Below are positions 1 to 64,000 of a DNA stretch of 64,000 nt, one piece after another (positions within the stretch are counted from its first letter, which is position 1; every line of letters begins with the position of its first letter). The notes beneath the pieces are model-generated. The model was not told the DNA's origin, did no database searches, and saw nothing but the letters and a program-made list of their open reading frames with translations. Origin of the DNA: Rhodopseudomonas palustris HaA2 (GTDB lineage Bacteria; Pseudomonadota; Alphaproteobacteria; Rhizobiales; Xanthobacteraceae). The position numbers and the translations under genes were made by a program. The stretch covers positions 1,612,001 through 1,676,000 of the forward strand of contig NC_007778.1 in NCBI RefSeq assembly GCF_000013365.1. The letters are read 5' to 3'.

Positions 1-492
1 GCCGCCCGGCAGGCCGGGTAGCCTCTGCGGGTTCTGCTCGCTGCTTTCGGTCAGTTGCACGGTCCAGGCGCGCTGCTCGCCGGTGTCGACCTCGAAGAAC
101 CCGGTGCGGTCGAAGCCGCGCGCGAGGCAGTTTTCGGTGCCTTTGATGGTGAACTCCTTGTCGCGCGAGCACATGAAGGCCTGACCGGACCACTCGCCGC
201 CGCGGTCGTAGTCGAGCGCGTAGATGTAGTAGTAGCGCGCGACCAGCGTGCCGCGCAGCAGCGTCTCGCAGCTCCGGGACGAGACGTTCCACCAACCCTC
301 GGTGGTCCATCCGTCGGCGTCCTTGTAGCCGAGCGCGATGCCGACCCGGCTCGACGTGTTGTTGCACAGCCGGAAATCCGCCGCCGCCGGGACGCTGGCG
401 AGCATTAGGGCGCAAACCGCCAGCGCCGCCGTCAGGGCGATCGGGGCAGGGCGCGGTTGTGCGATGCGGGGGGGAGAATCTGTGCTGAACAT
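1..492 (-). CDS. DUF1036 family exported protein (3' end cut by window)
   Basis: The reading frame starts at an ATG at 492 and stays open through base 1, so the C-terminus lies outside the window. A hydrophobic Ala/Leu segment at about residues 17-37 ending in AAAD looks like a signal peptide, so the protein is probably periplasmic or secreted. The mature part has the Cys, Trp and Tyr pattern of the DUF1036 family (LCNNTS near the start, GWWNV, CETLLRG, YYYIYA). That family is common in Rhizobiales and has no known reaction. The neighbour on the other strand starts about 200 bases away, so the gene is probably monocistronic. The family call is by pattern recognition only. Confidence 0.75.
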   Translation of the reverse strand, partial: MFSTDSPPRIAQPRPAPIALTAALAVCALMLASVPAAADFRLCNNTSSRVGIALGYKDADGWTTEGWWNVSSRSCETLLRGTLVARYYYIYALDYDRGGEWSGQAFMCSRDKEFTIKGTENCLARGFDRTGFFEVDTGEQRAWTVQLTESSEQNPQRLPGLPGG

Positions 493-696
493 GCCGCCAA
501 GCTATAACAAAACGAGAATGATTTCGCGTGACATGACGGGCCTGTCAACGGGCGCGGCGCCCGGGCGGGCGGCAGATGCGATCGACGCGGCTCCGACAAG
601 CGCGATCTCTGCCGTCGCATTAGCCGCAAGATGTGGCAAAATCCGTCACGCCCCCCATTTCAGCGGGACGATGGCGTGCACGAGAAGGTGAGCGAA

Positions 697-990
697 ATGG
701 ACGACAGCACCCGGACCGAACTCGAAGCCGCGGCGTTTCGCCGGCTGGTGGCGCATCTGCGCGAGCGCACCGACGTTCAGAACATCGACCTGATGAACCT
801 CGCCGGGTTCTGCCGCAATTGCCTGTCGAACTGGCTGAAAGACGCCGCCGATGCGCAGGGCGTCGCGATGAGCCGCGACGAGAGCCGCGAAGCGGTTTAC
901 GGCATGCCTTACGACACGTGGAAGGCGAAGCACCAGAGCGCGGCGACGCCGGCGCAAACCGAAGCGTTCAAGAAGAGCCACACTCACTGA
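697..990 (+). CDS. DUF1244 domain protein
   Basis: A 97-residue soluble protein. The core has the DUF1244 signature: an NLAGFCRNCLSNWL block at about residues 29-42 with two cysteines, followed by the GMPYDTWKAKHQ block near residues 70-81. The family is widespread in Proteobacteria and has no assigned reaction. The ATG at 697 is preferred over the upstream in-frame codon at 631 because an AGGTGA ribosome-binding sequence lies 5 to 6 bases ahead of it and the family begins here. No operon partner is evident; the next gene on this strand starts 170 bases downstream. Confidence 0.8.
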   Translation: MDDSTRTELEAAAFRRLVAHLRERTDVQNIDLMNLAGFCRNCLSNWLKDAADAQGVAMSRDESREAVYGMPYDTWKAKHQSAATPAQTEAFKKSHTH

Positions 991-1162
991 CGCCAAAGTC
1001 CAGCACGCAAATCGCGCGGCGCGATTTCTTTGTGCGGTCGCTGTGGATGGGCGCGATGCCCCTTGACGGGGCGGGCCGCTCTGGGGACTGTCCCCCCAAG
1101 ATGCGGCGCGTGGCGTTCATCCCCGCCGCCTTTTCCGATCATCAAATCCCCAGGAGTGAACG

Positions 1163-1435
1163 ATGGCCACCTCTGCTGCCGCCGTCCAAGACGAGCCCGC
1201 GACCAAATTCGCCAAGGACCAGCTCAAGGCCATCATCGAGCGCATCGAGCGGCTCGAAGAAGAGAAGAAGACGATCTCCGACGACATCCGCGACGTCTAT
1301 GCCGAAGCCAAGGGCAACGGCTACGACGTCAAGGCGCTGCGCACCATCGTCCGGATGCGCAAGCAGGACGCCAATGAGCGCGCCGAGCAGGAGACGATCC
1401 TCGAGACCTACATGCAGGCGCTCGGCATGCTGTGA
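1163..1435 (+). CDS. gapR: GapR family nucleoid-associated DNA-binding protein (DUF2312)
   Basis: A 90-residue protein matching the alphaproteobacterial DUF2312/GapR family in length and layout. A short variable N-terminus is followed by a charged coiled-coil helix at about residues 18-45 ([28 protein letters not shown]) and the conserved [11 protein letters not shown] helix. In Caulobacter GapR binds overtwisted DNA ahead of replication and transcription forks and stimulates topoisomerases. The start has a CAGGAG sequence about 6 bases upstream. A palindromic repeat lies just downstream of the stop. The family assignment is strong; the in vivo role here is transferred from Caulobacter. Confidence 0.9.
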
Positions 1436-1521
1436 GGCGAAGGCCTCGTGGCGATCGGTTTCGGCAACGCGAAGGTCTTGCAGAGCGGCGGCCTGGAAAC
1501 CAAGCCGGCGCGCTCTCCACG

Positions 1522-1640
1522 CGTCGTCACCCGCGCAGGCGGGTGATCCAGTATCGCAGAGCGTCGATCGTGGATCGATGCAGGCGATACAAGCTGGCGC
1601 TCTGGAATACCGGGTCGCCCGCCTGCGCGGGCGATGACGG
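1522..1640. repeat. Intergenic palindromic repeat, CCCGC-rich type
   Basis: Two inverted arms about 30 bases long bracket a central spacer. The left arm contains GTCACCCGCGCAGGCGGGTG and the right arm contains CGCCTGCGCGGGCGATGACG. Each arm is itself a small hairpin. This is the layout of the abundant intergenic repeats of Bradyrhizobium and Rhodopseudomonas genomes. It lies between gapR and the convergent DUF882 gene and may fold at the ends of both transcripts. Confidence 0.7.
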
Positions 1641-1704
1641 GGGAGGGTGAGGCTGACGCGATGCGCTTCGTTCTACGCCGACAACAACAGCGCCCGCCGT
1701 GCGT

Positions 1705-3426
1705 TCAGCGCAGCGAGGCCGTGGTGAAGCTGGTGGTCGACACCTGGGTCACGGCCGGGCCGGTGAACGCATCCGCATAGAGGCCGGGCTGGGGATCGTC
1801 GCAGAACGTCATCGTCACGGCGGTCTCGGGCTTGACGAAATGCTTGGTGAGAAGCGTCATGTCGGCATCGCCGATCGCCGTGGCGCCGGTCGTGACGGCG
1901 CTCGGCATCAGGATCATCGCGCGCATCCAGACGTCGCTGTCGCGGCTGCCGGCGGCGGTAATGCGGGCGGAATTGGAGACCAGGCCGCCCTTGGCCTGCG
2001 CTGTCTTGCCGACCACCGTGTCGACCTTGGCCGAGACCACCGGATGCCGCGCCAGTGACGACGGCCGGGCGGCCGTCGGGATCGGGGCGCTCGCGGTCAC
2101 GACATGCCGGTGGGCCGGCTGCGGCTTGGAGACCTTCTCGGTCGAACTGGCGGCGAACGCCATTGCATTCATCGGCGATTGCGGGTCGGCGGCTTCGAGT
2201 GCCTGACGAGCGCTGATCGCCGCGACCTGTTGCGGGGTGGCCTGCTTCGGAGCCACCGGGATGTCGTCCCAGAAACCGCGGGCATTGATGATGTCGGCCG
2301 GTGTCAGCGCCTTCGGTTCGGACTTGGTCTCGGGCCTGCTGTCGGATTTGGCGGTCTGTTTCGCCGGCTTGGCCAGCGGCACGCTGGTGTCGGCGGATGC
2401 GACCTGGATCGGCAGCGCTGGCTTGGCGCGCGGCATCGGGACCGGCTCGGCGCTCACGAGTTTGGCTTCGGCCGGCCTGGCGCTGACGGCTGCGGGCGTC
2501 GTGGCAGCGCCGGCGCTTTCGTCTTCGTCGTCCGCAGACTTGCCGCGGAATAGGGCGGTCAGGAAATTGCTCTTGGACGGCGCGGCGTCGCGGCCGTCGC
2601 CGCGCTTGCGAATGTCGGCCAGCGCCAGTTCATAGCCCGGCAGCGGTCGGCCGTCGGTCGGCAGATGCACGGTGCGGCCATCCGGGAACACCCGGGCGAG
2701 CTGATCGGAGGACATCCGCGGCCAGTGGCGGACACGGCCGGTATCGAGATGGACGAAGGGCGAGCCGGAGGTCGGATAGAAGCCGACGCCGCCGCGTTGC
2801 AGCCTGAGCCCGGCGAAGCGGATCTTTTCCAGGGCGACGCCCGGGATGAAGAAGTCCATCGCCTGGCCCATGGTGTGCTGGCTGTGACGGGCCACGCCGG
2901 AGGAGCGGCGGCGGAGCATGGCGTTGGTGGCGGGGGAACGGTAGGCGGAGATGATCTGGATCGGCTGCTTGCCGTCGACGTCGCGGTAGACTTCCCAGAG
3001 GATGTCGAACAGCGACCTGTCCATCGCGGTCTTGTCCTGGCTGCGCCAGTCCCGCAGGAAATGATTGAGCTTGCCGAGCGCCTCTTCGTCGTAGCGGCCG
3101 TTGCGCTTGAAGGTGACGGTGAGGTCTTCGCCGGAATGGGTGTGGTGGAACGAGAGCGTGCGGCTGTCGCCGACGGCGGAGGCGTCATGTACCGTCCCTG
3201 CGCCGACCAGCAAAATGGCCGAGGTCAGCGCGGCGCCGTAGCCGAGTTTGGGCAGCGACAGTGATTTCAGACGGCGCGCAAGTCCAGCCAGCACGAAAAG
3301 CCCCACCAGAAGGACGACCGAACGGGAGCCTGTCTCAACCCCGAATGCGTGAGACAGGTGATTGCATCGTTCACGGAGCGTTACCGACCGCGACCACGAT
3401 GCCCGTTTCCCCAAGTCGATCGTCAA
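1705..3426 (-). CDS. DUF882 (peptidase M15-like) envelope protein
   Basis: A 573-residue protein with two N-terminal hydrophobic stretches (about 36-50 and 62-78) and then a DUF882 domain at about residues 85-240. DUF882 proteins belong to the M15 fold, zinc peptidases that cleave peptidoglycan cross-peptides. The metal-binding pattern is present: HSQHTMGQAMDFF at about 181-193 and FVHLDTGRVRHW at about 224-235. The C-terminal 330 residues are Ala/Pro/Lys-rich and low complexity, probably a periplasmic linker. A shorter GTG start near residue 37 would put the hydrophobic segment at the very N-terminus. It sits beside an L,D-transpeptidase on the same strand, 133 bases apart, which fits a shared cell-wall role. 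Confidence 0.8.
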   Translation of the reverse strand: MTIDLGKRASWSRSVTLRERCNHLSHAFGVETGSRSVVLLVGLFVLAGLARRLKSLSLPKLGYGAALTSAILLVGAGTVHDASAVGDSRTLSFHHTHSGEDLTVTFKRNGRYDEEALGKLNHFLRDWRSQDKTAMDRSLFDILWEVYRDVDGKQPIQIISAYRSPATNAMLRRRSSGVARHSQHTMGQAMDFFIPGVALEKIRFAGLRLQRGGVGFYPTSGSPFVHLDTGRVRHWPRMSSDQLARVFPDGRTVHLPTDGRPLPGYELALADIRKRGDGRDAAPSKSNFLTALFRGKSADDEDESAGAATTPAAVSARPAEAKLVSAEPVPMPRAKPALPIQVASADTSVPLAKPAKQTAKSDSRPETKSEPKALTPADIINARGFWDDIPVAPKQATPQQVAAISARQALEAADPQSPMNAMAFAASSTEKVSKPQPAHRHVVTASAPIPTAARPSSLARHPVVSAKVDTVVGKTAQAKGGLVSNSARITAAGSRDSDVWMRAMILMPSAVTTGATAIGDADMTLLTKHFVKPETAVTMTFCDDPQPGLYADAFTGPAVTQVSTTSFTTASLR

Positions 3427-3559
3427 CCTTAACCTGCGGACTATGGCGAAATCGAGCCCGCTGCCGGCATCCTGATGGACAATGGTTAATGGAAGCGGCT
3501 CATCGGGAAACGAGCCGTTGTTCCATTTCAGTTTTTCGTCTTAACGCGGGAACCTCGGG

Positions 3560-5716
3560 TCAGCGCGTATAGCGCTGCTGGGTGCGGCGCATCGGCTGCG
3601 GCTGCGGTGCCGGAGGACCGCCGAACAGCCGTTCGAAGAAGTTCAGCCCGGACGATTGCGACGAGCCGGTGTAGTCACCGGCGATGTTCACGCCGGGCGG
3701 CACGTTGGTCGGGCGGCTGTAGTTCGGCTGCGCATGGGCGACCACGGCTTCGAGATTCTTGCCTTTGTCGTTTTTCAGCAGCGCCAGCATCCTGGCATCG
3801 CGACCGTAGACGTCCTTGCGGAGCTGCAGCTTGCCGTCGTCGTCCACGAAGGCCGTCTGGTAGGTGATGTTGACCGGGATCGGCGTCGGGAAGTTCAGAT
3901 TGACCTCGCTGCGGCCGTACATCGAGCGGATCTTCGCCGGGGTGTAGTCCTTGTCCGGCATGGCGATGTTCAGCAGCGCCGCGGCGTATTGATCCGGATT
4001 TTGCACCCGCATGCAGCCGTGGCTGAAGGCGCGCTCCTCACGGGCGAACAGGTTCTTGTCCGGCGTGTCGTGCTGATACACCAGGAATTTGTTCGGGAAG
4101 TTGAAGCGGATGCGGCCGAGCGCGTTGGCTTCGCCCGGCGGCTGCGAGATGTGGATCGAGCCGTCGCGGTTGCGCGACATCTTCAGGCCCATGCGGTCCA
4201 GCACGGTCGGATCCTGCGCCAGCGCCGGCAGGTACTCGTTGTTGATGATCGACGGCGGCACGTTCCAGGTCGGATTGACGGTGATGTACTTCATCGTCTC
4301 CGTCAGCAGTGGCGTGGCGTGCTTGCCCGGCTTGCCGATCACCACGCGGGTGGTCCAGACCTGCGCGCCGTTGTGCATCAGTTTCAGCGTGTAGTCCGGC
4401 ACGTTGAGGATCACATAGGCGTCGCCGAGCGACGCCGCGCCGAGCTGTCGCGGCAGCCAGCGCCAGCGCTCCATATTGACCATGATGGTGTCGATGGTGC
4501 GGTCGCGCTTCGGCGTGTTCAGCGCCTTCACGGTGCGGTCGTCGAGGATGCCGGTCGGCTTCAGATCGGCGCCGCGCTGGAATTTGCGCACCGCCTCGGC
4601 GACCTTGGCGTCGTACGTGGTGCTGTCGGCGTCCTCGGTGATGCCGAGCTTGGCGCGGAGCTGCGGCACGCGCGGATCGTCCATCGTCACCGCCGCCTGT
4701 TTCTTGCGCGCCGGGACGAATTTCAGCGTCTCGCCTTCGGCGATCTTGAGCACCGGGCCGTCACTTTCGCCGCGCAATTCGGCGAGCTTCTTCTTCAGCT
4801 CCTTGTAGAGCCTGTGCGGCGGGTTGTAGCTCCCGAGCGCCGCCGAGGCGTCCTTGGCGGTGGTGACGCTGGCGAGAACGTCGGCCGGATCGATCGGATG
4901 CTCCGGATATTGGATGTCCGAACCGGCCTGCGACCAGTGCATCCGGCCGCTCTGCGCCTGGCGCGCATAATCCATCATGCTCTCGGTGAGCCGCAGCTCG
5001 GCCTCGGCAAGCGTCGTCGGCGACGGCGCGGCGGCGAAATCCGGCACCGGATAGTCGTCCGGGTCGAGGCCGTCGGCGGCGGCGTCCTTCAGCCGCGCGA
5101 TCACGCCTTTGCCGGCCGCGGTCAGCGCGCCGGCCTTCGTCCACACCGGCGCGTAGTCGCGCGCTTCATAGAATTTCTCGACGGCGGCCCGCTCGACCTT
5201 GCGCTCGAAATAGCGCGACGCCTTGGTCGCCAGCGTCTCGCGGACCTTGTCGGCAACCGGCTGATCAGCGGCCGGCACTGTGCTCGCAGCCGTCTGCGGT
5301 TCGGCGGGCTGGTCCTTGGTGGCCTGCTCCTTGACCGCTTCGGCGGCTGGCGCGGTTGCGGCGGCGGCAGCCGGGGGCCCGGCGGGCGTCGGCGCGGGCG
5401 CCGCGGCGCTGTCGGCCTTGGGCTCGACCTTGGGCTCGACCTTGGCTTCGGCTTTGGGCTCGGGGCTGGGTTCAGTCGACGACGCCGTCGGCGCGGTCGC
5501 CGGGGCTGCGATGGAATCGAGCTTGAAATCGCCGATCGAAGGCGGCGGCAGATCGACCGGCTGGGGCACCGGGACGGCGGCATCGATGGCGAGGTCGGCG
5601 GGGGTCTTCGGAGCCGATTGCGCGATCACCGAGCTCGCCGAAACGGTCAGGAACGTCGCCGCAACGGCCATCAGCACGCCTTCGAATCCGCGGCGGCCAG
5701 TCGAGTGATCTCGCAT
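3560..5716 (-). CDS. YcbB-type L,D-transpeptidase
   Basis: A 718-residue exported enzyme that makes 3-3 cross-links in peptidoglycan. Residues 1-33 form a signal peptide ending in VIAQ. Residues 34 to about 165 are Ala/Pro/Lys-rich. An L,D-transpeptidase scaffold region follows, then a peptidoglycan-binding domain at about 340-395 (KVAEAVRKFQRGADLKPTG) and a YkuD catalytic domain from about 430. The catalytic signature FSHGCMRV sits at about 564-571 with the His and nucleophilic Cys intact. The C-terminal tail is Pro/Gln-rich. It is transcribed toward the DUF882 gene. Length and domain order match the YcbB/LdtD subfamily rather than the short ErfK type. Confidence 0.9.
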   Translation of the reverse strand: MRDHSTGRRGFEGVLMAVAATFLTVSASSVIAQSAPKTPADLAIDAAVPVPQPVDLPPPSIGDFKLDSIAAPATAPTASSTEPSPEPKAEAKVEPKVEPKADSAAAPAPTPAGPPAAAAATAPAAEAVKEQATKDQPAEPQTAASTVPAADQPVADKVRETLATKASRYFERKVERAAVEKFYEARDYAPVWTKAGALTAAGKGVIARLKDAAADGLDPDDYPVPDFAAAPSPTTLAEAELRLTESMMDYARQAQSGRMHWSQAGSDIQYPEHPIDPADVLASVTTAKDASAALGSYNPPHRLYKELKKKLAELRGESDGPVLKIAEGETLKFVPARKKQAAVTMDDPRVPQLRAKLGITEDADSTTYDAKVAEAVRKFQRGADLKPTGILDDRTVKALNTPKRDRTIDTIMVNMERWRWLPRQLGAASLGDAYVILNVPDYTLKLMHNGAQVWTTRVVIGKPGKHATPLLTETMKYITVNPTWNVPPSIINNEYLPALAQDPTVLDRMGLKMSRNRDGSIHISQPPGEANALGRIRFNFPNKFLVYQHDTPDKNLFAREERAFSHGCMRVQNPDQYAAALLNIAMPDKDYTPAKIRSMYGRSEVNLNFPTPIPVNITYQTAFVDDDGKLQLRKDVYGRDARMLALLKNDKGKNLEAVVAHAQPNYSRPTNVPPGVNIAGDYTGSSQSSGLNFFERLFGGPPAPQPQPMRRTQQRYTR

Positions 5717-6039
5717 TCATCTACCCCTTGGAGAAGCTGCCCGTGTGGGGCAGTTCGTGTTCTTGATGTTGTGCTCTCGGCGGTCCCGCCCGACGAGCGA
5801 CATTGCGTCTCAAACTCAGGACGACAGTCGGACGATACACATGCCCGGTTCGAGCGGCCAGCGCCGGCCGGGTGGATTCACGACAAACTGACCGCGCGGG
5901 CTCCGATTTCAACGCGTTAGCCGCATGCTGCTGCTTTTGCCATGTGTTGCCAGCTTTGTCTGTCACCACACCGCAACGGTTCGAATGTTCCCGGCGGGTA
6001 TTTGGGCGCCGCCTTTGCCGCGGCGCCGCCACAATTCGC
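5717..6039. other. Gene-free spacer upstream of the L,D-transpeptidase
   Basis: About 320 bases between two minus-strand genes. Open frames here are Arg-rich, lack a convincing ribosome-binding site and resemble no family I recognise. I see no strong promoter or terminator. Confidence 0.5.
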
Positions 6040-7542
6040 TCAGCGTGTGTCCGCCGGCGTCGACGCCTTGGCTGCGCGCGCCGCTTCCATTTCGTCGAGC
6101 TTGCGATACAGGGTCGAGCGGCCGATTTTCAGCCGCCTCGCCACTTCCGACATCTGGCCGCGATAATGCGAGATCGCAAAGCGGATGATCTCGTTCTCCA
6201 ACTCGTCCAGTGCGCGGACGTCGCCGCTGGCGTTCAGCATCTGCAGGCTGCCGTGGGTGCTCAGCGGTGCGATCGGCGCCTCGTTGGCCACGACGAATTG
6301 CGCCGACCCCGGCGGCTCCAGGATTAGCGGCTCGCCGTCGGCCTCGCCGGTCGGCACCGTCGAGGGCGCGCTCGCCAGCGGGAAGTCGTCGATGCCGAGC
6401 TGATCGCCCTCGCTCATCACCACGGCGCGATACACCGCGTTTTCGAGCTGGCGGATGTTGCCGGGCCAGTCGAGCTGGGCAAGGCGGGCCATCGCTTCGC
6501 CGCTGATGCCGCCGATCTTGCGGTTCTCCTCGGCGCAGAACCGCACCAGAAAATGCCGCAGCAGCGGCGGGATGTCCTCGCGCCGCGTCCGCAGCGGCGG
6601 CACCGTCAGCGGCAGGACGTGCAGGCGGTAGAACAGATCCTCGCGGAACTGGCCGGCCTTGACCCGGTCGAGCAGCCGGCGATTGGTCGCCGAGATGATA
6701 CGGACGTCGACCTTCAACGGCTTGCGTCCGCCGACCGCCTCGACGGCGCCTTCCTGCAGCGCGCGCAGCAGCTTGACCTGGGCGGCCAACGGTAATTCGC
6801 TGACCTCGTCGAGAAACAGCGTGCCGCCGCTGGCTTCGACGAACTTGCCCATGTGGCGATCGGTGGCGCCGGTGAACGCGCCCTTCTCGTGCCCGAACAG
6901 GATCGACTCGACCAGATTGTCCGGGATCGCGCCGCAATTCACGGCGACGAACGGCTTGCTCTGTCGCTCGCTCGAGCCGTGGATGGCGCGCGCGAACATC
7001 TCCTTGCCGACACCGGATTCGCCCTCGATCAGCACCGGGATCGACGAGCCCGCGGCCTTCTGCGCGGCGCGCAGCACGGCGGCCATCGCGTCGCTGCGGG
7101 TGATGATGTCGGAAAACGTCAGCCGGCCTTCGCGGCTGTGACGGATTCGCTGCAACTCGCCCTTCAGGGCGCTGGCGTTGAGTGCGTTGCGCAAGCTGAC
7201 CTGCAGCCGCTCGATACCGACCGGCTTGACGACGAAGTCGTGCGCGCCGGCGCGCATCGCCGAGACCACATTGTCGATGCCGCCATGCGCGGTCTGCACG
7301 ATCACCGGCACGTTCAGGCCGGCCTCGCGGATCTTGCCGAGCACGCCGAGGCCGTCGAGGCCGGGCATCACGAGATCGAGCACCACGGCGTCGAATGCAG
7401 CCGTGTCCGGCGCCGTCAGCAGCGCCATCGCAGCGTCGCCGCTGTCGGCCAGCACGGCCTCGTAGCCGCACTTCTGCACCATGTTCTCGACCAGCCGGCG
7501 CTGCACCGGATCGTCGTCCGCGATCAGAATTCGCTCAACCAT
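6040..7542 (-). CDS. Sigma-54-dependent response regulator (NtrC-type)
   Basis: A 500-residue transcription activator with three domains. The receiver (residues 1-120) keeps the acidic triad DDD at 10-11 and nearby, phospho-acceptor D56 and Lys106. The AAA+ sigma-54 interaction domain has Walker A GESGVGKE at about 174-181, the GAFTGA loop at 231-236 and [10 protein letters not shown] for Walker B. A C-terminal Fis-type helix-turn-helix lies at about 450-485 ([23 protein letters not shown]). It should activate sigma-54 promoters after phosphorylation. No histidine kinase is adjacent, so its partner is elsewhere. The inter-domain stretch before the Fis helix is long and poorly conserved. Confidence 0.9.
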
Positions 7543-7614
7543 ACCACTCTCAAGCCCGCAGTGTCCCGAATTGGTGCACCATGGGCGTGAAAGCGTTAAC
7601 GACCCGTGAAGACG

Positions 7615-8265
7615 TCAGAGCATTGCGAATGCGTGCGGCCAGACTTCGAGGGCTCCGCGATAGATCATGTCGAGCGCCACATAGAGAATGATGGCGAGGC
7701 CGACATAGGCGATCCAGCGGTGGTTCTGCAGCAGCCGGGCGATGAAGGTCGCGGCGAGCCCCATCAGGGCGATCGACAGGGCGAGGCCGAACACCAGAAT
7801 GATCGGGTGTTCACGCGCGGCGCCGGCGACCGCCAGCACGTTGTCGAGCGACATCGAGACGTCGGCCAGCGTGATCTGCCAGACCGCCTGGCCCAGCGTC
7901 TTGGTCGGCGCCCCGGAGGTGCCGTTCAGGCTGCGATCCTCGTCCGTATCGTCGTCGCTGGCGTGGTTGGTGCGCAGTTCGCGCCACATCTTCCAGCACA
8001 CCCACAGCAGCAGGACGCCGCCGGCCAGCAGCAGGCCGATGATCTGCAGCAGCTGCACGGTGACGCTGGCGAAGGCGATGCGCAACACGGTGGCGGCGAT
8101 GATGCCGATCAGGATCGCCTTGTTGCGCTGCGCTTTCGGCAGGCCGGCGGCGGCCAGCCCGATGACGACGGCGTTGTCGCCGGCCAGCACCAGGTCGATC
8201 ATGATGACCTGCGCCAGCGCAGTCAGGCCTTCGGGCGTGAAGATCGTGAGGAATTCGTTCATCAT
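7615..8265 (-). CDS. TerC/YjbE family integral membrane protein
   Basis: A 216-residue protein with six or seven membrane segments. Two family motifs each place acidic residues in the membrane: DLVLAGDNAVVIG near residues 24-36 and DVSMSLDNVLAVAG near 133-146. TerC proteins have been linked to tellurite resistance and, in several bacteria, to Mn2+ export and metal loading of secreted proteins. An acidic cytoplasmic loop (DDDTDEDR) separates the two halves. The start is the first of two adjacent ATG codons, with GGAGAG upstream. A structured leader precedes it, so expression may be controlled post-initiation. The transported metal is an inference. Confidence 0.88.
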   Translation of the reverse strand: MMNEFLTIFTPEGLTALAQVIMIDLVLAGDNAVVIGLAAAGLPKAQRNKAILIGIIAATVLRIAFASVTVQLLQIIGLLLAGGVLLLWVCWKMWRELRTNHASDDDTDEDRSLNGTSGAPTKTLGQAVWQITLADVSMSLDNVLAVAGAAREHPIILVFGLALSIALMGLAATFIARLLQNHRWIAYVGLAIILYVALDMIYRGALEVWPHAFAML

Positions 8266-8280
8266 CGGGCCTCTCCGTGA

Positions 8281-8339
8281 ACGTCCAGTCCGACATCACA
8301 GTTCCTGCGAACTGCCAGAGGGGCCCGGTCCTTGGACGT
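8281..8339 (-). promoter_or_regulatory. Structured 5' leader of the TerC-family gene
   Basis: On the minus strand the leader opens with ACGTCCA and closes with TGGACGT, a perfect 7-bp outer stem. Inside is a perfect 6-bp hairpin, CAGTTC-GCAG-GAACTG (8299-8314), and a GC-rich arm GGGCCC. It ends 3 bases before the GGAGAG ribosome-binding site. The closed multi-arm shape just ahead of the start is typical of a cis-regulatory RNA. It does not show the yybP-ykoY manganese riboswitch sequence motifs. I believe leader motifs ahead of terC genes have been catalogued in Alphaproteobacteria, but could not check. Confidence 0.55.
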
Positions 8340-8581
8340 CATTGCTGTGACAGACGCCGGCGGCATCTGCGGGGGTGACTTGACTCAGGTGACTTAGCAG
8401 GCAGGCGGCGACAGAAACTTGACGCAATCCGCGCGGGGCATAGCTTCGTCGAATGGGGCTTGTTCGTAGCGGGTACGCGGCCTGCGATCAAGCGGCGTAG
8501 GCCGTTCGCTGGCGCGCGGCCCTGTTCCGCGCCCGTTCCGCGGCGAAGCGGCGCCTTGAAACAGCCGCTTGCGGAGGCCAC

Positions 8582-10603
8582 GTGTCGACGAGTAGCGTTC
8601 GCAACACAATTCACGCCATGTCGAAAGCTTCCATGTCGAAATCAGCCACCTCCCGAGCCGCCAAGACCTCCCGAACTGCCAAGACTGCCCGTGTCGCCAA
8701 GACCTCGCCTGTCACCAAGACCTCGCCTGTCACCAAGGTCTCGCCTGTCACCAAGGCGTCGCGTAAGCCAATGGCGAGCAAGTCGGCGAAGCCCGCGAAA
8801 AAGCAGGCGGCCGCGGCGGGCCGGAAGCCGGTCAAGCTGCCGGAATGGAATCTGGCCGATCTGTATTCGGCGATCGATGCGCCGCAGGTCGCCGCCGATC
8901 TCGACCGGCTCGACGCCGAATGCGCCGCGTTCGAGGCCGAGTTCAAGGGCAAGCTGGCGGAGCAGGCAGCCGCCGACGGCGGCGGCGCATGGTTGGCCGG
9001 CGCGGTGAAGCGCTACGAGGCGATCGAGGATCTGGCCGGTCGGCTCGGCTCCTATGCGGGCCTCGTCCACGCCGGCGACAGCGTCGACCCGGTGAAGTCG
9101 AAATTCTACGGCGACGTTTCCGAGCGGCTGACCGCGGCGTCGGTGCATCTGTTGTTCTTCTCGCTGGAACTCAATCGCGTCGACGACGCGGTGCTGGAGC
9201 GGGCCATGCAGGCACCCGAACTCGGTCACTACCGGCCGTGGATCGAGGATCTGCGCAAGGACAAGCCGTATCAGCTCGACGACCGTGTCGAGCAGCTGTT
9301 CCACGAAAAGTCGCAGACCGGCTACGGCGCCTTCAATCGGCTGTTCGACCAGACCATCTCCGGCCTGCGCTTCAAGCTCGGCGGCAAGGAACTGGCGATC
9401 GAGCCGACGCTGAATCTGCTGCAGGACCGTACACCGGCCAAGCGCAAGGCGGCGGCCGAGGCGCTGGCCAAGACCTTCAAGGCCAACGAGCGCACCTTCG
9501 CGCTGATCACCAATACGCTGGCCAAGGACAAGGAGATTTCCGACCGCTGGCGCGGCTTCGAGGACGTCGCGGATTCGCGGCATCTCGCCAACCGTGTCGA
9601 GCGCGAGGTGGTCGATGCGCTGGTCGCCTCGGTGCGCGCCGCCTATCCGCGGCTGTCGCATCGCTACTACAAGCTCAAGGCCGGCTGGTTCGGCAAGAAG
9701 AAGCTGCCGCATTGGGACCGCAACGCGCCGCTGCCGTTCGCGGCCACCGGCAGCATCGCGTGGCCGGAAGCGCGCGAGATGGTGCTGACCGCCTACAGCG
9801 CGTTCTCGCCGGAAATGGCGCGGATCGCCGAGCGGTTCTTCACCGATCGCTGGATCGATGCGCCGGTGCGTCCGGGCAAGGCGCCGGGCGCGTTCTCGCA
9901 CCCGACCACGCCGTCGGCGCATCCTTATGTGCTGATGAACTACCAGGGCAAGCCGCGCGACGTGATGACGCTCGCCCATGAACTCGGCCACGGCGTGCAC
10001 CAGGTGCTCGCCGCCGGCAACGGCGCGCTGATGGCGCCGACGCCGCTGACGCTGGCCGAGACCGCCAGCGTGTTCGGCGAGATGCTGACCTTCCGCCGGC
10101 TGCTGTCGCAGACCAAGAGCGCCAAGCAGCGCCAGGCGTTGCTCGCCGGCAAGGTCGAGGACATGATCAACACCGTGGTGCGGCAGATCGCGTTCTACTC
10201 GTTCGAGCGCGCGATCCACACCGAGCGCCGCAGCGGCGAACTCACCGCGCAGCGGATCGGCGAGATCTGGCTCGGCGTGCAGAGCGAGAGCCTGGGGCCG
10301 GCGATCGAGATCAAGCCGGGCTACGAGAGCTTCTGGATGTACATCCCGCACTTCATCCATTCGCCGTTCTACGTCTACGCCTACGCGTTCGGCGACTGCC
10401 TGGTGAACTCGCTTTACGCGGTCTACGAGCACGCCCAGGAGGGCTTCGCCGAGCGCTACCTCGCGATGCTCTCGGCCGGCGGCACCAAGCACTATTCCGA
10501 ACTGCTGGCCCCGTTCGGCCTCGACGCCAAGGACCCCAGCTTCTGGGACGGCGGCCTGTCGGTGATCGCCGGCATGATCGACGAACTGGAGGCGATGGGC
10601 TAG
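8582..10603 (+). CDS. pepF: Oligoendopeptidase F, M3 family
   Basis: A 673-residue cytoplasmic zinc metallopeptidase that trims short peptides. The HELGH zinc motif is at about residues 466-470, followed by the downstream Glu of the M3 family in LAETASVFGE. The start is a GTG at 8582 with GGAGG four bases before it; an ATG at 8618 is the alternative. The first 80 residues are not part of the enzyme fold. They are Lys/Ser/Thr/Ala-rich and contain a tandem KTSPVT repeat encoded by 18-bp DNA repeats. The catalytic domain starts around LPEWNLADLYSAID. No operon partner is visible. Confidence 0.9.
   Translation: MSTSSVRNTIHAMSKASMSKSATSRAAKTSRTAKTARVAKTSPVTKTSPVTKVSPVTKASRKPMASKSAKPAKKQAAAAGRKPVKLPEWNLADLYSAIDAPQVAADLDRLDAECAAFEAEFKGKLAEQAAADGGGAWLAGAVKRYEAIEDLAGRLGSYAGLVHAGDSVDPVKSKFYGDVSERLTAASVHLLFFSLELNRVDDAVLERAMQAPELGHYRPWIEDLRKDKPYQLDDRVEQLFHEKSQTGYGAFNRLFDQTISGLRFKLGGKELAIEPTLNLLQDRTPAKRKAAAEALAKTFKANERTFALITNTLAKDKEISDRWRGFEDVADSRHLANRVEREVVDALVASVRAAYPRLSHRYYKLKAGWFGKKKLPHWDRNAPLPFAATGSIAWPEAREMVLTAYSAFSPEMARIAERFFTDRWIDAPVRPGKAPGAFSHPTTPSAHPYVLMNYQGKPRDVMTLAHELGHGVHQVLAAGNGALMAPTPLTLAETASVFGEMLTFRRLLSQTKSAKQRQALLAGKVEDMINTVVRQIAFYSFERAIHTERRSGELTAQRIGEIWLGVQSESLGPAIEIKPGYESFWMYIPHFIHSPFYVYAYAFGDCLVNSLYAVYEHAQEGFAERYLAMLSAGGTKHYSELLAPFGLDAKDPSFWDGGLSVIAGMIDELEAMG
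8665..8754 (+). repeat. 18-bp tandem repeat inside pepF
   Basis: Five consecutive 18-bp units. The last three (8701-8718, 8719-8736, 8737-8754) are nearly identical copies of GACCTCGCCTGTCACCAA; the two before them are degenerate. They encode the repeated KTSPVT hexapeptide in the lysine-rich N-terminal extension. Confidence 0.85.
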
Positions 10604-10629
10604 GGCGGGTCGCCGTCGTAATACATTTG

Positions 10630-10675
10630 TTGAACGAGGCTTTGGGGCGTGTTATACAGATGTATGACATGCCCC
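10630..10675 (+). promoter_or_regulatory. Promoter and operator of the MazE/Doc-type operon
   Basis: A near-consensus sigma-70 promoter: TTGAAC at 10630-10635, a 17-base spacer, and TATACA at 10653-10658. The -10 element lies inside a 32-bp imperfect palindrome (10644-10675). Its arms are GGGGC / GCCCC, TGT / ACA and ATACA / TGTAT around a central GA. A repressor bound here would cover the -10 box. That is the expected layout for autoregulation by an antitoxin or antitoxin-toxin complex. Confidence 0.75.
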
Positions 10676-10739
10676 TTTGATTTTTCAGATGAGGATTGAA
10701 TTTCAACCCGCGCAATTTCGCGCCCCTCAAAGGCTCATC

Positions 10740-10964
10740 ATGAAAATCGAGATCAAGAAGATTGGCAATTCCGATGGTCTGTTGCTGCCGAAAGAACTGA
10801 TGCAGCGCCTCGATCTGAAGCGCGGCCAGGAACTGCACATCACGGAGCTCGCCGGAGGCGGCTTCCAGGCGATGCCCTACGACCCCGACTTCGAGCGGAC
10901 GATGGAGATCGCCGACGAGGTGATGGAAAAATACAAGGACACGCTCGCCGCCCTCGCCAAATGA
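10740..10964 (+). CDS. AbrB/MazE-type antitoxin
   Basis: A 74-residue protein. Its first half is an AbrB/MazE swapped-hairpin DNA-binding domain (IKKIGNSDGLLLPKELMQRL, then LKRGQELHI). The second half is acidic and helical (DPDFERTMEIADEVMEKYKD), the part that normally masks the toxin. The start at ATG 10740 follows AAAGG. The stop lies 12 bases before the toxin ATG. It should neutralise the neighbouring Doc-type toxin and bind the palindrome upstream. Confidence 0.88.
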   Translation: MKIEIKKIGNSDGLLLPKELMQRLDLKRGQELHITELAGGGFQAMPYDPDFERTMEIADEVMEKYKDTLAALAK

Positions 10965-10976
10965 TTGGAAGTCCGG

Positions 10977-11369
10977 ATGAGCGACCCCGTCGAACCGCTG
11001 TGGATCACCTACGAGCAGGCGATTGCGATGCACGCCCGCCAGCTGCGCCGCTTCGGTGGCGCACCCGGCCTGCGGGACGAGGGGATGCTCCGATCGGCGC
11101 TCGAACGCCCGATCAACAAATGGCGCTATGAGTCGTCGGATCTCGCAGAGCTGGCGGCCGCTTACGCCTTCGGCCTCGCCAAGAATCATGCGTTTGTCGA
11201 TGGCAACAAGCGGATCGCCTTCATGGCGTTGATGGTGTTTCTGACCAAGAACGGCGTCGCGTTCGACCCTTCTGCGGCCCATTCGACCTCGATCATTCTC
11301 TCCCTCGCCGCCGGCGAAGTCAGCGAGGCGAGCCTGACCCGCTGGATCAGGGACAACTGGCCGGCTTAG
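10977..11369 (+). CDS. Doc-type Fic-fold toxin
   Basis: A 130-residue Fic-domain toxin of the death-on-curing family. The catalytic loop is HAFVDGNKR at residues 71-79, which matches the Doc form HxFxxxNKR rather than the AMP-transferring HPFxxGNGR. P1 Doc phosphorylates elongation factor Tu, so a kinase-like activity that blocks translation is expected. The ATG at 10977 is chosen because GGAAG sits 4 bases ahead; an in-frame TTG at 10965 is less likely. It is co-transcribed with the MazE-like antitoxin. Confidence 0.9.
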   Translation: MSDPVEPLWITYEQAIAMHARQLRRFGGAPGLRDEGMLRSALERPINKWRYESSDLAELAAAYAFGLAKNHAFVDGNKRIAFMALMVFLTKNGVAFDPSAAHSTSIILSLAAGEVSEASLTRWIRDNWPA

Positions 11370-11716
11370 AGCTTTTCAAGCGCAGCGATGCCGTAGCCGG
11401 CGTGACGCCCGGCAGACAGAAGCCGGCGGAAATCGCCGGCGCGGGGCTCATCATCAGCGCCAGATCGTCCCTGTGCGCTGCGCAAATTCGGCGAAACGAA
11501 CCGCATCGCGGAATAATCGTCGCAGTTATTGCAAGCGCCTCCGAAGAGCTTGTCGTGGGACCCGGTTCAGATCACACTGCGGCGTCGCAGGGGCGGCAGC
11601 CGAGCTGATTTGGAATGATCCAAACTGGTTAGGTGAGTGCGGTGCAGCGCCGTTGCCCTCGCATAGGGATTGCGCTAATGGCACAGCACTTTCAAGAAAA
11701 TCGCTCGGAGAAGACG
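11370..11716. other. Gene-free spacer before the COX IV-like peptide
   Basis: About 350 bases between the toxin stop and the next start. No frame with a credible start and family resemblance was found. The region should contain the promoter of the downstream transhydrogenase operon, but I could not pick a clear consensus. Confidence 0.5.
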
Positions 11717-11869
11717 ATGGCTGAGAAACACGACCTTGCCTACACCACCGCTTCGGGCAACGACTACGCGGCCCACGAGCAAACCTACGAAGGTTTCATC
11801 AAGCTGGTGAAGTACGGCTCGGCGGCGGTGATCGCGATCGTCGCCTTGATGGCGATCTTCCTGACCTGA
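11717..11869 (+). CDS. aa3-type cytochrome c oxidase subunit IV-like peptide
   Basis: A 50-residue peptide with a short cytoplasmic N-terminus (EKHDLAYTTASGNDYAAHEQTYEGF) and one membrane helix at about residues 31-49. The HEQTYEGFIKLVKYG block is the signature of the alphaproteobacterial COX IV family. In Rhodobacter and Paracoccus this subunit packs against aa3 oxidase but is not essential. ATG 11717 follows GGAGAAG. It lies 79 bases ahead of pntAA on the same strand, away from any oxidase gene, so it may be co-expressed with transhydrogenase. Confidence 0.85.
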   Translation: MAEKHDLAYTTASGNDYAAHEQTYEGFIKLVKYGSAAVIAIVALMAIFLT

Positions 11870-11948
11870 CTTCGACCCTGAGTGCATCGCCGGAAAGCGG
11901 TGTCGAGACTGCCAGCTCACGCGCGCGCCAGGCGCCGCAGGAGGCTCC

Positions 11949-13073
11949 ATGAAAATTGCTGTTGCCAAAGAACTCGATGCTTCTGAACCGCGTGTCGCGG
12001 CGACGCCCGACACGGTGAAGAAGCTGAAGGCGCTGGGTGCCGACATCGTCGTCGAGCCGGGTGCCGGCATCAAGTCGGGTCTGCCGGATTCCGATTTCAC
12101 CGCCGCCGGCGCCACCGTCAGCGCCGACGCGCTGAAGGACGCCGACATCATCCTCAAGGTGAAGCGTCCGGAAGCCTCCGAACTCGCCGCCTACAAGCGC
12201 GGCGCGCTGGTGATGGCGATCATGGACCCCTACGGCAACGACGCCGCGCTGAAGGCGATGGCCGACGCCGGCGTCACCGCCTTCGCGATGGAGCTGATGC
12301 CGCGCATCACCCGCGCGCAGGTGATGGACGTGCTGTCGAGCCAGGCCAATCTCGCCGGCTATCGCGCGGTGATCGACGCCGCCGAGCAGTTCGGCCGGGT
12401 GTTTCCGATGATGATGACCGCGGCCGGCACCGTGCCCGCCGCCAAGGTGTTCATCATGGGCGTCGGCGTCGCCGGCCTGCAGGCGATCGCCACCGCGCGC
12501 CGGCTCGGCGCCATCGTCACCGCGACCGACGTCCGCCCCGCCACCAAGGAGCAGGTCGAATCGTTGGGCGCCAAGTTCCTCGCGGTCGAGGACGAAGAGT
12601 TCAAGAACGCCCAGACCGCCGGCGGCTACGCCAAGGAAATGTCGAAAGAGTATCAGGCCAAGCAGGCCGCTCTGACCGCCGAACACATCAAGAAGCAGGA
12701 CATCGTCATCACCACCGCGCTGATCCCGGGCCGGCCCGCGCCGCGCCTCGTCACCGCCGAGATGGTGCGCTCGATGAAACCGGGTTCGGTGCTGGTCGAT
12801 CTGGCGGTCGAGCGCGGCGGCAACGTCGAAGGTGCAAAGCCCGGCGAAGTCGTCGAGACCGACGGCGTCAGGATCGTCGGTTACACCAATGTCGCCGGCC
12901 GCGTCGCGGCGTCGGCGTCCGCCCTGTATGCGCGCAATCTGTTCAGCTTCATCGAGACGCTGATCAACAAGGACAGCAAGGCGCTGGCGGTGAATTGGGA
13001 CGACGATCTGGTCAAGGCCACCGCGCTGACGCGCGACGGCGCCGTCGTTCACCCGAACTTCCAGCCGAAATAA
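11949..13073 (+). CDS. pntAA: NAD(P) transhydrogenase alpha subunit, part 1 (dI, NAD(H)-binding)
   Basis: A 374-residue soluble domain I of the proton-translocating transhydrogenase, which moves hydride between NADH and NADP+ using the proton gradient. The nucleotide-binding motif GVGVAGLQAIATARRLGA is at about residues 174-191, preceded by the conserved RAVIDAAEQFGR block. In this lineage the alpha chain is split into two genes, as in Rhodospirillum rubrum. It is the first gene of a tight pntAA-pntAB-pntB operon. RBS GGAGG is 5 bases ahead of the ATG. Confidence 0.95.
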   Translation: MKIAVAKELDASEPRVAATPDTVKKLKALGADIVVEPGAGIKSGLPDSDFTAAGATVSADALKDADIILKVKRPEASELAAYKRGALVMAIMDPYGNDAALKAMADAGVTAFAMELMPRITRAQVMDVLSSQANLAGYRAVIDAAEQFGRVFPMMMTAAGTVPAAKVFIMGVGVAGLQAIATARRLGAIVTATDVRPATKEQVESLGAKFLAVEDEEFKNAQTAGGYAKEMSKEYQAKQAALTAEHIKKQDIVITTALIPGRPAPRLVTAEMVRSMKPGSVLVDLAVERGGNVEGAKPGEVVETDGVRIVGYTNVAGRVAASASALYARNLFSFIETLINKDSKALAVNWDDDLVKATALTRDGAVVHPNFQPK

Positions 13074-13085
13074 AGGAAAGCCGCC

Positions 13086-13409
13086 ATGGAGCATGTCGTG
13101 CAGGCCGTCGATCCGTTCGTGTTTCGGCTGTCGATTTTCGTTCTGGCCGTGTTCGTCGGCTATTTCGTGGTGTGGGCGGTGACGCCCGCGCTGCACACCC
13201 CGCTGATGTCGGTGACCAACGCGATCTCCTCGGTGATCGTGGTCGGCGCGTTGCTGGCGGTCGGCGTGTCGCTGGTCGGCAGCGACAACGGTCCGCTGTG
13301 GGCGCGTGGCTTCGGCTTCGTCGCGCTGATCTTCGCGTGTATCAACATCTTCGGCGGTTTCCTTGTCACCCAGCGCATGCTGGCGATGTACAAGAAGAAG
13401 CAGAAGTGA
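13086..13409 (+). CDS. pntAB: NAD(P) transhydrogenase alpha subunit, part 2 (membrane)
   Basis: A 107-residue membrane protein with three or four helices forming the N-terminal part of the proton channel. It carries the conserved [16 protein letters not shown] and [15 protein letters not shown] blocks. It starts 13 bases after pntAA and ends 14 bases before pntB. The split from pntAA matches the R. rubrum arrangement. Confidence 0.93.
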
Positions 13410-13422
13410 TTAGGGGCCGTCG

Positions 13423-14826
13423 ATGAACGCCAATCTTTCCGCACTTCTGTATCTGATCGCCGGCGTCCTGTTCATTCTGTCGCTGCGTGGTCTGTCGTCG
13501 CCGGCCACCAGCCGTCAGGGCAACCTGATGGGCATGACCGGCATGGGGATCGCGATCCTCACCACGCTGGCCGGCCATCCGCCCGCCGACTTCCTCGGCT
13601 GGGTGCTCGTCATCCTCGGCATCGCCATCGGCGGCGGCATCGGCGCGGTGATCGCCAAGCGGGTGCCGATGACCTCGATGCCCGAACTGGTCGCGGCCTT
13701 CCACTCGCTGGTCGGCATGGCCGCGGTGCTGGTCGCCGCCGGCGCGTTCTATGCGCCCGCAGCCTTCGACATCGGCGTGCCCGGCAACATCCACGGCGCG
13801 AGCCTGGTCGAAATGTCGCTCGGCGTCGCCATCGGTGCGCTGACCTTCACCGGCTCGGTGATCGCATTCCTCAAGCTGTCCGGCCGCATGAGCGGCGCGC
13901 CGATCATCTTGCCGGCGCGTCACGTGGTGAACATCACGCTCGGTGTCATCATGGTGGTTGCGATCATCGTGCTGGTGATCACCGGCCACGAATACGCCTT
14001 CTGGGTGATCACCGCCGTCGCGCTGCTGCTCGGCATCCTGATGATCATCCCGATCGGCGGCGCCGACATGCCGGTCGTGATCTCGATGCTGAACTCGTAT
14101 TCCGGCTGGGCCGCCGCCGGCATCGGCTTCACGCTCGGCAACTCGGCGCTGATCATCACCGGCGCGCTGGTCGGCTCCTCGGGCGCGATTCTGTCCTACA
14201 TCATGTGCAAGGGCATGAACCGCTCCTTCATCTCGGTGATCCTCGGCGGCTTCGGCGGCGAGACCGCGGCTGCCGGCGGTGGCGGTGGCGAACAGCGTCC
14301 GGCCAAGCTCGGCTCGGCCGACGACGCCGCCTTCATCATGAAGAACGCCCAGAAGGTCATCATCGTGCCGGGCTACGGCATGGCGGTGGCGCAGGCCCAG
14401 CACGCGCTGCGCGAGATGGCCGACACGCTGAAGAAGGAAGGCGTCGAGGTGAAGTACGCGATTCATCCGGTCGCCGGCCGTATGCCGGGCCACATGAACG
14501 TGCTGCTCGCCGAAGCCAACGTGCCCTACGACGAGGTGTTCGAACTCGAGGACATCAACTCGGAATTCGCGCAGGCCGACGTGGCCTTCGTGATCGGCGC
14601 CAACGACGTCACCAACCCGGCCGCCGAAGAGGATCCGACCTCGCCGATCTACGGCATGCCGGTGCTGCAGGTGTGGAAGGCCGGCACCGTGATGTTCATC
14701 AAGCGGTCGCTGGCGTCGGGTTACGCCGGCATCGACAACCCGCTGTTCTATCGCGACAATACGATGATGCTGCTCGGCGACGCCAAGAAGATGACCGAGA
14801 ACATCGTCAAGGCGATGAATCACTAA
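13423..14826 (+). CDS. pntB: NAD(P) transhydrogenase beta subunit
   Basis: A 467-residue subunit with eight or nine membrane helices (domain II) and a C-terminal NADP(H)-binding domain III. Domain III begins near residue 290 after a Gly-rich linker and has the GYGMAVAQAQHALREM motif at about 317-332. The GANDVTNPAAEEDP and KRSLASGYAGIDNPLF blocks that bind NADP(H) are intact. It is the last gene of the operon and is followed by a strong terminator. It supplies NADPH for biosynthesis or, depending on growth mode, runs in reverse. Confidence 0.95.
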   Translation: MNANLSALLYLIAGVLFILSLRGLSSPATSRQGNLMGMTGMGIAILTTLAGHPPADFLGWVLVILGIAIGGGIGAVIAKRVPMTSMPELVAAFHSLVGMAAVLVAAGAFYAPAAFDIGVPGNIHGASLVEMSLGVAIGALTFTGSVIAFLKLSGRMSGAPIILPARHVVNITLGVIMVVAIIVLVITGHEYAFWVITAVALLLGILMIIPIGGADMPVVISMLNSYSGWAAAGIGFTLGNSALIITGALVGSSGAILSYIMCKGMNRSFISVILGGFGGETAAAGGGGGEQRPAKLGSADDAAFIMKNAQKVIIVPGYGMAVAQAQHALREMADTLKKEGVEVKYAIHPVAGRMPGHMNVLLAEANVPYDEVFELEDINSEFAQADVAFVIGANDVTNPAAEEDPTSPIYGMPVLQVWKAGTVMFIKRSLASGYAGIDNPLFYRDNTMMLLGDAKKMTENIVKAMNH

Positions 14827-14862
14827 TTCGACGAATCAAGACGCTTCGACGTCTCGAACGAC

Positions 14863-14891
14863 AACGCCCGGCCGCAAGGCCGGGCGTTTTG
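14863..14891 (+). terminator. Terminator of the pnt operon
   Basis: An 11-bp perfect stem, AACGCCCGGCC / GGCCGGGCGTT, with loop GCAA, followed by TTTT. It lies 37 bases after the pntB stop. Confidence 0.9.
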
Positions 14892-14903
14892 CATTTGGGA
14901 CAT

Positions 14904-14978
14904 CGTCGTTGCGAGGAGCACCCGGATCGGCGCTTCGCGTCGTCCGAGTATAGGCTCCACGACGAAGCAATCCAGCTC
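14904..14978. repeat. Intergenic palindromic repeat, GCAATCCAG type
   Basis: A degenerate copy of the repeat whose arms read GTCGTTGCGAG and GACGAAGCAATCCAG. Better copies occur at 33557-33645 and 58299-58408. It sits between the pnt terminator and the end of the convergent EEP gene. Confidence 0.6.
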
Positions 14979-14987
14979 GACGCCGGT

Positions 14988-16112
14988 CTAGTCGCGTCGA
15001 TCCGCGGGCACCCATTGAAACCAAATACGAACCTGCCCGTGATCCGATTCGGCATGCGAGGCATGGGCGACGTGATCGTTGAAGAATTGCATCTCGCGAA
15101 ACGTCCATAGCCTCTTGTCGGAATAGTCGTAGAACTGTTCCGACACCAGAGCGTGGTCGATTACCTCGCGCACGTTCTTGAATTCATGGGTGTAGTACAC
15201 GTCACCAAGGCTACGAAGTTGCTGCAGCGTCACGCCGGTATAGAGCCCGGCGTCACTGCGCGCGCCCGCCCTGCTGCCAGCGACGACACGAAACGTCGGC
15301 TGGCCCGACAGGATGGACAGAACATTCGAGAACTGGCCATCGTTGACGTCGCCGAGGACGATCGTCGGATCGTCCGTGTCGCGCATAGTGTCGTTCAGGA
15401 TGATGCGCAGCGCTGCGGCCTCGGCGGTGCGCCGGATCGCCGACAACGCGCCGCCCAGCGCATCCTTGTGCGGACGGATGTCAGGGTCTTTGTACTCTTC
15501 GTCGTCGAGAGGGGTCGACAGTTTCGACTTCAGGTGAGTGCAGAACACCTGAATGGGCGGTACGGAAGGGCTCCTCGCGGTGCCGTGCGTCACCGTGACC
15601 TGGAGCGGCGAGCGGGAAAACTCGCTGATGGAAACGTCGATACGTTCGTCTTCGTGGCTGGGCCCGAACTCGTCGTTCTCGTCCGGCACGATACTCTCGT
15701 CGGCCTGCGGCGGATTGGCCCTAAGCGCCGTCATGGTGTGCTTGCGCTTCTTCAGCCGGAAGCCCTGCGGAAAGGCTTTGTGCCGTTTGACGCCGGCGAT
15801 CTCCCAGGGCTTGCGCACCGCGGCGGCCACCGCGATGCCGTCCCAGGCTCCCTCCTTGATATAGGCGAAGGCGTAGCGATCGCTCAGCTCTGCGGCCTGG
15901 AAGGCGGCCTCAAGGGCCCGGCGATCCCACAGTTCCTGGAAGGCGATCACGTCAGCATCCAGGCGTTGGACCATCGACCCGATCCAGGCGATCTTGGCGT
16001 CGTATTGTTCTTGCGTGTACGGCCGGCTTTTCGGGTACATCGGCTGATCGGGAAGCTGCAGATTGTAGAGATTGAACGTGGCGAAACTGATGTTGCGTTG
16101 ATTGGCGGGCAC
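14988..16112 (-). CDS. Endonuclease/exonuclease/phosphatase (EEP) family protein
   Basis: A 374-residue protein with the EEP fold shared by DNase I, AP endonucleases and inositol phosphatases. Metal-binding and catalytic motifs are present: NLYNLQLP near the start, VIAFQELWDR (catalytic Glu) at about 55-64, CTHLKSKLS at mid-length, VLGDVNDGQFSN, and DHVAHASHAESDHGQV near the end with the final Asp-His. No signal peptide is visible. The substrate cannot be read from sequence. It is convergent with pntB and has no operon partner. Confidence 0.82.
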   Translation of the reverse strand: MPANQRNISFATFNLYNLQLPDQPMYPKSRPYTQEQYDAKIAWIGSMVQRLDADVIAFQELWDRRALEAAFQAAELSDRYAFAYIKEGAWDGIAVAAAVRKPWEIAGVKRHKAFPQGFRLKKRKHTMTALRANPPQADESIVPDENDEFGPSHEDERIDVSISEFSRSPLQVTVTHGTARSPSVPPIQVFCTHLKSKLSTPLDDEEYKDPDIRPHKDALGGALSAIRRTAEAAALRIILNDTMRDTDDPTIVLGDVNDGQFSNVLSILSGQPTFRVVAGSRAGARSDAGLYTGVTLQQLRSLGDVYYTHEFKNVREVIDHALVSEQFYDYSDKRLWTFREMQFFNDHVAHASHAESDHGQVRIWFQWVPADRRD

Positions 16113-16260
16113 AGTGAGACCTCGCTGAAATCAAAGAACAAAAACCATGGTGGGATCTGCGGTGAAACTACGCAGTGATAAAATTATGGCGCTGAAATTA
16201 CTAAGGGTCGCGAACGAATTGAATACCGTCTTGATGTCAGGATGACGTCAACCCGATGAC

Positions 16261-16288
16261 ACGTCCGGTCCTGATCGGGACCGGACGT
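16261..16288. other. Strong hairpin downstream of the VOC gene
   Basis: An 11-bp perfect stem, ACGTCCGGTCC / GGACCGGACGT, with a 6-base loop. It lies about 100 bases beyond the stop of the minus-strand VOC gene but has no T-run on either side. It may be an RNA-stabilising structure or a weak terminator. Confidence 0.5.
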
Positions 16289-16384
16289 CGTTGAGCATTT
16301 GCGAAGCACCGGCGGCGTAGGCGCCGGCTGTGGATCAGGCGGACTTCCCGCTTGCAACGCTGCGGCGCAGCGTGCTCGCAGAAC

Positions 16385-16762
16385 TCACCCCATCCGGTGC
16401 AGTGCGCAGATCTTGTTGCCGTCGGGGTCGCGCAGATAGGCGAGATACATCCTGGTGCCGCCCATCTCGCGGACCCCCGGCGGGTCCTCGCAGGGCGTGC
16501 CGCCGCTGGCGACGCCGGCGGCGTGCCAGGCGTCGGCCTCTTCGGGGGATTTGGCGAGGAAGCCGATGGTGCCACCATTGGCCGGCGTCGCCGGCTGGCC
16601 GTCGATCGGCTTCGACACCGAGAAGGTGCCGGTCTTGCTGCGGTAGAAGACCCGGTGGCGGTCGACCGCGCCCGGGGCGATGCCGAGTGTGCCGAGCAGC
16701 TTGTCGTAGAACGACTTCGCCGCCTCGAGGTCGTTGGTGCCGATCATGACGTGAGAAAACAT
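16385..16762 (-). CDS. VOC (glyoxalase/bleomycin-resistance) family protein
   Basis: A 125-residue single-module-pair VOC protein. It begins with the typical MFSHVMIGTNDLEAAKSFYD strand-helix and ends with LRDPDGNKICALH, the second half-module that carries the metal-ligand Glu or His position. VOC proteins of this length dimerise and bind a divalent metal. The substrate is unknown; glutathione or antibiotic chemistry cannot be claimed. The gene stands alone between spacer regions. Confidence 0.82.
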   Translation of the reverse strand: MFSHVMIGTNDLEAAKSFYDKLLGTLGIAPGAVDRHRVFYRSKTGTFSVSKPIDGQPATPANGGTIGFLAKSPEEADAWHAAGVASGGTPCEDPPGVREMGGTRMYLAYLRDPDGNKICALHRMG

Positions 16763-16985
16763 GGTGCTCCCTTAGGTTGTTTTTGATTTCACCCCGAGGG
16801 TGATGCGGCGACTATACGCGTCGCTTGCGATTTGGCGAGACGGCGGATGCGGCCGTCCGCGGAGCGGAATTCGGTCACGACGAGGTTGCACAGCCGCATG
16901 AGCGGCAGGCCGTGTCCGGGCGATGGCGATGGTGGTATGCGGTTTGCTTGCGTTCGCGCCGATCGTGCCACTGAGGATGAGAATC

Positions 16986-17273
16986 ATGACGCTTGCTGCC
17001 CAATCCGAAATCCAGATCGACAATGACGAGGTGCGTGTCACCGAATGGCGGCTCGCGCCCGGCGCCGCCACGGGGCCGCATCGCCACGGCATGGACTATG
17101 TCATCGTCCCGGTGGCGGACGCCGAGATGACGATCGTGGCGCCGGACGGCACCCGCTCCATTGCGCAGCTCAAGACCGGCCAATCGTACTTCCGCAAGGC
17201 CGGCGTTGAGCACGACGTGCTCAACGAGAGCACCACCGAGATCGTGTTTCTGGAGGTCGAGCTGAAAGCTTAA
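16986..17273 (+). CDS. Small cupin-domain protein
   Basis: A 95-residue single cupin barrel. The first cupin motif appears as GPHRHGMDYVIVPV at about residues 30-43 and the second as GQSYFRKAGVEHDVLNES at about 64-81. The metal-binding His pair and later His are present. ATG 16986 is chosen because GAGGATGAGA lies just before it; in-frame ATG codons upstream have poor context. The catalytic or sensory role is unknown. A terminator follows at 17308. Confidence 0.82.
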   Translation: MTLAAQSEIQIDNDEVRVTEWRLAPGAATGPHRHGMDYVIVPVADAEMTIVAPDGTRSIAQLKTGQSYFRKAGVEHDVLNESTTEIVFLEVELKA

Positions 17274-17307
17274 CCGCGTCTTAAGCGTTGTGGACCAGCT
17301 TCCCCGA

Positions 17308-17330
17308 GGGCGCGCCGCGGCGCGCCCTTT
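17308..17330 (+). terminator. Probable terminator of the cupin gene
   Basis: A 9-bp perfect GC stem, GGGCGCGCC / GGCGCGCCC, separated by only two bases, followed by TTT. The short T-run makes it a moderate call. Confidence 0.6.
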
Positions 17331-17419
17331 GGCATGATCCGATGCCACCGATCCGTCGCAGTTGATCCCTCAATCAGCCTCAAACATCGAGCATCAAGCG
17401 TGCGGGGAAGAGGCAGGCA

Positions 17420-18283
17420 ATGCTGAAATACATCACCGAGAAATTGATAGGGCAGATCTTGCCGTCGGTGGTCGCCACCGTGATCGGCGCCTATGTCGTG
17501 AACCAGTACATCAACAAGCCGGCCACCCCGGCGTCCCACCATGCCGCCAAGATCGACGATGGCGCCGGCGCGGCGAAGCCCGTCGAGGCGGCGCTGACGG
17601 CGCCGCCGCCGGACGCCGACAAGGCCGATTCGTCCAAACCCGACCAGGCCAAACCCAAGACGCAAGCTGCCGAGAAGCCCTCGCTCCGGCATTCTGTGAC
17701 GCCGCGTGAGAAGGCGGCCGACAAGGCGGCCGCCGACAAGGCCGCTGCGAAGTCGGCCGTCGCCACGGCGGTGCCCGAGCCCGCGAAGGCCCAGGATGAT
17801 CGTCGCGACGAGCGCCGCGACGCCAACCGCGATCCCAACGACGTGCTCCGCGCCGCCGTCGAGCGGCTGCGCGCCGCGGAGCCGGCGCGGCCTGCGGCGA
17901 CCGAAATCATGGCGCGCACGCCGGAGTCGGTGAAGGTTCAGGAGTCCTTCAAGGTCCAGGAGACGCCCAAGGTCCAGGAGACGCCCAGGCTCCAGGAGCC
18001 GCCGCGCGGCGCCGTGGCGCTGCAGCCATTGCCGCCGCCGGTCAATGTCGCCACGCCGGCTGCCAACGCCACGATGACCACCAGCACGAGTTTCACCGGC
18101 TCGGTGCCGCCCGCCGCAACGGCAGATGCCAGCTTCGGCGGCTCGCGGATTGCCCCGCCGGCCGATATTCCCTCGGCCGCCGCGACGCGGGGCGAGGGCG
18201 GTGCGCCGGCGCAGAACCCCTCGGTCGCCGAGGACGTGCTGCTGGCAGCGAAATCGGTGTTCCACGCCGTCCTGCCGCGCTGA
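17420..18283 (+). CDS. Membrane-anchored Ala/Pro-rich hypothetical protein
   Basis: A 287-residue protein I do not recognise. Residues 1-12 are amphipathic and 13-32 form one membrane helix (LPSVVATVIGAYVVNQYI). The rest is low complexity, rich in Ala, Pro, Lys and Asp, with a run of KAADKAAADKAAAK and a repeated VQETPK hexapeptide at about residues 172-193. It ends in a hydrophobic helix (EDVLLAAKSVFHAVL). The layout suggests an inner-membrane anchor with a long disordered tail. RBS GAGGCAGG precedes the ATG. It converges with morC. Confidence 0.65.
   Translation: MLKYITEKLIGQILPSVVATVIGAYVVNQYINKPATPASHHAAKIDDGAGAAKPVEAALTAPPPDADKADSSKPDQAKPKTQAAEKPSLRHSVTPREKAADKAAADKAAAKSAVATAVPEPAKAQDDRRDERRDANRDPNDVLRAAVERLRAAEPARPAATEIMARTPESVKVQESFKVQETPKVQETPRLQEPPRGAVALQPLPPPVNVATPAANATMTTSTSFTGSVPPAATADASFGGSRIAPPADIPSAAATRGEGGAPAQNPSVAEDVLLAAKSVFHAVLPR
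17931..18003 (+). repeat. 18-bp tandem repeat in the hypothetical gene
   Basis: Four degenerate units of AAGGTCCAGGAGACGCCC encode the VQESF, VQETPK, VQETPR and LQEPPR copies in the disordered tail. Confidence 0.75.
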
Positions 18284-18288
18284 CCTGC

Positions 18289-19236
18289 TCAGCCGCGGAG
18301 GCTGGCCCGTTTCGCGTCGGGCGGGGTGCCATCGGATCGGATTGCGGCCGGCCGTATCGCCGCCCGATCGGCGTATAGCATCACCGTGTCGCCCGGCTGC
18401 AGCGACGTGACGCCGTCGCCGCTCAAGCGCAGCCGCCTGGCGCGTCCGTCGATCCGGACCATGCAGGTGCCGTGCGCATCGCGACCGCCGAGATACTCGC
18501 CGATCATCGTCAGTCCGTCCTCGGGCTCGGCCGCGCCGAACGCGGCCGCCGGCGCTCCGTCGAAGGCCACCTTGCCATGGTCGAGCCGGATCACCCGATC
18601 GGCGAGCCGCAGGATTTCCGCGGCGTCGTGGCTGACCAGCAGCGTCGTCGCGCCGAACCGGGCGTGGAGTTCGCGCAGATCGTCCTGCAGTTTGCGGCGC
18701 ATCGCCGGGTCGAGTGCCGACAGCGGCTCGTCCAGCATCAGCACGGCCGGGCGCCGCGCCAGCGCGCGGATCAGCGCCAGTCGCTGCTTCTGGCCGCCGG
18801 ACAGCCGGGTGGGGGGCATCCCGGCAAGGCCGGATAGGCCGACCAGATCGAGCAGCCGATCGGCGTCGCCTGCGCCGCCCCGCGCGCCGAGCGCGTAGTC
18901 GACATTGCCGCGCACGGTCATGTTGGGAAAGAGGGCGAAGTCCTGAAACACGAAGCCGATCGAGCGGCGTCGGGTCGGTAGTTCGACGCGCGATTCGGTG
19001 TCACACCATGGCGTCGATCCGAGATGGATTTGGGCATGCTGCGGGCGTGCCAGCCCGGCGACGACGCGCAGCAGCGTGGTCTTGCCGGCGCCTGACGGGC
19101 CGACGATCGCGACCAGCGATCCGGCCGCGATCGACAGGTCGACGTCGAGATCGAACGGCCCGGCCGGCCCGTCGAGCCGCATCCGGACAGCCACCCGCAG
19201 CGTACCGCCGTGTGCCTTCGTCACGTCATTCCTCAT
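18289..19236 (-). CDS. morC: Molybdate-type ABC transporter ATPase
   Basis: A 315-residue ABC ATPase. Walker A GPSGAGKTT is at about residues 42-50, the Q-loop is FVFQDFALFPN, the signature is LSGGQKQR, Walker B is VLMLDEPLSALD, and the switch His is in LLVSHDA. The last 80 residues resemble a TOBE/Mop-like oxyanion-binding appendix. The ATG at 19236 follows GGAAGAAG. It is divergent from a binding-protein/permease pair and shares a Mo-box with it. This is the morC | morAB layout described in Rhodobacter capsulatus, so I use those names; the true substrate (molybdate, tungstate or other) is not proven. Confidence 0.82.
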   Translation of the reverse strand: MRNDVTKAHGGTLRVAVRMRLDGPAGPFDLDVDLSIAAGSLVAIVGPSGAGKTTLLRVVAGLARPQHAQIHLGSTPWCDTESRVELPTRRRSIGFVFQDFALFPNMTVRGNVDYALGARGGAGDADRLLDLVGLSGLAGMPPTRLSGGQKQRLALIRALARRPAVLMLDEPLSALDPAMRRKLQDDLRELHARFGATTLLVSHDAAEILRLADRVIRLDHGKVAFDGAPAAAFGAAEPEDGLTMIGEYLGGRDAHGTCMVRIDGRARRLRLSGDGVTSLQPGDTVMLYADRAAIRPAAIRSDGTPPDAKRASLRG

Positions 19237-19260
19237 CGGCTTCTTCCGATCGTCCACGAG

Positions 19261-19284
19261 CGTTATATAGTATGATATACAACG
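19261..19284. promoter_or_regulatory. Mo-box (ModE/MopA-type operator)
   Basis: CGTTATATA (19261-19269), six bases, TATACAACG (19276-19284). The ModE consensus is CGTTATATA-N6-TATATAACG, so only one base deviates. It lies centrally between morC and morA, 25 bases before the morC start and about 50 before morA. Molybdenum-loaded ModE-type regulators repress from such sites. Confidence 0.88.
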
Positions 19285-19335
19285 AAACCAACCGGTGTTA
19301 CAGGGGATCAACCTCTCCATGCAAGGCCTGCCGCG

Positions 19336-20085
19336 ATGCCCTCCGCTTTCCTCCGTCCATTCCTGACCGGTGTCGCGCTGGTCGTGCCGCTGGTCGCGGC
19401 GAGCGCCGACGAGATCACGCTGGCTGCGGGGGCGGGCTATCGCAGGCCCGTCGCCGAATTGGCTGCGGCCTATGAGAAGCAGTCCGGAGACAAGGTCCTG
19501 CAAGTCTACGGACATATGGGCCAGGTCCTGGCGCAAGCTCGCGAGAGCGCCAGGGTGGCGATGGTCTGCGGCGACCGCACGGTGCTGGACAAAGCCGGCG
19601 GCATGGCCTTCACGCGGATGGTGCGGCTCGGGACCGGCAGGCTGGTGGTCGCCGTCCGCAAGGGGCTCGAGCTCGGCAAGGCCGAAGACATCGCCGCACC
19701 GCAATTCAGGCGGATCGGGATTCCGGATCAGGCGAATGCGGTCTACGGCAAGGCGGGCCGGCAGTTTCTGCAGCGAAGCAAGCTCGAAGCCGAGATTGAT
19801 CCGCGGCTGATCGCGGTCGCCACCGTGCCACAGGTGACGAGCTACATCGCCAGCGGCGAGATCGACGCCGGCTTCATCAACGCCACGGACGCGCTCGGCG
19901 CCGGCGATCGGATCGGCGGTTTCGTCGAAGTCGGCGCCGGATTGTACGACGCGCCGGAAATCGTCTGCGGTATTCCCGCGGCCGCCGACGGCAAGGCGCC
20001 GGCGGGCGCCGCAGCGACGGCGGGATTCATCGCCTTCCTCGACACTGCACCGGCGCGCGAGATTCTGACGCGTCACGGCCTCTGA
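19336..20085 (+). CDS. morA: ModA-like periplasmic binding protein
   Basis: A 249-residue exported protein with a signal peptide (about residues 1-24, ending AASA). The fold matches ModA, with ITLAAGAGYRRPVAELAAAYEKQSG at the N-terminal lobe and hinge strands later. The serines that ligate molybdate in classical ModA (after the first strand and in the GSSG turn) are replaced: the positions read AGYRRP and YGHMGQ. It therefore belongs to a divergent branch. It begins an operon with morB, 7 bases apart, and is controlled by the Mo-box upstream. Confidence 0.8.
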   Translation: MPSAFLRPFLTGVALVVPLVAASADEITLAAGAGYRRPVAELAAAYEKQSGDKVLQVYGHMGQVLAQARESARVAMVCGDRTVLDKAGGMAFTRMVRLGTGRLVVAVRKGLELGKAEDIAAPQFRRIGIPDQANAVYGKAGRQFLQRSKLEAEIDPRLIAVATVPQVTSYIASGEIDAGFINATDALGAGDRIGGFVEVGAGLYDAPEIVCGIPAAADGKAPAGAAATAGFIAFLDTAPAREILTRHGL

Positions 20086-20091
20086 GGCTGG

Positions 20092-20784
20092 ATGATCGAC
20101 GCCGTCTGGACCGCGCTGACCGACCCGGCTCTGCTGCATCCGGCGCAGCTGTCGCTGCAGATCGCGCTGATCACGCTCGGCCTGCACGCCGTGTTCGGCA
20201 CGCTGCTCGCTTGGGCGCTGGCGCAGCCATCCTGGCCGGGCAGGACCCTGCTCGATGCGCTGGTGACCGTGCCGCTGGTGCTGCCGCCGATCGCGCTCGG
20301 CTTCTTTCTGCTGATCCTGCTCGGCCGCCGCAGCCCGCTGGGGCAGTGGCTGGATCAAAGCGTCGGCCTCAGCTTCGTGTTCTCGGTGGAAGGGGTGCTG
20401 CTGGCCTCGTTCGTCGCCGGCCTGCCGCTAGTGGTGAAGCCGACCGAGGCGGCGATCGCCGGCATCTCGAAAACGCTCGGGGAAGCTTCGCGCACGCTCG
20501 GCCGCGGCGAGATCGACACCTTCCTGTTCGTGATCCTGCCGAATATTCGCGGCACGCTGGTGGCGGGCCTCGTGCTCGGGACTGCCCGATCGCTCGGCGA
20601 GGTCGGCATCACGCTGATGCTGGGAGGCAATATCATCGGCAAGACCAACACGGTCTCGCTCGAAGTCTACAACGCGGTCTTCAACGGCGACTACGCGCGC
20701 GCCGCGGTGCTGTCGGCGCTACTCGGACTGGTCGCGCTCGCCGTCCTCGCGGTGATCCGCAGAAGCGGCCGGCCGGCGATCTGA
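20092..20784 (+). CDS. morB: Molybdate-type ABC transporter permease
   Basis: A 230-residue permease with five or six helices. The EAA cytoplasmic loop is present as EASRTLGRGEIDTFLFVILPN at about residues 134-154, where the ATPase docks. Size and layout match ModB. The ATG lies 7 bases after morA. Its only plausible ATPase is MorC, encoded on the other strand across the Mo-box. Confidence 0.87.
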   Translation: MIDAVWTALTDPALLHPAQLSLQIALITLGLHAVFGTLLAWALAQPSWPGRTLLDALVTVPLVLPPIALGFFLLILLGRRSPLGQWLDQSVGLSFVFSVEGVLLASFVAGLPLVVKPTEAAIAGISKTLGEASRTLGRGEIDTFLFVILPNIRGTLVAGLVLGTARSLGEVGITLMLGGNIIGKTNTVSLEVYNAVFNGDYARAAVLSALLGLVALAVLAVIRRSGRPAI

Positions 20785-20823
20785 GCCCGTTCGATCCGAG
20801 CCCGTCCGGGGCGCGCCCCGCAC

Positions 20824-20854
20824 AAAAACAAAACGCGGGCACCAGGCCCGCGTT
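20824..20854 (-). terminator. Terminator of rpsU
   Basis: Read on the minus strand, stem AACGCGGG / CCCGCGTT encloses a 7-base loop and runs into TTTTGTTTTTG. It lies 29 bases past the rpsU stop. On the plus strand it may also end the morAB transcript, although the T-run there is short. Confidence 0.85.
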
Positions 20855-20882
20855 TCGAAAACCAGATCTTGAACGCGATGGA

Positions 20883-21188
20883 TCAGCGCGGACCGCGCGG
20901 ACCTGCACCGGGGCCGCCAGCGCCGGGGCCACCGGCACCCGGACGGCCACGCTCTGCGCCGAACGCCGGCTTCGGCTTCATCGGCAGCAGGCCTTCGCGC
21001 TGCAGCTTCTTGCGGGCCAGCTTGCGGGCGCGGCGAACGGCTTCGGCCTTTTCACGGGCCTTCTTCTCGGACGGCTTCTCGTAATGACCGCGGAGCTTCA
21101 TCTCGCGGAAAATGCCCTCGCGCTGCATCTTCTTCTTGAGCGCCTTGAGAGCTTGATCGACATTGTTATCGCGAACGAGAACCTGCAC
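20883..21188 (-). CDS. rpsU: 30S ribosomal protein S21
   Basis: A 101-residue S21 protein, a basic helical component of the small subunit near the anti-Shine-Dalgarno region. The first 60 residues are the conserved core ([20 protein letters not shown], then [16 protein letters not shown]). A Gly/Pro/Ala/Arg tail follows (about residues 75-101), as in other Bradyrhizobium relatives. The GTG start at 21188 gives the conserved [13 protein letters not shown] start and is preceded by AGAGGA. A good terminator follows the stop. Confidence 0.93.
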
Positions 21189-21395
21189 GCGGCATCCTCT
21201 TTGACTGGTCCGATTGAAGTCTGTCGGATTTGAATTTCTGAAGCAGGCGGGGCCGAAAAACGGCCAGGCCCTCAGCCTTAAGGGCGCGGATGTATCAGAT
21301 CGGGCCGCCGCTGTCCACCTCGGTTGAGGATAAGTTTTTGCGACATTGGTCGGCCGTGGCGCAGCGTTTCCGGCCGGTTCGATCATCGCGCTCGA

Positions 21396-22490
21396 TCATC
21401 GTGGCTCGATCACGGTGACGTGGCCCATCTTACGGCCCGGCAAAGCCGTCCGCTTGCCGTAGAGATGCACCGTGGCGCCGGGAACCGTCAGCCAGCGGGC
21501 ATAATCGTCGACATCGTGGCCGATCAGGTTGGTCATGGTGACGGCGCCGTGGCGTAGCGGTTCCGCCAGCGGCCAGCCGGCGATCGCCCGGATGTGCTGC
21601 TCGAACTGCGACACCGAGGCGCCGTCGAGCGTCCAGTGCCCGGAATTGTGCACCCGGGGCGCGATCTCGTTGACCAGCACGGTCGCGCCGCCGTCGCCCG
21701 GCACCACGAACATCTCGACCGCCAGCACGCCGACATAGTTCAGCGCATCGGCGATGCTGGTGGCGATCCGCCGTGCCTCGCCGGCGACGGAGTCGCTCAC
21801 CGGCGCCGGCACCCGCGACACTTTGAGGATGTGGTCGCGGTGCTCGTTCTCGGTGACATCGTAGCACACCACCTGGCCGTCGGCGCCGCGCGCGGCGATC
21901 ACCGAGACTTCGCGCTCGAACGGCACGAAGGCCTCGAGAATCGCCGCGCGGGTCTCCAGCTTCTCCCAGGCCGCATCGGGATCGTCGCCCTCGCGGATGA
22001 TCACCTGGCCCTTGCCGTCATAGCCGAACCGCCGCGTCTTCAGCACTGCGGGCAGGCCGAGCTTGGCGATCGCGGCGCGTAGCGTCTGCGCCGAGGTGAC
22101 GTCGGCATAGGCGGCGGTGCCGATGCCGAGGCCGGTGACGAAATCCTTCTCGGCGAGGCGATCCTGGGTGGTCTCCAGGATCTTGTAGTCCGGCAGCACC
22201 GGCTTGCGCGCCGCCAGCACCAGCGCCGCCGAGGCCGGCACGTTCTCGAATTCATAGGTGATGACGTCGACGTCGGCGGCGAACATCTCCAGCGCCTCGA
22301 CATCGGCATATTCGGCGCAGACGGCGTTCTGCACCACGTCGAAGGCCGGCGAATCCGGGTCCGGCGAGAACACATTGCAGCGCAGGCCGAGCCTTGCTGC
22401 GGCCATCGCCAGCATCCGGCCGAGCTGGCCGCCGCCGAGAATGCCGATGGTGTCGCCGGGTTTGAGCACTTGCCGAGCGGGACCGGTCAC
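21396..22490 (-). CDS. purK: N5-carboxyaminoimidazole ribonucleotide synthase
   Basis: A 364-residue ATP-grasp enzyme of purine synthesis that carboxylates AIR to N5-[24 protein letters not shown] at about 13-32 is the N-terminal nucleotide-fold motif. The ATP-grasp region includes [10 protein letters not shown] and the acidic metal site [15 protein letters not shown] at about 268-282. It overlaps purE by four bases (ATGA), so the two are translationally coupled. Confidence 0.95.
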
Positions 22491-22975
22491 GCCGCGCCCT
22501 CCGGCCGGGCGGCAATTCCATCGGTCTGTTGTTTGCGCCAGGCGCTCAGCCGTGCCGCCAGCGCCTCGTCGGTCAGCGCCAGCACGCTCGCCGCCAGCAG
22601 CGCCGCATTGACCGCGCCGGCCTTGCCGATCGCCAGCGTGCCGACCGGAATGCCGGCCGGCATCTGCACGATCGAATACAGCGAATCCACGCCCGACAGC
22701 GCTTTCGACTCGACCGGGACGCCGAACACCGGCAGCTCGGTCAGCGCCGCGGTCATGCCGGGCAGATGCGCCGCGCCGCCTGCGCCGGCGATGATGACCT
22801 TGAAGCCGGCCGCTTTCGCGCCCCTGGCGAAGCCGTAGAGGCGGTCGGGGGTGCGGTGGGCGGAGACGATCTGCGCATCATGGGCGATGCCGAGCGCGGT
22901 CAGGGTGTCGGCGGCATGCCGCATCGTGTCCCAGTCCGACTGGCTGCCCATGATGATCGCAATGGGGGCTGTCAT
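22487..22975 (-). CDS. purE: N5-carboxyaminoimidazole ribonucleotide mutase
   Basis: A 162-residue class I PurE that converts N5-CAIR to CAIR. The active-site motifs are [10 protein letters not shown] at about 9-18, SAHRTPDRL at about 39-47 and [12 protein letters not shown] near 66-77. The ATG at 22975 is preferred to one further upstream because homologous sequence begins here. It is the first gene of purEK. Confidence 0.95.
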
Positions 22976-23127
22976 TCGAGCGATTCTTTCGAGAATCCAG
23001 AAGCATAAGCGGGGGAATATAGGGATCGCCGCGGCCTCGGCCAAGGCGTCGGGAATGCACTATCCTTTCTTGGTGAAGACCGGCAAGTGTTGTGCTGTGT
23101 GTTGTCGTGTTTCTCGCGCGGATTCTG

Positions 23128-23886
23128 ATGAAAAAGACGCCTCCCCGATCTCCAAAGGCATCCCGGACCGGCCACAGGCCCGCGGCACGGCCCGTTGCCG
23201 GGAAGCGCCCGCTGGCGGCGTCCGGTCCGACCAAGGCGCTGCTGGTGAAGGCGCTTCCGGTCAAGGCCATGCCGCGCGCGCGCGTCGGTTCCGGCCGGCT
23301 GCCGGCGGACGCCCAGGGGAAGATCCGGCGGCTGAAGGCGCAGCTCGCCGCGGCGCTGGCGCAGATCGACGAATTGCGCGCCTCCGCCGAGACCGATTTC
23401 CTGCTCGGCATCTCCAATCGCCGCGGCTTCGAGCGCGAACTCGCCCGCGCCCTCGCTTACATCAAGCGCTACGGCGCCGGCGGTGCGCTGATCATGCTCG
23501 ACGTCGACCGGCTGAAGCCGGTCAACGATACTTACGGTCACGCCGCCGGCGACGTCGTGCTGAAAGCGGTGGTCGACGCGCTGCTCCGCCATGTCCGCTC
23601 GTCCGATCTGATCGGCCGGCTCGGCGGCGACGAGTTCGCGCTGCTGCTGTGGAACCTCGGCGAGGCCGACGCCCGGCTCAAGGCCGCGGCGCTGGAGCAG
23701 GCGGTGGATCAACTCGCGATTCAATACGGCGCACACACCGTCACCGCCGGAATCTCCGCCGGCGTGGCAATGCTGACGGCGGACATGGATGTGGTGGAAG
23801 CGCTCGCCGTCGCCGACCGGGCGATGTACGCCCGCAAGGCCGAGCGTCACGCGCTGTCGGGGCAGCCGGAGCCGCTCAGGCGATGA
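23128..23886 (+). CDS. Diguanylate cyclase (GGDEF domain)
   Basis: A 252-residue protein with a basic, Lys/Pro/Ala-rich first 60 residues, a short coiled coil (KIRRLKAQLAAALAQIDELR) and a GGDEF domain. The active-site loop GGDEF is intact, and an inhibitory RxxD site (RSSD) lies nine residues before it, so product feedback is likely. No sensor or membrane segment is evident. The ATG at 23128 has no clear ribosome-binding site; an upstream start is possible. The end overlaps the convergent DUF465 gene by 11 bases. Confidence 0.85.
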   Translation: MKKTPPRSPKASRTGHRPAARPVAGKRPLAASGPTKALLVKALPVKAMPRARVGSGRLPADAQGKIRRLKAQLAAALAQIDELRASAETDFLLGISNRRGFERELARALAYIKRYGAGGALIMLDVDRLKPVNDTYGHAAGDVVLKAVVDALLRHVRSSDLIGRLGGDEFALLLWNLGEADARLKAAALEQAVDQLAIQYGAHTVTAGISAGVAMLTADMDVVEALAVADRAMYARKAERHALSGQPEPLRR

Positions 23887-24082
23887 TGTCGGGCGTGATC
23901 TGATCTTCGATGAAGGCGATGCGGTCGCGCAGCGCCAGCTTGCGCTTTTTCAGCCGCTGCAACCGCAGCAGATCGGGCGCCGGTGAATGATGCAGAGCCT
24001 CGATCGCCGCATCGAGATCGCGGTGTTCCTGCTGCAGCTTCGCGAGCTCGGCCCCGAGCTCGCCTTCGTCTTCGTCGGTCAT
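23876..24082 (-). CDS. DUF465 (YdcH-like) small protein
   Basis: A 68-residue helical protein. It has the family pattern of a first helix (LGAELAKLQQEHRDLDAAIEAL), a His/Pro/Asp turn and a second basic helix (RLKKRKLALRDRIAFIED). DUF465 proteins are common in Alphaproteobacteria and of unknown role. A paralogue lies 370 bases away on the other strand. Its 3' end overlaps the diguanylate cyclase gene. Confidence 0.85.
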   Translation of the reverse strand: MTDEDEGELGAELAKLQQEHRDLDAAIEALHHSPAPDLLRLQRLKKRKLALRDRIAFIEDQITPDIIA

Positions 24083-24452
24083 GACCAGAAACAGCTTGAG
24101 TCGGATCGCTGAAGCGCGAACCGCCGCGGGGAATGAAGCATCGATAGCGGGATTATCGCCTCTGCCAGCCTTGCGAGCAAGCGGTGCGGCTCGGCCGTTC
24201 GTCGAACCCGACCTTCGACGGGGAATGATTTCGAAGGCGTTAATGATCGGCGCGGGCAGGGTCGGCAATACGCAAAAAGGCGACATCGCGGCAGACCGAT
24301 GGCGCCGATGTCGACCCGGTAGGAACACGAATCGCTTCGGCGGATCGAGTAATTGTGACGCACGTATTTCAAAGCTACTCGACAGCCGTCATGAGAGATG
24401 TACACTCGTACGTCCGGATGGAATCTAGTCTCACTCACAGAGGAGGTTTCGT
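24083..24452. other. Gene-free divergent region between two DUF465 genes
   Basis: 370 bases separating divergently oriented DUF465 paralogues. It should hold both promoters. I found no clear consensus pair and no credible coding frame. Confidence 0.5.
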
Positions 24453-24635
24453 ATGGCACTTCAGGCGCATCTCGTTGAACTGGAACGAAAACACAAAGTT
24501 CTGGAATCCGAACTGCACGACGCGCTCGTCCATCCCTCCACGGACGATCTGCGCATTGCCGAGCTGAAACGCCGCAAACTCATGGTTCGAGACGAAATCA
24601 ACCGGCTGCGACAAGTCTCCAGCACACTCCACTGA
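24453..24635 (+). CDS. DUF465 (YdcH-like) small protein
   Basis: A 60-residue helix-turn-helix-shaped protein (HLVELERKHKVLESELHDAL, then DLRIAELKRRKLMVRDEINRL). It is shorter than the paralogue at 23876 but has the same turn of PSTDD. A strong AGAGGAGG ribosome-binding site precedes the ATG. Function unknown. Confidence 0.88.
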   Translation: MALQAHLVELERKHKVLESELHDALVHPSTDDLRIAELKRRKLMVRDEINRLRQVSSTLH

Positions 24636-24950
24636 AACACGCTGCACTGACAGCTCCTGTCGCAAGGCAATGGAGCTCGCCGCCGTCCTCTCGCACGTGA
24701 CGGTATAGCGATCAGGTTGCGGGTATCCAGTCGGCGCCGCCTATCCGGGACGCATATGCGTCGGCGCCAAGACTGGCCCCCCACCTGAGAGGCGGAACGT
24801 CGAGGCGGAAGGTTGTGTGGCCGATCGAACGCCTCGTGGGTGTGGAAGCGCGCAGCGCAGTCCTCGGACGTATCCGGGAGCGCAGAGATTGTCGGGCGCC
24901 TGAGTTGAATCGCTCAGGTGCGGGCCGCCACACAGGCCGATGCATTGTGC
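24636..24950. other. Gene-free spacer
   Basis: 315 bases after the DUF465 gene. A minus-strand frame of 77 codons exists but is Arg/Pro-rich and lacks a ribosome-binding site. Nothing else is seen. Confidence 0.5.
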
Positions 24951-26093
24951 CTACGCACTTGCCGCCACATCAGCCGACAAACCGGCCGACACATTGTCGG
25001 ACAACTGGGCGACGTCCTCGGCGATCGCCAGCGACGCGGTCAGTCCCGGCGATTCGATGCCGAACAGGTTGATCAGCCCGGCGACGCCGTGGACATCCGG
25101 TCCCTGGATGACGAAGTCCTGCACCGCGACCGCAGGCGGCACGATCTTCGGCCTGATCCCGGAATAGCCCGGCGCCAGCGCCCCGTCCGGAAGGCCCGGC
25201 CAGTATCGGCGAATCGCCGGATAGAACCGCTCCGCCCGCGCCGGATCGACCACGTAGTCGACGGTGTCGATCCATTCGACGTCCGGGCCGAACTTGGCCT
25301 GTCCCGCCAGATCCAGCGTCAGATGTACGCCGAGCCCGCCGGGCTCGGGCACCGGATAGATCAGGTGTGAGAACGGTGCCCGCGCATTGCAGGTGAAGTA
25401 ATTGCCCTTGGCGAGATACGCCGACGGCACCAGCGCAGCCGGCATCGGCGTGATCGCGCGCGCCACCGCGGGGGCCGCGAGCCCCGCGGCATTGATCAGC
25501 AGCCGGCAGCCGAGCGTCATCGGCGCCTCGCCGCCGACCTCGAGCGCGAAGCCGCCGGCCTCCGCCGTGGCCCGCAGCAGTGGTGCGTGGAAGGCGAACG
25601 CCGCGCCGGCCGCTTCGGCGTCGCCGCACAGCGCCAGCATGTAGGCGTGGCTGTCGACGATGCCGGTCGAGGGCGACAGCAGCGCGGCGACGCAAGTGAG
25701 CGCCGGCTCCATCGCGCGGGCTTCGGCGCCGTCGAGCGCGCGCAGATCGTCGACGCCGTTGGCTGCGGCGTGGGCGCGGATCGATGCCAGCTTCTCGGCT
25801 TCCGCCGCTGTGGTCGCCACGATCAGCTTGCCGCATTGCCGATGCGGCACACCGTGGTCTCGACAAAACGCATACAGCGCCCGCCGGCCGTCGACGCAGA
25901 GCCGCGCCATCAGGCTGCCGGCGCGATAATAGATCCCGGCGTGGATCACCTCGCTGTTGCGCGACGAGGTGCCGGTGCCGATCCCCTCGGCGGCTTCCAG
26001 CACGATGACTTCGCGTCCCGCTTGCGCCAGCCGGCGCGCGATCGCGAGCCCGACCACGCCGGCGCCGACCACGACGCATTCAACCTGTTCCAT
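24951..26093 (-). CDS. FAD-dependent oxidoreductase, L-2-hydroxyglutarate oxidase-like
   Basis: A 380-residue DAO-family flavoprotein. The N-terminal [17 protein letters not shown] motif at about 9-25 binds FAD. The [16 protein letters not shown] block at about 40-55 is typical of the L-2-hydroxyglutarate oxidase (LhgO) subgroup, and GYSGIRPKI near 310 closes the active site. Such enzymes oxidise 2-hydroxy acids and pass electrons to quinone. The exact substrate is inferred from similarity. It has no operon partner; the next gene on the other strand starts 170 bases away. Confidence 0.82.
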
Positions 26094-26265
26094 TGTCCCT
26101 CGGTCCCCGAACGGGCGCGAGCCCGAAAGCGCCGTGTTATCGCGGCATTAACCATCACAGGTCAATTGATGAAATTCAGGTCAATAGCCACGCAATGCGG
26201 CAGCCACGTTTACGCGTTTCGAACAGCTCGCACGTGAGACTCCAACGGCAATTTTCTGGTGTTTC

Positions 26266-28950
26266 ATGGCTTTGAGCATTGTGAAGAAAGGGGCCGGGGC
26301 AGCGGAGGTTGTGGCGGCGGCTTTGCTTCTCGCGTCCGGCGAGATTGCGCAGGCCTCCTCCAGCTTCGCGCCGACCAGTTACATTGGTGGATTCGACCCC
26401 GAACTGATCTGGGAAGTGCTGATCGGCGGCTTCGTGCTGGCGTCGTTCACCAGCGCCATCGCACTGTGGGCGACCGCGATGCTGCGCAAGCAGCGCCGTC
26501 TCCAGCGCCGCAAGAACATGCTGGTCGACTCGGTGCTCAACAAGCTGCAGCAGGGCGTCGTCATCGTCGACGCCAGGAACCGGTTGGTGTTCTGCAACGA
26601 TCGCTATCTCGAGATGTACGGGCTGCAGCGCTCCGATGCGCCGTACGGCATTCCCGGCGGCGATCTGCTTTCGCTCCGCCGCGCCCGCGGCACGCTCGAT
26701 GTCAGCAACGAGGAGTTCCTGCGTAACGCCAGGATGCCCGAAGGCTATATCGGCGAACTGCCGGACGGTCGCTTCGTGCAGGTGAAGTTCTCGGCGCTCG
26801 CGAACGGCGGCATGATTTCGACCCACGACGATTGCACCGAGCTTCGTCTGCTCTCGAAGCAGCTCGTGACCACCAAGCAGTTCCTGGAATCGGTGATCGA
26901 TAACATCCCGGTCTGCGTCGCGGCCAAGAACATCGAAGACGGCCGCTACATCCTCGCCAATCGCGCGTTCGAGAAATTGTCGGGAATGCCGCGCGACCGG
27001 ATCATCGGCGCGACCGCCGAGGAAATCTACTCGCCGCGCACCGCCACCGCGGTGCAGGATGTCGATCGCCTGGCGCTGGATGCCGGCAAGAAGGGATTCC
27101 GCACCGAGCTGACCGTCGAATTCGGCCGGCGCGAACTGGTGCTGGAGACCGATCGCGTCGTCGCCTACAACGATCGCAACGAACCGGAATTCATCATCGC
27201 GCTGTTCGAGGACATCACCGACCGGCAGGTGCTGGCGCGCGAGCTCGACAAGACGCGGAAGTTCCTCGAACTGGTGGTCGACAACATTCCGGTCGGGCTC
27301 ACGGTGCAGAGCACCAGCAGCGGCCGCTATCTGCTCGCCAATCGCGGCGCCGAGATCATCCTCAATCGTCGCCGCGAGGACGCCATCGGCCTGACCTGCG
27401 GCGATATCTTCAACCCCAAGGAAGCCAGGCTGATCCGCGAGCGCGACGAACTCGCGGTCCGCAAGGGCGACCTGATGGTCGAAGAGCATCCGATCAGCAC
27501 CCGGAACGGCCTGCGCCTGTTCGTGACCCGCCGCATCACCGTCGCCGACGAGGCGGGGGCGGAGAGCTATCTGATCAAGACCCATGTCGACGTCACCGAT
27601 CGGCGCCAGACCGAAGCGCGGATGGCGCACATGGCGTATCACGACGGCCTGACCGACCTGCCGAACCGCACCTCCTTCCTGAAGTCGCTGTCGCAGATGA
27701 TCGAGGCCTGCGACGCTGCGGTGGACGAGTTCGCGGTGCTGTCGGTCGATCTCGACGGGCTGTCCGAGATCAACGATGTGTTCGGCCACGCCATCGGCGA
27801 CCAGCTGCTGATCGAGGTCGCGTCCCGGATCGAGCAGGCGTCGCAGGGCGGCGTCGTGGCCCGGCTCGGCGGCGACGAATTCGGGCTGCTGATCGACGGC
27901 CCGCAGCCGGAAGCGGCGCGCAGACTCGCCGAGCGGGTTTCCAAGGCGCTGGCCCGCGACTTCGAGATCGACGGCAAGACGGTGCGGACCGGAGCCACCA
28001 CCGGCATCGCGCTGTTTCCGCGCGACGGCAGGGACGCGGCCTCGCTGCTCGCCAATGCCAGCGCGGCGTTGTTCCGCGCCAAGGCGCATGCGCGCGGCTC
28101 GATCGGCCTGTTCGCCCCCGAAATGGATATGCAGATCCGCGACCGCAGAGCGCTGCATCAGGATCTGTCGAACGCGATCCGTAACGGCGAGTTGTCGCTG
28201 TACTACCAGCCGCAGGCGGCGAGCAAAAGACAGATCGGCGAGGGCGACATCGTCGGCTTCGAAGCGCTGGCGCGGTGGCGCCATCCGACGCGCGGTTTCG
28301 TGCCGCCGGGCGAGTTCATTCCGCTGGCGGAAGAAAGCGGGCTGATCGTCGAGATCGGCGAGTGGATCTTGCGCGAGGCCTGCCGTGAAGCGGCGTCGTG
28401 GCCGAAGCCCTTGCAGATCGCGGTCAACCTGTCTCCGGCGCAGTTCCTCAACACCGATTTGGTCGCGACCGTGCATCAGGTGCTGGTCGAGACCGGGTTG
28501 CAGCCGGGCCGGCTCGAGCTGGAAATCACCGAAGGCGTGCTGATCGACGATTTCGATCGCGGCCTGGCGCTGCTGCGCCGGCTGAAGACCCTCGGGGTCC
28601 GCGTCTCGATGGACGATTTCGGCAGCGGCTATTCGTCGCTGACCTATCTGCAGGCGTTCCCGTTCGACAAGATCAAGATCGACCGCGCCTTCATCATGCA
28701 TCTCGGCCGCAACGTCCAATCGGCGGCGATCGTGCGGGCCGTGATCGGCCTCGGCCACGGCCTCGGCGTCTCGCTGGTCGCGGAGGGCGTCGAGACCCAG
28801 GAGCAGCTCGATTTTCTGGTCGACGAGGGCTGCGATGCCGTGCAGGGCTATCTGATCGGGATGCCGGCGCCGATCGATCAATATCCGGTTCTGGTCGGCC
28901 TCGCGCCATCACCGGACCCGATGCCGGCGCGCGCCCGCCAGGTCAGCTGA
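26266..28950 (+). CDS. PAS-GGDEF-EAL c-di-GMP signalling protein
   Basis: An 894-residue membrane protein. Two hydrophobic segments lie at about 12-28 and 48-71. Three PAS-like modules follow (about 80-200, 205-325, 330-450); the latter two each begin with LELVVDNIPV-like or LESVIDNIPV-like helices. The GGDEF domain (about 455-610) has an intact RLGGDEF loop. The EAL domain (about 625-880) keeps EALARW, the DDFGSGYSS loop and EGVETQEQ, so phosphodiesterase activity is expected. Both activities may be present. It is divergent from the FAD oxidoreductase gene. Confidence 0.92.
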   Translation: MALSIVKKGAGAAEVVAAALLLASGEIAQASSSFAPTSYIGGFDPELIWEVLIGGFVLASFTSAIALWATAMLRKQRRLQRRKNMLVDSVLNKLQQGVVIVDARNRLVFCNDRYLEMYGLQRSDAPYGIPGGDLLSLRRARGTLDVSNEEFLRNARMPEGYIGELPDGRFVQVKFSALANGGMISTHDDCTELRLLSKQLVTTKQFLESVIDNIPVCVAAKNIEDGRYILANRAFEKLSGMPRDRIIGATAEEIYSPRTATAVQDVDRLALDAGKKGFRTELTVEFGRRELVLETDRVVAYNDRNEPEFIIALFEDITDRQVLARELDKTRKFLELVVDNIPVGLTVQSTSSGRYLLANRGAEIILNRRREDAIGLTCGDIFNPKEARLIRERDELAVRKGDLMVEEHPISTRNGLRLFVTRRITVADEAGAESYLIKTHVDVTDRRQTEARMAHMAYHDGLTDLPNRTSFLKSLSQMIEACDAAVDEFAVLSVDLDGLSEINDVFGHAIGDQLLIEVASRIEQASQGGVVARLGGDEFGLLIDGPQPEAARRLAERVSKALARDFEIDGKTVRTGATTGIALFPRDGRDAASLLANASAALFRAKAHARGSIGLFAPEMDMQIRDRRALHQDLSNAIRNGELSLYYQPQAASKRQIGEGDIVGFEALARWRHPTRGFVPPGEFIPLAEESGLIVEIGEWILREACREAASWPKPLQIAVNLSPAQFLNTDLVATVHQVLVETGLQPGRLELEITEGVLIDDFDRGLALLRRLKTLGVRVSMDDFGSGYSSLTYLQAFPFDKIKIDRAFIMHLGRNVQSAAIVRAVIGLGHGLGVSLVAEGVETQEQLDFLVDEGCDAVQGYLIGMPAPIDQYPVLVGLAPSPDPMPARARQVS

Positions 28951-28968
28951 TCGGGGCGCTTTCGCCGC

Positions 28969-30444
28969 TCACGCGCCCGATGGTGCCGCGTCGCCGTCGG
29001 ACGGTGTCGGGTTCGCCAGGGGCAGAAACAGCCGGATCGTGGTGCCGACGCCGGGCTGGCTGTCGATCGTGACGTGCCCGTCGGACTGTTTCACGAAGCC
29101 ATACACCATGCTCAACCCCAGTCCGCTCGCGGTGCCGAATTCCTTGGTGGTGAAGAACGGCTCGAACGCCTGGCCGCGGACCCGTTCGCTCATGCCGACG
29201 CCGTTGTCGGTGATCTCGACCACGCCGTAGCGGCCGGGCCGGACCTGGTCCTGCCGGTCGCCGAACACGACCAGGCCGGTGACGATCGCGATCCGGCCGC
29301 TGTCGTCCGCGACCGCTTCCTGGGCGTTGATCAGGATGTTGAGGATGGCGGATTCGAGCTGCAGCCGGTCGGCGCGGACGAGGGGCCGCGCCGGCTCCAG
29401 CACGGTCCTGATCTTGACGCCGCGACGCGCGGAAGCCGCTCCGATCTGGGCGACCGACTGCACCAGCCAGTTCAGATCGACCGCCACCGGGGCGAGGATC
29501 TGGCGTCGGCCGAACGCCAGCAAACGCTGGGTCAGTTCGGCCGCCCGGTCACCGGCGCTGCTGATATGCTCGGCCAGTTGCCTCAAATCCTCGTGCGGCT
29601 CGAGCTGCTCGCGGAGCAGCTCGGCGTTGCCGACGATCACGGTGAGCAGGTTGTTGAAGTCGTGGGCGATGGCGCCGGACAACCGGCCGACGGTCTCGAG
29701 CTGCTGCGCCTGCGCCAGTCGCTCCGTCATCGCCCTGTTCTCGGTGATGTCTTCGAAATAGATGGTGATTCCCCCGATCTCGCCGCGGCTGTCGCGCCAC
29801 GGCGCCACCTCCCATCTGACCCATCGCTTCACGCCGTCGGCGCGATCGTGGCAGTCTTCGTTGTTGCGCACCACCTCGCCGGCGAGGCCACGCCGATGCG
29901 CTTCCCGCCACTCCTCGCGAATGTTCGGAAACACGTCGTAGTGCAATCGGCCGATGACGGATTCGGTCGGGTGGAAGGCGGACAGCCAGCGCGTGCTGGC
30001 GGCGAGATAGCGCATGTTGCAGTCGAACATGGCGATCGCGGCGGGCACCCCCTCGACGAAGCGGCGGAGCTGCCGCTCGCTTTCGCCGATCTCGGCGGCT
30101 TCGATCAGGCGGGCGTGAAACACGCGCATCGCCTGGGCCATCGCGACGATGACGATGCAGCCGCACAGAAAGACGACGAGCCCGAGCAGGTTGTCAGCGC
30201 GGCCGAGCGAAGCAACCATGAGTTGCGTCGATGCCGTCGCCACGATCGTCGCGGTCACTCCGGCCGCAGCGCCGCCGAGCATGGCGGCGGCGGCGACGGC
30301 GGGGTACAGGGTGACGAAGGTGAGGCCATCGCCGAGCGAATCGTGCAGGGCGACCCGGATGGCGATCCCGGCCAGCACGATGCACAGCGCCAGGCCGATC
30401 CGCCACCATCGCGATTGCGCGTAGCAGAAGCCGATGAGCTCCAT
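28969..30444 (-). CDS. PAS sensor histidine kinase
   Basis: A 491-residue kinase. Four hydrophobic segments (about 13-110) form a membrane input module resembling the DUF4118/KdpD type. A PAS domain spans about 125-245. The phospho-acceptor block is LSGAIAHDFNNLLTVI at about 256-271, and the ATPase boxes are intact (NILINAQEA, DNGVGM, GLGLSMVYGFVKQSDG). This is the FixL/HATPase type with no receiver. ATG 30444 is used; a TTG at 30501 would add 19 residues. No response regulator is adjacent. It ends 18 bases from the end of the convergent c-di-GMP gene. Confidence 0.88.
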   Translation of the reverse strand: MELIGFCYAQSRWWRIGLALCIVLAGIAIRVALHDSLGDGLTFVTLYPAVAAAAMLGGAAAGVTATIVATASTQLMVASLGRADNLLGLVVFLCGCIVIVAMAQAMRVFHARLIEAAEIGESERQLRRFVEGVPAAIAMFDCNMRYLAASTRWLSAFHPTESVIGRLHYDVFPNIREEWREAHRRGLAGEVVRNNEDCHDRADGVKRWVRWEVAPWRDSRGEIGGITIYFEDITENRAMTERLAQAQQLETVGRLSGAIAHDFNNLLTVIVGNAELLREQLEPHEDLRQLAEHISSAGDRAAELTQRLLAFGRRQILAPVAVDLNWLVQSVAQIGAASARRGVKIRTVLEPARPLVRADRLQLESAILNILINAQEAVADDSGRIAIVTGLVVFGDRQDQVRPGRYGVVEITDNGVGMSERVRGQAFEPFFTTKEFGTASGLGLSMVYGFVKQSDGHVTIDSQPGVGTTIRLFLPLANPTPSDGDAAPSGA

Positions 30445-30657
30445 CAGTTTGTCTATCGCCGGATGGCGATGAGACCTGTAATGGGAGGAGCGATCAATCA
30501 AGGTAATTCATCTGCGGCCGGCTGCGGGCTGCGTTTCGAATCTTGGATGCTGGCCTAGCTTTGGCACATCGGAATCCTGTGCACAACGTGGTGAATAGTA
30601 GCCGGACGACCATGCGCGAATTGAGTAGTTGGTGCGTCTACGGTGTAGGTTCGACGG

Positions 30658-31803
30658 ATGATTGAAGCATTGTCGCGGGCGACCGCCCAAACTGATACCA
30701 ATCCGCCGCTGTTGCGGATCGAGGCGGTCGCGAAGCGGTTCGGCGGCTACACCGCGGTCGATCGGCTGTCGCTGGAGATTGCGGCCGGCGAGTTCTTCGC
30801 GCTGCTCGGACCGAGCGGCTGCGGCAAGACCACGCTGCTGCGCATGCTGGCGGGATTCGAGACGCCCGACAGCGGCCGCATCCTGCTCGACGGCGAGGAC
30901 ATCGCCGCGGTGCTGCCGCATCGGCGGCCGGTCAACATGATGTTCCAGAACTACGCGTTGTTCCCGCATCTGTCGGTGGCCGACAACATCGCCTTCGGTC
31001 TGAAACGCGCCGGCCTGCCGCGAAAGGAGATCAAGGCGCGCGTCGCCGAGATGGTGGCGCTGGTGAAGCTCGATGGCCTGGAGAAGCGCAAGCCGGATCG
31101 GCTCTCCGGCGGTCAACAGCAGCGCGTGGCGCTGGCGCGCGCATTGGCGCGGCGGCCGCGGCTGTTGCTGCTCGACGAGCCGATGGCGGCGCTCGACAAG
31201 AAGCTGCGCGAAAGCACCCAGCTCGAACTGATCGCGCTGCAGAAGCGGCTCGGCACCACCTTCATCATCGTCACCCACGATCAGGACGAGGCGATGACGG
31301 TCGCCGACCGGATCGGCGTGATGCGCGCCGGCCAGCTCGAACAGGTCGCCGGCTCGCGGCAGCTCTACGAGACCCCGGCGTCGCGTTGGGTCGCGGAATT
31401 CGTCGGCGACGTCAACATGCTCGACGGCACGATCACGTCGCGCGACCACGGCCGCCTCACGGTCGCGGCGGGCGGCGCGGGAAACGTCACCGCCGCAGCG
31501 CCCCGTCAGCCGGTCGAGGCGACCGCGATCAGCCTCGCGATCCGGCCGGAGAAGATCAAGCTGTCGCGCCGCGGGCCCGCCGCCGACAGCGGCCATGCCG
31601 ACGCGATCAACCGGCTCGACGGCGAGGTCGTCGAGGTCGGTTACTATGGCGGGTTGACCAGCTACCGGGTCAGGCTCGACACCGGCGCCACGCTGCTGGC
31701 GAAGATGGCCAATACCACGCGGCTCGACGTCGACGCCTATCGCGCCGGCGAGCACGTGGTGGCGTGGTTCTCGCCCGACGATTGCGTGGTGCTCGACCGA
31801 TGA
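30658..31803 (+). CDS. potA: Polyamine-type ABC transporter ATPase
   Basis: A 381-residue ATPase of the spermidine/putrescine family. Walker A GPSGCGKTT is at about 57-65, LSGGQQQRVALARAL at about 153-167 and LLLLDEPMAALD follows. A C-terminal TOBE domain (about 290-381) fits PotA/PotG. It overlaps the first permease by four bases (ATGA). The operon has two permeases but no binding protein nearby. Substrate is inferred from family. Confidence 0.88.
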   Translation: MIEALSRATAQTDTNPPLLRIEAVAKRFGGYTAVDRLSLEIAAGEFFALLGPSGCGKTTLLRMLAGFETPDSGRILLDGEDIAAVLPHRRPVNMMFQNYALFPHLSVADNIAFGLKRAGLPRKEIKARVAEMVALVKLDGLEKRKPDRLSGGQQQRVALARALARRPRLLLLDEPMAALDKKLRESTQLELIALQKRLGTTFIIVTHDQDEAMTVADRIGVMRAGQLEQVAGSRQLYETPASRWVAEFVGDVNMLDGTITSRDHGRLTVAAGGAGNVTAAAPRQPVEATAISLAIRPEKIKLSRRGPAADSGHADAINRLDGEVVEVGYYGGLTSYRVRLDTGATLLAKMANTTRLDVDAYRAGEHVVAWFSPDDCVVLDR

Positions 31804-32717
31804 GCGGCGCACGCCGGATCTTCACGCGCCCGGCGCGGCTTGCGGTGATCGCGCCGTATCTGTGGCTGGTGCTGTTCTTCCTGGTGCCGTTCGGCTTCGT
31901 GGTGAAGATCAGCCTGTCGCAGAGCGCGATCGCGCAGCCGCCTTACGTTCCGGTGTTCGATCTCGCCGCCGGCTGGGACGCGCTCGCCGCGGCGTTCGCG
32001 GCGCTGTCGCTGGACAATTTCCGGCTGCTGATCTCCGACAATCTCTATGTGCTGTCCTATCTGCGCAGCCTCACCGTCGCCGCGGTCTCGACCGCGATCC
32101 TGTTGCTGATCGGCTATCCGATCGCCTATGCGATGGCGCGACTGCCGCGCGGCTGGCAGCCCTTCGCGATGATGCTGGTGATCGTGCCGTTCTGGACCTC
32201 GTTCCTGATCCGGATCTACGCCTGGATCAACATCCTGCAGCACGACGGCCTGCTCAATCAGACGCTGCTGGCGCTGCATCTGGTGTCGGCGCCGCTGGTG
32301 TGGCTGTCGACCGACACCGCGATGTATATCGGCATCGTGTATTCCTACCTGCCGTTCATGGTGCTGCCGTTGTATGCGACGTTGGCGAAGCTGCCGCAGG
32401 CGCTGAACGAGGCCGCCGCCGACCTCGGCTGTTCGCCGCGCCGGGCGTTCTGGCTGGTGACGTTTCCGCTGTCGCTGCCCGGCATCGGCGCCGGCGTGCT
32501 GCTGTGCTTCATCCCGATCGTCGGCGAGTTCGTGATTCCGGATCTCTTGGCCGGCTCCGCGTCGCTGATGATCGGGCAGACGCTGTGGCTGGAGTTCTTC
32601 ACCAACCGCGACTGGCCGGTGGCCTCGGCGATCGCGGTGGTGCTGCTCGGCGTGCTGTTGCTGCCGCTCCTGATCTACGAGCGGCTGCAGCGGCGGCAGC
32701 TCGAAGGAGAGCGGTGA
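31800..32717 (+). CDS. potB: Polyamine-type ABC transporter permease (PotB/PotH)
   Basis: A 305-residue permease with six helices. The loop EAAADLGCSPRRAFWLVTFPLSLPG at about 200-224 is the EAA motif contacting the ATPase. The start ATG overlaps the ATPase stop (ATGA), and its stop overlaps the next ATG by one base, so the three genes are translated as a unit. Confidence 0.9.
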   Translation: MSGARRIFTRPARLAVIAPYLWLVLFFLVPFGFVVKISLSQSAIAQPPYVPVFDLAAGWDALAAAFAALSLDNFRLLISDNLYVLSYLRSLTVAAVSTAILLLIGYPIAYAMARLPRGWQPFAMMLVIVPFWTSFLIRIYAWINILQHDGLLNQTLLALHLVSAPLVWLSTDTAMYIGIVYSYLPFMVLPLYATLAKLPQALNEAAADLGCSPRRAFWLVTFPLSLPGIGAGVLLCFIPIVGEFVIPDLLAGSASLMIGQTLWLEFFTNRDWPVASAIAVVLLGVLLLPLLIYERLQRRQLEGER

Positions 32718-33532
32718 TGGCCGCGCGCGCCGCCCGCCTGTCCCGCTTCAACCTCGTGTCGCTGACGCTGGGACTTGCGTTCCTGTATCTGCCGATCGTC
32801 ATCATGGTGATCTACTCGTTCAACGATTCGCGCCTGGTCACGGTGTGGGGCGGCTGGTCGCTGCGCTGGTATCGCGAATTGTTGCAGGACGAGGCGATGC
32901 TGGCGGCGGCGTGGATGAGCCTGAAGGTGGCGCTGGCGTCGGCGACCGCGGCGGCGGTGTTCGGCACGCTGGCGGCGGTGGCGCTGTCGCGCGCCGGGCA
33001 CTTTCGCGGCTGGACGTTGTTCTCCGGGATGCTGTATGCGCCGCTGGTGATGCCGGAAGTGATCACCGGCCTGTCGCTGCTGCTGCTGTTCGTGGCGCTG
33101 AATGCCGAGCGCGGCTTCTGGACGGTAACGATCGCGCATACCACGCTGACGATGTGCTTCGTCGCGGTGGTGGTGCAGTCGCGCCTGCACGCGCTCGACC
33201 GCAGCGTCGAGGAGGCGGCGATGGATCTCGGCTGCGGCCCGGTCGAGGCGTTCTTGCAGGCCACGGTGCCGCTGATCTGGCCGGCGATCGCGGCCGGCTG
33301 GATGCTGGCCTTCGCGCTGTCGCTCGACGATCTGGTGATCGCCAGCTTCACCACCGGCCCGGGCTCGGCGACGTTGCCGATCCGGATCTATTCGGAGATC
33401 AGGCTCGGCGTGAAGCCGCAGATCAACGCGGTCTGCACCCTGATCATCGCGGTCGTCGCGCTGGCGATCGTGCTCGCCTCGCTGGCGTCGAAACTGTCGC
33501 GCGCCAAGGCCGACAGCGCCGCGCCGATGTGA
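32717..33532 (+). CDS. potC: Polyamine-type ABC transporter permease (PotC/PotI)
   Basis: A 271-residue permease with six helices. It contains the EAAMDLGCGPVEAFLQATVPLIWP loop and the LDDLVIASFTTGPGSATLP block characteristic of PotC/PotI. It closes the potABC-like operon. Two intergenic repeats follow immediately, and no binding-protein gene is found downstream. Confidence 0.9.
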   Translation: MAARAARLSRFNLVSLTLGLAFLYLPIVIMVIYSFNDSRLVTVWGGWSLRWYRELLQDEAMLAAAWMSLKVALASATAAAVFGTLAAVALSRAGHFRGWTLFSGMLYAPLVMPEVITGLSLLLLFVALNAERGFWTVTIAHTTLTMCFVAVVVQSRLHALDRSVEEAAMDLGCGPVEAFLQATVPLIWPAIAAGWMLAFALSLDDLVIASFTTGPGSATLPIRIYSEIRLGVKPQINAVCTLIIAVVALAIVLASLASKLSRAKADSAAPM

Positions 33533-33556
33533 GGCGCGATGTGACGCGCCTGCTCT

Positions 33557-33645
33557 CCGTCATAGCGAGAAGGCGAAGCCGACGAAGCAATCCAGAGGCG
33601 CCATGCACGGAGCGCTGGATTGCTTCGCTGCGCTCGCAATGACGG
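33557..33645. repeat. Intergenic palindromic repeat, GCAATCCAG type
   Basis: An inverted repeat: the left arm begins CCGTCATAGCGAG and includes GAAGCAATCCAG; the right arm contains CTGGATTGCTTCG and ends CGCAATGACGG. The best copy of this family in the window. Transcription from potC would produce a long hairpin. Confidence 0.85.
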
Positions 33646-33691
33646 GAGAATGGCAGTCCGCGCGCGAACGATGGGGCTGCAAGGATGCACA

Positions 33692-33804
33692 CCGTCATCC
33701 TGAGGTGCGCGCCCTTGCGCGCCTCGAAGGATGGCCGCAAGGCGCCTTGCGCGCAGCCGCATCCTTCCAGGCTCGCCGAAGTCGGCGAGTTCCTCAGGAT
33801 GACG
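33692..33804. repeat. Intergenic palindromic repeat, CCTGAGG type
   Basis: Arms begin CCGTCATCCTGAGGTGCGCG and end CCTCAGGATGACG, with internal GAAGGATG / CATCCTTC pairs. A second copy is at 37492-37613. It lies between potC and the AsmA gene stop. Confidence 0.85.
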
Positions 33805-33825
33805 ACTCCACAAACAGCGAACTGA

Positions 33826-35790
33826 TTAGTTCGCCTTCGGTTGCGCGTCCGGCGCGGCTGCGGCGGGCGCCGCCGGCGACTCCGCCGCGGCGTCCGGCTC
33901 GGGCCTGCGGCCGCCGCCGGTGATGCGTTCCAGCACCGAGCGGACCGCGTCGCGGGTCTTCTTGTCCTTCACCGAATCGAGCAGCGGCGCCGAGGCCGGC
34001 GAACGGCGGATCAGGCTTTCCGGATCGGGAAAGATCAACGGATCGTCCCACGGTCCTTCGACGATGAACGGCAGATTGAAGCCGGGCGCGCCGGGCGTAT
34101 TGGCCAGGCTGGCGACGCCCTTGAGGTCGTATTCGCGTGACGGCACCGAGGCGGTGCCGGTCAGCGAGATCCGCGCGGTCGGTCCTTCGATCCGGATGTC
34201 GTCGGCGGTGGCGACGCCGTCGCTGAAGCGGACCGCGATGTTGAGCGTCGTGAACGGCGTCTTGCCGTTGCGGAAATTGCCGCCACCCGACAGCGGCCGG
34301 CGCTCCAGCCGCTTCAGCAATTGCTCGACGTTGAAGCCGGTGATGGCGCCGTCATGGCCGGTGAGCAGCGCCGAGCCGTCGAGCGATTGCGCCAGCCCGA
34401 ACGGGCTCGATCCGGACGCCTCCAGCGCGATCGAGAGATTGCCGCGGCCCGACAGATTGCGCACGCCGAGCAGGTCGGCGGCACAGGCTTCGAGGTCGAC
34501 GTCGTTGAACTGGAACTGGGTCTTGATGTTGGCGATGCTGTCGCGCCGGGTGACGCCGAGCGTGCCGCGGACGATGCCGCCATAGACCTGCGCCTCGCCG
34601 ACGCTGAGCGCCAGCGCGCCGCCGCGCAGATTGGCGCTGAGCGCGGTGCGGCCGAGCGTCGAGGAGCCGAGCGTGACCTTGGCGGCGGACAGCCGCACGT
34701 CGAGATCGACCGGGTTGGCGGCGCCGAGGTCGAATAATTGCCGGTTCCAGTCGCGCGCGCCGCTGGTCAGCAGCCGGATGGTCGACAGGTAGGGCGTGAC
34801 GTCAATCATGCCGGCGGCGAGCGTCGCCTGCAGGCCACGATGATTGCCGGCGATGGTGTAGGTCATCACCCCTTCGGCGACGTTCTTGTCCAGTTCGATA
34901 TTGACATTGGTCAGGGCGATCGCCGGCCCGACCAGATTGGCGCGCGCCTTCATCGCGAAGCGGCCGAAGCCGCCGGCGCCGGGCGGCTCCTGGCCGGCCC
35001 AGCGCAGTGCGTTGCGCAGCGAGGCACTGTCGGCGCTGAGCGTGCCTTCCAGCACCAGGCTGGATTTGTTGGCGATGGCGCCGTCGAAGGCGAGCTTCAG
35101 CGGCGCGCCGGCGAGCCGCAGCTTCAGCCCGGAGCGCTCGCCCGCCAGCGCCGCGATGAAGTCGCCGACGCTGATGCTGCCGTCGAGGCGTTCGCCGCGC
35201 CAGTCGAACTGGCCGGCGGCGGCGAAGGTGCGGGAGATCGACGGCCACGCCAGCGACAGATCGATGTCGGAGAGGGTCTCGCTGATCTGGCCGGCGGCGT
35301 CGCGATAGCTGAGCACGCCGTCCTGCAGCCGGATCTCGGAGAACGACACCTGGTCGTCGAGCCCGGGCTTCATCGTCCGCGTCAGGCTCTTGATGAACGG
35401 CGTCCAATTGCTACCGCCGTCGGCGTCGCGGACGACGCGAATGGTCGGCCTGATCAGCGCGATGTCGGCGATTTCGAAGCGCCGCAGCAGCAGCGGCAAC
35501 AGCCGCAGATTGGCGGTGAGCGTTTCGACGCCGAGCGCGCTGTCGGCGTCGCCGTCGTCGCTGCCCTTCAGCCTTACCGCCTTGAAGGTGACGTAGCTGA
35601 GCGGAAAGATCGCGATCTCGATATCGCCGTCGACCGCGAGTTCAAGCCCGGTCGCGGCGCGCAATTGCGTTTCGACCGCCTGCCGCATCGCGCCGCGGTC
35701 GATCAGCAGCGACAGCGCCAGCGCGCCGATCACGGCGAGCGCGATCAGCGCCGCAACCGATATCCCGAGGCGCTTGATTCCTTGGGCCAT
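33826..35790 (-). CDS. AsmA family protein
   Basis: A 654-residue protein with one N-terminal membrane helix (about 8-30) and a large periplasmic domain. AsmA proteins are bridge-like lipid-transfer proteins spanning the periplasm. The N-terminal AsmA block (LEIAVDGDIEIAIFPLSYVTFKAVRL-like) and the C-terminal AsmA_2 block (LSGRGNLSIALEASG, then FNVEQLLKRL) are both recognisable. The C-terminus is a disordered Ala/Pro/Gln tail. It stands alone, with repeats at its 3' side. Confidence 0.85.
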   Translation of the reverse strand: MAQGIKRLGISVAALIALAVIGALALSLLIDRGAMRQAVETQLRAATGLELAVDGDIEIAIFPLSYVTFKAVRLKGSDDGDADSALGVETLTANLRLLPLLLRRFEIADIALIRPTIRVVRDADGGSNWTPFIKSLTRTMKPGLDDQVSFSEIRLQDGVLSYRDAAGQISETLSDIDLSLAWPSISRTFAAAGQFDWRGERLDGSISVGDFIAALAGERSGLKLRLAGAPLKLAFDGAIANKSSLVLEGTLSADSASLRNALRWAGQEPPGAGGFGRFAMKARANLVGPAIALTNVNIELDKNVAEGVMTYTIAGNHRGLQATLAAGMIDVTPYLSTIRLLTSGARDWNRQLFDLGAANPVDLDVRLSAAKVTLGSSTLGRTALSANLRGGALALSVGEAQVYGGIVRGTLGVTRRDSIANIKTQFQFNDVDLEACAADLLGVRNLSGRGNLSIALEASGSSPFGLAQSLDGSALLTGHDGAITGFNVEQLLKRLERRPLSGGGNFRNGKTPFTTLNIAVRFSDGVATADDIRIEGPTARISLTGTASVPSREYDLKGVASLANTPGAPGFNLPFIVEGPWDDPLIFPDPESLIRRSPASAPLLDSVKDKKTRDAVRSVLERITGGGRRPEPDAAAESPAAPAAAAPDAQPKAN

Positions 35791-35985
35791 CGCCAGTGAA
35801 TGTCCGGATCGAAGGAGGGGGATGAGGGCGGGGCCAGCCGGCCCCTGTTCGCCGCAACTTGATCGGTTTTCTTGTCTCTTTCAAGGCCTTCCGGGCCGCA
35901 GCGTGTCGGCGCAATTGACGGCCAGCGCCGATTTTGCTGAATAGACCCACTCGCAGAACAGCCCCTCTCATCAGGTCCCTGCATC

Positions 35986-36702
35986 ATGAACAAGGTATAT
36001 CCCGACGCCCAATCGGCTCTCGCCGGAATCCTGCGGGACGGCATGATGATCATGTCCGGCGGTTTCGGGCTGTGCGGTATCGCCGAAACGTTGTCGGATG
36101 CGCTGCGCGACTCCGGCGTCAAGGACCTCACGGTGGTCTCGAACAATGCCGGTGTCGACGGCATCGGCCTCTCCAGGCTGCTGGAGACCCGGCAGATCAA
36201 GAAGATGATCTCGTCCTATGTGGGCGAAAACAAGCTGTTCGCGCAGCAGTTCCTGGCCGGCGAGCTCGAGCTCGAATTCGCCCCGCAGGGCACGCTGGCC
36301 GAGCGCATCCGCGCCGGCGGCGCCGGCATCCCGGCGTTCTTCACCAAGACCGGCGTCGGCACGCTGGTGGCCGAAGGCAAGGAAATCCGCGAATTCGACG
36401 GCGAGAAATACGTCATGGAGCGCGGCCTGTTCGCCGATCTCGCCATCGTCCACGCCTGGAAGGGCGATACCGCCGGCAATCTCGTGTACCGCAAGACCGC
36501 GCGCAACTTCAATCCGATGATGGCGACCGCGGCCAAGATCACCATCGCCGAGGTCGAGCATCTGGTGCCGGCCGGCGAGATCGATCCCGATCACATCCAC
36601 ACGCCCGGCATCTTCGTCCAGCGCATCATCGAAGTCGGCTCCGCCAAGAAGCACATCGAGCAGCGCACCACCCGCAAGCGCCCCGAAGCCGCGGCAACCT
36701 GA
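35986..36702 (+). CDS. scoA: 3-oxoacid CoA-transferase subunit A
   Basis: A 238-residue alpha subunit of a succinyl-CoA:3-ketoacid-type CoA transferase, used in ketone body and PHB-derived acetoacetate use. [12 protein letters not shown] at about 25-36 and the [27 protein letters not shown] block at about 100-126 are conserved. The gene is followed 11 bases later by the beta subunit. Substrate could be acetoacetate or another 3-oxoacid; the sequence does not separate them. Confidence 0.9.
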
Positions 36703-36713
36703 GGAGAGTTCTG

Positions 36714-37364
36714 ATGGCCTGGACCCGCGAACAGATGGCAGCGCGCGCCGCCAAGGAATTGCGCGACGGTTTCTACGTCAATCTCGGTATCGGGATTCCG
36801 ACGCTGGTGTCGAACTACATCCCCGACGGCGTCGACGTCGTGCTGCAGAGCGAGAACGGCATGCTCGGCATGGGCCCGTTTCCCTACGAGGGCGAGGAAG
36901 ATCCGGACCTGATCAACGCCGGCAAGCAGACCGTCACCGAGCTGCCGTCGACCAGCTACTTCTCGTCCGCCGACTCGTTCGCGATGGTGCGCGGCGGCCA
37001 CATCGACCTGTCGATCCTCGGCGCCATGCAGGTCGCCCAGAACGGCGATCTCGCCAACTGGATGATCCCCGGCAAGATGGTCAAGGGCATGGGCGGCGCG
37101 ATGGACCTCGTCGCCGGCGTCAAGCGCGTCGTGGTGGTAATGGAGCATTCCGCCAAGGACGGCCCGAAGCTGCTGAAGTCTTGCAACCTGCCGCTGACCG
37201 GCGAGCGCGTCGTCGACATGGTGGTGACCGATCTGGCGGTGTTCACCATCGACAAGCACGGCAACGATGGCATGGCGCTGATCGAACTCGCCGACGGCGT
37301 CACGCTCGACCAGGTCAAGGCCAACACCGAAGCCGAATTCCGCGTCGCGCTGAAGAACGCGTAG
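36714..37364 (+). CDS. scoB: 3-oxoacid CoA-transferase subunit B
   Basis: A 216-residue beta subunit. The catalytic Glu that forms the CoA thioester lies in [12 protein letters not shown] at about residues 44-55. [15 protein letters not shown] and [19 protein letters not shown] are also typical. GAGGAGAG precedes the ATG. Together with ScoA it forms an alpha2-beta2 enzyme. Repeats follow the stop. Confidence 0.92.
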
Positions 37365-37371
37365 CTCGCTG

Positions 37372-37462
37372 TGTAGGGTGGGCAAAGGCGCGCAACGCCG
37401 TGCCCACGCGACCGCCGAGGTTCGACCGACGCGGGCTTCGCTTCACTCAGCACCACCCTGCG
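37372..37462. repeat. Intergenic repeat, GTAGGGTGGGCAAAG type
   Basis: Begins GTAGGGTGGGCAAAGGCGCG and ends with CACCACCCTGCG. This sequence type recurs in rhizobial and Rhodopseudomonas intergenic regions. It starts within 10 bases of the scoB stop. Confidence 0.6.
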
Positions 37463-37491
37463 AGTTCGCGTTGCCGGTAACATCCCCAACG

Positions 37492-37613
37492 CCGTCATCC
37501 TGAGGTGCGCGCTCTTGCGCGCCTCGAAGGATGCGGAGACGCGTGCCGATGCCCGCGTGCTCGCGGCCCATCCTTCGAGGCGCGCCGAAGCGGGCGCGCA
37601 CCTCAGGATGACG
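37492..37613. repeat. Intergenic palindromic repeat, CCTGAGG type
   Basis: Arms CCGTCATCCTGAGGTGCGCG and CGCGCACCTCAGGATGACG are almost perfectly complementary. A decayed third arm ending CTCAGGATGACGG follows at about 37640-37685. Same family as 33692-33804. Confidence 0.88.
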
Positions 37614-37704
37614 ATGTGCTTGTGGAGGGTGCCGAAGGCGGCGCGCACCCCGGATCAAGTCCGGGGCAGGCTCTCAGGATGACGGCGGGCCTGTGGGAAG
37701 GCTT

Positions 37705-38364
37705 TTACCTTCGTCCGCCCGAGAACATCGGCGACTCGCCCGGCAGCAAATTGGAGCGGATGTCGCTGTCGACGGCGCCGCCCGGCTGGACGTAGCCGGC
37801 CGAGAACGACAGGCTGAGATTCGAGGTCGGGCGGATTTCGACGCCGGCGTGGACCGCGGTGGCGGCGTTGGTGCTGCTCGAGAAGCCTGGCGAGGTCAGC
37901 GCGCTGAACACGTCGGGCTGATATTTCAACTGGTCGACGCCGCCGAACAGCGTCACCGGCAGGCCGCCGACGCTCTTGAAATTGTAGCCGTATTGCGAGC
38001 TGTCCAGCGCCAGCGCGCCGAAATTGCCGAATGCCCCGGCGCCGCCGACCCCGCCGAAGCCGCGCCAGCCGAGGCCGCTGGCGAAGGCATTGACCGGGGC
38101 GCTGTAGCTGCGGGCGACGAAGCCGGTGCGGAAGCCGTCCTCGTCGACGCTACTCAGCGCCGCGAAGCCCGGCACGTCGCTCCAGCCCGCCGTGCCCCAG
38201 CTCTCGGTGACGCCGCCGCCGAACCCGAACGGCCCGCCGGGGATCCAGTAGCGCACCGGCCCGGCCTGGGCATGGGCCGCGCCCGATCCGAGGCCCAGCA
38301 CGATCGCCGCTAAGGCGAGCGTGCGGCGGCCTGCGGGAACAGGGATTCGTTGGACCGTCAGCAT
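37705..38364 (-). CDS. Exported Gly-rich hypothetical protein
   Basis: A 219-residue protein with a signal peptide (about 1-33, ending AHAQA). The mature part is rich in Gly, Phe, Ser and Ala (GGPFGFGGG, GFGGVGGAGAFGNFG) with alternating polar/hydrophobic stretches near the C-terminus (NLSLSFSAGYVQPG). That suggests an outer-membrane or surface beta protein. I do not recognise a family with a known function. Confidence 0.65.
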   Translation of the reverse strand: MLTVQRIPVPAGRRTLALAAIVLGLGSGAAHAQAGPVRYWIPGGPFGFGGGVTESWGTAGWSDVPGFAALSSVDEDGFRTGFVARSYSAPVNAFASGLGWRGFGGVGGAGAFGNFGALALDSSQYGYNFKSVGGLPVTLFGGVDQLKYQPDVFSALTSPGFSSSTNAATAVHAGVEIRPTSNLSLSFSAGYVQPGGAVDSDIRSNLLPGESPMFSGGRR

Positions 38365-38516
38365 GTTGCGAGCTTATACGCCGCGGCGGCCGGGATGGCT
38401 ATCCCCGCAGGTTGTCGCAGCGGCGGGAGGCGATGGTTCCCGGATGGAACTATCGCGCGTCTGGCCCATTGCCCTGGCGAATTCCGAACGTCAGTCAAGC
38501 AAAGGGAGATTGCCCG

Positions 38517-38693
38517 GTGGGTATCGAATTCGGTGGCCTTCTCGGCCTGATCATTCTCGCTCTGGATATCTGGGCGATCTTTCGTGTGATCCAGAGCGGC
38601 GCCAGCACCGGCGCCAAGGTGCTCTGGGTGATCCTGATCCTGGTGCTGCCGGTGGTCGGCCTGATCATCTGGTGGCTGGCGGGCCCGAAATAG
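38517..38693 (+). CDS. PLDc_N-type small membrane protein
   Basis: A 58-residue peptide with two membrane helices (about 5-22 and 35-54) separated by a short polar turn. The AIFRVIQSGASTGAKVLWVILILVLPVVG pattern is the phospholipase-D/cardiolipin synthase N-terminal family (PLDc_N), here without any catalytic domain. The GTG start is chosen because AAAGGGAGA lies 7 bases before it. Confidence 0.75.
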   Translation: MGIEFGGLLGLIILALDIWAIFRVIQSGASTGAKVLWVILILVLPVVGLIIWWLAGPK

Positions 38694-38717
38694 CCGCCCG
38701 GCCGGGCCGGCGCGCGC

Positions 38718-40355
38718 TCACTCCGGCAGATCGGAGAACCGCGTCAGCCAGATCACCGGCGGGATGCTGGCGGCGACGATGATCAGCGCGGCGAGGGCGC
38801 CTTCCTCGAAACTGCCGCGGCTGGCGTATTGGTAGATCGAGGTCGACAGCGTCTCGACGTTCAGCGGCCGCAGCAGCAGTGTCGCCGGCAGTTCCTTCAG
38901 GCAGTCGACGAACACCAGGATCGCGGCGCCGACCAGCGCCGGGCGCAGCAGCGGCAGGTCGATCTTCGAAAGCCTCACCAGCGGTCCGGCGCCGGCGGCG
39001 CGGGCGCTGTCGTCGTAGTCGCGCGGGATGCGCTGGAAGCCGGCCTTCAGCATTCCGGTCGGCACCGCGAGGAAGCGGATCACATAGGCGGCGACCACCG
39101 CGCCGCCGGAACTCATCAGCAGCAGGCCGGGCGAGGCGAGGCCGATCGCCTGCGCCAGCGCCACCAGCGCGCCGTCGAGCGCCAGCAGCGGCATCAGCAG
39201 GCCGAGCGCCAGCACCAGTCCCGGCAGTGCGTAGCCGAGCTGCACGATCGCGGCCGCCGATCGCGCGATCCGCCCGCCACGCCAGCGCGCGGCGAGCACC
39301 ACGATCAGCCCGAGCGCGAGCGCCAGCACGGTGGCGACCGAGGCCAGCGCCACCGTGTGCAGCGCGTCGCGCGCCAGCGACGGGTCGATCCGCCCGCGGC
39401 GCAGGCTCTCGCCGACCAGATACGCCGCCGGCACCACGAAGCCGAGCAGCGCCGGCAGCAGGCAGGCGAGCAACGCGAAGCCGCCCTTCGCGCCGTGCAG
39501 CGGCGTGCGCGGCCGCAGCCGCGGATTCTCGGCGGAGAATTCGACGTTGGCATGCCGCCGGCCGATCCGCTCGATGGTGATCAGCAATGCGGCGAAGCCG
39601 AGCAGCACCAGCGAGATCTGCGCCGCGCCGGCGAGGCTGCCGCGGTTGAGCCAGGTGGTGAACACCGACACGGTGAGCGTGCGGACGCCGAGATATTCGG
39701 ACGCGCCGATGTCGTTCAGCGTCTCCAGCGCGGCGAGCGCGACGCCGACCGCCAGCGCCGGCCGCGCCATCGGCAGCACCACGCGGCGCCAGATGGTGAG
39801 CCGCCCGGCGCCGAGCGAGCGCGCCGCCTCGATCGCGTCCGCGCTCTGCGCCTGAAACACCGCGCGCGCCGACAGATATACGTACGGATACAGCACCAGC
39901 GCGAGCAGCCCCACCGCGCCCGGCAGCGAGCGCAAATTCGGGAGCCACTGCACCGCCTGCGCCGCCGGCAGCAGCAGCGTCAGCGTGCGATGCGCGAGGC
40001 CGAGCGGCTCGAACAGATCGACATAGACATAGGCCGACAGATAGGTCGGCACCGCCAGCGGCAGCGGCAGCAGCCACACCAGCAGCGTGCGCCCGACGAA
40101 ATCATGCGACGACACCAGCCACGCGGTGGCGGTGCCGATCAGCAGCGTCAATCCGCCGACGCCGAGCAGCAGCCAGGCGGTGTCGCGCAGCGATTGCGGC
40201 AGCACGTAAGCGAGCAGATGCGGCCAGACGTCGGCGGCCGGCTGCAGTGCGGTCAGCGCCAGGCTGATCACCGGCGCGGCGACGATCAGCGCCGTGAGAA
40301 CGGCGACGGCGAGTGCGACGAATTCGAGGCGCGATGCTCCACGCGAACTCCTCAT
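38718..40355 (-). CDS. fbpB: Iron(III)-type ABC transporter permease
   Basis: A 545-residue permease with about twelve helices, a fused double permease as in FbpB/SfuB/HitB. Each half has an EAA loop: EAARSLGAGRLTIWRRVVLPMARP at about 170-193 and a second in ARAAGAGPLVRLSKIDLPLLRPA near 448-470. It follows the binding-protein gene by about 160 bases, which contain a palindromic repeat. No ATPase gene is adjacent, so the ATP-binding partner is elsewhere. Confidence 0.87.
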   Translation of the reverse strand: MRSSRGASRLEFVALAVAVLTALIVAAPVISLALTALQPAADVWPHLLAYVLPQSLRDTAWLLLGVGGLTLLIGTATAWLVSSHDFVGRTLLVWLLPLPLAVPTYLSAYVYVDLFEPLGLAHRTLTLLLPAAQAVQWLPNLRSLPGAVGLLALVLYPYVYLSARAVFQAQSADAIEAARSLGAGRLTIWRRVVLPMARPALAVGVALAALETLNDIGASEYLGVRTLTVSVFTTWLNRGSLAGAAQISLVLLGFAALLITIERIGRRHANVEFSAENPRLRPRTPLHGAKGGFALLACLLPALLGFVVPAAYLVGESLRRGRIDPSLARDALHTVALASVATVLALALGLIVVLAARWRGGRIARSAAAIVQLGYALPGLVLALGLLMPLLALDGALVALAQAIGLASPGLLLMSSGGAVVAAYVIRFLAVPTGMLKAGFQRIPRDYDDSARAAGAGPLVRLSKIDLPLLRPALVGAAILVFVDCLKELPATLLLRPLNVETLSTSIYQYASRGSFEEGALAALIIVAASIPPVIWLTRFSDLPE

Positions 40356-40406
40356 GGTGGCGAGGAGACGCGTAAGCGCATGCGACCGGAAGACGCCGCC
40401 CTCACG

Positions 40407-40498
40407 CCGTCATGCCCGGGCTCGTCCCGGGCATCCACGTCTTCGGGCGACGCATCGGGTGTGGCCGTGGATGGCCGGGACGAGCCCGGCCATGACGG
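40407..40498. repeat. Intergenic palindromic repeat, CATGCCCGGG type
   Basis: Left arm CCGTCATGCCCGGGCTCGTC, right arm GGACGAGCCCGGCCATGACG, with GCATCCACG / CGTGGATGG inside. It sits between the iron binding-protein gene and the permease gene, inside a likely operon. Confidence 0.85.
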
Positions 40499-40515
40499 CG
40501 AAGGGTGGGCGCTGA

Positions 40516-41532
40516 TCAGTTGTCGAACCCGACCTTGTCGACCAGCGTCGAGGCGGCCTTGCGCTGCGCGGCGATCTTGGCGATCGGCAGCGAGTCGGCG
40601 GTCAGCTTGCCGTAGCCGGCAATGGTCGGGTTGAGCGGCACGCCGGGGCGGATCGGATATTCGTAGTTGGCGTTGGCGTAGATCTGCTGCGCCTTCTCGC
40701 CGAGCAGCCATTCGATCAGCTTGACGCCGTTGGCCTTGTTCGGCGCGTTCTTGGCCAGCAGCACGCCCGACAGATTGACGTGGGTGCCGCCGCCCTCGAA
40801 GGTCGGCAGGATCACGCGGGTCGCTTCCGCCCACGGCTTCTTGTCGGGATCGCCGTTCATCATCAGCGCCCAGTAGTAGGTGTTGCCGATGCCGATGTCG
40901 CATTTGCCCGCCGCCACGTCGCGCGCCGTCTCGCGGTCGCCGCCCGACGGTTTCTGCGCCAGATTGGCCTTGAGGCCGCGCAGCCAGGCCTCGGCCTTCT
41001 CCTCGCCGTGCTTGGCGATATAGGCGGCAAACAGCGCGTTGTTGTAGATGTGCTGGCCAGAGCGGATGCAGATCTTGCCCTTCCATTTTGGATCGGCCAG
41101 TTCCTCGTAGGTGATCGCGTCTTGCTTGACGCGGTCCTTCGAGGCGTAGATCACCCGCGCCCGCATCGAGATGCCGGCCCAGTGGCCGTCGGGATCGCGA
41201 TAGCGCGGCGGCACGATCTCGTCGACCACCGCCGACTGGATCGGCTGGGTGACGCCGGCCGCCACCGCCTCGTCGATCCGCCCGATATCGACCGTCAGCA
41301 GCACGTCGGCCGGGCTGTTGGCGCCTTCCGCCTTCATCCGCTGCTCCAGCCCCGAACTCGCCGAAATCACGTTGACGGCGATGCCGGTGTCCTTGGTGAA
41401 AGCGTCGAACAGCGGCTGGACCAGCTTGGTCTCGCGATAGGTGTAGACGTTGACCTGTTCGGCTGCGAACGCCTGCGCTGGCAAGACGACAGCGGCGAGG
41501 GCGAGGGCAGCGGTGCGAAAGCGGCGGCTCAT
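40516..41532 (-). CDS. fbpA: Iron(III)-type ABC transporter binding protein
   Basis: A 338-residue periplasmic protein. Signal peptide about 1-24 (ending AFA). The mature start EQVNVYTYRETKLVQPLFDAF is typical of the FbpA/FutA ferric-binding family, and GIGNTYYWALMMN near 215-227 carries the Tyr pair that ligates iron. Start at ATG 41532 is preferred because GGAG lies about 9 bases upstream. It is first in an operon with the permease. Confidence 0.88.
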   Translation of the reverse strand: MSRRFRTAALALAAVVLPAQAFAAEQVNVYTYRETKLVQPLFDAFTKDTGIAVNVISASSGLEQRMKAEGANSPADVLLTVDIGRIDEAVAAGVTQPIQSAVVDEIVPPRYRDPDGHWAGISMRARVIYASKDRVKQDAITYEELADPKWKGKICIRSGQHIYNNALFAAYIAKHGEEKAEAWLRGLKANLAQKPSGGDRETARDVAAGKCDIGIGNTYYWALMMNGDPDKKPWAEATRVILPTFEGGGTHVNLSGVLLAKNAPNKANGVKLIEWLLGEKAQQIYANANYEYPIRPGVPLNPTIAGYGKLTADSLPIAKIAAQRKAASTLVDKVGFDN

Positions 41533-41679
41533 GCGGCAGGCTCCGATCACGGTTGACACCCGGTGTCAGTAGCTCAGCCGATAGCCCGGGATCCGCGGCG
41601 GAATGTCGCAATTAGAGAAATTCCAGGTCGCCGTTTCCTGCGCCGAGCGCGGCCTTGCCGGCGCCGGTCGGCGCAGTCG

Positions 41680-41883
41680 TCAGCTCAGCGTCTGGCCGTC
41701 GTCGCTCTGACAGGACGGGCATTTGCAATTGTGGAAATTGACGTCGGCGACGAGATATTCCTTGCCGCAATGAATGCAGGCGATCCGCAGCCGCGGACGC
41801 TTGTCGGCGCTGACGGTGCGGTCGACGAGATATTGCCCCAGCGCATTCTGATCGCCGACGGCGACGTGATAGTTCGCGACCAT
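41680..41883 (-). CDS. Small zinc-ribbon-like protein
   Basis: A 67-residue protein with four cysteines in a CIHCGKEY and CKCPSCQS arrangement, suggesting a zinc ribbon. The N-terminal half is acidic and contains LVDRTVSADKRP. No family with a known function comes to mind. The start has a G-rich GGGGGA sequence upstream. It is isolated between spacers. Confidence 0.7.
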   Translation of the reverse strand: MVANYHVAVGDQNALGQYLVDRTVSADKRPRLRIACIHCGKEYLVADVNFHNCKCPSCQSDDGQTLS

Positions 41884-42010
41884 GGCGTCCCCCGCATCTC
41901 GCGCCTGCGAGACAGTCTAGCACATGGCGTGCGGCGAAACGCAAATGCGATAGCTGCAAGCGATTCGCGTTTCGGTGCGGTGCCCTGCAGCGAAGGTATT
42001 TGCTGTCCCT

Positions 42011-42721
42011 TCACGACGCGGTGTCGTCGGGCGTCTGTTCCGCCAGCGCCACGAGCTGATCCGGCGCGCGCAGCACGATGCGCCGTCGGCCGCCCTCGAT
42101 CAGGCCGCGGCTCTCCCAGCCGGACAGCAATCTGCTGACGGTGTGCAGTGTGGTTCCCGTCATTTGTGCGATATCCTGCCGGCTGATCGGAAAATCGATC
42201 TCGACGCCGGTCTCGACCGGGCGGCCGGATTGCTTGGCGAGCCGCAGCAATGCCCGGGCGACGCGCTGCTCGACCTGTTGGGTCGACATTTCAATGACGC
42301 GCGAATGGGTTTCCTGCAACCGGGCCCCGACGGTCCGCAGCGTGTTGGTGGCGAGCGCCGGATGGCGCTCGACGAGGCGCGGCCACGCCGCGGTCGGCCA
42401 TGCCAGCACCACGCTGTCGTCGACCGCGGTCGCCGTCGCCGGATAGCTTGGCAGCCCGATCGCCATCGCGACGCCCAGCGTCTCGCCGGGCGCCACATAG
42501 CGCACCACCACCTGCTCGCCGGCCGGCGTCAGCTTGCTGGCGCGGACATGGCCGTGCAGCAGCACGAAGAACGAATGCGCGTCCTCGCCTTGCTCGAACA
42601 CGTTGCCGTTCTTCGGAACCCGGATCGAGCGGGCCTCCTTGAGGATGGCGTCGAGCTCGTCGGCACTGCAGCCCGCGAACAGTGGCAGTTTCGCAACGAG
42701 AGAGGTGTCGATGGTCGCCAT
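42011..42721 (-). CDS. Crp/Fnr family regulator (possibly NnrR-like)
   Basis: A 236-residue regulator. The N-terminal cNMP-type barrel spans about 10-125 (LPLFAGCSADELDAIL, then GHVRASKLTPAGEQVVVRYVAPGE). The C-terminal winged helix has FPISRQDIAQMTGTTLHTVSRLLSGWESRGLI at about 180-211. There is no Fnr-type N-terminal cysteine cluster, so it should not bind a 4Fe-4S cluster. The recognition helix resembles the NnrR/Dnr nitric-oxide responders, but this is a guess. Its regulon is unknown. Confidence 0.85.
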   Translation of the reverse strand: MATIDTSLVAKLPLFAGCSADELDAILKEARSIRVPKNGNVFEQGEDAHSFFVLLHGHVRASKLTPAGEQVVVRYVAPGETLGVAMAIGLPSYPATATAVDDSVVLAWPTAAWPRLVERHPALATNTLRTVGARLQETHSRVIEMSTQQVEQRVARALLRLAKQSGRPVETGVEIDFPISRQDIAQMTGTTLHTVSRLLSGWESRGLIEGGRRRIVLRAPDQLVALAEQTPDDTAS

Positions 42722-42832
42722 GCGATGGTTCTCGATGATGGGCGCGCAGCCAGCTAGATCGCGATTGCGGCGGAGGGCAAGGGGGCGTGGGCGGACCAGC
42801 GCGCTGCCCCCTGTGAGCGGCTTCGGCTCTGC

Positions 42833-43111
42833 TCACTGTCGAGCGGGCTTGCGGGCGCTGTGGCGGATACCGTGGATGACGATCTCCTGCTCCGTCGCCC
42901 GATAGAAGATCAAATAGGGATATGGATACGCCACCACTCGGCGCATCCCCCTCACGGTTGGCCGACCCGCGCCCGGGTGTTGAAGGAGCAGGCCGATGAC
43001 AGCGTGGATGCGCTTCTTGACGTGCAACGCACCCTGCGGTGATCGGTCGTCAATGTAGCTCAGAATCTCGTCGAGTTCGGCAGCAGCGCGAATGGTGAAG
43101 CGCAGCTTCAC
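42833..43111 (-). CDS. parE: RelE/ParE-type toxin
   Basis: A 92-residue toxin of the ParE/RelE fold. The first strand-helix is LRFTIRAAAELDEILSYI, and the core strands end in YLIFYRATEQEIVIHGIRHSARKP, matching ParE. It overlaps the upstream antitoxin gene by four bases (ATGA). Whether it acts on gyrase (ParE) or on ribosomes (RelE) is not determined by sequence alone. Confidence 0.88.
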   Translation of the reverse strand: MKLRFTIRAAAELDEILSYIDDRSPQGALHVKKRIHAVIGLLLQHPGAGRPTVRGMRRVVAYPYPYLIFYRATEQEIVIHGIRHSARKPARQ

Positions 43112-43335
43112 AGCCCATGCTTCGCCCAGATCGCGCGGACCTGTTCGTCGCTGGCGAATTCGCCATGCTCGGCCTGTGCCAGTGATTCATCGAACGAAGC
43201 GGCTTCTTCCGGCGTGAGGTCCAGGGTGGGCTGCTCGATCCCGGCGAATTGCAGCAACAGCCGCGCCAACTCATCCTGCCGGTCGGCGGACAGCTCTCGG
43301 ACGGATTCGATTGCCTGATCGAGAAGTCTGGTCAT
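43108..43335 (-). CDS. Antitoxin partner of the RelE/ParE toxin
   Basis: A 75-residue acidic protein. The N-terminal half is helical (LLDQAIESVRELSADRQDELARLLLQF), followed by a TPEEAASFDESLAQAEHGEFASDEQVRAIW tail typical of antitoxins found next to ParE toxins in Rhizobiales. A TATAGT -10-like box lies only about 6 bases ahead of the ATG and no ribosome-binding site is present, so the transcript may be leaderless. Confidence 0.82.
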   Translation of the reverse strand: MTRLLDQAIESVRELSADRQDELARLLLQFAGIEQPTLDLTPEEAASFDESLAQAEHGEFASDEQVRAIWAKHGL

Positions 43336-43378
43336 TTAGATACTATAGCCGATTTCACGATTGTCAGATAGCCTTGGC

Positions 43379-43579
43379 TCAGGTCGGCAATCCGTTTCGG
43401 TCATAGCCGAGAATATCGTCGGGGCTCAGCCCGGTGTCCGGTCGTGCGGCGTAGCGCGCGCCGATCTCCAGCAGCTTTGCGGCGATCTCGGATGGTGCTC
43501 GACCGGCCGACGCCGGCGAGGTCGCCGGGCCGTTCAGCGCGTCGGCGTCATCCGTGTGTTGCTCGCGCTTTCTGCCCAT
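43379..43579 (-). CDS. Orphan VapB-like antitoxin remnant
   Basis: A 66-residue protein. Its C-terminal sequence SPDDILGYDRNGLP is the hallmark tail of VapB antitoxins, the part that fills the VapC active site. The N-terminal DNA-binding domain usual for VapB is replaced by a short, polar stretch. AGAGG precedes the ATG at 43579. No VapC (PIN-domain) gene is near. It lies 43 bases upstream of the ParE-type operon, on the same strand. Confidence 0.65.
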   Translation of the reverse strand: MGRKREQHTDDADALNGPATSPASAGRAPSEIAAKLLEIGARYAARPDTGLSPDDILGYDRNGLPT

Positions 43580-43618
43580 GGCGACCTCTGCAACGATGCC
43601 GACAAACTCCCCCAGCAT

Positions 43619-44217
43619 GGTGCGGCGACCATGCGGCTCGAACGGCGTCGATCATAGTCCTTGGTCATGACGAATGACACTGCCGCATTGACTGCTGCGG
43701 CTCGGGGAGGCGCGCAAAATAGCGATTGACATTTCTTGCGCGTAAAGATTATATTCCCATCACCTCATCCCATCGAGGGGCGTTTCCTGGGACGCTTGGA
43801 GATGTGGGGCGGGGTGTGGCGCCTGCGGGCGTGGGGCAGACGTTGCCCTGCGCCTCCGGGAGGCTGAGGGCTACCGTCCGCCGCTACTACGAGCGGCCGC
43901 CGCTTTCGTGGCTGGACGGGGGCAGCAGAGGCGGGGCGAAATCCCCGATGCTCCCTGCACCCGGAAGAACGGTCCGACGCCAAAAGTCGCCACGGTGGAG
44001 CGTCGAAAGGCGTTTCCGCGGCCTCTGCGGTTCGGCGATCCGGACCACATGCTGCGGCCACTACTGAAGTCGCGCCTTTCGGCGCTCCGCCTCCCTCGGC
44101 TTGATGCCGCCGCGGAGGCCCCCGGAACCGGCCGCTCACGCAATCGGATTTGCGGGCAACGCATCGGCGTGCCCGCGCACGATCGCGCTACTTGTTATTT
44201 CACTTTCCGCGTGACGT
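43619..44217. other. Gene-free GC-rich stretch with a strong promoter
   Basis: About 600 bases without a credible protein gene. It contains a near-consensus promoter facing right, many small GC hairpins (for example CCTCCGGGAGG at about 43854) and no recognised tRNA, tmRNA or riboswitch motif. The opening and the general look resemble GC-rich intergenic elements of Bradyrhizobium. A non-coding RNA or a decayed element is possible. Confidence 0.5.
43726..43755 (+). promoter_or_regulatory. Strong sigma-70-type promoter with no gene behind it
   Basis: A perfect TTGACA at 43726-43731, then 17 or 18 bases, then TTATAT/TATATT at 43749-43755. The local AT-richness stands out in a GC-rich region. 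Transcription would start near 43762 and run into a gene-free stretch. Confidence 0.7.
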
Positions 44218-47200
44218 TCACGCCGCGGCGGTCGCGTGCGAAAACACCACTTCGATCAGCGTGCCGGATTGCGGCGCACTCTTGATGTGGAACTGGGCGC
44301 GGTTGGCTTCGACCAGCGCCTTGGTCAGCGACAGGCTGACGCCGGAGGCTTCCGAACGTTCGCTCGGCGCCGGCGTACTGAACGGCTGCAGCGCGGCGGC
44401 GATTTCGCTGTCGTTGAGGCGATGACCGGTGTCGCGGACGCGCAGCACCACCTCGCCGAAATCGCTCAGCGCGGTCGAGACGATCACCTGGCCGCCGGCA
44501 TTGGCGAGATGGATCGAGGTGCCGATCAGGTTCAGCACGATCTGCCGCAGCGCCTGCGCGTCGGCGGTGACGCTCGGCAGCGCGTGCGCCAGCGAGCTGC
44601 GGATGATGATGCGCTCGCGATTGGCGCGCGGCTGCATCACCGCGACGCATTGCTCGACCAGTTCGTTGAGGTTCTGGCTGGTGAAGGCGAGGTCGAGCTT
44701 GCCGGTTTCGATCCGCGACAGATCGAGCAGGTCGCCGACGATGCCGATGACGCGCTCGCCCGACGCGCGGATGTCCTTCAGATAGTCGGCGTAGCGCTCG
44801 TTGCCGAGCGCGCCGAAACGCTCCTCGATCATCACCTCGGCGAAGCCGATGATGGCGTTCAGCGGCATGCGGATCTCGTGGCTGAGCCGCGCCAGCACGT
44901 CGGCTTTGGCGCCGGCCGCGCGATCGGCGAGCTTGCGCACCTGGTCGAGTTCGACCTCGATCCGGCGCGCCTGCGACAGATCGCGGAACACCGCGAAGTA
45001 GTTCGGCCCGTCGGGCTGGGTCCGGCCGATCGTCATCGTCAGCGGAAACAGCCCGCCTTCGCGGACCCGGCCGAGCGCCTCGAGGCCGTGGTCGAGCAGG
45101 CTTTCGGCGCTGCCGCTCTTTACGCTGTCGAAATAGGCGCGTACCGCGTCGTTGCTCTCGGGCGCGAACAGCTCGGCGATGCTGCGCTGGACCAGCTCGT
45201 CGCCGTCGTAGCCGAACAGCGCTTCGGCGCTGCGGTTGCAGGCGCTGATGCGGCCGCCTGCGTCGAACATCAGGATGCCCTCGGCGGTGGTGTCGAGGAT
45301 CGCGCCGAGCTCTTCGGCATTGGCGTGGCCGACATCCGACGGCGCATTGGGCTCGGGCGCGATCGAGGCCGCGGCGACGACGTCGGCAGGCCGCTCGGCG
45401 GTGCCGTCGAAGATCAGCGCCAGCGCCTGATCGCCGTCCCACTCGATGGTGTGCAGCCGGGCTGCGGTCGGCGCCGAATACGGCGTCGCCACGGTGATCG
45501 GCGTGCCGGCTTCCGACGTGCCGCTCGAGCCGCCGACGCCTTCCTCGACATACAGCGCATCGAGGCCGCCTTCCTCCTCGAGCGCCGACAGGCTGGCATG
45601 GCCCATCAGCTGCAGGAATGCGGCGTTGGCGTAGAGCAGACGGTCGAGCCGATAGATCAGCACGCCGACCGGCATCAGGTCGAGCAGCACGCGGTCGCGC
45701 GTGCTGTCGCCCTTGGCCGGCGTCGCGAGCGGCGCGAGCCAGTCGGCCTTCGGCGCGGCGGGTTCGGAGGGCGCAGCGGGTTCGTCGTTCGACGCGACCG
45801 CTTCGGCCGTCGCCGTGTCTTCGGCTGGCGTCGCGTCGGCCGGCGCGTCCGGTGCCTGATCGTTGGCGGCCTGCGCGAACAGCCGCTCGGCGGCGCCCGC
45901 GGCGTCGCTCTCCAACCGTTCGGCCAGTTGCCGGGCGAGTTCGTTGAAGGCGCTGTTTTCGACCGGCGTCAGCGCCGGCGAACGGGCGTCCTGGACCGGC
46001 CGGAAGGGCAGAACGTTTCTCGGGGTGTCCACGATGATATCCGATGCTTGGTGGTCAGAGGTGTCGGTCATGGGCGCGTGTTCCGCGTCCGCGGCGGGCG
46101 TCGCGTCGCGCGGCGTGAAATCCGCCGACAGCGAGCGCGGCGGAGGTTCGTCCGCGCCGTCGTGCCGGCGCAGCATCGCGAGGCGATCGAGGCCGTCGAG
46201 ATCGCGGCAGACGCCGAAGCCGCGATAGCCGGTGAAATGGCCGTCGCGGTCCTGCACCGGCAGGCCGGACATCTCCAGCGGCAGACGATCACCGCTGCCA
46301 TCGGCCGGCCAATGCAGCGTGATGCCGCTCCAGGTGTGGCGCGTCGCGATCGCCTGCGCAAAGCGGTCGTCGGGATCGAGCGCGAGCGCCGCGCGGATTT
46401 CGGCCCAGGACCGGCCGAACTGCGCGGCCGTGCGCGGGCCGATCAGGCAGATCAGTTCGTCCGACTTCACCGAGAAGCGGCTGTCGCCGTCGAGTTGCCA
46501 GACGAAGCGCAGCGGATGTTGGCGCGGCGGCGAAGGCGCGACCGACGTCGCTGCGACGCGCGGCTCCAGCTCGACCGCGAGGATCGTCGCCGGCTCTTCA
46601 TCTTCAGACTGTTGCTGTGACGGGGCATCGGCGGGCGCGGGCTGATCGGTCGCTTCAGCGTCGTGCGGCTGCGGCGCGACGCTATCCTCAGGAAGAGATT
46701 CGGGAGTTGCGGCGGATTCATGCGTGGAAGCATCGGCCTCGGCCGGCGACTCGTCGGCAACCGGCACGACCAGCGGCGAGGGTTCGTCGGCGGTGGCATT
46801 GTCTTGCGTCGGCGGAATGTCCGTCTGCGCCTCCGCCAGCGTCTCGCCGAGCCGCGTGAACTCGGCCGGCGCCTCGCTGATGGTGTCGATCGCCTCGTCG
46901 TCCGGAACGTCCGATTCCGGCGGCACAGTCTCGCTCGGCCCATCGATCGGGATATCGGACGCAACCGCGGCGGGTTGGCTGATCGGGACCTCCGGCGTGC
47001 GGTCCGTTGCAACCGGCTCGCCCGGTTCGAGCAGCGCCACCAGCCCGATATCGCCGCCGCTGCCGACGCGTTGCAGCACCATCCGGCCGATCCCGATCGG
47101 CGTCTCGGCGCGGCCGTTCTGCAGCGCCTCGGCGCGGGCCTGATCGAGCCCGGCCTCGGTCAGGTTGCGGAAGCCGAGCAGGGTGCGCGCGGCGGCGCTG

Positions 47201-47667
47201 GAGCCGATGAACAGGCCGTCGCGGCCGAACGCGGCGATCGGGGTGTCGCTGCCTTCGACCAGCCCGCGCAATCGCTCGACCAGCGGCATCGGCTGGCCGA
47301 CGGGTTCGACAGCGGCAATCAGTACGCCGGAGCTGCCGTCGGCGAATGTCAGCCGGGCGCAGCCGCAGGTCACCAGTCCGCCGAGACGCGCGCCGAAGCC
47401 GCGCAGCCGCTCCAGCCGCGTCGCGCCGTTCGGCGGAAGTTTGCCGGCCAGCTGCATCACCAGCCGGCGATGCGGATCCGCCGGGCCGAAGATACGTGCG
47501 CCGAGGGCCTTGCCGTGCTCCGCGCCGAGCAACCGGGCGCCGACCGGATTGGCCCACAGCACACGGGTGCCGTCGACCGACCACAGCCAGACCGGAAGCG
47601 CGCCGGTGGCATGAACCGCAAGCCGCGGATCGTCGACCCCTCGCAACTGAAAATCCAAACTCGTCAT
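44218..47667 (-). CDS. PdhS/PleC-type PAS histidine kinase with degenerate ATPase domain
   Basis: A 1149-residue cytoplasmic kinase. The N-terminal third holds PAS-like modules (VWLWSVDGTRVLWANPVG near 27-44; later PTPIAAFGRDG-like). A long acidic Ala/Pro/Glu linker spans about 220-370. More PAS modules precede the kinase core. The phospho-acceptor block LSHEIRMPLNAIIGFAEVM at about 925-943 and the DYLKDIRASGERVIGIVGDLLDLSRIE helix are those of the PleC/DivJ/PdhS cell-cycle kinases. The ATPase boxes are eroded: NLIGTSIHLA replaces NLLSNAIKF, DTGHRLND replaces DTGxGM, and ASGVSL replaces GTGLGL. It may act as phosphatase or scaffold. Start at 47667 chosen because upstream codons look unlike coding sequence. 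Confidence 0.85.
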   Translation of the reverse strand: MTSLDFQLRGVDDPRLAVHATGALPVWLWSVDGTRVLWANPVGARLLGAEHGKALGARIFGPADPHRRLVMQLAGKLPPNGATRLERLRGFGARLGGLVTCGCARLTFADGSSGVLIAAVEPVGQPMPLVERLRGLVEGSDTPIAAFGRDGLFIGSSAAARTLLGFRNLTEAGLDQARAEALQNGRAETPIGIGRMVLQRVGSGGDIGLVALLEPGEPVATDRTPEVPISQPAAVASDIPIDGPSETVPPESDVPDDEAIDTISEAPAEFTRLGETLAEAQTDIPPTQDNATADEPSPLVVPVADESPAEADASTHESAATPESLPEDSVAPQPHDAEATDQPAPADAPSQQQSEDEEPATILAVELEPRVAATSVAPSPPRQHPLRFVWQLDGDSRFSVKSDELICLIGPRTAAQFGRSWAEIRAALALDPDDRFAQAIATRHTWSGITLHWPADGSGDRLPLEMSGLPVQDRDGHFTGYRGFGVCRDLDGLDRLAMLRRHDGADEPPPRSLSADFTPRDATPAADAEHAPMTDTSDHQASDIIVDTPRNVLPFRPVQDARSPALTPVENSAFNELARQLAERLESDAAGAAERLFAQAANDQAPDAPADATPAEDTATAEAVASNDEPAAPSEPAAPKADWLAPLATPAKGDSTRDRVLLDLMPVGVLIYRLDRLLYANAAFLQLMGHASLSALEEEGGLDALYVEEGVGGSSGTSEAGTPITVATPYSAPTAARLHTIEWDGDQALALIFDGTAERPADVVAAASIAPEPNAPSDVGHANAEELGAILDTTAEGILMFDAGGRISACNRSAEALFGYDGDELVQRSIAELFAPESNDAVRAYFDSVKSGSAESLLDHGLEALGRVREGGLFPLTMTIGRTQPDGPNYFAVFRDLSQARRIEVELDQVRKLADRAAGAKADVLARLSHEIRMPLNAIIGFAEVMIEERFGALGNERYADYLKDIRASGERVIGIVGDLLDLSRIETGKLDLAFTSQNLNELVEQCVAVMQPRANRERIIIRSSLAHALPSVTADAQALRQIVLNLIGTSIHLANAGGQVIVSTALSDFGEVVLRVRDTGHRLNDSEIAAALQPFSTPAPSERSEASGVSLSLTKALVEANRAQFHIKSAPQSGTLIEVVFSHATAAA

Positions 47668-47991
47668 CGATGCTCGCGGCGGTTCCCGTCGGGTTCGGCG
47701 GCCGGTCGCTGGACAGCCGGTGAAGAACCTTAACGATTCATTATCGCTTTCGGCCACGGTCAGGTCCACGATTGCGGACGCGCTGTCCCAAGCTAAGCGC
47801 GGATAACCTTAATTTGGCCATCGGGGAGAACGTTGTCGGCCGCGTTTGCGTTGTAAGGTTGCAAAAACTGGTCGTTCGGTCACGATGTGACTGGCTGCCA
47901 TCAGCCGGTCACACCAACGATGCGAGAGCGCACTAGGGTGGCGGCATAGGGGAGACGGGCCGTCGAGGCCCTGGCGCAACAGGAGTGGATC
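47668..47991. other. Divergent regulatory spacer between the kinase and the first phasin
   Basis: About 320 bases between divergent genes. It contains a hairpin at 47886-47913 and the likely promoters of both genes. No coding frame is convincing. Confidence 0.5.
47886..47913. other. Inverted repeat upstream of the first phasin gene
   Basis: TGTGACTGGCTG (47886-47897), four bases, CAGCCGGTCACA (47902-47913): a 12-bp stem with one mismatch. The half sites TGTGA and TCACA resemble Crp-type halves but the spacing differs, so it may be a hairpin or an operator. No T-run follows. Confidence 0.45.
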
Positions 47992-48375
47992 ATGGATCAG
48001 GATGGGCGTGACCGTTTCGAAATTCCCAAGGAAATGCGCTCCGTCGCCGAGGCCGGTTTCGACCAGACCCGCAAGGCGTTCGAGCACATAATCGCCAACG
48101 CCCAGCAGACCGCCACCACCATCGAGGACCGCGGCGCCACCGTCCGGGCCAACGCCAAGGAAATCACCACGAAGGCCGTCAGCTTTGCCGAACGCAACGT
48201 CTCGGCGGCGCTCGATTACGCCCAGCAACTGGTCCACGCCAAGGACCTCGGCGATGTCCTTCGGCTGCACAGCGAATATGTCCAGGGACAGATGAAGGCG
48301 CTGGCCGAGCAGGCCGCCGAGCTGGGGCAGGTCGTCACCAAGGCCGCTCAGGACGCCGTCAAACCGAAGAGCTAG
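47992..48375 (+). CDS. Phasin family protein
   Basis: A 127-residue helical protein of the phasin family, which coats polyhydroxyalkanoate granules. The pattern RSVAEAGFDQTRKAFEHIIANAQQTA followed by TKAVSFAERNVSAALDYAQQLVHAKDLGDVLRLHSEYVQGQM is the phasin_2 layout. No cysteine. RBS ACAGGAG precedes the ATG. A second, distinct phasin gene lies 244 bases downstream. Confidence 0.9.
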   Translation: MDQDGRDRFEIPKEMRSVAEAGFDQTRKAFEHIIANAQQTATTIEDRGATVRANAKEITTKAVSFAERNVSAALDYAQQLVHAKDLGDVLRLHSEYVQGQMKALAEQAAELGQVVTKAAQDAVKPKS

Positions 48376-48445
48376 GCCCGCCCCCGTCCCTCGCCAATGT
48401 GAAGCCTTCGTCCTGTTTCGCCTTCAATGGCGCAGGATATGGCAG

Positions 48446-48492
48446 TGCAATGCAAATCTATGTTGCATTGCACAAATTTTGTGTTATTATAC
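48446..48492 (+). promoter_or_regulatory. Promoter and TGC/GCA operator of the second phasin gene
   Basis: A perfect inverted repeat: TGCAATGCA (48446-48454), nine bases, TGCATTGCA (48464-48472). It overlaps a possible -35 (TTGCAT at 48463-48468), with TTATAC 18 bases downstream (48487-48492) as -10. PhaR/AniA-type repressors of phasin genes recognise TGC/GCA-rich sites, so this is a likely PhaR operator; not proven. Confidence 0.65.
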
Positions 48493-48619
48493 ACGATAGA
48501 ATGACCAGCGCGGGTCATTCTCACTCAGGCTCGCTCACTCAGGCTCGGCGTTTCGGACCATTTTTGGTCGGGTCATCGCGCGGGCCACTTCGATCTCCCC
48601 ACCACCGAAGGATGTCCCC

Positions 48620-49051
48620 ATGGCCGATTCGAACGATCCGTTCTCCACCGTCATGCCGTTCCAACTCCCCGAGCAGGTTCGCGCCTTCGCCGAGAAGGGC
48701 GTGTCGCAGGCCCGCGAAAGCTACAGCAAGCTGCGCGACGTCGCCGAAACCAACAACGGCGCGATCGAGGCGGTGTTCTCCTCGGCCAGCAAGGGCGCGA
48801 CCGACTACTCGACCAAGGTGTTCGACTTCGTGAAGACCAACACCAGCGCCAATTTCGATTTCGCCCACAGCCTGTTCGGCGCCAAGACGCTGCCGGAAAT
48901 CATGGAAATGTGGACCTCGCACGCCAAGAAGCAGGTCGAGGTGCTGACCTCGCAGACCAAGGAACTCACCGAGCTGAGCCAGAAGGTCGCCGCCGAGACC
49001 GTCGAGCCGATCAAGGCCAGCGCCTCGAAGATGTTCACGCCCGCCGGCTGA
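48620..49051 (+). CDS. Phasin family protein
   Basis: A 143-residue helical phasin. FQLPEQVRAFAEKGVSQARESYSKLRDVAE at about 14-43 and EIMEMWTSHAKKQVEVLTSQTKELTELSQKVAAETVEPIK near 93-132 are typical. It is distinct in sequence from the phasin at 47992. The ATG is at 48620, well spaced from the operator at 48446. A strong terminator follows the stop. Confidence 0.92.
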   Translation: MADSNDPFSTVMPFQLPEQVRAFAEKGVSQARESYSKLRDVAETNNGAIEAVFSSASKGATDYSTKVFDFVKTNTSANFDFAHSLFGAKTLPEIMEMWTSHAKKQVEVLTSQTKELTELSQKVAAETVEPIKASASKMFTPAG

Positions 49052-49075
49052 TCCAGCGCCGTTCGCGCGATTTCG

Positions 49076-49104
49076 AAAGCCCGGGCATCGTCCCGGGCTT
49101 TTTT
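49076..49104 (+). terminator. Terminator of the second phasin gene
   Basis: Stem AAAGCCCGGG / CCCGGGCTTT with loop CATCGT and a trailing TTT. It lies 25 bases after the stop codon. Confidence 0.9.
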
Positions 49105-49208
49105 GTCGAAACCGACCCACGACATTCGTCGGAGGGCCTTCCGCGGCCTTGCCAAAGCGAGGCGTTGCACCTAGTTTCCGCCCGTTCGCGGCCCCGGCTG
49201 CGCCGGAT

Positions 49209-49285
49209 GCAGTTGTAGCTCAGTTGGTTAGAGCGCCTGTCTGTGGAACAGGAGGTCGGTGGTTCGAGCCCACCCAACTGTACCA
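49209..49285 (+). tRNA. tRNA-His (GTG anticodon)
   Basis: Cloverleaf with acceptor stem GCAGTTG / CAACTGT, D arm GCTCAGTTGGTTAGAGC, anticodon stem CCTGT/ACAGG with loop CTGTGGA, T arm GGTGG-TTCGAGC-CCACC, and encoded CCA. There is no encoded G at -1: the base before is T. The first pair is G1:U72 and the discriminator is A73. This is the unusual histidine tRNA type reported for many Alphaproteobacteria. Confidence 0.95.
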
Positions 49286-49401
49286 GCCAATTCAAGACTT
49301 TAGCCAGCATGCGGGAAGCCGGCAACGCTGGCCAGCGGTTGGCTGCCTCGGCGATGGTCCTGGCCGACATTCACCGCAGCGGATCATTCCGGGGGCCGAC
49401 A

Positions 49402-50280
49402 TCACACCACGTCGGCGAAACTCTGCCCGTTCATATCGATGCTGAGGCCTTCCAGCGCGAGGTCGTTGATTTCGCCTCCCATGGCCTTGATGCTTTCCTC
49501 GCGGATCAGCGCCATCAGTCCGCGACGGAGTGCCAGGAATTCCGACGACATCATCATCGATTGCTGCCGTGGACGCTCGAGCGGAATCACGATCTCGGCC
49601 TTGATCGTGCCGGGGCGCGTCGTCATGCAATAGACGCGATCGGACAAAAAGATCGCCTCGTCGATGTCGTGGGTGACGAACAGCACCGAGATCTTCAGGC
49701 GCTGCCACATGTTGGTGAGGATCTGCTGCATGATCACCCGCGTCTGCGCATCGAGCGCGCCGAACGGCTCGTCGCAGAGCAGCACCTTGGGACCGGTCGC
49801 CAGCGCGCGCACGATGCCGACGCGTTGCTTCATGCCGCCCGACAGACTATCCGGATATTTGTTCTCGAACGCGGTGAGCCCGGTGATCCCGAGCAGCGTG
49901 CGCGCAGCGCGGTCGCGGCTCGACTTGTCGAGGTGTTTCATCTTCATGCCGAACTCGACGTTTCCCTTCACCGTCTTCCAGGGAAACAGCGAGTATTGCT
50001 GAAACACCATGCCGCGCTCGGAACTGGGGCCGTCGACCACGACCTCGTCGACCAGAACGTCGCCCGTGGTCGGCTTCAGAAAGCCGGCGACGGCGTTGAG
50101 CAAGGTCGATTTGCCGCAACCGGACGGCCCGACGATCGATACGAACTCGCCCGGATTGACGTGGATCGAGGCGTCGGTCACCGCCTCCATCGGCCCGTCG
50201 AGCGTCTCATAGCTCAGCCCGAAATTACGGACGTCGACGCGGCCCTTGGTCGGTGTCGGTTTCGGCGCTTGCGTGCTCAT
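49402..50280 (-). CDS. NitT/TauT-type ABC transporter ATPase (transporter 1)
   Basis: A 292-residue ATPase of the nitrate/taurine/sulfonate family. Walker A GPSGCGKST is at about 51-59, LSGGMKQRVGIVRAL at about 153-167, Walker B VLLCDEPFGALD, and switch His in FVTHDIDEA. Its start overlaps the permease stop by one base. It is third in an operon: binding protein, permease, ATPase. Related in sequence to the second ATPase at 58447. Confidence 0.9.
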   Translation of the reverse strand: MSTQAPKPTPTKGRVDVRNFGLSYETLDGPMEAVTDASIHVNPGEFVSIVGPSGCGKSTLLNAVAGFLKPTTGDVLVDEVVVDGPSSERGMVFQQYSLFPWKTVKGNVEFGMKMKHLDKSSRDRAARTLLGITGLTAFENKYPDSLSGGMKQRVGIVRALATGPKVLLCDEPFGALDAQTRVIMQQILTNMWQRLKISVLFVTHDIDEAIFLSDRVYCMTTRPGTIKAEIVIPLERPRQQSMMMSSEFLALRRGLMALIREESIKAMGGEINDLALEGLSIDMNGQSFADVV

Positions 50281-51200
50281 TATTTGCTCCATGGCATGAC
50301 GAGGCGGCCCAGCCCGCGGATCAACATGCTGGAGCCGAGCCCCAGCACGCCGATGCAGATCATCCCCAGCGCGATGTCGGCATACTGCACGAGTGAATAG
50401 GCTTCCCAGGTGAAATAGCCGATGCCGAACTGGCCGGAGATCATCTCGGCGGCGATCAGCGACACCCAGGCCACGCCCATGCCGACGGTGAGGCCGGTGA
50501 AGATGTGCGGCAGCGAGGCGGGAAAATACACTTCTCGGAAGATCGCAAATTCGCGGGCGCCGAGGCATTGCGAGGCGCGCACCAGCACGGGATCGACCAG
50601 TTTCATGCCGTGCAGAGTGTTGACCAGGATCGGAAAGAACGAGCCGAGGAAGGTGATGAAGACAATGCTCTGCTCGTTGGTCGGCCACAACATGATCGCC
50701 ATCGGCACCCAGGCGATCGCCGGGATCGGCCGCAGCACCTCGCTGATCGGAAACAGCGCCTCGTGGATCAGCTTGAAGCGGCCCATCACCATCCCGAGCG
50801 GCACCGCGATCAATGCGGCCAGCGAGAAGCCGATCAGGATGCGGCGGCAGCTCAGCAGGACGTGCATGAAGAACTTCGAATCGTGCATCGCTCGGGTCAG
50901 GCTGTCGTAGACCGCGGCGGGCGAGGGCACGTTGGTGAAGCGGACGAAGAACACCACGCGATTGGCGGTGAGCAGGTGCCAGGCGAACAGGAACAGCACC
51001 AGCGCGACCGCGCCGATCAGCAATGCGCGCAGGCCGCCGCGGTTGAGCTTGAGCCAGCGCCTGATATACGTCCCCGGCGAAGCCGCGCCGCGGCGCGGCG
51101 CGGTCGGGGCCGTGGCGGCCGACGGGAGCCAGCCCACACGGAAGGCAGCGGCCGGCGAGTCCGGCCCCTGCTGGTCGCGCCGCACCGCGGAGCTTTCCAT
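50280..51200 (-). CDS. NitT/TauT-type ABC transporter permease (transporter 1)
   Basis: A 306-residue permease with six helices after a polar, Pro/Ala-rich N-terminus of about 50 residues. The EAA-type loop is ASQCLGAREFAIFREVYFPASLPHIFTGL at about 207-235. The start ATG is chosen because GGAGG lies 7 bases ahead. The upstream binding-protein gene stops 3 bases before it. Confidence 0.9.
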   Translation of the reverse strand: MESSAVRRDQQGPDSPAAAFRVGWLPSAATAPTAPRRGAASPGTYIRRWLKLNRGGLRALLIGAVALVLFLFAWHLLTANRVVFFVRFTNVPSPAAVYDSLTRAMHDSKFFMHVLLSCRRILIGFSLAALIAVPLGMVMGRFKLIHEALFPISEVLRPIPAIAWVPMAIMLWPTNEQSIVFITFLGSFFPILVNTLHGMKLVDPVLVRASQCLGAREFAIFREVYFPASLPHIFTGLTVGMGVAWVSLIAAEMISGQFGIGYFTWEAYSLVQYADIALGMICIGVLGLGSSMLIRGLGRLVMPWSK

Positions 51201-51202
51201 CG

Positions 51203-52624
51203 TCAACCTCCGCTGACCGCTGACTTGAGGGCTTCGTCGAAATTCAGCACCTTGCCGTTGATCTTGGCGGCATGCGCTTCGGCGTCCTTCTTGAGCAGGA
51301 ACGGCGACAACTGCGCCTTGTCGGCGCCGACCGTGTAGTAGGCCTGGTCGGCGAACAGCTTGATGCCCCGGGCGGAGTCGAACACATAGGCCATGTTGAT
51401 CTTCTTGCCCTTGGCCTTGATGTCCGCATAAGCGGCGAGCGTGCAGGCCGCGCTGCTGAACGGCTCGATGCCGTCGCCGTCGACCCAGACCTCGCCGGCC
51501 TTGCGCGGCTCGGTGATCGGCTTCTTGCAGAATTTGTCCTCGCCGCTGATTTCGTAGTTCTTGGTGCTCTTCAGCTCGGCGTCGTAGTCGAGCTTCAGTT
51601 CGGCATAGGCCTTGCGGATGTAGCTGTCGTCGACCCAGCTCTTCGGATCGAATTCCTTCATGCGGCCGAGATTCTGCAGCACCTTGACGTCGACCGCGGC
51701 GGCCTCGATCAGCTGCGGCTTGATCGTCGGATCGGTGGTCATGTTGCCGCCCGGTCCCAGGAAGATGTAGACCACTTCCTTGTTGATGCCGGTCCATTCC
51801 TGGATCTTTTCGGCGGCGAGCTTCGGATCGGCGCGCAGCCAGGCATTGGCCGCGATGATCGCCTTGACATAGGCGACCACGACTTCGGGATATTTCTCGG
51901 CGAAGTCGGTACGCACCACCACGCCGTGCCAGGTCGGCAGATTGGTCTCGACGCCGTCGAAGATCTTGCGGGCGAAACCGCGGAACGGCAGTAGTTCGGC
52001 GAACGGGACGAAATCGGCGTGGGCGTCGATCTTCTTCTCCTGGAGATTGGTCGAGCCGACTTCCGGGCTCTGGCTCACCAGTTGCCAATAGTCCGCGGGC
52101 CAGCCGCGATCCTGCATCGCCTTTAGGATCATGCCGTGCGCGGCGGAGCCGAACGGCACGCTCACCAATTTGCCCTTGAGATCGGACAGCTGATAGTACG
52201 GGGAGTCCTTGTGAACCACCAGGCCGTTGCCGGAGCCGTCGAGGCTGTAGGCCGCGACCGCGATCAGGCGGCTCTTGCTCTCGGGGTTGCTCTGGAAGGT
52301 GAAGCCGTTCACCACCAGCGGATAGTCACCCATGCCGCCGAATTGCAGCTTGTTGGCCATCATGCCGTTGGTGACGGGTGGGCCGGAGGTGAAATTCTGC
52401 CAATCGAACTCGAATTTGACGTTCGCGTATTTGCCGTCCTTGGGAAGATACTTCTCCAGCAGCTTCAGCTGCCGAATGACGACGCCGGTGGTCGCGGTGT
52501 TGGTGGTGGTGTCCTGGGTGCCGATGCCGACCGTGACGGTGGTCTGGGCGGCGACCGGGGTGCTCGCCATCATCGCGGCGGTGAAGGCGGCGAAAATCAG
52601 ACGATGTCCAGAAGTACGAACCAT
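51203..52624 (-). CDS. NitT/TauT-type binding protein (transporter 1)
   Basis: A 473-residue periplasmic binding protein, longer than the usual 320-350 residues of TauA/SsuA. Signal peptide about 1-26 (ending VAAQ). The fold pattern GVVIRQLKLLEKYLP, FGGMGDYPLVVNGFTF and VSVPFGSAAHGMILKAMQDRG is that of the SBP family for nitrate, bicarbonate and sulfonate. A C-terminal extension of about 100 residues contains two cysteines (FCKKP and AACTLAAY) that could form a disulfide. It begins an operon with its permease and ATPase. Confidence 0.88.
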   Translation of the reverse strand: MVRTSGHRLIFAAFTAAMMASTPVAAQTTVTVGIGTQDTTTNTATTGVVIRQLKLLEKYLPKDGKYANVKFEFDWQNFTSGPPVTNGMMANKLQFGGMGDYPLVVNGFTFQSNPESKSRLIAVAAYSLDGSGNGLVVHKDSPYYQLSDLKGKLVSVPFGSAAHGMILKAMQDRGWPADYWQLVSQSPEVGSTNLQEKKIDAHADFVPFAELLPFRGFARKIFDGVETNLPTWHGVVVRTDFAEKYPEVVVAYVKAIIAANAWLRADPKLAAEKIQEWTGINKEVVYIFLGPGGNMTTDPTIKPQLIEAAAVDVKVLQNLGRMKEFDPKSWVDDSYIRKAYAELKLDYDAELKSTKNYEISGEDKFCKKPITEPRKAGEVWVDGDGIEPFSSAACTLAAYADIKAKGKKINMAYVFDSARGIKLFADQAYYTVGADKAQLSPFLLKKDAEAHAAKINGKVLNFDEALKSAVSGG

Positions 52625-52727
52625 GGAAGACCTCTCGGTGAGCGATTACGACTTGGACGTTGGCAGTTGGTGTCAACATCCTTCGTCGGTTTCGCCGAGA
52701 CGGCAAACGTCGTGGCAGTCGAGTGGT

Positions 52728-52739
52728 CGATTAGTTGCC
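52728..52739 (-). promoter_or_regulatory. Candidate shared operator ahead of transporter 1
   Basis: Read toward the gene: GGCAACTAATCG, a weaker match to the CTGACAAYTAATTGCT element found upstream of three other transcription units in this cluster. It lies about 100 bases from the binding-protein start. Confidence 0.4.
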
Positions 52740-52751
52740 GCGATAGAACGG

Positions 52752-52770
52752 CTGCTCAGCACTTGAGCAG
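52752..52770. promoter_or_regulatory. Perfect inverted repeat between the Crp gene and transporter 1
   Basis: CTGCTCA-GCACT-TGAGCAG. It lies about 130 bases before the binding-protein start and 37 bases past the Crp/Fnr stop. No T-run, so a protein-binding site is more likely than a terminator. Confidence 0.5.
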
Positions 52771-52806
52771 TCTGAGCGTCGGTAGCCGCAACCATAGGCA
52801 GGCACG

Positions 52807-53589
52807 TCAGTCGCCGAGCCCGCGCATCTCCTGCAGCAGATCAGGTCTCAGAATCACGATCTGTGAGCGCCGCGAGGCGACGATGCCCTTCTCCTGCATC
52901 CGTTTCAGGCTGATCGTCACCCATTGCCGTGTGGCGCCGACCATGTGGGCGAGATCGGCATGGGTGAAAGCCGCACCGATCAGGACGCCGTCGGCATCGT
53001 CGACGCCGTAGAGCTGGGCGAGATGCAGCAGCAGATGCGCCAGCCTTTCGGTGATCGAGCGGGTGCCCAGCATCTGCGCCAGCGCCGAGTAGCATTTGCC
53101 CTTGAAGGTCAGCCCCTCGATCAGCCCGATCGCCAGACCCGGAACCTCGACGACCAGCGCGCGCAGATCCTTGCCGGGCAATTGCACGATGTTGGAGTTG
53201 CTGGTCGCGACGCCGGACCACTGATGCACGCCGCTGCCGAAGACTTCCGGTCCGCCGACGAAATTGCCCGGATGCCAATAAGCGAGTGTGATCTCGCGGC
53301 CGGATGGGGCGGTGTAGAACACGCGGATTCGTCCGGTCTCGATCAGATAGATGCCGTCGTGTTTGGCGCCCTGATTGAACAGCGTCTTGCCGCGATACAG
53401 CACCTTGCGCCGGCCGTGCCGCAGCACGATCTCACGCTCGCGATCGGTCAGCGCTGCCAGCAGAGACGGCGGACCGCCCAGCGAACGGGCACTTTCCGTC
53501 AGCAGCAGGGAGTGTCCCGCCTGCGATGCGACGGCCGGGCGGGACGCCACCGGATTCGTTGCGGATTTGACTGAGGCGAGAACCTGCAT
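52807..53589 (-). CDS. Crp/Fnr family regulator (left copy)
   Basis: A 260-residue regulator. After about 35 polar residues, a cNMP-like barrel (about 50-165) includes KTLFNQGAKHDGIYLIETGRIRVFYTAPSGREITLAYW. The helix-turn-helix is DLAHMVGATRQWVTISLKRMQEKG at about 212-235. No Fnr-type cysteine cluster. Its recognition region resembles the regulator at 63732 (ARMIGATRQSISLALTRLQDDG), making the two paralogues at either end of the cluster. An inverted repeat precedes its start. Confidence 0.88.
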   Translation of the reverse strand: MQVLASVKSATNPVASRPAVASQAGHSLLLTESARSLGGPPSLLAALTDREREIVLRHGRRKVLYRGKTLFNQGAKHDGIYLIETGRIRVFYTAPSGREITLAYWHPGNFVGGPEVFGSGVHQWSGVATSNSNIVQLPGKDLRALVVEVPGLAIGLIEGLTFKGKCYSALAQMLGTRSITERLAHLLLHLAQLYGVDDADGVLIGAAFTHADLAHMVGATRQWVTISLKRMQEKGIVASRRSQIVILRPDLLQEMRGLGD

Positions 53590-53606
53590 GCGCACTCCGG
53601 ATTTGA

Positions 53607-53621
53607 CGTGTTCTAAACACG
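53607..53621. promoter_or_regulatory. Perfect inverted repeat before the left Crp/Fnr gene
   Basis: CGTGTT-CTA-AACACG, ending 17 bases before the start codon. It could be an autoregulatory operator. Confidence 0.5.
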
Positions 53622-53738
53622 CAGCAAACCTCGTGCCAATCGCTCGCAACTATGCCGTGCGTGGTCGATCGCTTCCCGGTCGCACGCGTGGACGCGGCCA
53701 AGCGACCCCGCGAACGCCTCAGCGCAACGGACGCCGAG

Positions 53739-54059
53739 CTATTCGTCGCCCAGAGCTCGGAGCAGGCTCCAGGGGTAGATGCCGCGATTGTGGCCGTCGG
53801 AGAAGGCGAGGTTGACGGCATAGCCGCCGATCGGGGCAACGCCGGTGATCGCCAGGCCGTCGAAGCGTTCCGGGAACACGCCGTCGATCCGCGCGCGGAC
53901 GCAGAACGCGCACCGGCAGGCCGCTCGCAACGCTCCGGCCGGCAGCCGAAGCTGTTCGCCATGATCGAGAACGAGTTCGAGCGCGTCGAGATCGGCGCTG
54001 ACGCCGATCCGCGCGGGTGCGACGTCGATCCGAGCGAGTTTGGACGGGGCAACAGACAT
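53739..54059 (-). CDS. DUF971 domain protein
   Basis: A 106-residue protein. The N-terminal strand pattern and LPAGALRAACRCAFC at about 40-54, with a CxCxxC cysteine motif, are DUF971. DUF971 domains occur beside Mrp/ApbC-type iron-sulfur carriers (for example plant HCF101) and gamma-butyrobetaine hydroxylase-like proteins. The GIYPWSLLRALG block is also typical. A role in Fe-S handling is inferred. RBS AGGAGA precedes the ATG. It is divergent from the ferredoxin reductase gene. Confidence 0.8.
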   Translation of the reverse strand: MSVAPSKLARIDVAPARIGVSADLDALELVLDHGEQLRLPAGALRAACRCAFCVRARIDGVFPERFDGLAITGVAPIGGYAVNLAFSDGHNRGIYPWSLLRALGDE

Positions 54060-54228
54060 CCGCGTGTTCTCCTGACCCGATCTCAGCATGCGGCAGCTGG
54101 CATCGACAGCAATTTGTTGCCTCGATCGATGCGTGCCGTCGCGTTCGGTCTGGCAATTCCTTGCTTGGCGTCGCATCGCGGCCCGCACACCATCGCGCAA
54201 CGTCGGCGTCATCAACGGATAGGATCAG

Positions 54229-55002
54229 ATGAGTGCATTCAACAGGGAGCGGGTGCTGTCGGTCCGGCACTGGACCGACACGCTGTTCAGCTTCAGGGCG
54301 ACCCGGAACTCGGGCTTCCGCTTCCTCAACGGGCAATTCGCGATGATCGGCCTCGAAGTCGATGGCCGGCCACTGCTGCGCGCTTACAGCATGGCCAGCG
54401 CCAACCACGAAGAGGCGCTGGAATTCTTCAGCATCAAGGTTCCGGACGGGCCGCTCACCTCGCGATTGCAGCAGATCAAGGAAGGCGACACCATCCTGGT
54501 CGGACGCAAGGCGACCGGTACACTCATCACCGACAATCTCATTCCCGGCAAGCGCCTGTTGCTGCTGTCGACCGGCACCGGACTGGCGCCGTTTGCCAGC
54601 CTGATCAAGGACCCGGAGGTCTATGAGCGTTTCGAGACCATCATTCTGGTGCACGGCTGCCGCCAGGTTTCCGAGCTCGCCTATGGCGAAGGCTTGGTGA
54701 CCTCGCTCGGCTCGGACGAATTCTTCGGGCCGCTGATGCGCGAGCAGTTCATCTACTACCCGACGGTGACCCGCGAGCCGTTCCGCAACCGCGGCCGCAT
54801 CACCGATCTGATCGCATCGGCGCAACTGTTCGACGACATCGGCCTGCCGGCGCTCGATCTCGAAACCGACCGCATCATGCTGTGCGGCAGTCCGGGCATG
54901 CTCGAAGAGCTGCGCGATGATTTCGAACGGGGCGGCTTCGTCGAAGGCAGCCACAGCGCGCCCGGGCACTTCGTCGTCGAAAAGGCCTTCGTCGAGCGCT
55001 AG
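54229..55002 (+). CDS. fpr: Ferredoxin-NADP reductase
   Basis: A 257-residue FAD enzyme moving electrons between NADPH and ferredoxin. FAD-binding block RAYSMASANHEEALEFFSIKVPDGPLTSRL at about 47-76; NADP-binding LLSTGTGLAPFASLIKDP at about 110-127; C-terminal CGSPGMLEELRDDFERGGFVEG near 223-244. The layout is the bacterial Fpr type. It precedes the flavoprotein-ferredoxin genes by 155 bases and could supply electrons to them. Confidence 0.92.
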   Translation: MSAFNRERVLSVRHWTDTLFSFRATRNSGFRFLNGQFAMIGLEVDGRPLLRAYSMASANHEEALEFFSIKVPDGPLTSRLQQIKEGDTILVGRKATGTLITDNLIPGKRLLLLSTGTGLAPFASLIKDPEVYERFETIILVHGCRQVSELAYGEGLVTSLGSDEFFGPLMREQFIYYPTVTREPFRNRGRITDLIASAQLFDDIGLPALDLETDRIMLCGSPGMLEELRDDFERGGFVEGSHSAPGHFVVEKAFVER

Positions 55003-55052
55003 GCGCGGCGCGCGTTCCCGATGGGACGCTCGTCCGGGGCAATGGTGGCGCC

Positions 55053-55068
55053 CTGACAACTAATTGCT
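55053..55068 (+). promoter_or_regulatory. Candidate shared operator ahead of the flavoprotein gene
   Basis: CTGACAACTAATTGCT, one base different from the copy before the TauE gene (63674-63689). It lies 88 bases before the ATG. Confidence 0.6.
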
Positions 55069-55156
55069 ATCGCGGTCGGGCCCGCCGTCTATTCTGACAG
55101 AAATTCCAGTTCTCCGCGGTGGAATGGAACTGCTGCGAACCCATGAGGAATCGGTG

Positions 55157-56899
55157 ATGGCGATGGACGAAATTCTCGACGACATGTCCGAAGTGTCCTG
55201 CGACGTGCTGGTGATCGGCGGCGGAACCGCCGGGCCGATGGCGGCGCTGAAGGCCAAGCTGAAGAACCCGAAGGCCAATGTGGTCCTCCTGGAGAAAGCC
55301 AACGTCAAGCGCTCCGGCGCGATCTCGATGGGCATGGACGGGCTCAACAACGCGGTGATCCCCGGCTACGCCACGCCGGAGCAGTACACCAAGGAGATCA
55401 CCATCGCGAACGACGGCATCGTCGACCAGAAGGCGGTCTACAAATATGCAGAAAATTGCTACTCGATCATCGAGGAGCTCGACTCCTTCGGCATCCGCTT
55501 CCTGAAGAACGAGAACGGCGACTTCGCGGTCAAGAAGGTGCACCATATCGGTACCTATGTGCTGCCGATGCCGAACGGCGAGACCGTCAAGAAGGCGTTG
55601 TACCGGCAGTTGCGCCGCGCCCGCATCCTGATCTCCAACCGCTACATGGCGACGCGGCTGCTGACCGGCAGCGACGGCCGGGTCGCCGGCGCCGTCAGCG
55701 TCAACACCCGCACGGCCGAGATTCTGGTGATCAAGGCCAAGGCGGTGATCCTGTGCATGGGCGCTGCCGGCCGGCTCGGGCTGCCGACCTCGGGCTACAT
55801 GTTCGGCACCTACGAGAACGCCGCGAATTCCGGCGACGGCTATGCGATGGCGTATCACGCCGGCGCCGCGCTGGCGAACCTCGAATGCTTCCAGATCAAT
55901 CCGCTGATCAAGGACTACAACGGTCCGGCCTGCGCCTATGTGGCCGGGCCTTACGGCGCCTTCACCGCCAACAACGAGGGCGCGCGCTTCATCGAATGCG
56001 ATTACTGGTCCGGCCAGATGATGTTGGAGTTCTTCAACGAGCTGCAGTCCGGCAAGGGCCCGGTATTCCTGAAGCTCAACCATCTGCACGAAGACACCAT
56101 CAGCGAAATCGAGACCACGCTGCACAAGGTCGAGCGGCCGACCCGCGGGCTGTTCCACGAAGGCCGCGGCACTGATTATCGCCAGCAGCCGATCGAGATG
56201 CACATCTCGGAGATCGGGTTCTGCTCCGGCCACAGCGCCTCCGGCGTGTTCGTCGACGAATTCGCCCGCACCACGATTCCCGGGCTGTACGCCGCCGGCG
56301 ACATGGCCAGCGTGCCGCACAACTACATGCTGGGCGCCTTCACCAACGGCGCGGTGGCCGGCGAGCACGCGATGGAGTTCGCCGACAATGCCGATTTCGC
56401 CGCATTCGACGCCGCCGACGTCGCGCGCGAGCGAGACCGGGTGATGGCGCCGACCAAGCGCGACGACGGCATTCCGCCGAACCAGATCGAATACAAGGCG
56501 CGGCGGCTGGTGAACGATTATCTGCAGCCACCAAAGGTGACGCGCAAGTTCGAGATCGGCCAGCGTCGGCTTGCCGAAGTCCGCGACGACATGGAGAACC
56601 GGATGATCGCCCGCAACGCGCACGAATTGCTGCGCGCGCTGGAGACTCAGTCGATCCTGGATTGCGCCGACATGGCGGCGCACGCTTCGCTGTATCGCAC
56701 CGAAAGCCGCTGGGGCCTCTATCATCTCCGCACCGACTATCCGGAGAAGGACGACGACAATTGGTTCTGCCACACGCTGCTCAGCAAGAAGGACGGCAAA
56801 ATGGCGAGCGAGAAGCGTGCGGTCGAGCCCTATATCGTTCCGATCGCCGACGACGAGAAGGACCTCTACGACAAGCAGCGCGTGCGCGCCTCCGCCTGA
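55157..56899 (+). CDS. AprA-like FAD flavoprotein (adenylylsulfate reductase alpha-like)
   Basis: A 580-residue flavoprotein of the fumarate reductase/AprA superfamily. The N-terminal FAD motif VLVIGGGTAGPMAALKAK is at about 18-35, followed by EKANVKRSGAISMGMDG and NDGIVDQK, typical of AprA. The second FAD region is LYAAGDMASVPHNYMLGAFTNGAVAGEHA. The C-terminal part is helical. The start is the ATG at 55157 with GAGGA 8 bases ahead; ATG 55124 is an alternative. It is followed 30 bases later by a ferredoxin. Classical AprA works on AMP sulfate; whether this one does is unknown. Confidence 0.88.
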   Translation: MAMDEILDDMSEVSCDVLVIGGGTAGPMAALKAKLKNPKANVVLLEKANVKRSGAISMGMDGLNNAVIPGYATPEQYTKEITIANDGIVDQKAVYKYAENCYSIIEELDSFGIRFLKNENGDFAVKKVHHIGTYVLPMPNGETVKKALYRQLRRARILISNRYMATRLLTGSDGRVAGAVSVNTRTAEILVIKAKAVILCMGAAGRLGLPTSGYMFGTYENAANSGDGYAMAYHAGAALANLECFQINPLIKDYNGPACAYVAGPYGAFTANNEGARFIECDYWSGQMMLEFFNELQSGKGPVFLKLNHLHEDTISEIETTLHKVERPTRGLFHEGRGTDYRQQPIEMHISEIGFCSGHSASGVFVDEFARTTIPGLYAAGDMASVPHNYMLGAFTNGAVAGEHAMEFADNADFAAFDAADVARERDRVMAPTKRDDGIPPNQIEYKARRLVNDYLQPPKVTRKFEIGQRRLAEVRDDMENRMIARNAHELLRALETQSILDCADMAAHASLYRTESRWGLYHLRTDYPEKDDDNWFCHTLLSKKDGKMASEKRAVEPYIVPIADDEKDLYDKQRVRASA

Positions 56900-56929
56900 T
56901 CTTTCCAATTTTCCAGCCTGGAGTTCAAA

Positions 56930-57163
56930 ATGCCGCTCGCCAGTTACGAAACCTCGGTTCCCGTCGTGGTCGACGAAGCCAAATGCATCGCCGACAAGGG
57001 CTGCACCGTCTGCGTCGACGTCTGCCCGCTCGATGTGCTGCGGATCAGCGATCTCACCGGCAAGGCCTTCATGGCCTATGACGAATGCTGGTACTGCATG
57101 CCGTGCGAAGCCGATTGCCCGACCGATGCCGTGAAGGTCAACATCCCCTATCTGCTGAGGTGA
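56930..57163 (+). CDS. Small 2[4Fe-4S] ferredoxin, AprB-like
   Basis: A 77-residue ferredoxin with two 4Fe-4S cysteine sets. The first, CIADKGCTVCVDVCP, is a C-x5-C-x2-C-x3-C variant; the second, CWYCMPCEADCP, is C-x2-C-x2-C-x3-C. The second set resembles AprB. It is about half as long as AprB and lacks the AprB C-terminal tail. It sits between the flavoprotein and a HEAT protein, with spacings of 30 and 3 bases, so a functional complex is likely. Confidence 0.9.
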   Translation: MPLASYETSVPVVVDEAKCIADKGCTVCVDVCPLDVLRISDLTGKAFMAYDECWYCMPCEADCPTDAVKVNIPYLLR

Positions 57164-57166
57164 CTC

Positions 57167-58144
57167 ATGGCCGAACCGTTCGAAGCCTACGACGATCTCG
57201 ACGACATCGACGACCGTCTGCATGCCGCCGATGCCGGTGAACGCCGGGTGGCGATCATCGCGCTGGCCAATTCCGGCGATCCCGGTGCGGTGACGCATCT
57301 CGACCGCATGACGGCCGATCCCGATCCCGGAGTGCGGCAGCAGGTCGGGCTGGCGCTCGCCGAATTCGACGGCCCGGAGGCGGCGGCTGCGCTCGCCAAG
57401 CTGGTGGTCGATCCGGAACAGGCGGTGGCGACGGCGGCGGCCGACGCGATGGCGGAGTTGAAAGATCCCGACAGCGCCGATGCGATCCTGCCACTGGTCG
57501 AGCATTCGCACGCTTTCGTGCGGATGGCGGCGCTGCGCGCACTCAAGGAATTGCGACGCAAGGATTCGCTGAAGCCGGCGCTGGATGCGCTGCGCGACAT
57601 CGACGCCTCGGTGCGGGTGCAGGCGATCGGCGTGATCGGCTTTCTCAAGCTGGAAGAATCGATTCCGGCGCTGACAGCGGCGACTTCCGATCCGGATCCG
57701 CATGTCCGGCGCGCCGCAGTCAGCGCACTGGCGTTCTCGCAACTCAAGCCGGCCGCCGACTCCATCACCCGGGCGCTGTCCGACGGCGACTGGATGGTGC
57801 GCGAGATCGCCGCCGAGACGCTCGGCACCAATGCCAACGGCCCACAGGCCGCCGACGCGCTGATCGGAGCGGTCGCCGACGAGTTCTGGCAGGTGCGGCT
57901 GAAGGCGGTGCGCAGCCTCGGCAAGCTGAAGGTGGCGCGCGGGGTGGCGCAGATCGGCGCGTGCATCGCGCATCAGCAGGCCAATCTGCGCAAGGAAGCC
58001 GCCGCCGCGCTCGGCGAGATCGCCGATCCAGCCGGCCAGAAATATCTCGAGCCGGTGATCGACGACGCCGATCCCGAAGTGCGAAAAAACGCCCGCTGGG
58101 CGCTGCAGCGCATCGACGCCAAGCGTAGCGCCAGCGGCGGGTGA
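57167..58144 (+). CDS. HEAT-repeat (PBS-lyase type) protein
   Basis: A 325-residue repeat protein built from about ten HEAT or PBS-lyase-type helical pairs, such as RRVAIIALANSGDPGAVTHL and VRMAALRALKELRRKDSLKPAL. Such proteins act as scaffolds or assist cofactor attachment. No cysteines or catalytic motifs are visible. It follows the ferredoxin by 3 bases, so it is probably co-translated and may help assemble the flavoprotein-ferredoxin pair. Repeats follow the stop. Confidence 0.88.
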   Translation: MAEPFEAYDDLDDIDDRLHAADAGERRVAIIALANSGDPGAVTHLDRMTADPDPGVRQQVGLALAEFDGPEAAAALAKLVVDPEQAVATAAADAMAELKDPDSADAILPLVEHSHAFVRMAALRALKELRRKDSLKPALDALRDIDASVRVQAIGVIGFLKLEESIPALTAATSDPDPHVRRAAVSALAFSQLKPAADSITRALSDGDWMVREIAAETLGTNANGPQAADALIGAVADEFWQVRLKAVRSLGKLKVARGVAQIGACIAHQQANLRKEAAAALGEIADPAGQKYLEPVIDDADPEVRKNARWALQRIDAKRSASGG

Positions 58145-58156
58145 GCTTCGCGTCTT

Positions 58157-58285
58157 CGTCATTCCGGGGCGCGCACAGCGACAGCTGCGAGCGAACCCGG
58201 AATCTCGCTGCGGTGATTTCGTCAACGTCACGATTCGTCGCGAGAGTCCCGGCTCGCTCGCCTTCGGCTCACGACCCGGAATGAC
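58157..58285. repeat. Intergenic palindromic repeat, CATTCCGGG type
   Basis: Arms begin CGTCATTCCGGGGCGCGC and end CACGACCCGGAATGAC, with matching CCCGGAATCTCG / GAGAGTCCCGG pieces inside. Confidence 0.75.
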
Positions 58286-58298
58286 CGCGTGAGAGATT

Positions 58299-58408
58299 CG
58301 TCATTGCGGCGACGCAATCCAGAACTGCAGGTGCAGCCTGCATGTGACGGCCCTGGATTGCCTCGCTGCCGGGCGACGCTTCGCGTCGCCCTCGGCTCGC
58401 AATGACGG
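58299..58408. repeat. Intergenic palindromic repeat, GCAATCCAG type
   Basis: Left arm CGTCATTGCGGCGACGCAATCCAG begins it (positions 58299-58322); right arm CTGGATTGCCTCG to CTCGCAATGACGG closes it. Third copy of the family at 33557. It ends 39 bases from the end of the convergent ATPase gene. Confidence 0.8.
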
Positions 58409-58446
58409 GTGCTGGCGCGATGCCTCGGCGGAACGCTGCAACGTAA

Positions 58447-59298
58447 CTACTTCACTGCCTGCTGATCGAAGGCGCGCAGGCTTTCGGCGCGGATCAAATC
58501 GAGGCAGTCTTTCTTGTAGGCTGCATAGGCCGGCGACAGCACCAGCTCGCTGCTGCGCGGGCGCGGCAGATCGATGCGCAGGTCGCGCAGGATGCGGCCG
58601 GGACCGGCGCTCATCAACAGCACGCGGTCGGCCAGGAAGATCGCCTCGTCGATGTCGTGGGTGACGAACACGATGGTGGTGCCGACCTGGGCCCACAGCG
58701 CCAGCAGGCTTTCCTGCATCACCGCCCTGGTCTGCGCATCGAGCGCGCCGAACGGCTCGTCCATCAGCAGCACCGCGGGGCGGTTGGCCAGCGCGCGGGC
58801 GATCGCCACCCGCTGCTGCATGCCGCCCGACAGGGTGTGCGGATAGGCGTCGGCGAAGCGAGTGAGCCCGACCATCGCGATCAGATCGTCGGCGATCGCG
58901 CCGGCCTGCTTGCTCGATTTGCCGGCCATGCTGGGGCCGTGCGAAATGTTGCTGCGCACCGATTTCCAGGGAAACAGATGCGGCTGCTGAAACACCATGC
59001 CGCGGTCCGGACCCGGGCCGGTGACCGGCTTGCGGGCGACACGGACACTGCCTTCGAACGGCGTCTCGAAACCCGCGATGGTGTTCAGCACGGTGGATTT
59101 GCCGCAGCCGGAAGGGCCGAGCAGGCAGACGAATTCACCGCGCCGGATCTGGAACGACACACGGTCGGCGGCCACCACCTGGCCTTTCGGCGTGTCGAAC
59201 ACGATGCTGACGTCGTCGACGTCGATCTCGATCGGGGCTTGCGTCGTCGCATCGGCGAGGCTCATGCGATTGTCCGCGAGCTGCATCATCGTCATCAT
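58447..59298 (-). CDS. NitT/TauT-type ABC transporter ATPase (transporter 2)
   Basis: A 283-residue ATPase. Walker A GPSGCGKST, LSGGMQQRVAIARAL, Walker B VLLMDEPFGALD and FVTHDIDEA are intact, matching the SsuB/TauB group. The first ATG at 59298 overlaps the permease stop; several nearby ATG codons (59289, 59286, 59265) are alternatives. Third gene of an operon with the permease and binding protein. Paralogous to the ATPase at 49402. Confidence 0.9.
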   Translation of the reverse strand: MMTMMQLADNRMSLADATTQAPIEIDVDDVSIVFDTPKGQVVAADRVSFQIRRGEFVCLLGPSGCGKSTVLNTIAGFETPFEGSVRVARKPVTGPGPDRGMVFQQPHLFPWKSVRSNISHGPSMAGKSSKQAGAIADDLIAMVGLTRFADAYPHTLSGGMQQRVAIARALANRPAVLLMDEPFGALDAQTRAVMQESLLALWAQVGTTIVFVTHDIDEAIFLADRVLLMSAGPGRILRDLRIDLPRPRSSELVLSPAYAAYKKDCLDLIRAESLRAFDQQAVK

Positions 59299-60056
59299 CG
59301 CCACCACACCAGTCGTTGCGTCAGCGCGGAAAATCCGCGATCGGCCAGAAACGAGATCGCCCCCAGCGCCACCAGCCCGCCCATCACCTGGCCGGTCTGC
59401 AAATTCTGCTGCGCGATCTCGATCCGGTAGACGATGCCCGCGAAGGCACCGGCCAGTTCGGCGGCGACCAGCGTATAGAACGAGATGCTGACCGCAGTGC
59501 GCAGCCCGACCGCGATGTAGGGCAGCGCGCCGAACAGCACGATCTCGGTCAGCATGCGGCGGCGCGGCGTGCCCAGCATCAAGGCGGCGCGGATCAGTCC
59601 GCGATCGATCTTCTGCACGCCGATGTGGGTGGTCAGCCACACGGTGAAGAACACGCCCCAGAACACCAGAAAGATCTTGCCGGTCTCCGACAGCCCGAAC
59701 CACAGGATCACGATCGGCACGAAGGCGATTGGCGGGATCGGGCGCAAGATATGAAACACCGGCGAGAACAGGCTCGAGATCATCTGGAACTGACCGGTCA
59801 GCACGCCGAACACCACGCCGATGCTGGCGCCGAGCAGATAGCCGCTGACGACGCGCGCGACGCTGTAGGCCAGATCGACCGCAAACTCGCCGCTCTTGAT
59901 CCACTCGCCCATCGCCACCGCCACCACGGTCGGCGGCGGAAACAGAATGATGTTGACGATCTGCGAGCGCGACACCAGCTCCCAGACCAGCAGGAACAGC
60001 GGGATCGACAAAATCGAGATCGCCGTATTGATCCGCTGCCGCCGTCCGCTGCTCAT
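59295..60056 (-). CDS. NitT/TauT-type ABC transporter permease (transporter 2)
   Basis: A 253-residue permease with six helices. The EAA-type loop is RAALMLGTPRRRMLTEIVLFGALPYIAVGL near 159-188. The ATG at 60056 is chosen because GAAGG lies 6 bases upstream; ATG 60098 would add 14 residues. The 170 to 220 bases between it and the binding-protein stop contain a palindromic repeat. Its stop overlaps the ATPase start by four bases. Confidence 0.88.
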   Translation of the reverse strand: MSSGRRQRINTAISILSIPLFLLVWELVSRSQIVNIILFPPPTVVAVAMGEWIKSGEFAVDLAYSVARVVSGYLLGASIGVVFGVLTGQFQMISSLFSPVFHILRPIPPIAFVPIVILWFGLSETGKIFLVFWGVFFTVWLTTHIGVQKIDRGLIRAALMLGTPRRRMLTEIVLFGALPYIAVGLRTAVSISFYTLVAAELAGAFAGIVYRIEIAQQNLQTGQVMGGLVALGAISFLADRGFSALTQRLVWWR

Positions 60057-60130
60057 GATCGGCCTTCGGGTGCTGGAGGTCGGAGTCACGTGTTTCATCG
60101 ACAGCTCGATCAGTCTCGGTTGATTACGCC

Positions 60131-60270
60131 GTTCACCTCTCCCCGGTTGCGGAGAGAGGTCGACCGGCTGAGCGCAGCGAAGTCGGGCGATGAGGGGGCT
60201 TTTCACCAAGTCATAACTCGCGGAAACGCCCCTCACGCCGACCCTCTCCCCGCAAGCGGGGCGAGGGAGA
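60131..60270. repeat. Intergenic repeat, CTCTCCCCG type
   Basis: Begins with CACCTCTCCCCGG and GAGAGAGG pieces, includes CGGCGTGAGGGGC-like text and ends with ACCCTCTCCCCGCAAGCGGG. This repeat family is common in rhizobial intergenic DNA. It lies inside the operon between the binding protein and the permease of transporter 2. Confidence 0.65.
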
Positions 60271-60273
60271 TCA

Positions 60274-61266
60274 CTAACCGCCCGCAGTGGTGTAGGTGAC
60301 GCGCGACGGATCGAGTTTCTTCAGGATTGCCGGGGCGAACACCTTTGTGAAATCCGGCATCGTGGCGCCGGGCGGGTGATTGCCGCTTTCCAGTCGCCAG
60401 GCCGCATGGGTCTTCAGCACGTCGAGCTGCCGGTCGTCGAGCCGCACCTGATAGACATAGTCGTTCCAGATCGGAGCCAGGTCTTCGCGCTTGATGGCGA
60501 CGGCCTTGGCGACCGTCGTGATCGCGTCTTCCGGATTGGCCTTCATCCAGGTCTCGGCGGCGATCATCGCCGCCATGAATTTCTCCATCAGCGGGCCGTT
60601 CTTCTCCAGATAGTCGCGCATCACCACGATGTTGAAGGTCTCCGAATAGATCCCCTTGGTATCGAGCTCGGCGACGTCGGCGCCCAACGTCTTCTTGGCG
60701 TTGGCGATGTGCGGCTCCCAGGTGTCGAATGCGTCGATGCTGCCGGACAGCAGCGCCGGCAGCATTTCCTGCGGACGCAAATTCACCAGCGTGACGTCGT
60801 CCTTCTTCAGCCCGGCCGCCTTCAGTAGCGCCAGCGTATAGACCTCGCTGCCGGTGCCGGCGGTGAAGGCGATCTTCTTGCCTTTCAGTCCAGCCTTGTC
60901 CTTGATGCCGGCCTTGGTGGCGACCACGGTTTTGAGGTCCGAGTATTCCATCCGCGCCAGGAACGCGATCGGCTGCCCGGCCATCGCCGCGGCGGTGACC
61001 GGGGCTTCCGCGGTGGTGGCGATGTCGGCGCCGCCGCCCACAACGGTGTCGAGGCATTGCTTGCCGGAGGTGAAGTTGCTCACGGAGATGTCGAGGCCGT
61101 GCTTTTCGAAGAAGCCCTTTTCCTTGGCGACGATGACGATGCCGGAAATCGGCCCGAGATTCTGCGCCAGCCTCGCCTTCAGCATCTCGGCCTCGGCGAT
61201 CTGCGGCCGCAGCAGCGAACTCAGTACCAGCGCTACGGTGATTGCGGCCGTTCTTGCATGCGACAT
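60274..61266 (-). CDS. NitT/TauT-type binding protein (transporter 2)
   Basis: A 330-residue periplasmic protein, normal length for TauA/SsuA. Signal peptide about 1-26 (ending AEAE). The lobes contain GIVIVAKEKGFFEKHGLDISV, SGKQCLDTVVGGGADIATTAEAPVT and KIAFTAGTGSEVYTLALLKAAG. ATG 61266 follows AAGGAGG. Shared operator element GATTAATTGCT lies about 60 bases upstream. Paralogous in fold to the binding protein at 51203 but without its C-terminal extension. Confidence 0.9.
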   Translation of the reverse strand: MSHARTAAITVALVLSSLLRPQIAEAEMLKARLAQNLGPISGIVIVAKEKGFFEKHGLDISVSNFTSGKQCLDTVVGGGADIATTAEAPVTAAAMAGQPIAFLARMEYSDLKTVVATKAGIKDKAGLKGKKIAFTAGTGSEVYTLALLKAAGLKKDDVTLVNLRPQEMLPALLSGSIDAFDTWEPHIANAKKTLGADVAELDTKGIYSETFNIVVMRDYLEKNGPLMEKFMAAMIAAETWMKANPEDAITTVAKAVAIKREDLAPIWNDYVYQVRLDDRQLDVLKTHAAWRLESGNHPPGATMPDFTKVFAPAILKKLDPSRVTYTTAGG

Positions 61267-61327
61267 AGGAGCCCCTCCTTGGTATTCGGTTTGAGACTGC
61301 ATCCTGGTTCCTGGCGTGGAACGCTCA

Positions 61328-61338
61328 AGCAATTAATC
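61328..61338 (-). promoter_or_regulatory. Candidate shared operator ahead of transporter 2
   Basis: Read toward the gene: GATTAATTGCT, matching the right half of the CTGACAAYTAATTGCT element. It is 61 bases from the binding-protein start. Confidence 0.5.
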
Positions 61339-61414
61339 CACCGCGTCGCGCCTGCCGCAGGGCTGAAAAATCATCAGCCGCTGCCCGTCGTGTAGTCATG
61401 TCGTGCCGACTGCG

Positions 61415-62797
61415 TCAGCTGGCTACAGCCAGCGCCGGCACCATCGCCTGTTCGAAGCCGCGCGCCAGCGTGCGCAGCAACGCGTCGTCGCCGGCGCGGC
61501 CGACGAAGCACAGCGACGAGCGCAGGCCGTCGGAGCGGGTCCGGCCGGGGATCGCCACCGCGCACATGTCGAGCGGATTGACGAAATAAGTGTAGGTGCC
61601 CATCGCGCTGTTGAGCGCCATCGGATCGGCCAGCATCTGCGCGATGGTGAAAATCGTCGGCACCGTCGGGACCACCATGGCGTCGCAACCCGCCAGCAGC
61701 AGGCTGGCCTGGCGCTGCGCCTGTTTGATCTCGTACAGCGCCTGGAAGGCGTCGCGGGCGGTGTAGCTGAGGCCGGGCTGCAATGCGCTCCACACTGCCG
61801 GATGAATCGCTTCGGGATGATCGCGCACCACGTCGGCGCAGTCGATCAGCCGCTCCGCCACCATCGCGCTTTGGAACACCAGCCGCCCCGCCGTCTCGAA
61901 CAGTGTGAAGTCGACCGGCTTCAGCCGGTGGCCGAGGCTTTGCAGCACCGCCAGATCGGCCTCGTAGGCGCGGGCCGCCTCGGTGTCGCCGAAGAAAGTC
62001 AGCTGATCGGCGCGCGGAATCGCGATGGTCAGCGGTTGCGGCGCACGCGGGCGCAGCTCGATTGCGCCGGCATCGGTTCGGCTCATCGGATCCAGCACGT
62101 CGAAGCCGGCGATGTTTTCGAGGATCTCGTAGGCGTCGTCGGCGAATTTGCAGAACACCGGGATGCAGTCGAACGAGCGGTTGTTGTAGACGAGGCCACG
62201 CGAGCTCACCAAACCGATGGTCGGCTTCAGCCCGACGATGCCGTTGCAGGCCGCCGGCACCCGGCCGGAGCCGCCGGTGTCGGTGCCGAGCGAGAACGCC
62301 ACGATGTCGCGCGCCACCGCGACCGCGGAGCCGGAGCTGGAGCCGCCGGGGATGTAGGCCGGGTCGATGGCGTTGCGGCACAGCGGATCCGGGCTGCGGG
62401 TGCCGTTCAGCCCGGTGGCGAACTGATCCAGCGTGTTCTTGCCGATCAGCACCGCGCCGGCCTGTTCGAGCAGTGTCACGGCATGCGCGGAGTCTTTCGG
62501 CTCGAGCCGCATCGCCGGGCAATTGGAGGTGGTCGGCAGTCCGGCGACATGGATGCTGTCCTTGACCGAGAACGGCAGCCCGAGCAGCGGCAAGACGGCG
62601 CCGGCATCGGCGCGCGCCTGCAACTCCTCGGCGCGCGCGATGGCCGCCGCGGGGTCGACCAGCAGCGTGAAGACGCCCTCGCCGGCGGCGGCCTGCGCGC
62701 GGCGGCAGGCTTCGGCGATGATCGCGGGAGCTTTGGCGCCGGCGGCCATGGCGCGGCGGATCGAGGCGAAGCTGAAGTCCAAATCGGCCAGAGTCAT
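61415..62797 (-). CDS. Amidase, allophanate-hydrolase-like
   Basis: A 460-residue amidase-signature enzyme. The Ser-Ser-Lys triad is visible: Lys in GLPFSVKDSIHVAG at about 73-86, PGGSSSGSAVAVA at about 149-161 and GTDTGGSGRVPA at about 170-181. GLPTTSNCPA and FATGLNGTRSPDP are especially like the AtzF/allophanate hydrolase group. It has only the amidase domain, without the decarboxylating C-terminal domain of AtzF (about 600 residues). It is downstream of TauE, 28 bases apart, so probably one operon. The real amide is unknown. Confidence 0.85.
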   Translation of the reverse strand: MTLADLDFSFASIRRAMAAGAKAPAIIAEACRRAQAAAGEGVFTLLVDPAAAIARAEELQARADAGAVLPLLGLPFSVKDSIHVAGLPTTSNCPAMRLEPKDSAHAVTLLEQAGAVLIGKNTLDQFATGLNGTRSPDPLCRNAIDPAYIPGGSSSGSAVAVARDIVAFSLGTDTGGSGRVPAACNGIVGLKPTIGLVSSRGLVYNNRSFDCIPVFCKFADDAYEILENIAGFDVLDPMSRTDAGAIELRPRAPQPLTIAIPRADQLTFFGDTEAARAYEADLAVLQSLGHRLKPVDFTLFETAGRLVFQSAMVAERLIDCADVVRDHPEAIHPAVWSALQPGLSYTARDAFQALYEIKQAQRQASLLLAGCDAMVVPTVPTIFTIAQMLADPMALNSAMGTYTYFVNPLDMCAVAIPGRTRSDGLRSSLCFVGRAGDDALLRTLARGFEQAMVPALAVAS

Positions 62798-62825
62798 GCG
62801 CTGTCTTCCTCTTGGTGGCGCCGTC

Positions 62826-63593
62826 TCAGGCGACGGCTTTTTTCCAGACGGCCAGGCTGGCCGTGATGATGGCGATGCTCATCGCCATGGTGAGCAGTGC
62901 CAGCGATACCGAGCGATAGATCCGGCGCGGCAAGTTGGCGAAGGTGAGCAACCCCAATCCGCAGCCGACCGCGGCCGCCGGCACCATCAGCAGGCTGACC
63001 CACCAGATCTCGGCCGAATAAGCGCCGCGCGCGGCCGACAGCGCGATACCGAAACCGGCGCTCATCGCGATGAAGGCAATCAGCGTCGCCCGCGCGCTCA
63101 GCATCGGCATATTGCTGCCGAGCAGCGACACGATCACCGGCGGGCCGCTCATCGCGGTGCTGCCGTTCAGGCAGCCGGACAAGAAGCCGATCGCGGCGAG
63201 GTTCGGCGCGCGCGTCGCCAGCACGTCGCGTTCGCCGCGCCAGGCCCGGAACGCCGCCACCGCGACCGCGAGGCCGAGCAGCAGCCGCATGATTTCAGCG
63301 GGCACCAGCGTCAGCACGCTCAGCCCGACCGGCGTGCCGACCACCGCGCCCAGCGCCAGCCATTTCAGCACCCGCAGATCGACGTGCCGCCATTCCGACG
63401 GCAATGTCAGCAGGCCGATCGCGCATTCCAGCGGAAACACCGACGGCACCGCCGCGGCGGGCGACAGCACCAGCGTCAGGATCGGCATCGCCGCCAGCGC
63501 GAAGCCGAACCCGGAATAGCCGCGGACGAAACCGCCGAACAGGCCCGCGATCAGGATGACCGCGATCCGCTGCGGATCTGAAAACTCGAACAT
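62826..63593 (-). CDS. TauE/SafE family (TSUP) membrane exporter
   Basis: A 255-residue protein with seven or eight helices. The N-terminal half has the TSUP motif GLFGGFVRGYSGFGFALAAMP at about 18-38 and the second half has the paired motif AAIGFLSGCLNGSTAMSGPP near 133-152. Members export sulfite, sulfoacetate or related anions. ATG 63593 is preferred to one further upstream because it starts the family homology. It leads an operon with the amidase. Confidence 0.88.
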   Translation of the reverse strand: MFEFSDPQRIAVILIAGLFGGFVRGYSGFGFALAAMPILTLVLSPAAAVPSVFPLECAIGLLTLPSEWRHVDLRVLKWLALGAVVGTPVGLSVLTLVPAEIMRLLLGLAVAVAAFRAWRGERDVLATRAPNLAAIGFLSGCLNGSTAMSGPPVIVSLLGSNMPMLSARATLIAFIAMSAGFGIALSAARGAYSAEIWWVSLLMVPAAAVGCGLGLLTFANLPRRIYRSVSLALLTMAMSIAIITASLAVWKKAVA

Positions 63594-63673
63594 GCACGAA
63601 GCCGGCGGACTGGTGGTTGATCGGAGTGGGCGAGTTGACGCCGACAAAATCCGGCATTTCCGGATTCATTGTG

Positions 63674-63689
63674 AGCAATTAATTGTCAG
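63674..63689 (-). promoter_or_regulatory. Candidate shared operator ahead of the TauE gene
   Basis: Read toward the gene: CTGACAATTAATTGCT. Fifteen of 16 bases match the element before the flavoprotein gene. It lies 80 bases from the TauE start and contains the perfect palindrome CAATTAATTG. Confidence 0.6.
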
Positions 63690-63731
63690 TTCGACGCTGC
63701 GGCGGTCGCGTCCGTGATGTCGCGCCGCGGC

Positions 63732-64000
63732 TCACTCGCCGGCGTGCCGACGCAGCGCGGTGAGGTCGTTGACGACCAGCGTGGTGGCGCCCGCCGAAAT
63801 CACGCCGTCGTCCTGCAGCCGGGTCAGCGCCAGGCTGATCGACTGCCTCGTGGCGCCGATCATCCGCGCCAGATTGGCCTGGGTGATGCGGCCGAGCGGA
63901 ATTGGGCCGTCGCCGTCCTGAGCTGCGGCCTCGCACAGCTTCAGCAGCAGCAGCGCCAGCCGCTCGCCGACCTTCTGGCCGCCCAGCGTCTGCGCCAGCG
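63732..64000 (-). CDS. Crp/Fnr family regulator (right copy, N-terminus outside window)
   Basis: Only the last 88 or so residues are in the window. They form the winged-helix DNA-binding domain: KVGERLALLLLKLCE, then ITQANLARMIGATRQSISLALTRLQDDGVI and a C-terminal wing. The recognition helix resembles that of the regulator at 52807. It is upstream of TauE on the same strand, about 140 bases away. Confidence 0.85.
   Translation of the reverse strand, partial: LAQTLGGQKVGERLALLLLKLCEAAAQDGDGPIPLGRITQANLARMIGATRQSISLALTRLQDDGVISAGATTLVVNDLTALRRHAGE

Follow-up and report, generated by a model that had tools for sequence, protein, structure and literature searches.

A conserved flavoprotein-ferredoxin gene set with a sulfonate-type importer is a candidate module for sulfur scavenging

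The window, the 64,000-nucleotide stretch of DNA that was analysed, was searched between 49402 and 64000 with domain and family profiles, and all genes listed for this region earlier, including two ABC importers with an ATPase, a permease and a binding protein each, were present at their places. Importer 1 is encoded on the minus strand by the ATPase (49402..50280; PF00005, 8e-32), conserved beside its partners, the permease (50280..51200; PF00528, 1.8e-24) and the 473-aa substrate-binding protein SBP1 (51203..52624; SsuA/TauA-type and NosL-like domains). The ORF at 49402-50688 exceeds the likely ATPase gene (~49402-50280), whose start was set by an ATG that lies where the permease ORF ends. 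A Crp/Fnr regulator (52807..53649, start approximate; PF00027, PF13545) and a DUF971 protein (53739..54059; PF06155, 7.7e-17) are encoded on the same strand; PF06155 is now named GBBH-like_N. The plus strand carries an Fpr paralogue (ferredoxin-NADP reductase, 54229..55002; PF00175/PF00970), the FAD flavoprotein as putative alpha subunit (55157..56899; PF00890 and PF02910), a 77-aa 2[4Fe-4S] ferredoxin with eight Cys (56930..57163; PF12838) and a HEAT-repeat protein (57167..58144; PF13646, 1.4e-47). The flavoprotein ORF opens at 55064, and its likely ATG at 55157 is preceded by GAGGAA.

The remaining genes lie on the minus strand: the importer 2 ATPase (58447..59328, start approximate; PF00005, 4.4e-34), permease (59295..60236, ORF with approximate start; PF00528, 1e-18) and SsuA-like binding protein (60274..61332, ORF with approximate start; TIGR01728, 151 bits, cut-off 163.5), an amidase (61415..62797; PF01425, 4.7e-73) and a TauE/SafE exporter (62826..63647; PF01925, 104.6 bits). 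Last comes a second Crp/Fnr regulator (63732..64000; PF13545, 2.1e-15), of which the window includes only the C-terminal part; it is cut by the window end and is complete beyond it as a 247-aa ORF (L204 1732-2475). The cluster runs past 64000, where genes for a permease, an ArgE/DapE-family deacylase and another TauA-like binding protein, the third, follow on the same strand. An Rfam scan of 49000-64000 returned a tRNA alone, PADLOC matched only the HEAT repeats, and shared intergenic palindromes were not recurrent (at most 3/29 and 6/34). tRNA-His was rejected as a recurrent insertion site, being found in 0 of 23 other loci scanned, with a different tRNA in two.

For comparison, 116 loci were fetched because they encode the flavoprotein, and the arrangement recurs across them, indicating more than chance. 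Presence was counted over the 98 loci with enough flank; the 18 omitted for short flanks include L071, in which the ferredoxin was undetected, and L113, a 4.3 kb contig without the HEAT gene. The ferredoxin was present in all 98 loci, HEAT as a gene of its own in 97, the importer 1 binding protein in 91, the DUF971 gene in 90 and a Crp or GntR regulator in 91. Crp/Fnr proteins occur in many alphaproteobacterial loci, GntR substitutes in Burkholderiales and others, and two cyanobacterial loci carry a LysR-type gene. The conserved core is thus the flavoprotein, the 2[4Fe-4S] ferredoxin, the HEAT and DUF971 proteins, importer 1 and a Crp/Fnr or GntR regulator, and the original prediction of a single redox-plus-import unit is supported. 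An amidase recurs, in 17/98 loci against 0/40 control regions, a comparison that favours the test set, as the reference sequences for accessory genes were derived from module loci and the controls were drawn from only 16 of the 20 genomes behind L136-L155. Importer 2, the amidase and TauE, formerly counted as module parts, are sporadic local extras outside the core. The flavoprotein-ferredoxin-HEAT triplet occurring without transporters, Fpr or TauE had been named as an outcome that would speak against the prediction; among the 98 loci TauE accompanied it in only 5 (perhaps an undercount, as only four reference sequences were used), Fpr in 50 and the importer 1 binding protein in 91. The result thus speaks against the prediction for TauE, by half for Fpr and not for importer 1.

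The flavoprotein scored 1076 bits against NF006131/PRK08275 (cut-off 587), a model that carries the name fumarate reductase/SDH flavoprotein. All 29 members of alignment A1, which left out L079 (stop codon within the translated stretch) and L101 (no reason given), match NF006131 at E<=1e-50. Scores stayed below the cut-offs of the aprA model (154.7 vs 641.75 bits) and PRK06854 (280.8 vs 557). The best PDB relative was 8a8o_A, the alpha subunit of MtPAPSR (1.8e-59 with the single sequence, 1.7e-76 with a profile), and 8a8o was also the top Foldseek match of the flavoprotein model. By structure FrdA ranks above AprA, the fold being that of SDH/FRD, whereas by sequence the flavoprotein is closer to PAPSR/APSR than to SDH/FRD. 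The label "AprA-like" given to it earlier is correct for ancestry; as a family assignment it does not stand, the protein missing the aprA cut-off and having its own family, NF006131.

Since the AF2 model is weak (pLDDT 69.6, residues 195-252 below 50), statements on residues rest on sequence alignments. AprA His398 and Asn74, the proposed catalytic residues, have their equivalents H352 and N57 kept in 117/117 sequences, and Tyr occupies both the W234 and F448 equivalents, so that the aromatic character is kept. The position of AprA Arg265, presumably an APS-site residue, is Leu243 in 117/117. The loop with the APS-site residue Gln145 in AprA (PMC10322725), or with Lys120-Arg121-Ser122 for the PAPS 3'-phosphate, is swapped for a longer, different loop that is itself fixed (H122, Y127 and P130-P132 in 117/117 sequences). 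With other, family-fixed residues in place of both the APS-site Arg and the nucleotide loop, APS and PAPS are both improbable substrates.

In the ferredoxin, the eight Cys and Trp54 are at least 95% conserved (116 rows). Its profile matches AprB (3gyx_B, 7.5e-9) and the PAPSR beta subunit (8a8o_C, 3.2e-7), with polyferredoxins scoring higher, and by this resemblance it is likely the beta subunit of the flavoprotein, in agreement with the predicted pairing of an AprA-ancestry flavoprotein with the ferredoxin as small subunit. The HEAT protein matches the C-terminal part of PRK13800 and the flavoprotein its N-terminal part, and in Tsukamurella the two are fused. PRK13800 is named in a paper on mycorrhizal fungi, as seen from its title. 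In three cyanobacterial loci Mrp/NBP35 genes come after the HEAT gene. The DUF971 protein is a probable Fe-S maturation helper. Fpr scored 145.6 bits against NF008178, below the cut-off of 390, and a second copy with 66% identity is encoded elsewhere in the genome; Fpr is the likely electron donor, as had been proposed.

SBP1 consists of an SsuA/TauA-type domain (~27-345) and a NosL-like C-terminal domain (~373-465). It has the SsuA/TauA fold and aligns best with TauA/SsuA, scoring under the curated cut-offs (SsuA_fam 114.2 of 163.5 bits, TauA 66.9 of 304). The Gln and Gly that contact the sulfonate are retained, the Gln in 101/101 sequences; the SBP1 alignment covers 100 of the 116 loci (score >=300). 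The NCBI models nearest to permease 1 are nitrate, SaoP and taurine permeases, all below cut-off. The NosL-like domain scored 22 bits against the Pfam cut-off of 24 in the window SBP1, reached 5.7e-7 in the best relative and was found in 18/35 relatives (E<=0.01). A NosL fold was absent among the SBP1 structure matches listed, which are filled by the large domain and so are not counter-evidence.

Among the extras, the amidase scored 484.9 bits against the allophanate hydrolase model NF006043 (cut-off 487). YeiH-type exporters (PF03601) were found nearby in 9/49 genomes, far above chance in a whole-genome count free of bias from module-derived reference sequences. No ATP sulfurylase (sat), APS kinase, qmo or dsr gene was present among the genes identified at 49402-64000, in line with the earlier view that this is not a classical dissimilatory sulfur cluster; PF01507 genes are present elsewhere in the genome.

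Beyond the observed composition, conservation, ancestry and sulfonate-type binding site, and the presence of exporters near the module in a minority of hosts, we infer a substrate and a chemistry, and give about an even chance to a sulfur-scavenging module in which an AprAB-like alpha-beta enzyme, driven by NADPH, converts an imported sulfonate-like compound to sulfite. The small sulfur oxyanion predicted as likely cargo fits this reading. Importer 1 would carry the sulfonate-like compound (R-SO3-) into the cytoplasm, where an enzyme built like AprAB and MtPAPSR would be formed by the flavoprotein as alpha and the 77-aa ferredoxin as beta subunit. Electrons would flow from NADPH through Fpr, either its own or the housekeeping one, to the ferredoxin clusters and on to FAD, and in some clades the 7Fe-type ferredoxin FdxA may join this route. 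The reduced FAD would attack the substrate sulfur through flavin N5, in the manner put forward for AprA and MtPAPSR; the sulfite freed would be assimilated, with surplus exported by TauE or YeiH-type proteins. HEAT and DUF971 (or Mrp) may aid assembly and Fe-S maturation. A sulfate ester, sulfamate or S-sulfo compound would be an easier fit than a plain sulfonate, with its C-S bond to be cleaved, to the chemistry so far proposed for S-O-P anhydrides. More tentatively, the module could represent a third, unrecognised branch of APS/PAPS reductases turned to organosulfur, which removes sulfite reductively and without an oxygenase from imported sulfonate-like compounds, has NADPH, Fpr and its own ferredoxin as electron supply, occurs on plasmids and chromosomes of alpha-, beta- and gammaproteobacteria, Acidithiobacillus, cyanobacteria and actinobacteria, and is misnamed "fumarate reductase/succinate dehydrogenase".

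It is unlikely that the flavoprotein and ferredoxin merely pass electrons to a sulfonate-cleaving oxygenase, as proposed for AsfA/AsfB with SsuD in Pseudomonas putida S-313. The asf genes likewise combine a reductase and a ferredoxin with a sulfonate binding protein and are required for arylsulfonate use (PMC4267179), the AsfA/AsfB named in PMC2864759 may correspond to a flavoprotein-ferredoxin pair encoded on the C. metallidurans megaplasmid (candidate Rmet_4334/5), and a few loci have LLM monooxygenases in their vicinity (5/80 and 1/20 vs 0/40 controls). However, among the recurrent neighbour clusters no oxygenase is a core gene, luciferase-like genes reaching at most 5/74 loci, and the candidate AsfA has 28% identity to the flavoprotein over partial length and clusters with SDH instead, branching with SdhA and a TfrA-like protein (support 96/94) on a very long branch. 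Orthology to AsfA became doubtful, the C. metallidurans megaplasmid giving no match at 1e-60 and just three partial matches of 28-31% identity. Quite unlikely, too, is a fumarate-reductase-type oxidoreductase that acts on the C=C or C-H of an imported sulfonate or carboxylate and retains the sulfur. The SDH/FRD fold, the structural rank of FrdA and the alignment of His342 (115/117) with SdhA His354 agree with it; SdhA Arg286 and Arg399, which we take to be the catalytic and substrate Arg residues, align in the one alignment with Gln280 and fall within an insertion, respectively, and the sequence relationship nearer to PAPSR/APSR also argues against it.

We judge very unlikely a copper-linked role, in which importer 1 handles a complex of copper with an organosulfur ligand, the metal passes to the NosL-like domain and SCO1/PCu(A)C, and the ligand is the substrate of the flavoprotein. 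Fusion of the NosL-like domain to SBP1 speaks for it, as do SCO1 (11/98), PCu(A)C (9/98) and cytochrome c (12/98) genes against 0/40 controls, counted with query sequences from module loci, a choice that works in their favour; yet these copper genes are limited to one group of loci and missing from the window region. The conserved Cys of NosL, presumably copper-binding, is not generally conserved in the NosL-like domain (46% at both positions, 101 rows), and no conserved Met is visible in its alignment. That the flavoprotein is itself a bacterial APS or PAPS reductase is highly improbable: such reductases are its closest relatives and it retains their catalytic His and Asn, but Arg265 is replaced by Leu, the nucleotide loop has given way to the longer fixed one, a sulfonate-type importer is attached, PF01507 genes exist elsewhere and ATP sulfurylase and APS kinase are missing from the genes identified in the region. 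Hardly any credence is left for the nitrogen-anion system (nitrate, cyanate, thiocyanate, biuret) that had been offered as an alternative; permease 1 does score best with a nitrate permease (148 bits, cut-off 209) and the amidase resembles allophanate hydrolase, but the sulfonate-type pocket of SBP1 with its retained Gln argues against it and the amidase is accessory.

Among the papers listed by literature searches (25 of 465 in one of them), none describes the module, and a search for PRK08275 or NF006131 found none naming either; the gene set appears conserved yet undescribed in the literature found. Soil sulfur is mainly bound in organic compounds, and the release of sulfonate sulfur is described as monooxygenase-based in the parts of the sources available (PMC4267179, PMC9694294). 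If the sulfite-releasing reading is true, a widespread reductive enzyme descended from APS reductases would be an added route of sulfur release from organic matter, would show how the APS-reductase line switched substrate, and would correct an annotation present in many genomes.

Among known systems, SsuABC/TauABC share the importer architecture, the binding-protein fold and the sulfonate contacts, while SBP1 has the extra NosL-like domain and under-cut-off scores and the core lacks SsuD/TauD. AsfRABC is similar in outline; its candidate AsfA lies on another flavoprotein branch, its regulator is of the LysR type rather than Crp/Fnr or GntR, and HEAT, DUF971 and Fpr are unmentioned for asf in the part of the source available. 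The isethionate reductase Isr of Rhodobacter capsulatus (PMC11423573), also in a purple bacterium with an SsuABC-type importer, is proposed to release sulfite reductively from a sulfonate as sulfur source, but consists of other proteins, a nitrogenase-like enzyme and a radical SAM partner. AprAB (1jnr, 2fja, 3gyx) shares the fold, the N74 and H398 equivalents and the aromatic positions; its Arg265 and Gln145 are lost here, the aprA cut-off is missed and its qmo, sat and dsr companions are absent from the region. MtPAPSR of Methanothermococcus thermolithotrophicus (8a8o; PMC10322725) aligns with the flavoprotein near full length (2-532) and shares the catalytic His and Asn and a small two-cluster ferredoxin-like beta subunit with a Trp at the second cluster; in contrast, its substrate-site Arg is Leu here, its K120 R121 S122 loop is replaced, the beta subunit has 77 rather than 104 aa, and the module described here also includes an importer, HEAT and DUF971.

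All genes named in the original prediction were located in the window (C1:1612001-1676000 of the single-contig 5.33 Mb genome). The flavoprotein, whose closest named matches are from a Rhodopseudomonas palustris MAG (97%) and R. rhenobacensis (96%), belongs to the NCBI family NF006131/PRK08275, scoring 1076 bits against a cut-off of 587; this family carries the NCBI name fumarate reductase/succinate dehydrogenase flavoprotein subunit. The flavoprotein scored 810 bits against PRK13800 (898 positions; cut-off 1196), and positions 610-896 of this model were matched by the module HEAT protein (1.6e-24). On a Tsukamurella plasmid, a single annotated gene (L119 9980-12661) comprises both proteins as in PRK13800, with a flavoprotein match (3.4e-204) and, downstream in that frame, a HEAT match (5.9e-14). 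A physical or functional link between the two proteins is supported by their fusion in certain lineages.

Conservation was analyzed in 116 loci, namely 80 best matches (the best 80 of 592 relatives, and hence biased towards close kin), 16 plasmid loci and 20 loci hand-picked from 49 module-bearing genomes. The ferredoxin and the HEAT protein were each matched in 115 loci (exceptions L071 and L113, a short contig, respectively) and the DUF971 protein in 102. Neighborhoods were counted in the 98 loci with sufficient flank, 66 of which remain outside a hand-made list of Bradyrhizobium-/Rhodopseudomonas-like loci, although these 66 include other-type Bradyrhizobium loci. The ferredoxin was present in 98/98 flanked loci (66/66 outside the list) and a separate HEAT gene in 97/98 (65/66), the remaining one being the Tsukamurella fusion. 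The substrate-binding protein SBP1 of importer 1, an importer-type ATPase and a Crp/Fnr or GntR regulator were each found in 91/98 (59/66), the permease and DUF971 in 90/98 (58/66) and Fpr in 50/98 (20/66); a second Fpr in the genome is 66% identical to that of the module. SBP1 was not detected in seven of the 98 flanked loci (L095, L098, L124, L129, L137, L146 and L154). The importer lies ahead of, behind or within the flavoprotein operon while the gene set is constant, which makes the evidence for linkage stronger than a single conserved order would.

At E<=1e-100 the distribution of the module is patchy: it was found in 3 of the 11 genomes listed for the genus, in 36 of a family sample of 198 and in 21 of a phylum sample of 398. 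At 1e-60, 51 records of a plasmid collection matched, among them records from Acinetobacter, Acidithiobacillus caldus, cyanobacteria and actinobacteria. The module core is carried by an Acinetobacter baumannii plasmid and by A. caldus pTcM1 (L117/L118), on the latter with no importer 1 in its operon, and therefore moves on plasmids. In the window, tRNA-His (49209-49285) ends 117 bases from the module ATPase gene; a scan of 23 other loci found none close to the module, though the module itself is patchy in the genus. Upstream of this tRNA, two adjacent, mutually similar small proteins are encoded (47992-48375 and 48620-49051), which we take to resemble phasins. A palindrome, TGCTCAGCACTTGAGCA (52753-52769), lies upstream of SBP1; it is a possible Crp/Fnr-type site and did not recur in relatives.

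Accessory genes were counted in the 98 flanked loci versus 40 control regions with references taken from module loci, which favors the test set: YeiH 33 versus 0, GntR 31 versus 3, FdxA 26 versus 0, amidase 17 versus 0, cytochrome c 12 versus 0, SCO1 11 versus 0, PCu(A)C 9 versus 0, TlpA 6 versus 1 and TauE 5 versus 0. In 9 of the 49 genomes, YeiH (PF03601), annotated as "putative sulfate exporter" in a plasmid locus, is encoded no more than 12 kb from the flavoprotein (offsets -8.7 to +7.7 kb along the contigs). These nine belong to five genera, one of which contributes five; about 0.26 cases would be expected if the 60 hits overall were placed at random. In the window's own genome the sole PF03601 copy is not near the flavoprotein, and two PF01507 genes at 1.20 Mb match the expectation for CysH and CysD. 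Clear sulfur genes flank 7 of the 16 plasmid loci: TauE and YeiH in Leptolyngbya and Pseudanabaena; metX, OAH sulfhydrylase and YeeE in Nostoc; ssuD with sulfate and sulfonate ABC genes in Sinorhizobium; a sulfonate-type ABC system and an NtaA/DmoA monooxygenase in Cupriavidus; 3-mercaptopropionate dioxygenase and rhodanese in Paraburkholderia (L135); and TauE in Aquabacterium. Two are ambiguous (Acinetobacter, TSUP transporter; Mesorhizobium, LLM oxidoreductase and ABC importer), and the annotation tables of the other seven list none.

A link to copper is hinted at by SCO1/SenC, PCu(A)C and cytochrome c together with the NosL-like domain of SBP1. All three genes occur near the module in L075, L076, L077, L079, L081, L083, L084, L086, L090 and L101, in several of these between importer ATPase and Crp; partial sets are found in L082 (SCO1 and cytochrome c), L111 (SCO1), L151 and L155 (cytochrome c).

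From the Crp gene that is cut by the window end, the same strand continues outside the window; the stretch encodes the second Crp/Fnr regulator (Crp2), then a third binding protein, followed by a permease and an ArgE/DapE-family deacylase (L204 1732-5925; C1:1675732-1679925). The binding protein is near TauA (TIGR01729, 189 bits, cut-off 304). Two of the 116 loci also carry the deacylase, namely Roseovarius L088 (610 bits) and L152 (507); L088 additionally encodes a binding protein closely related to the third one (538 bits) and an amidase. This recurrence, together with the amidase counts, suggests that some hosts may first hydrolyse amide-linked sulfonates such as N-acyltaurines.

Taken together, the redox-transport module of the original prediction is real, and the comparison carries the case further, to a conserved and apparently undescribed sulfur module. 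Its enzyme is of the APS/PAPS reductase line, with an altered substrate site and an attached sulfonate-type importer; substrate and reaction are putative. According to PMC11423573, the isethionate reductase Isr of Rhodobacter capsulatus is a purple-bacterial precedent of reductive sulfite release, but a different enzyme from the module flavoprotein.
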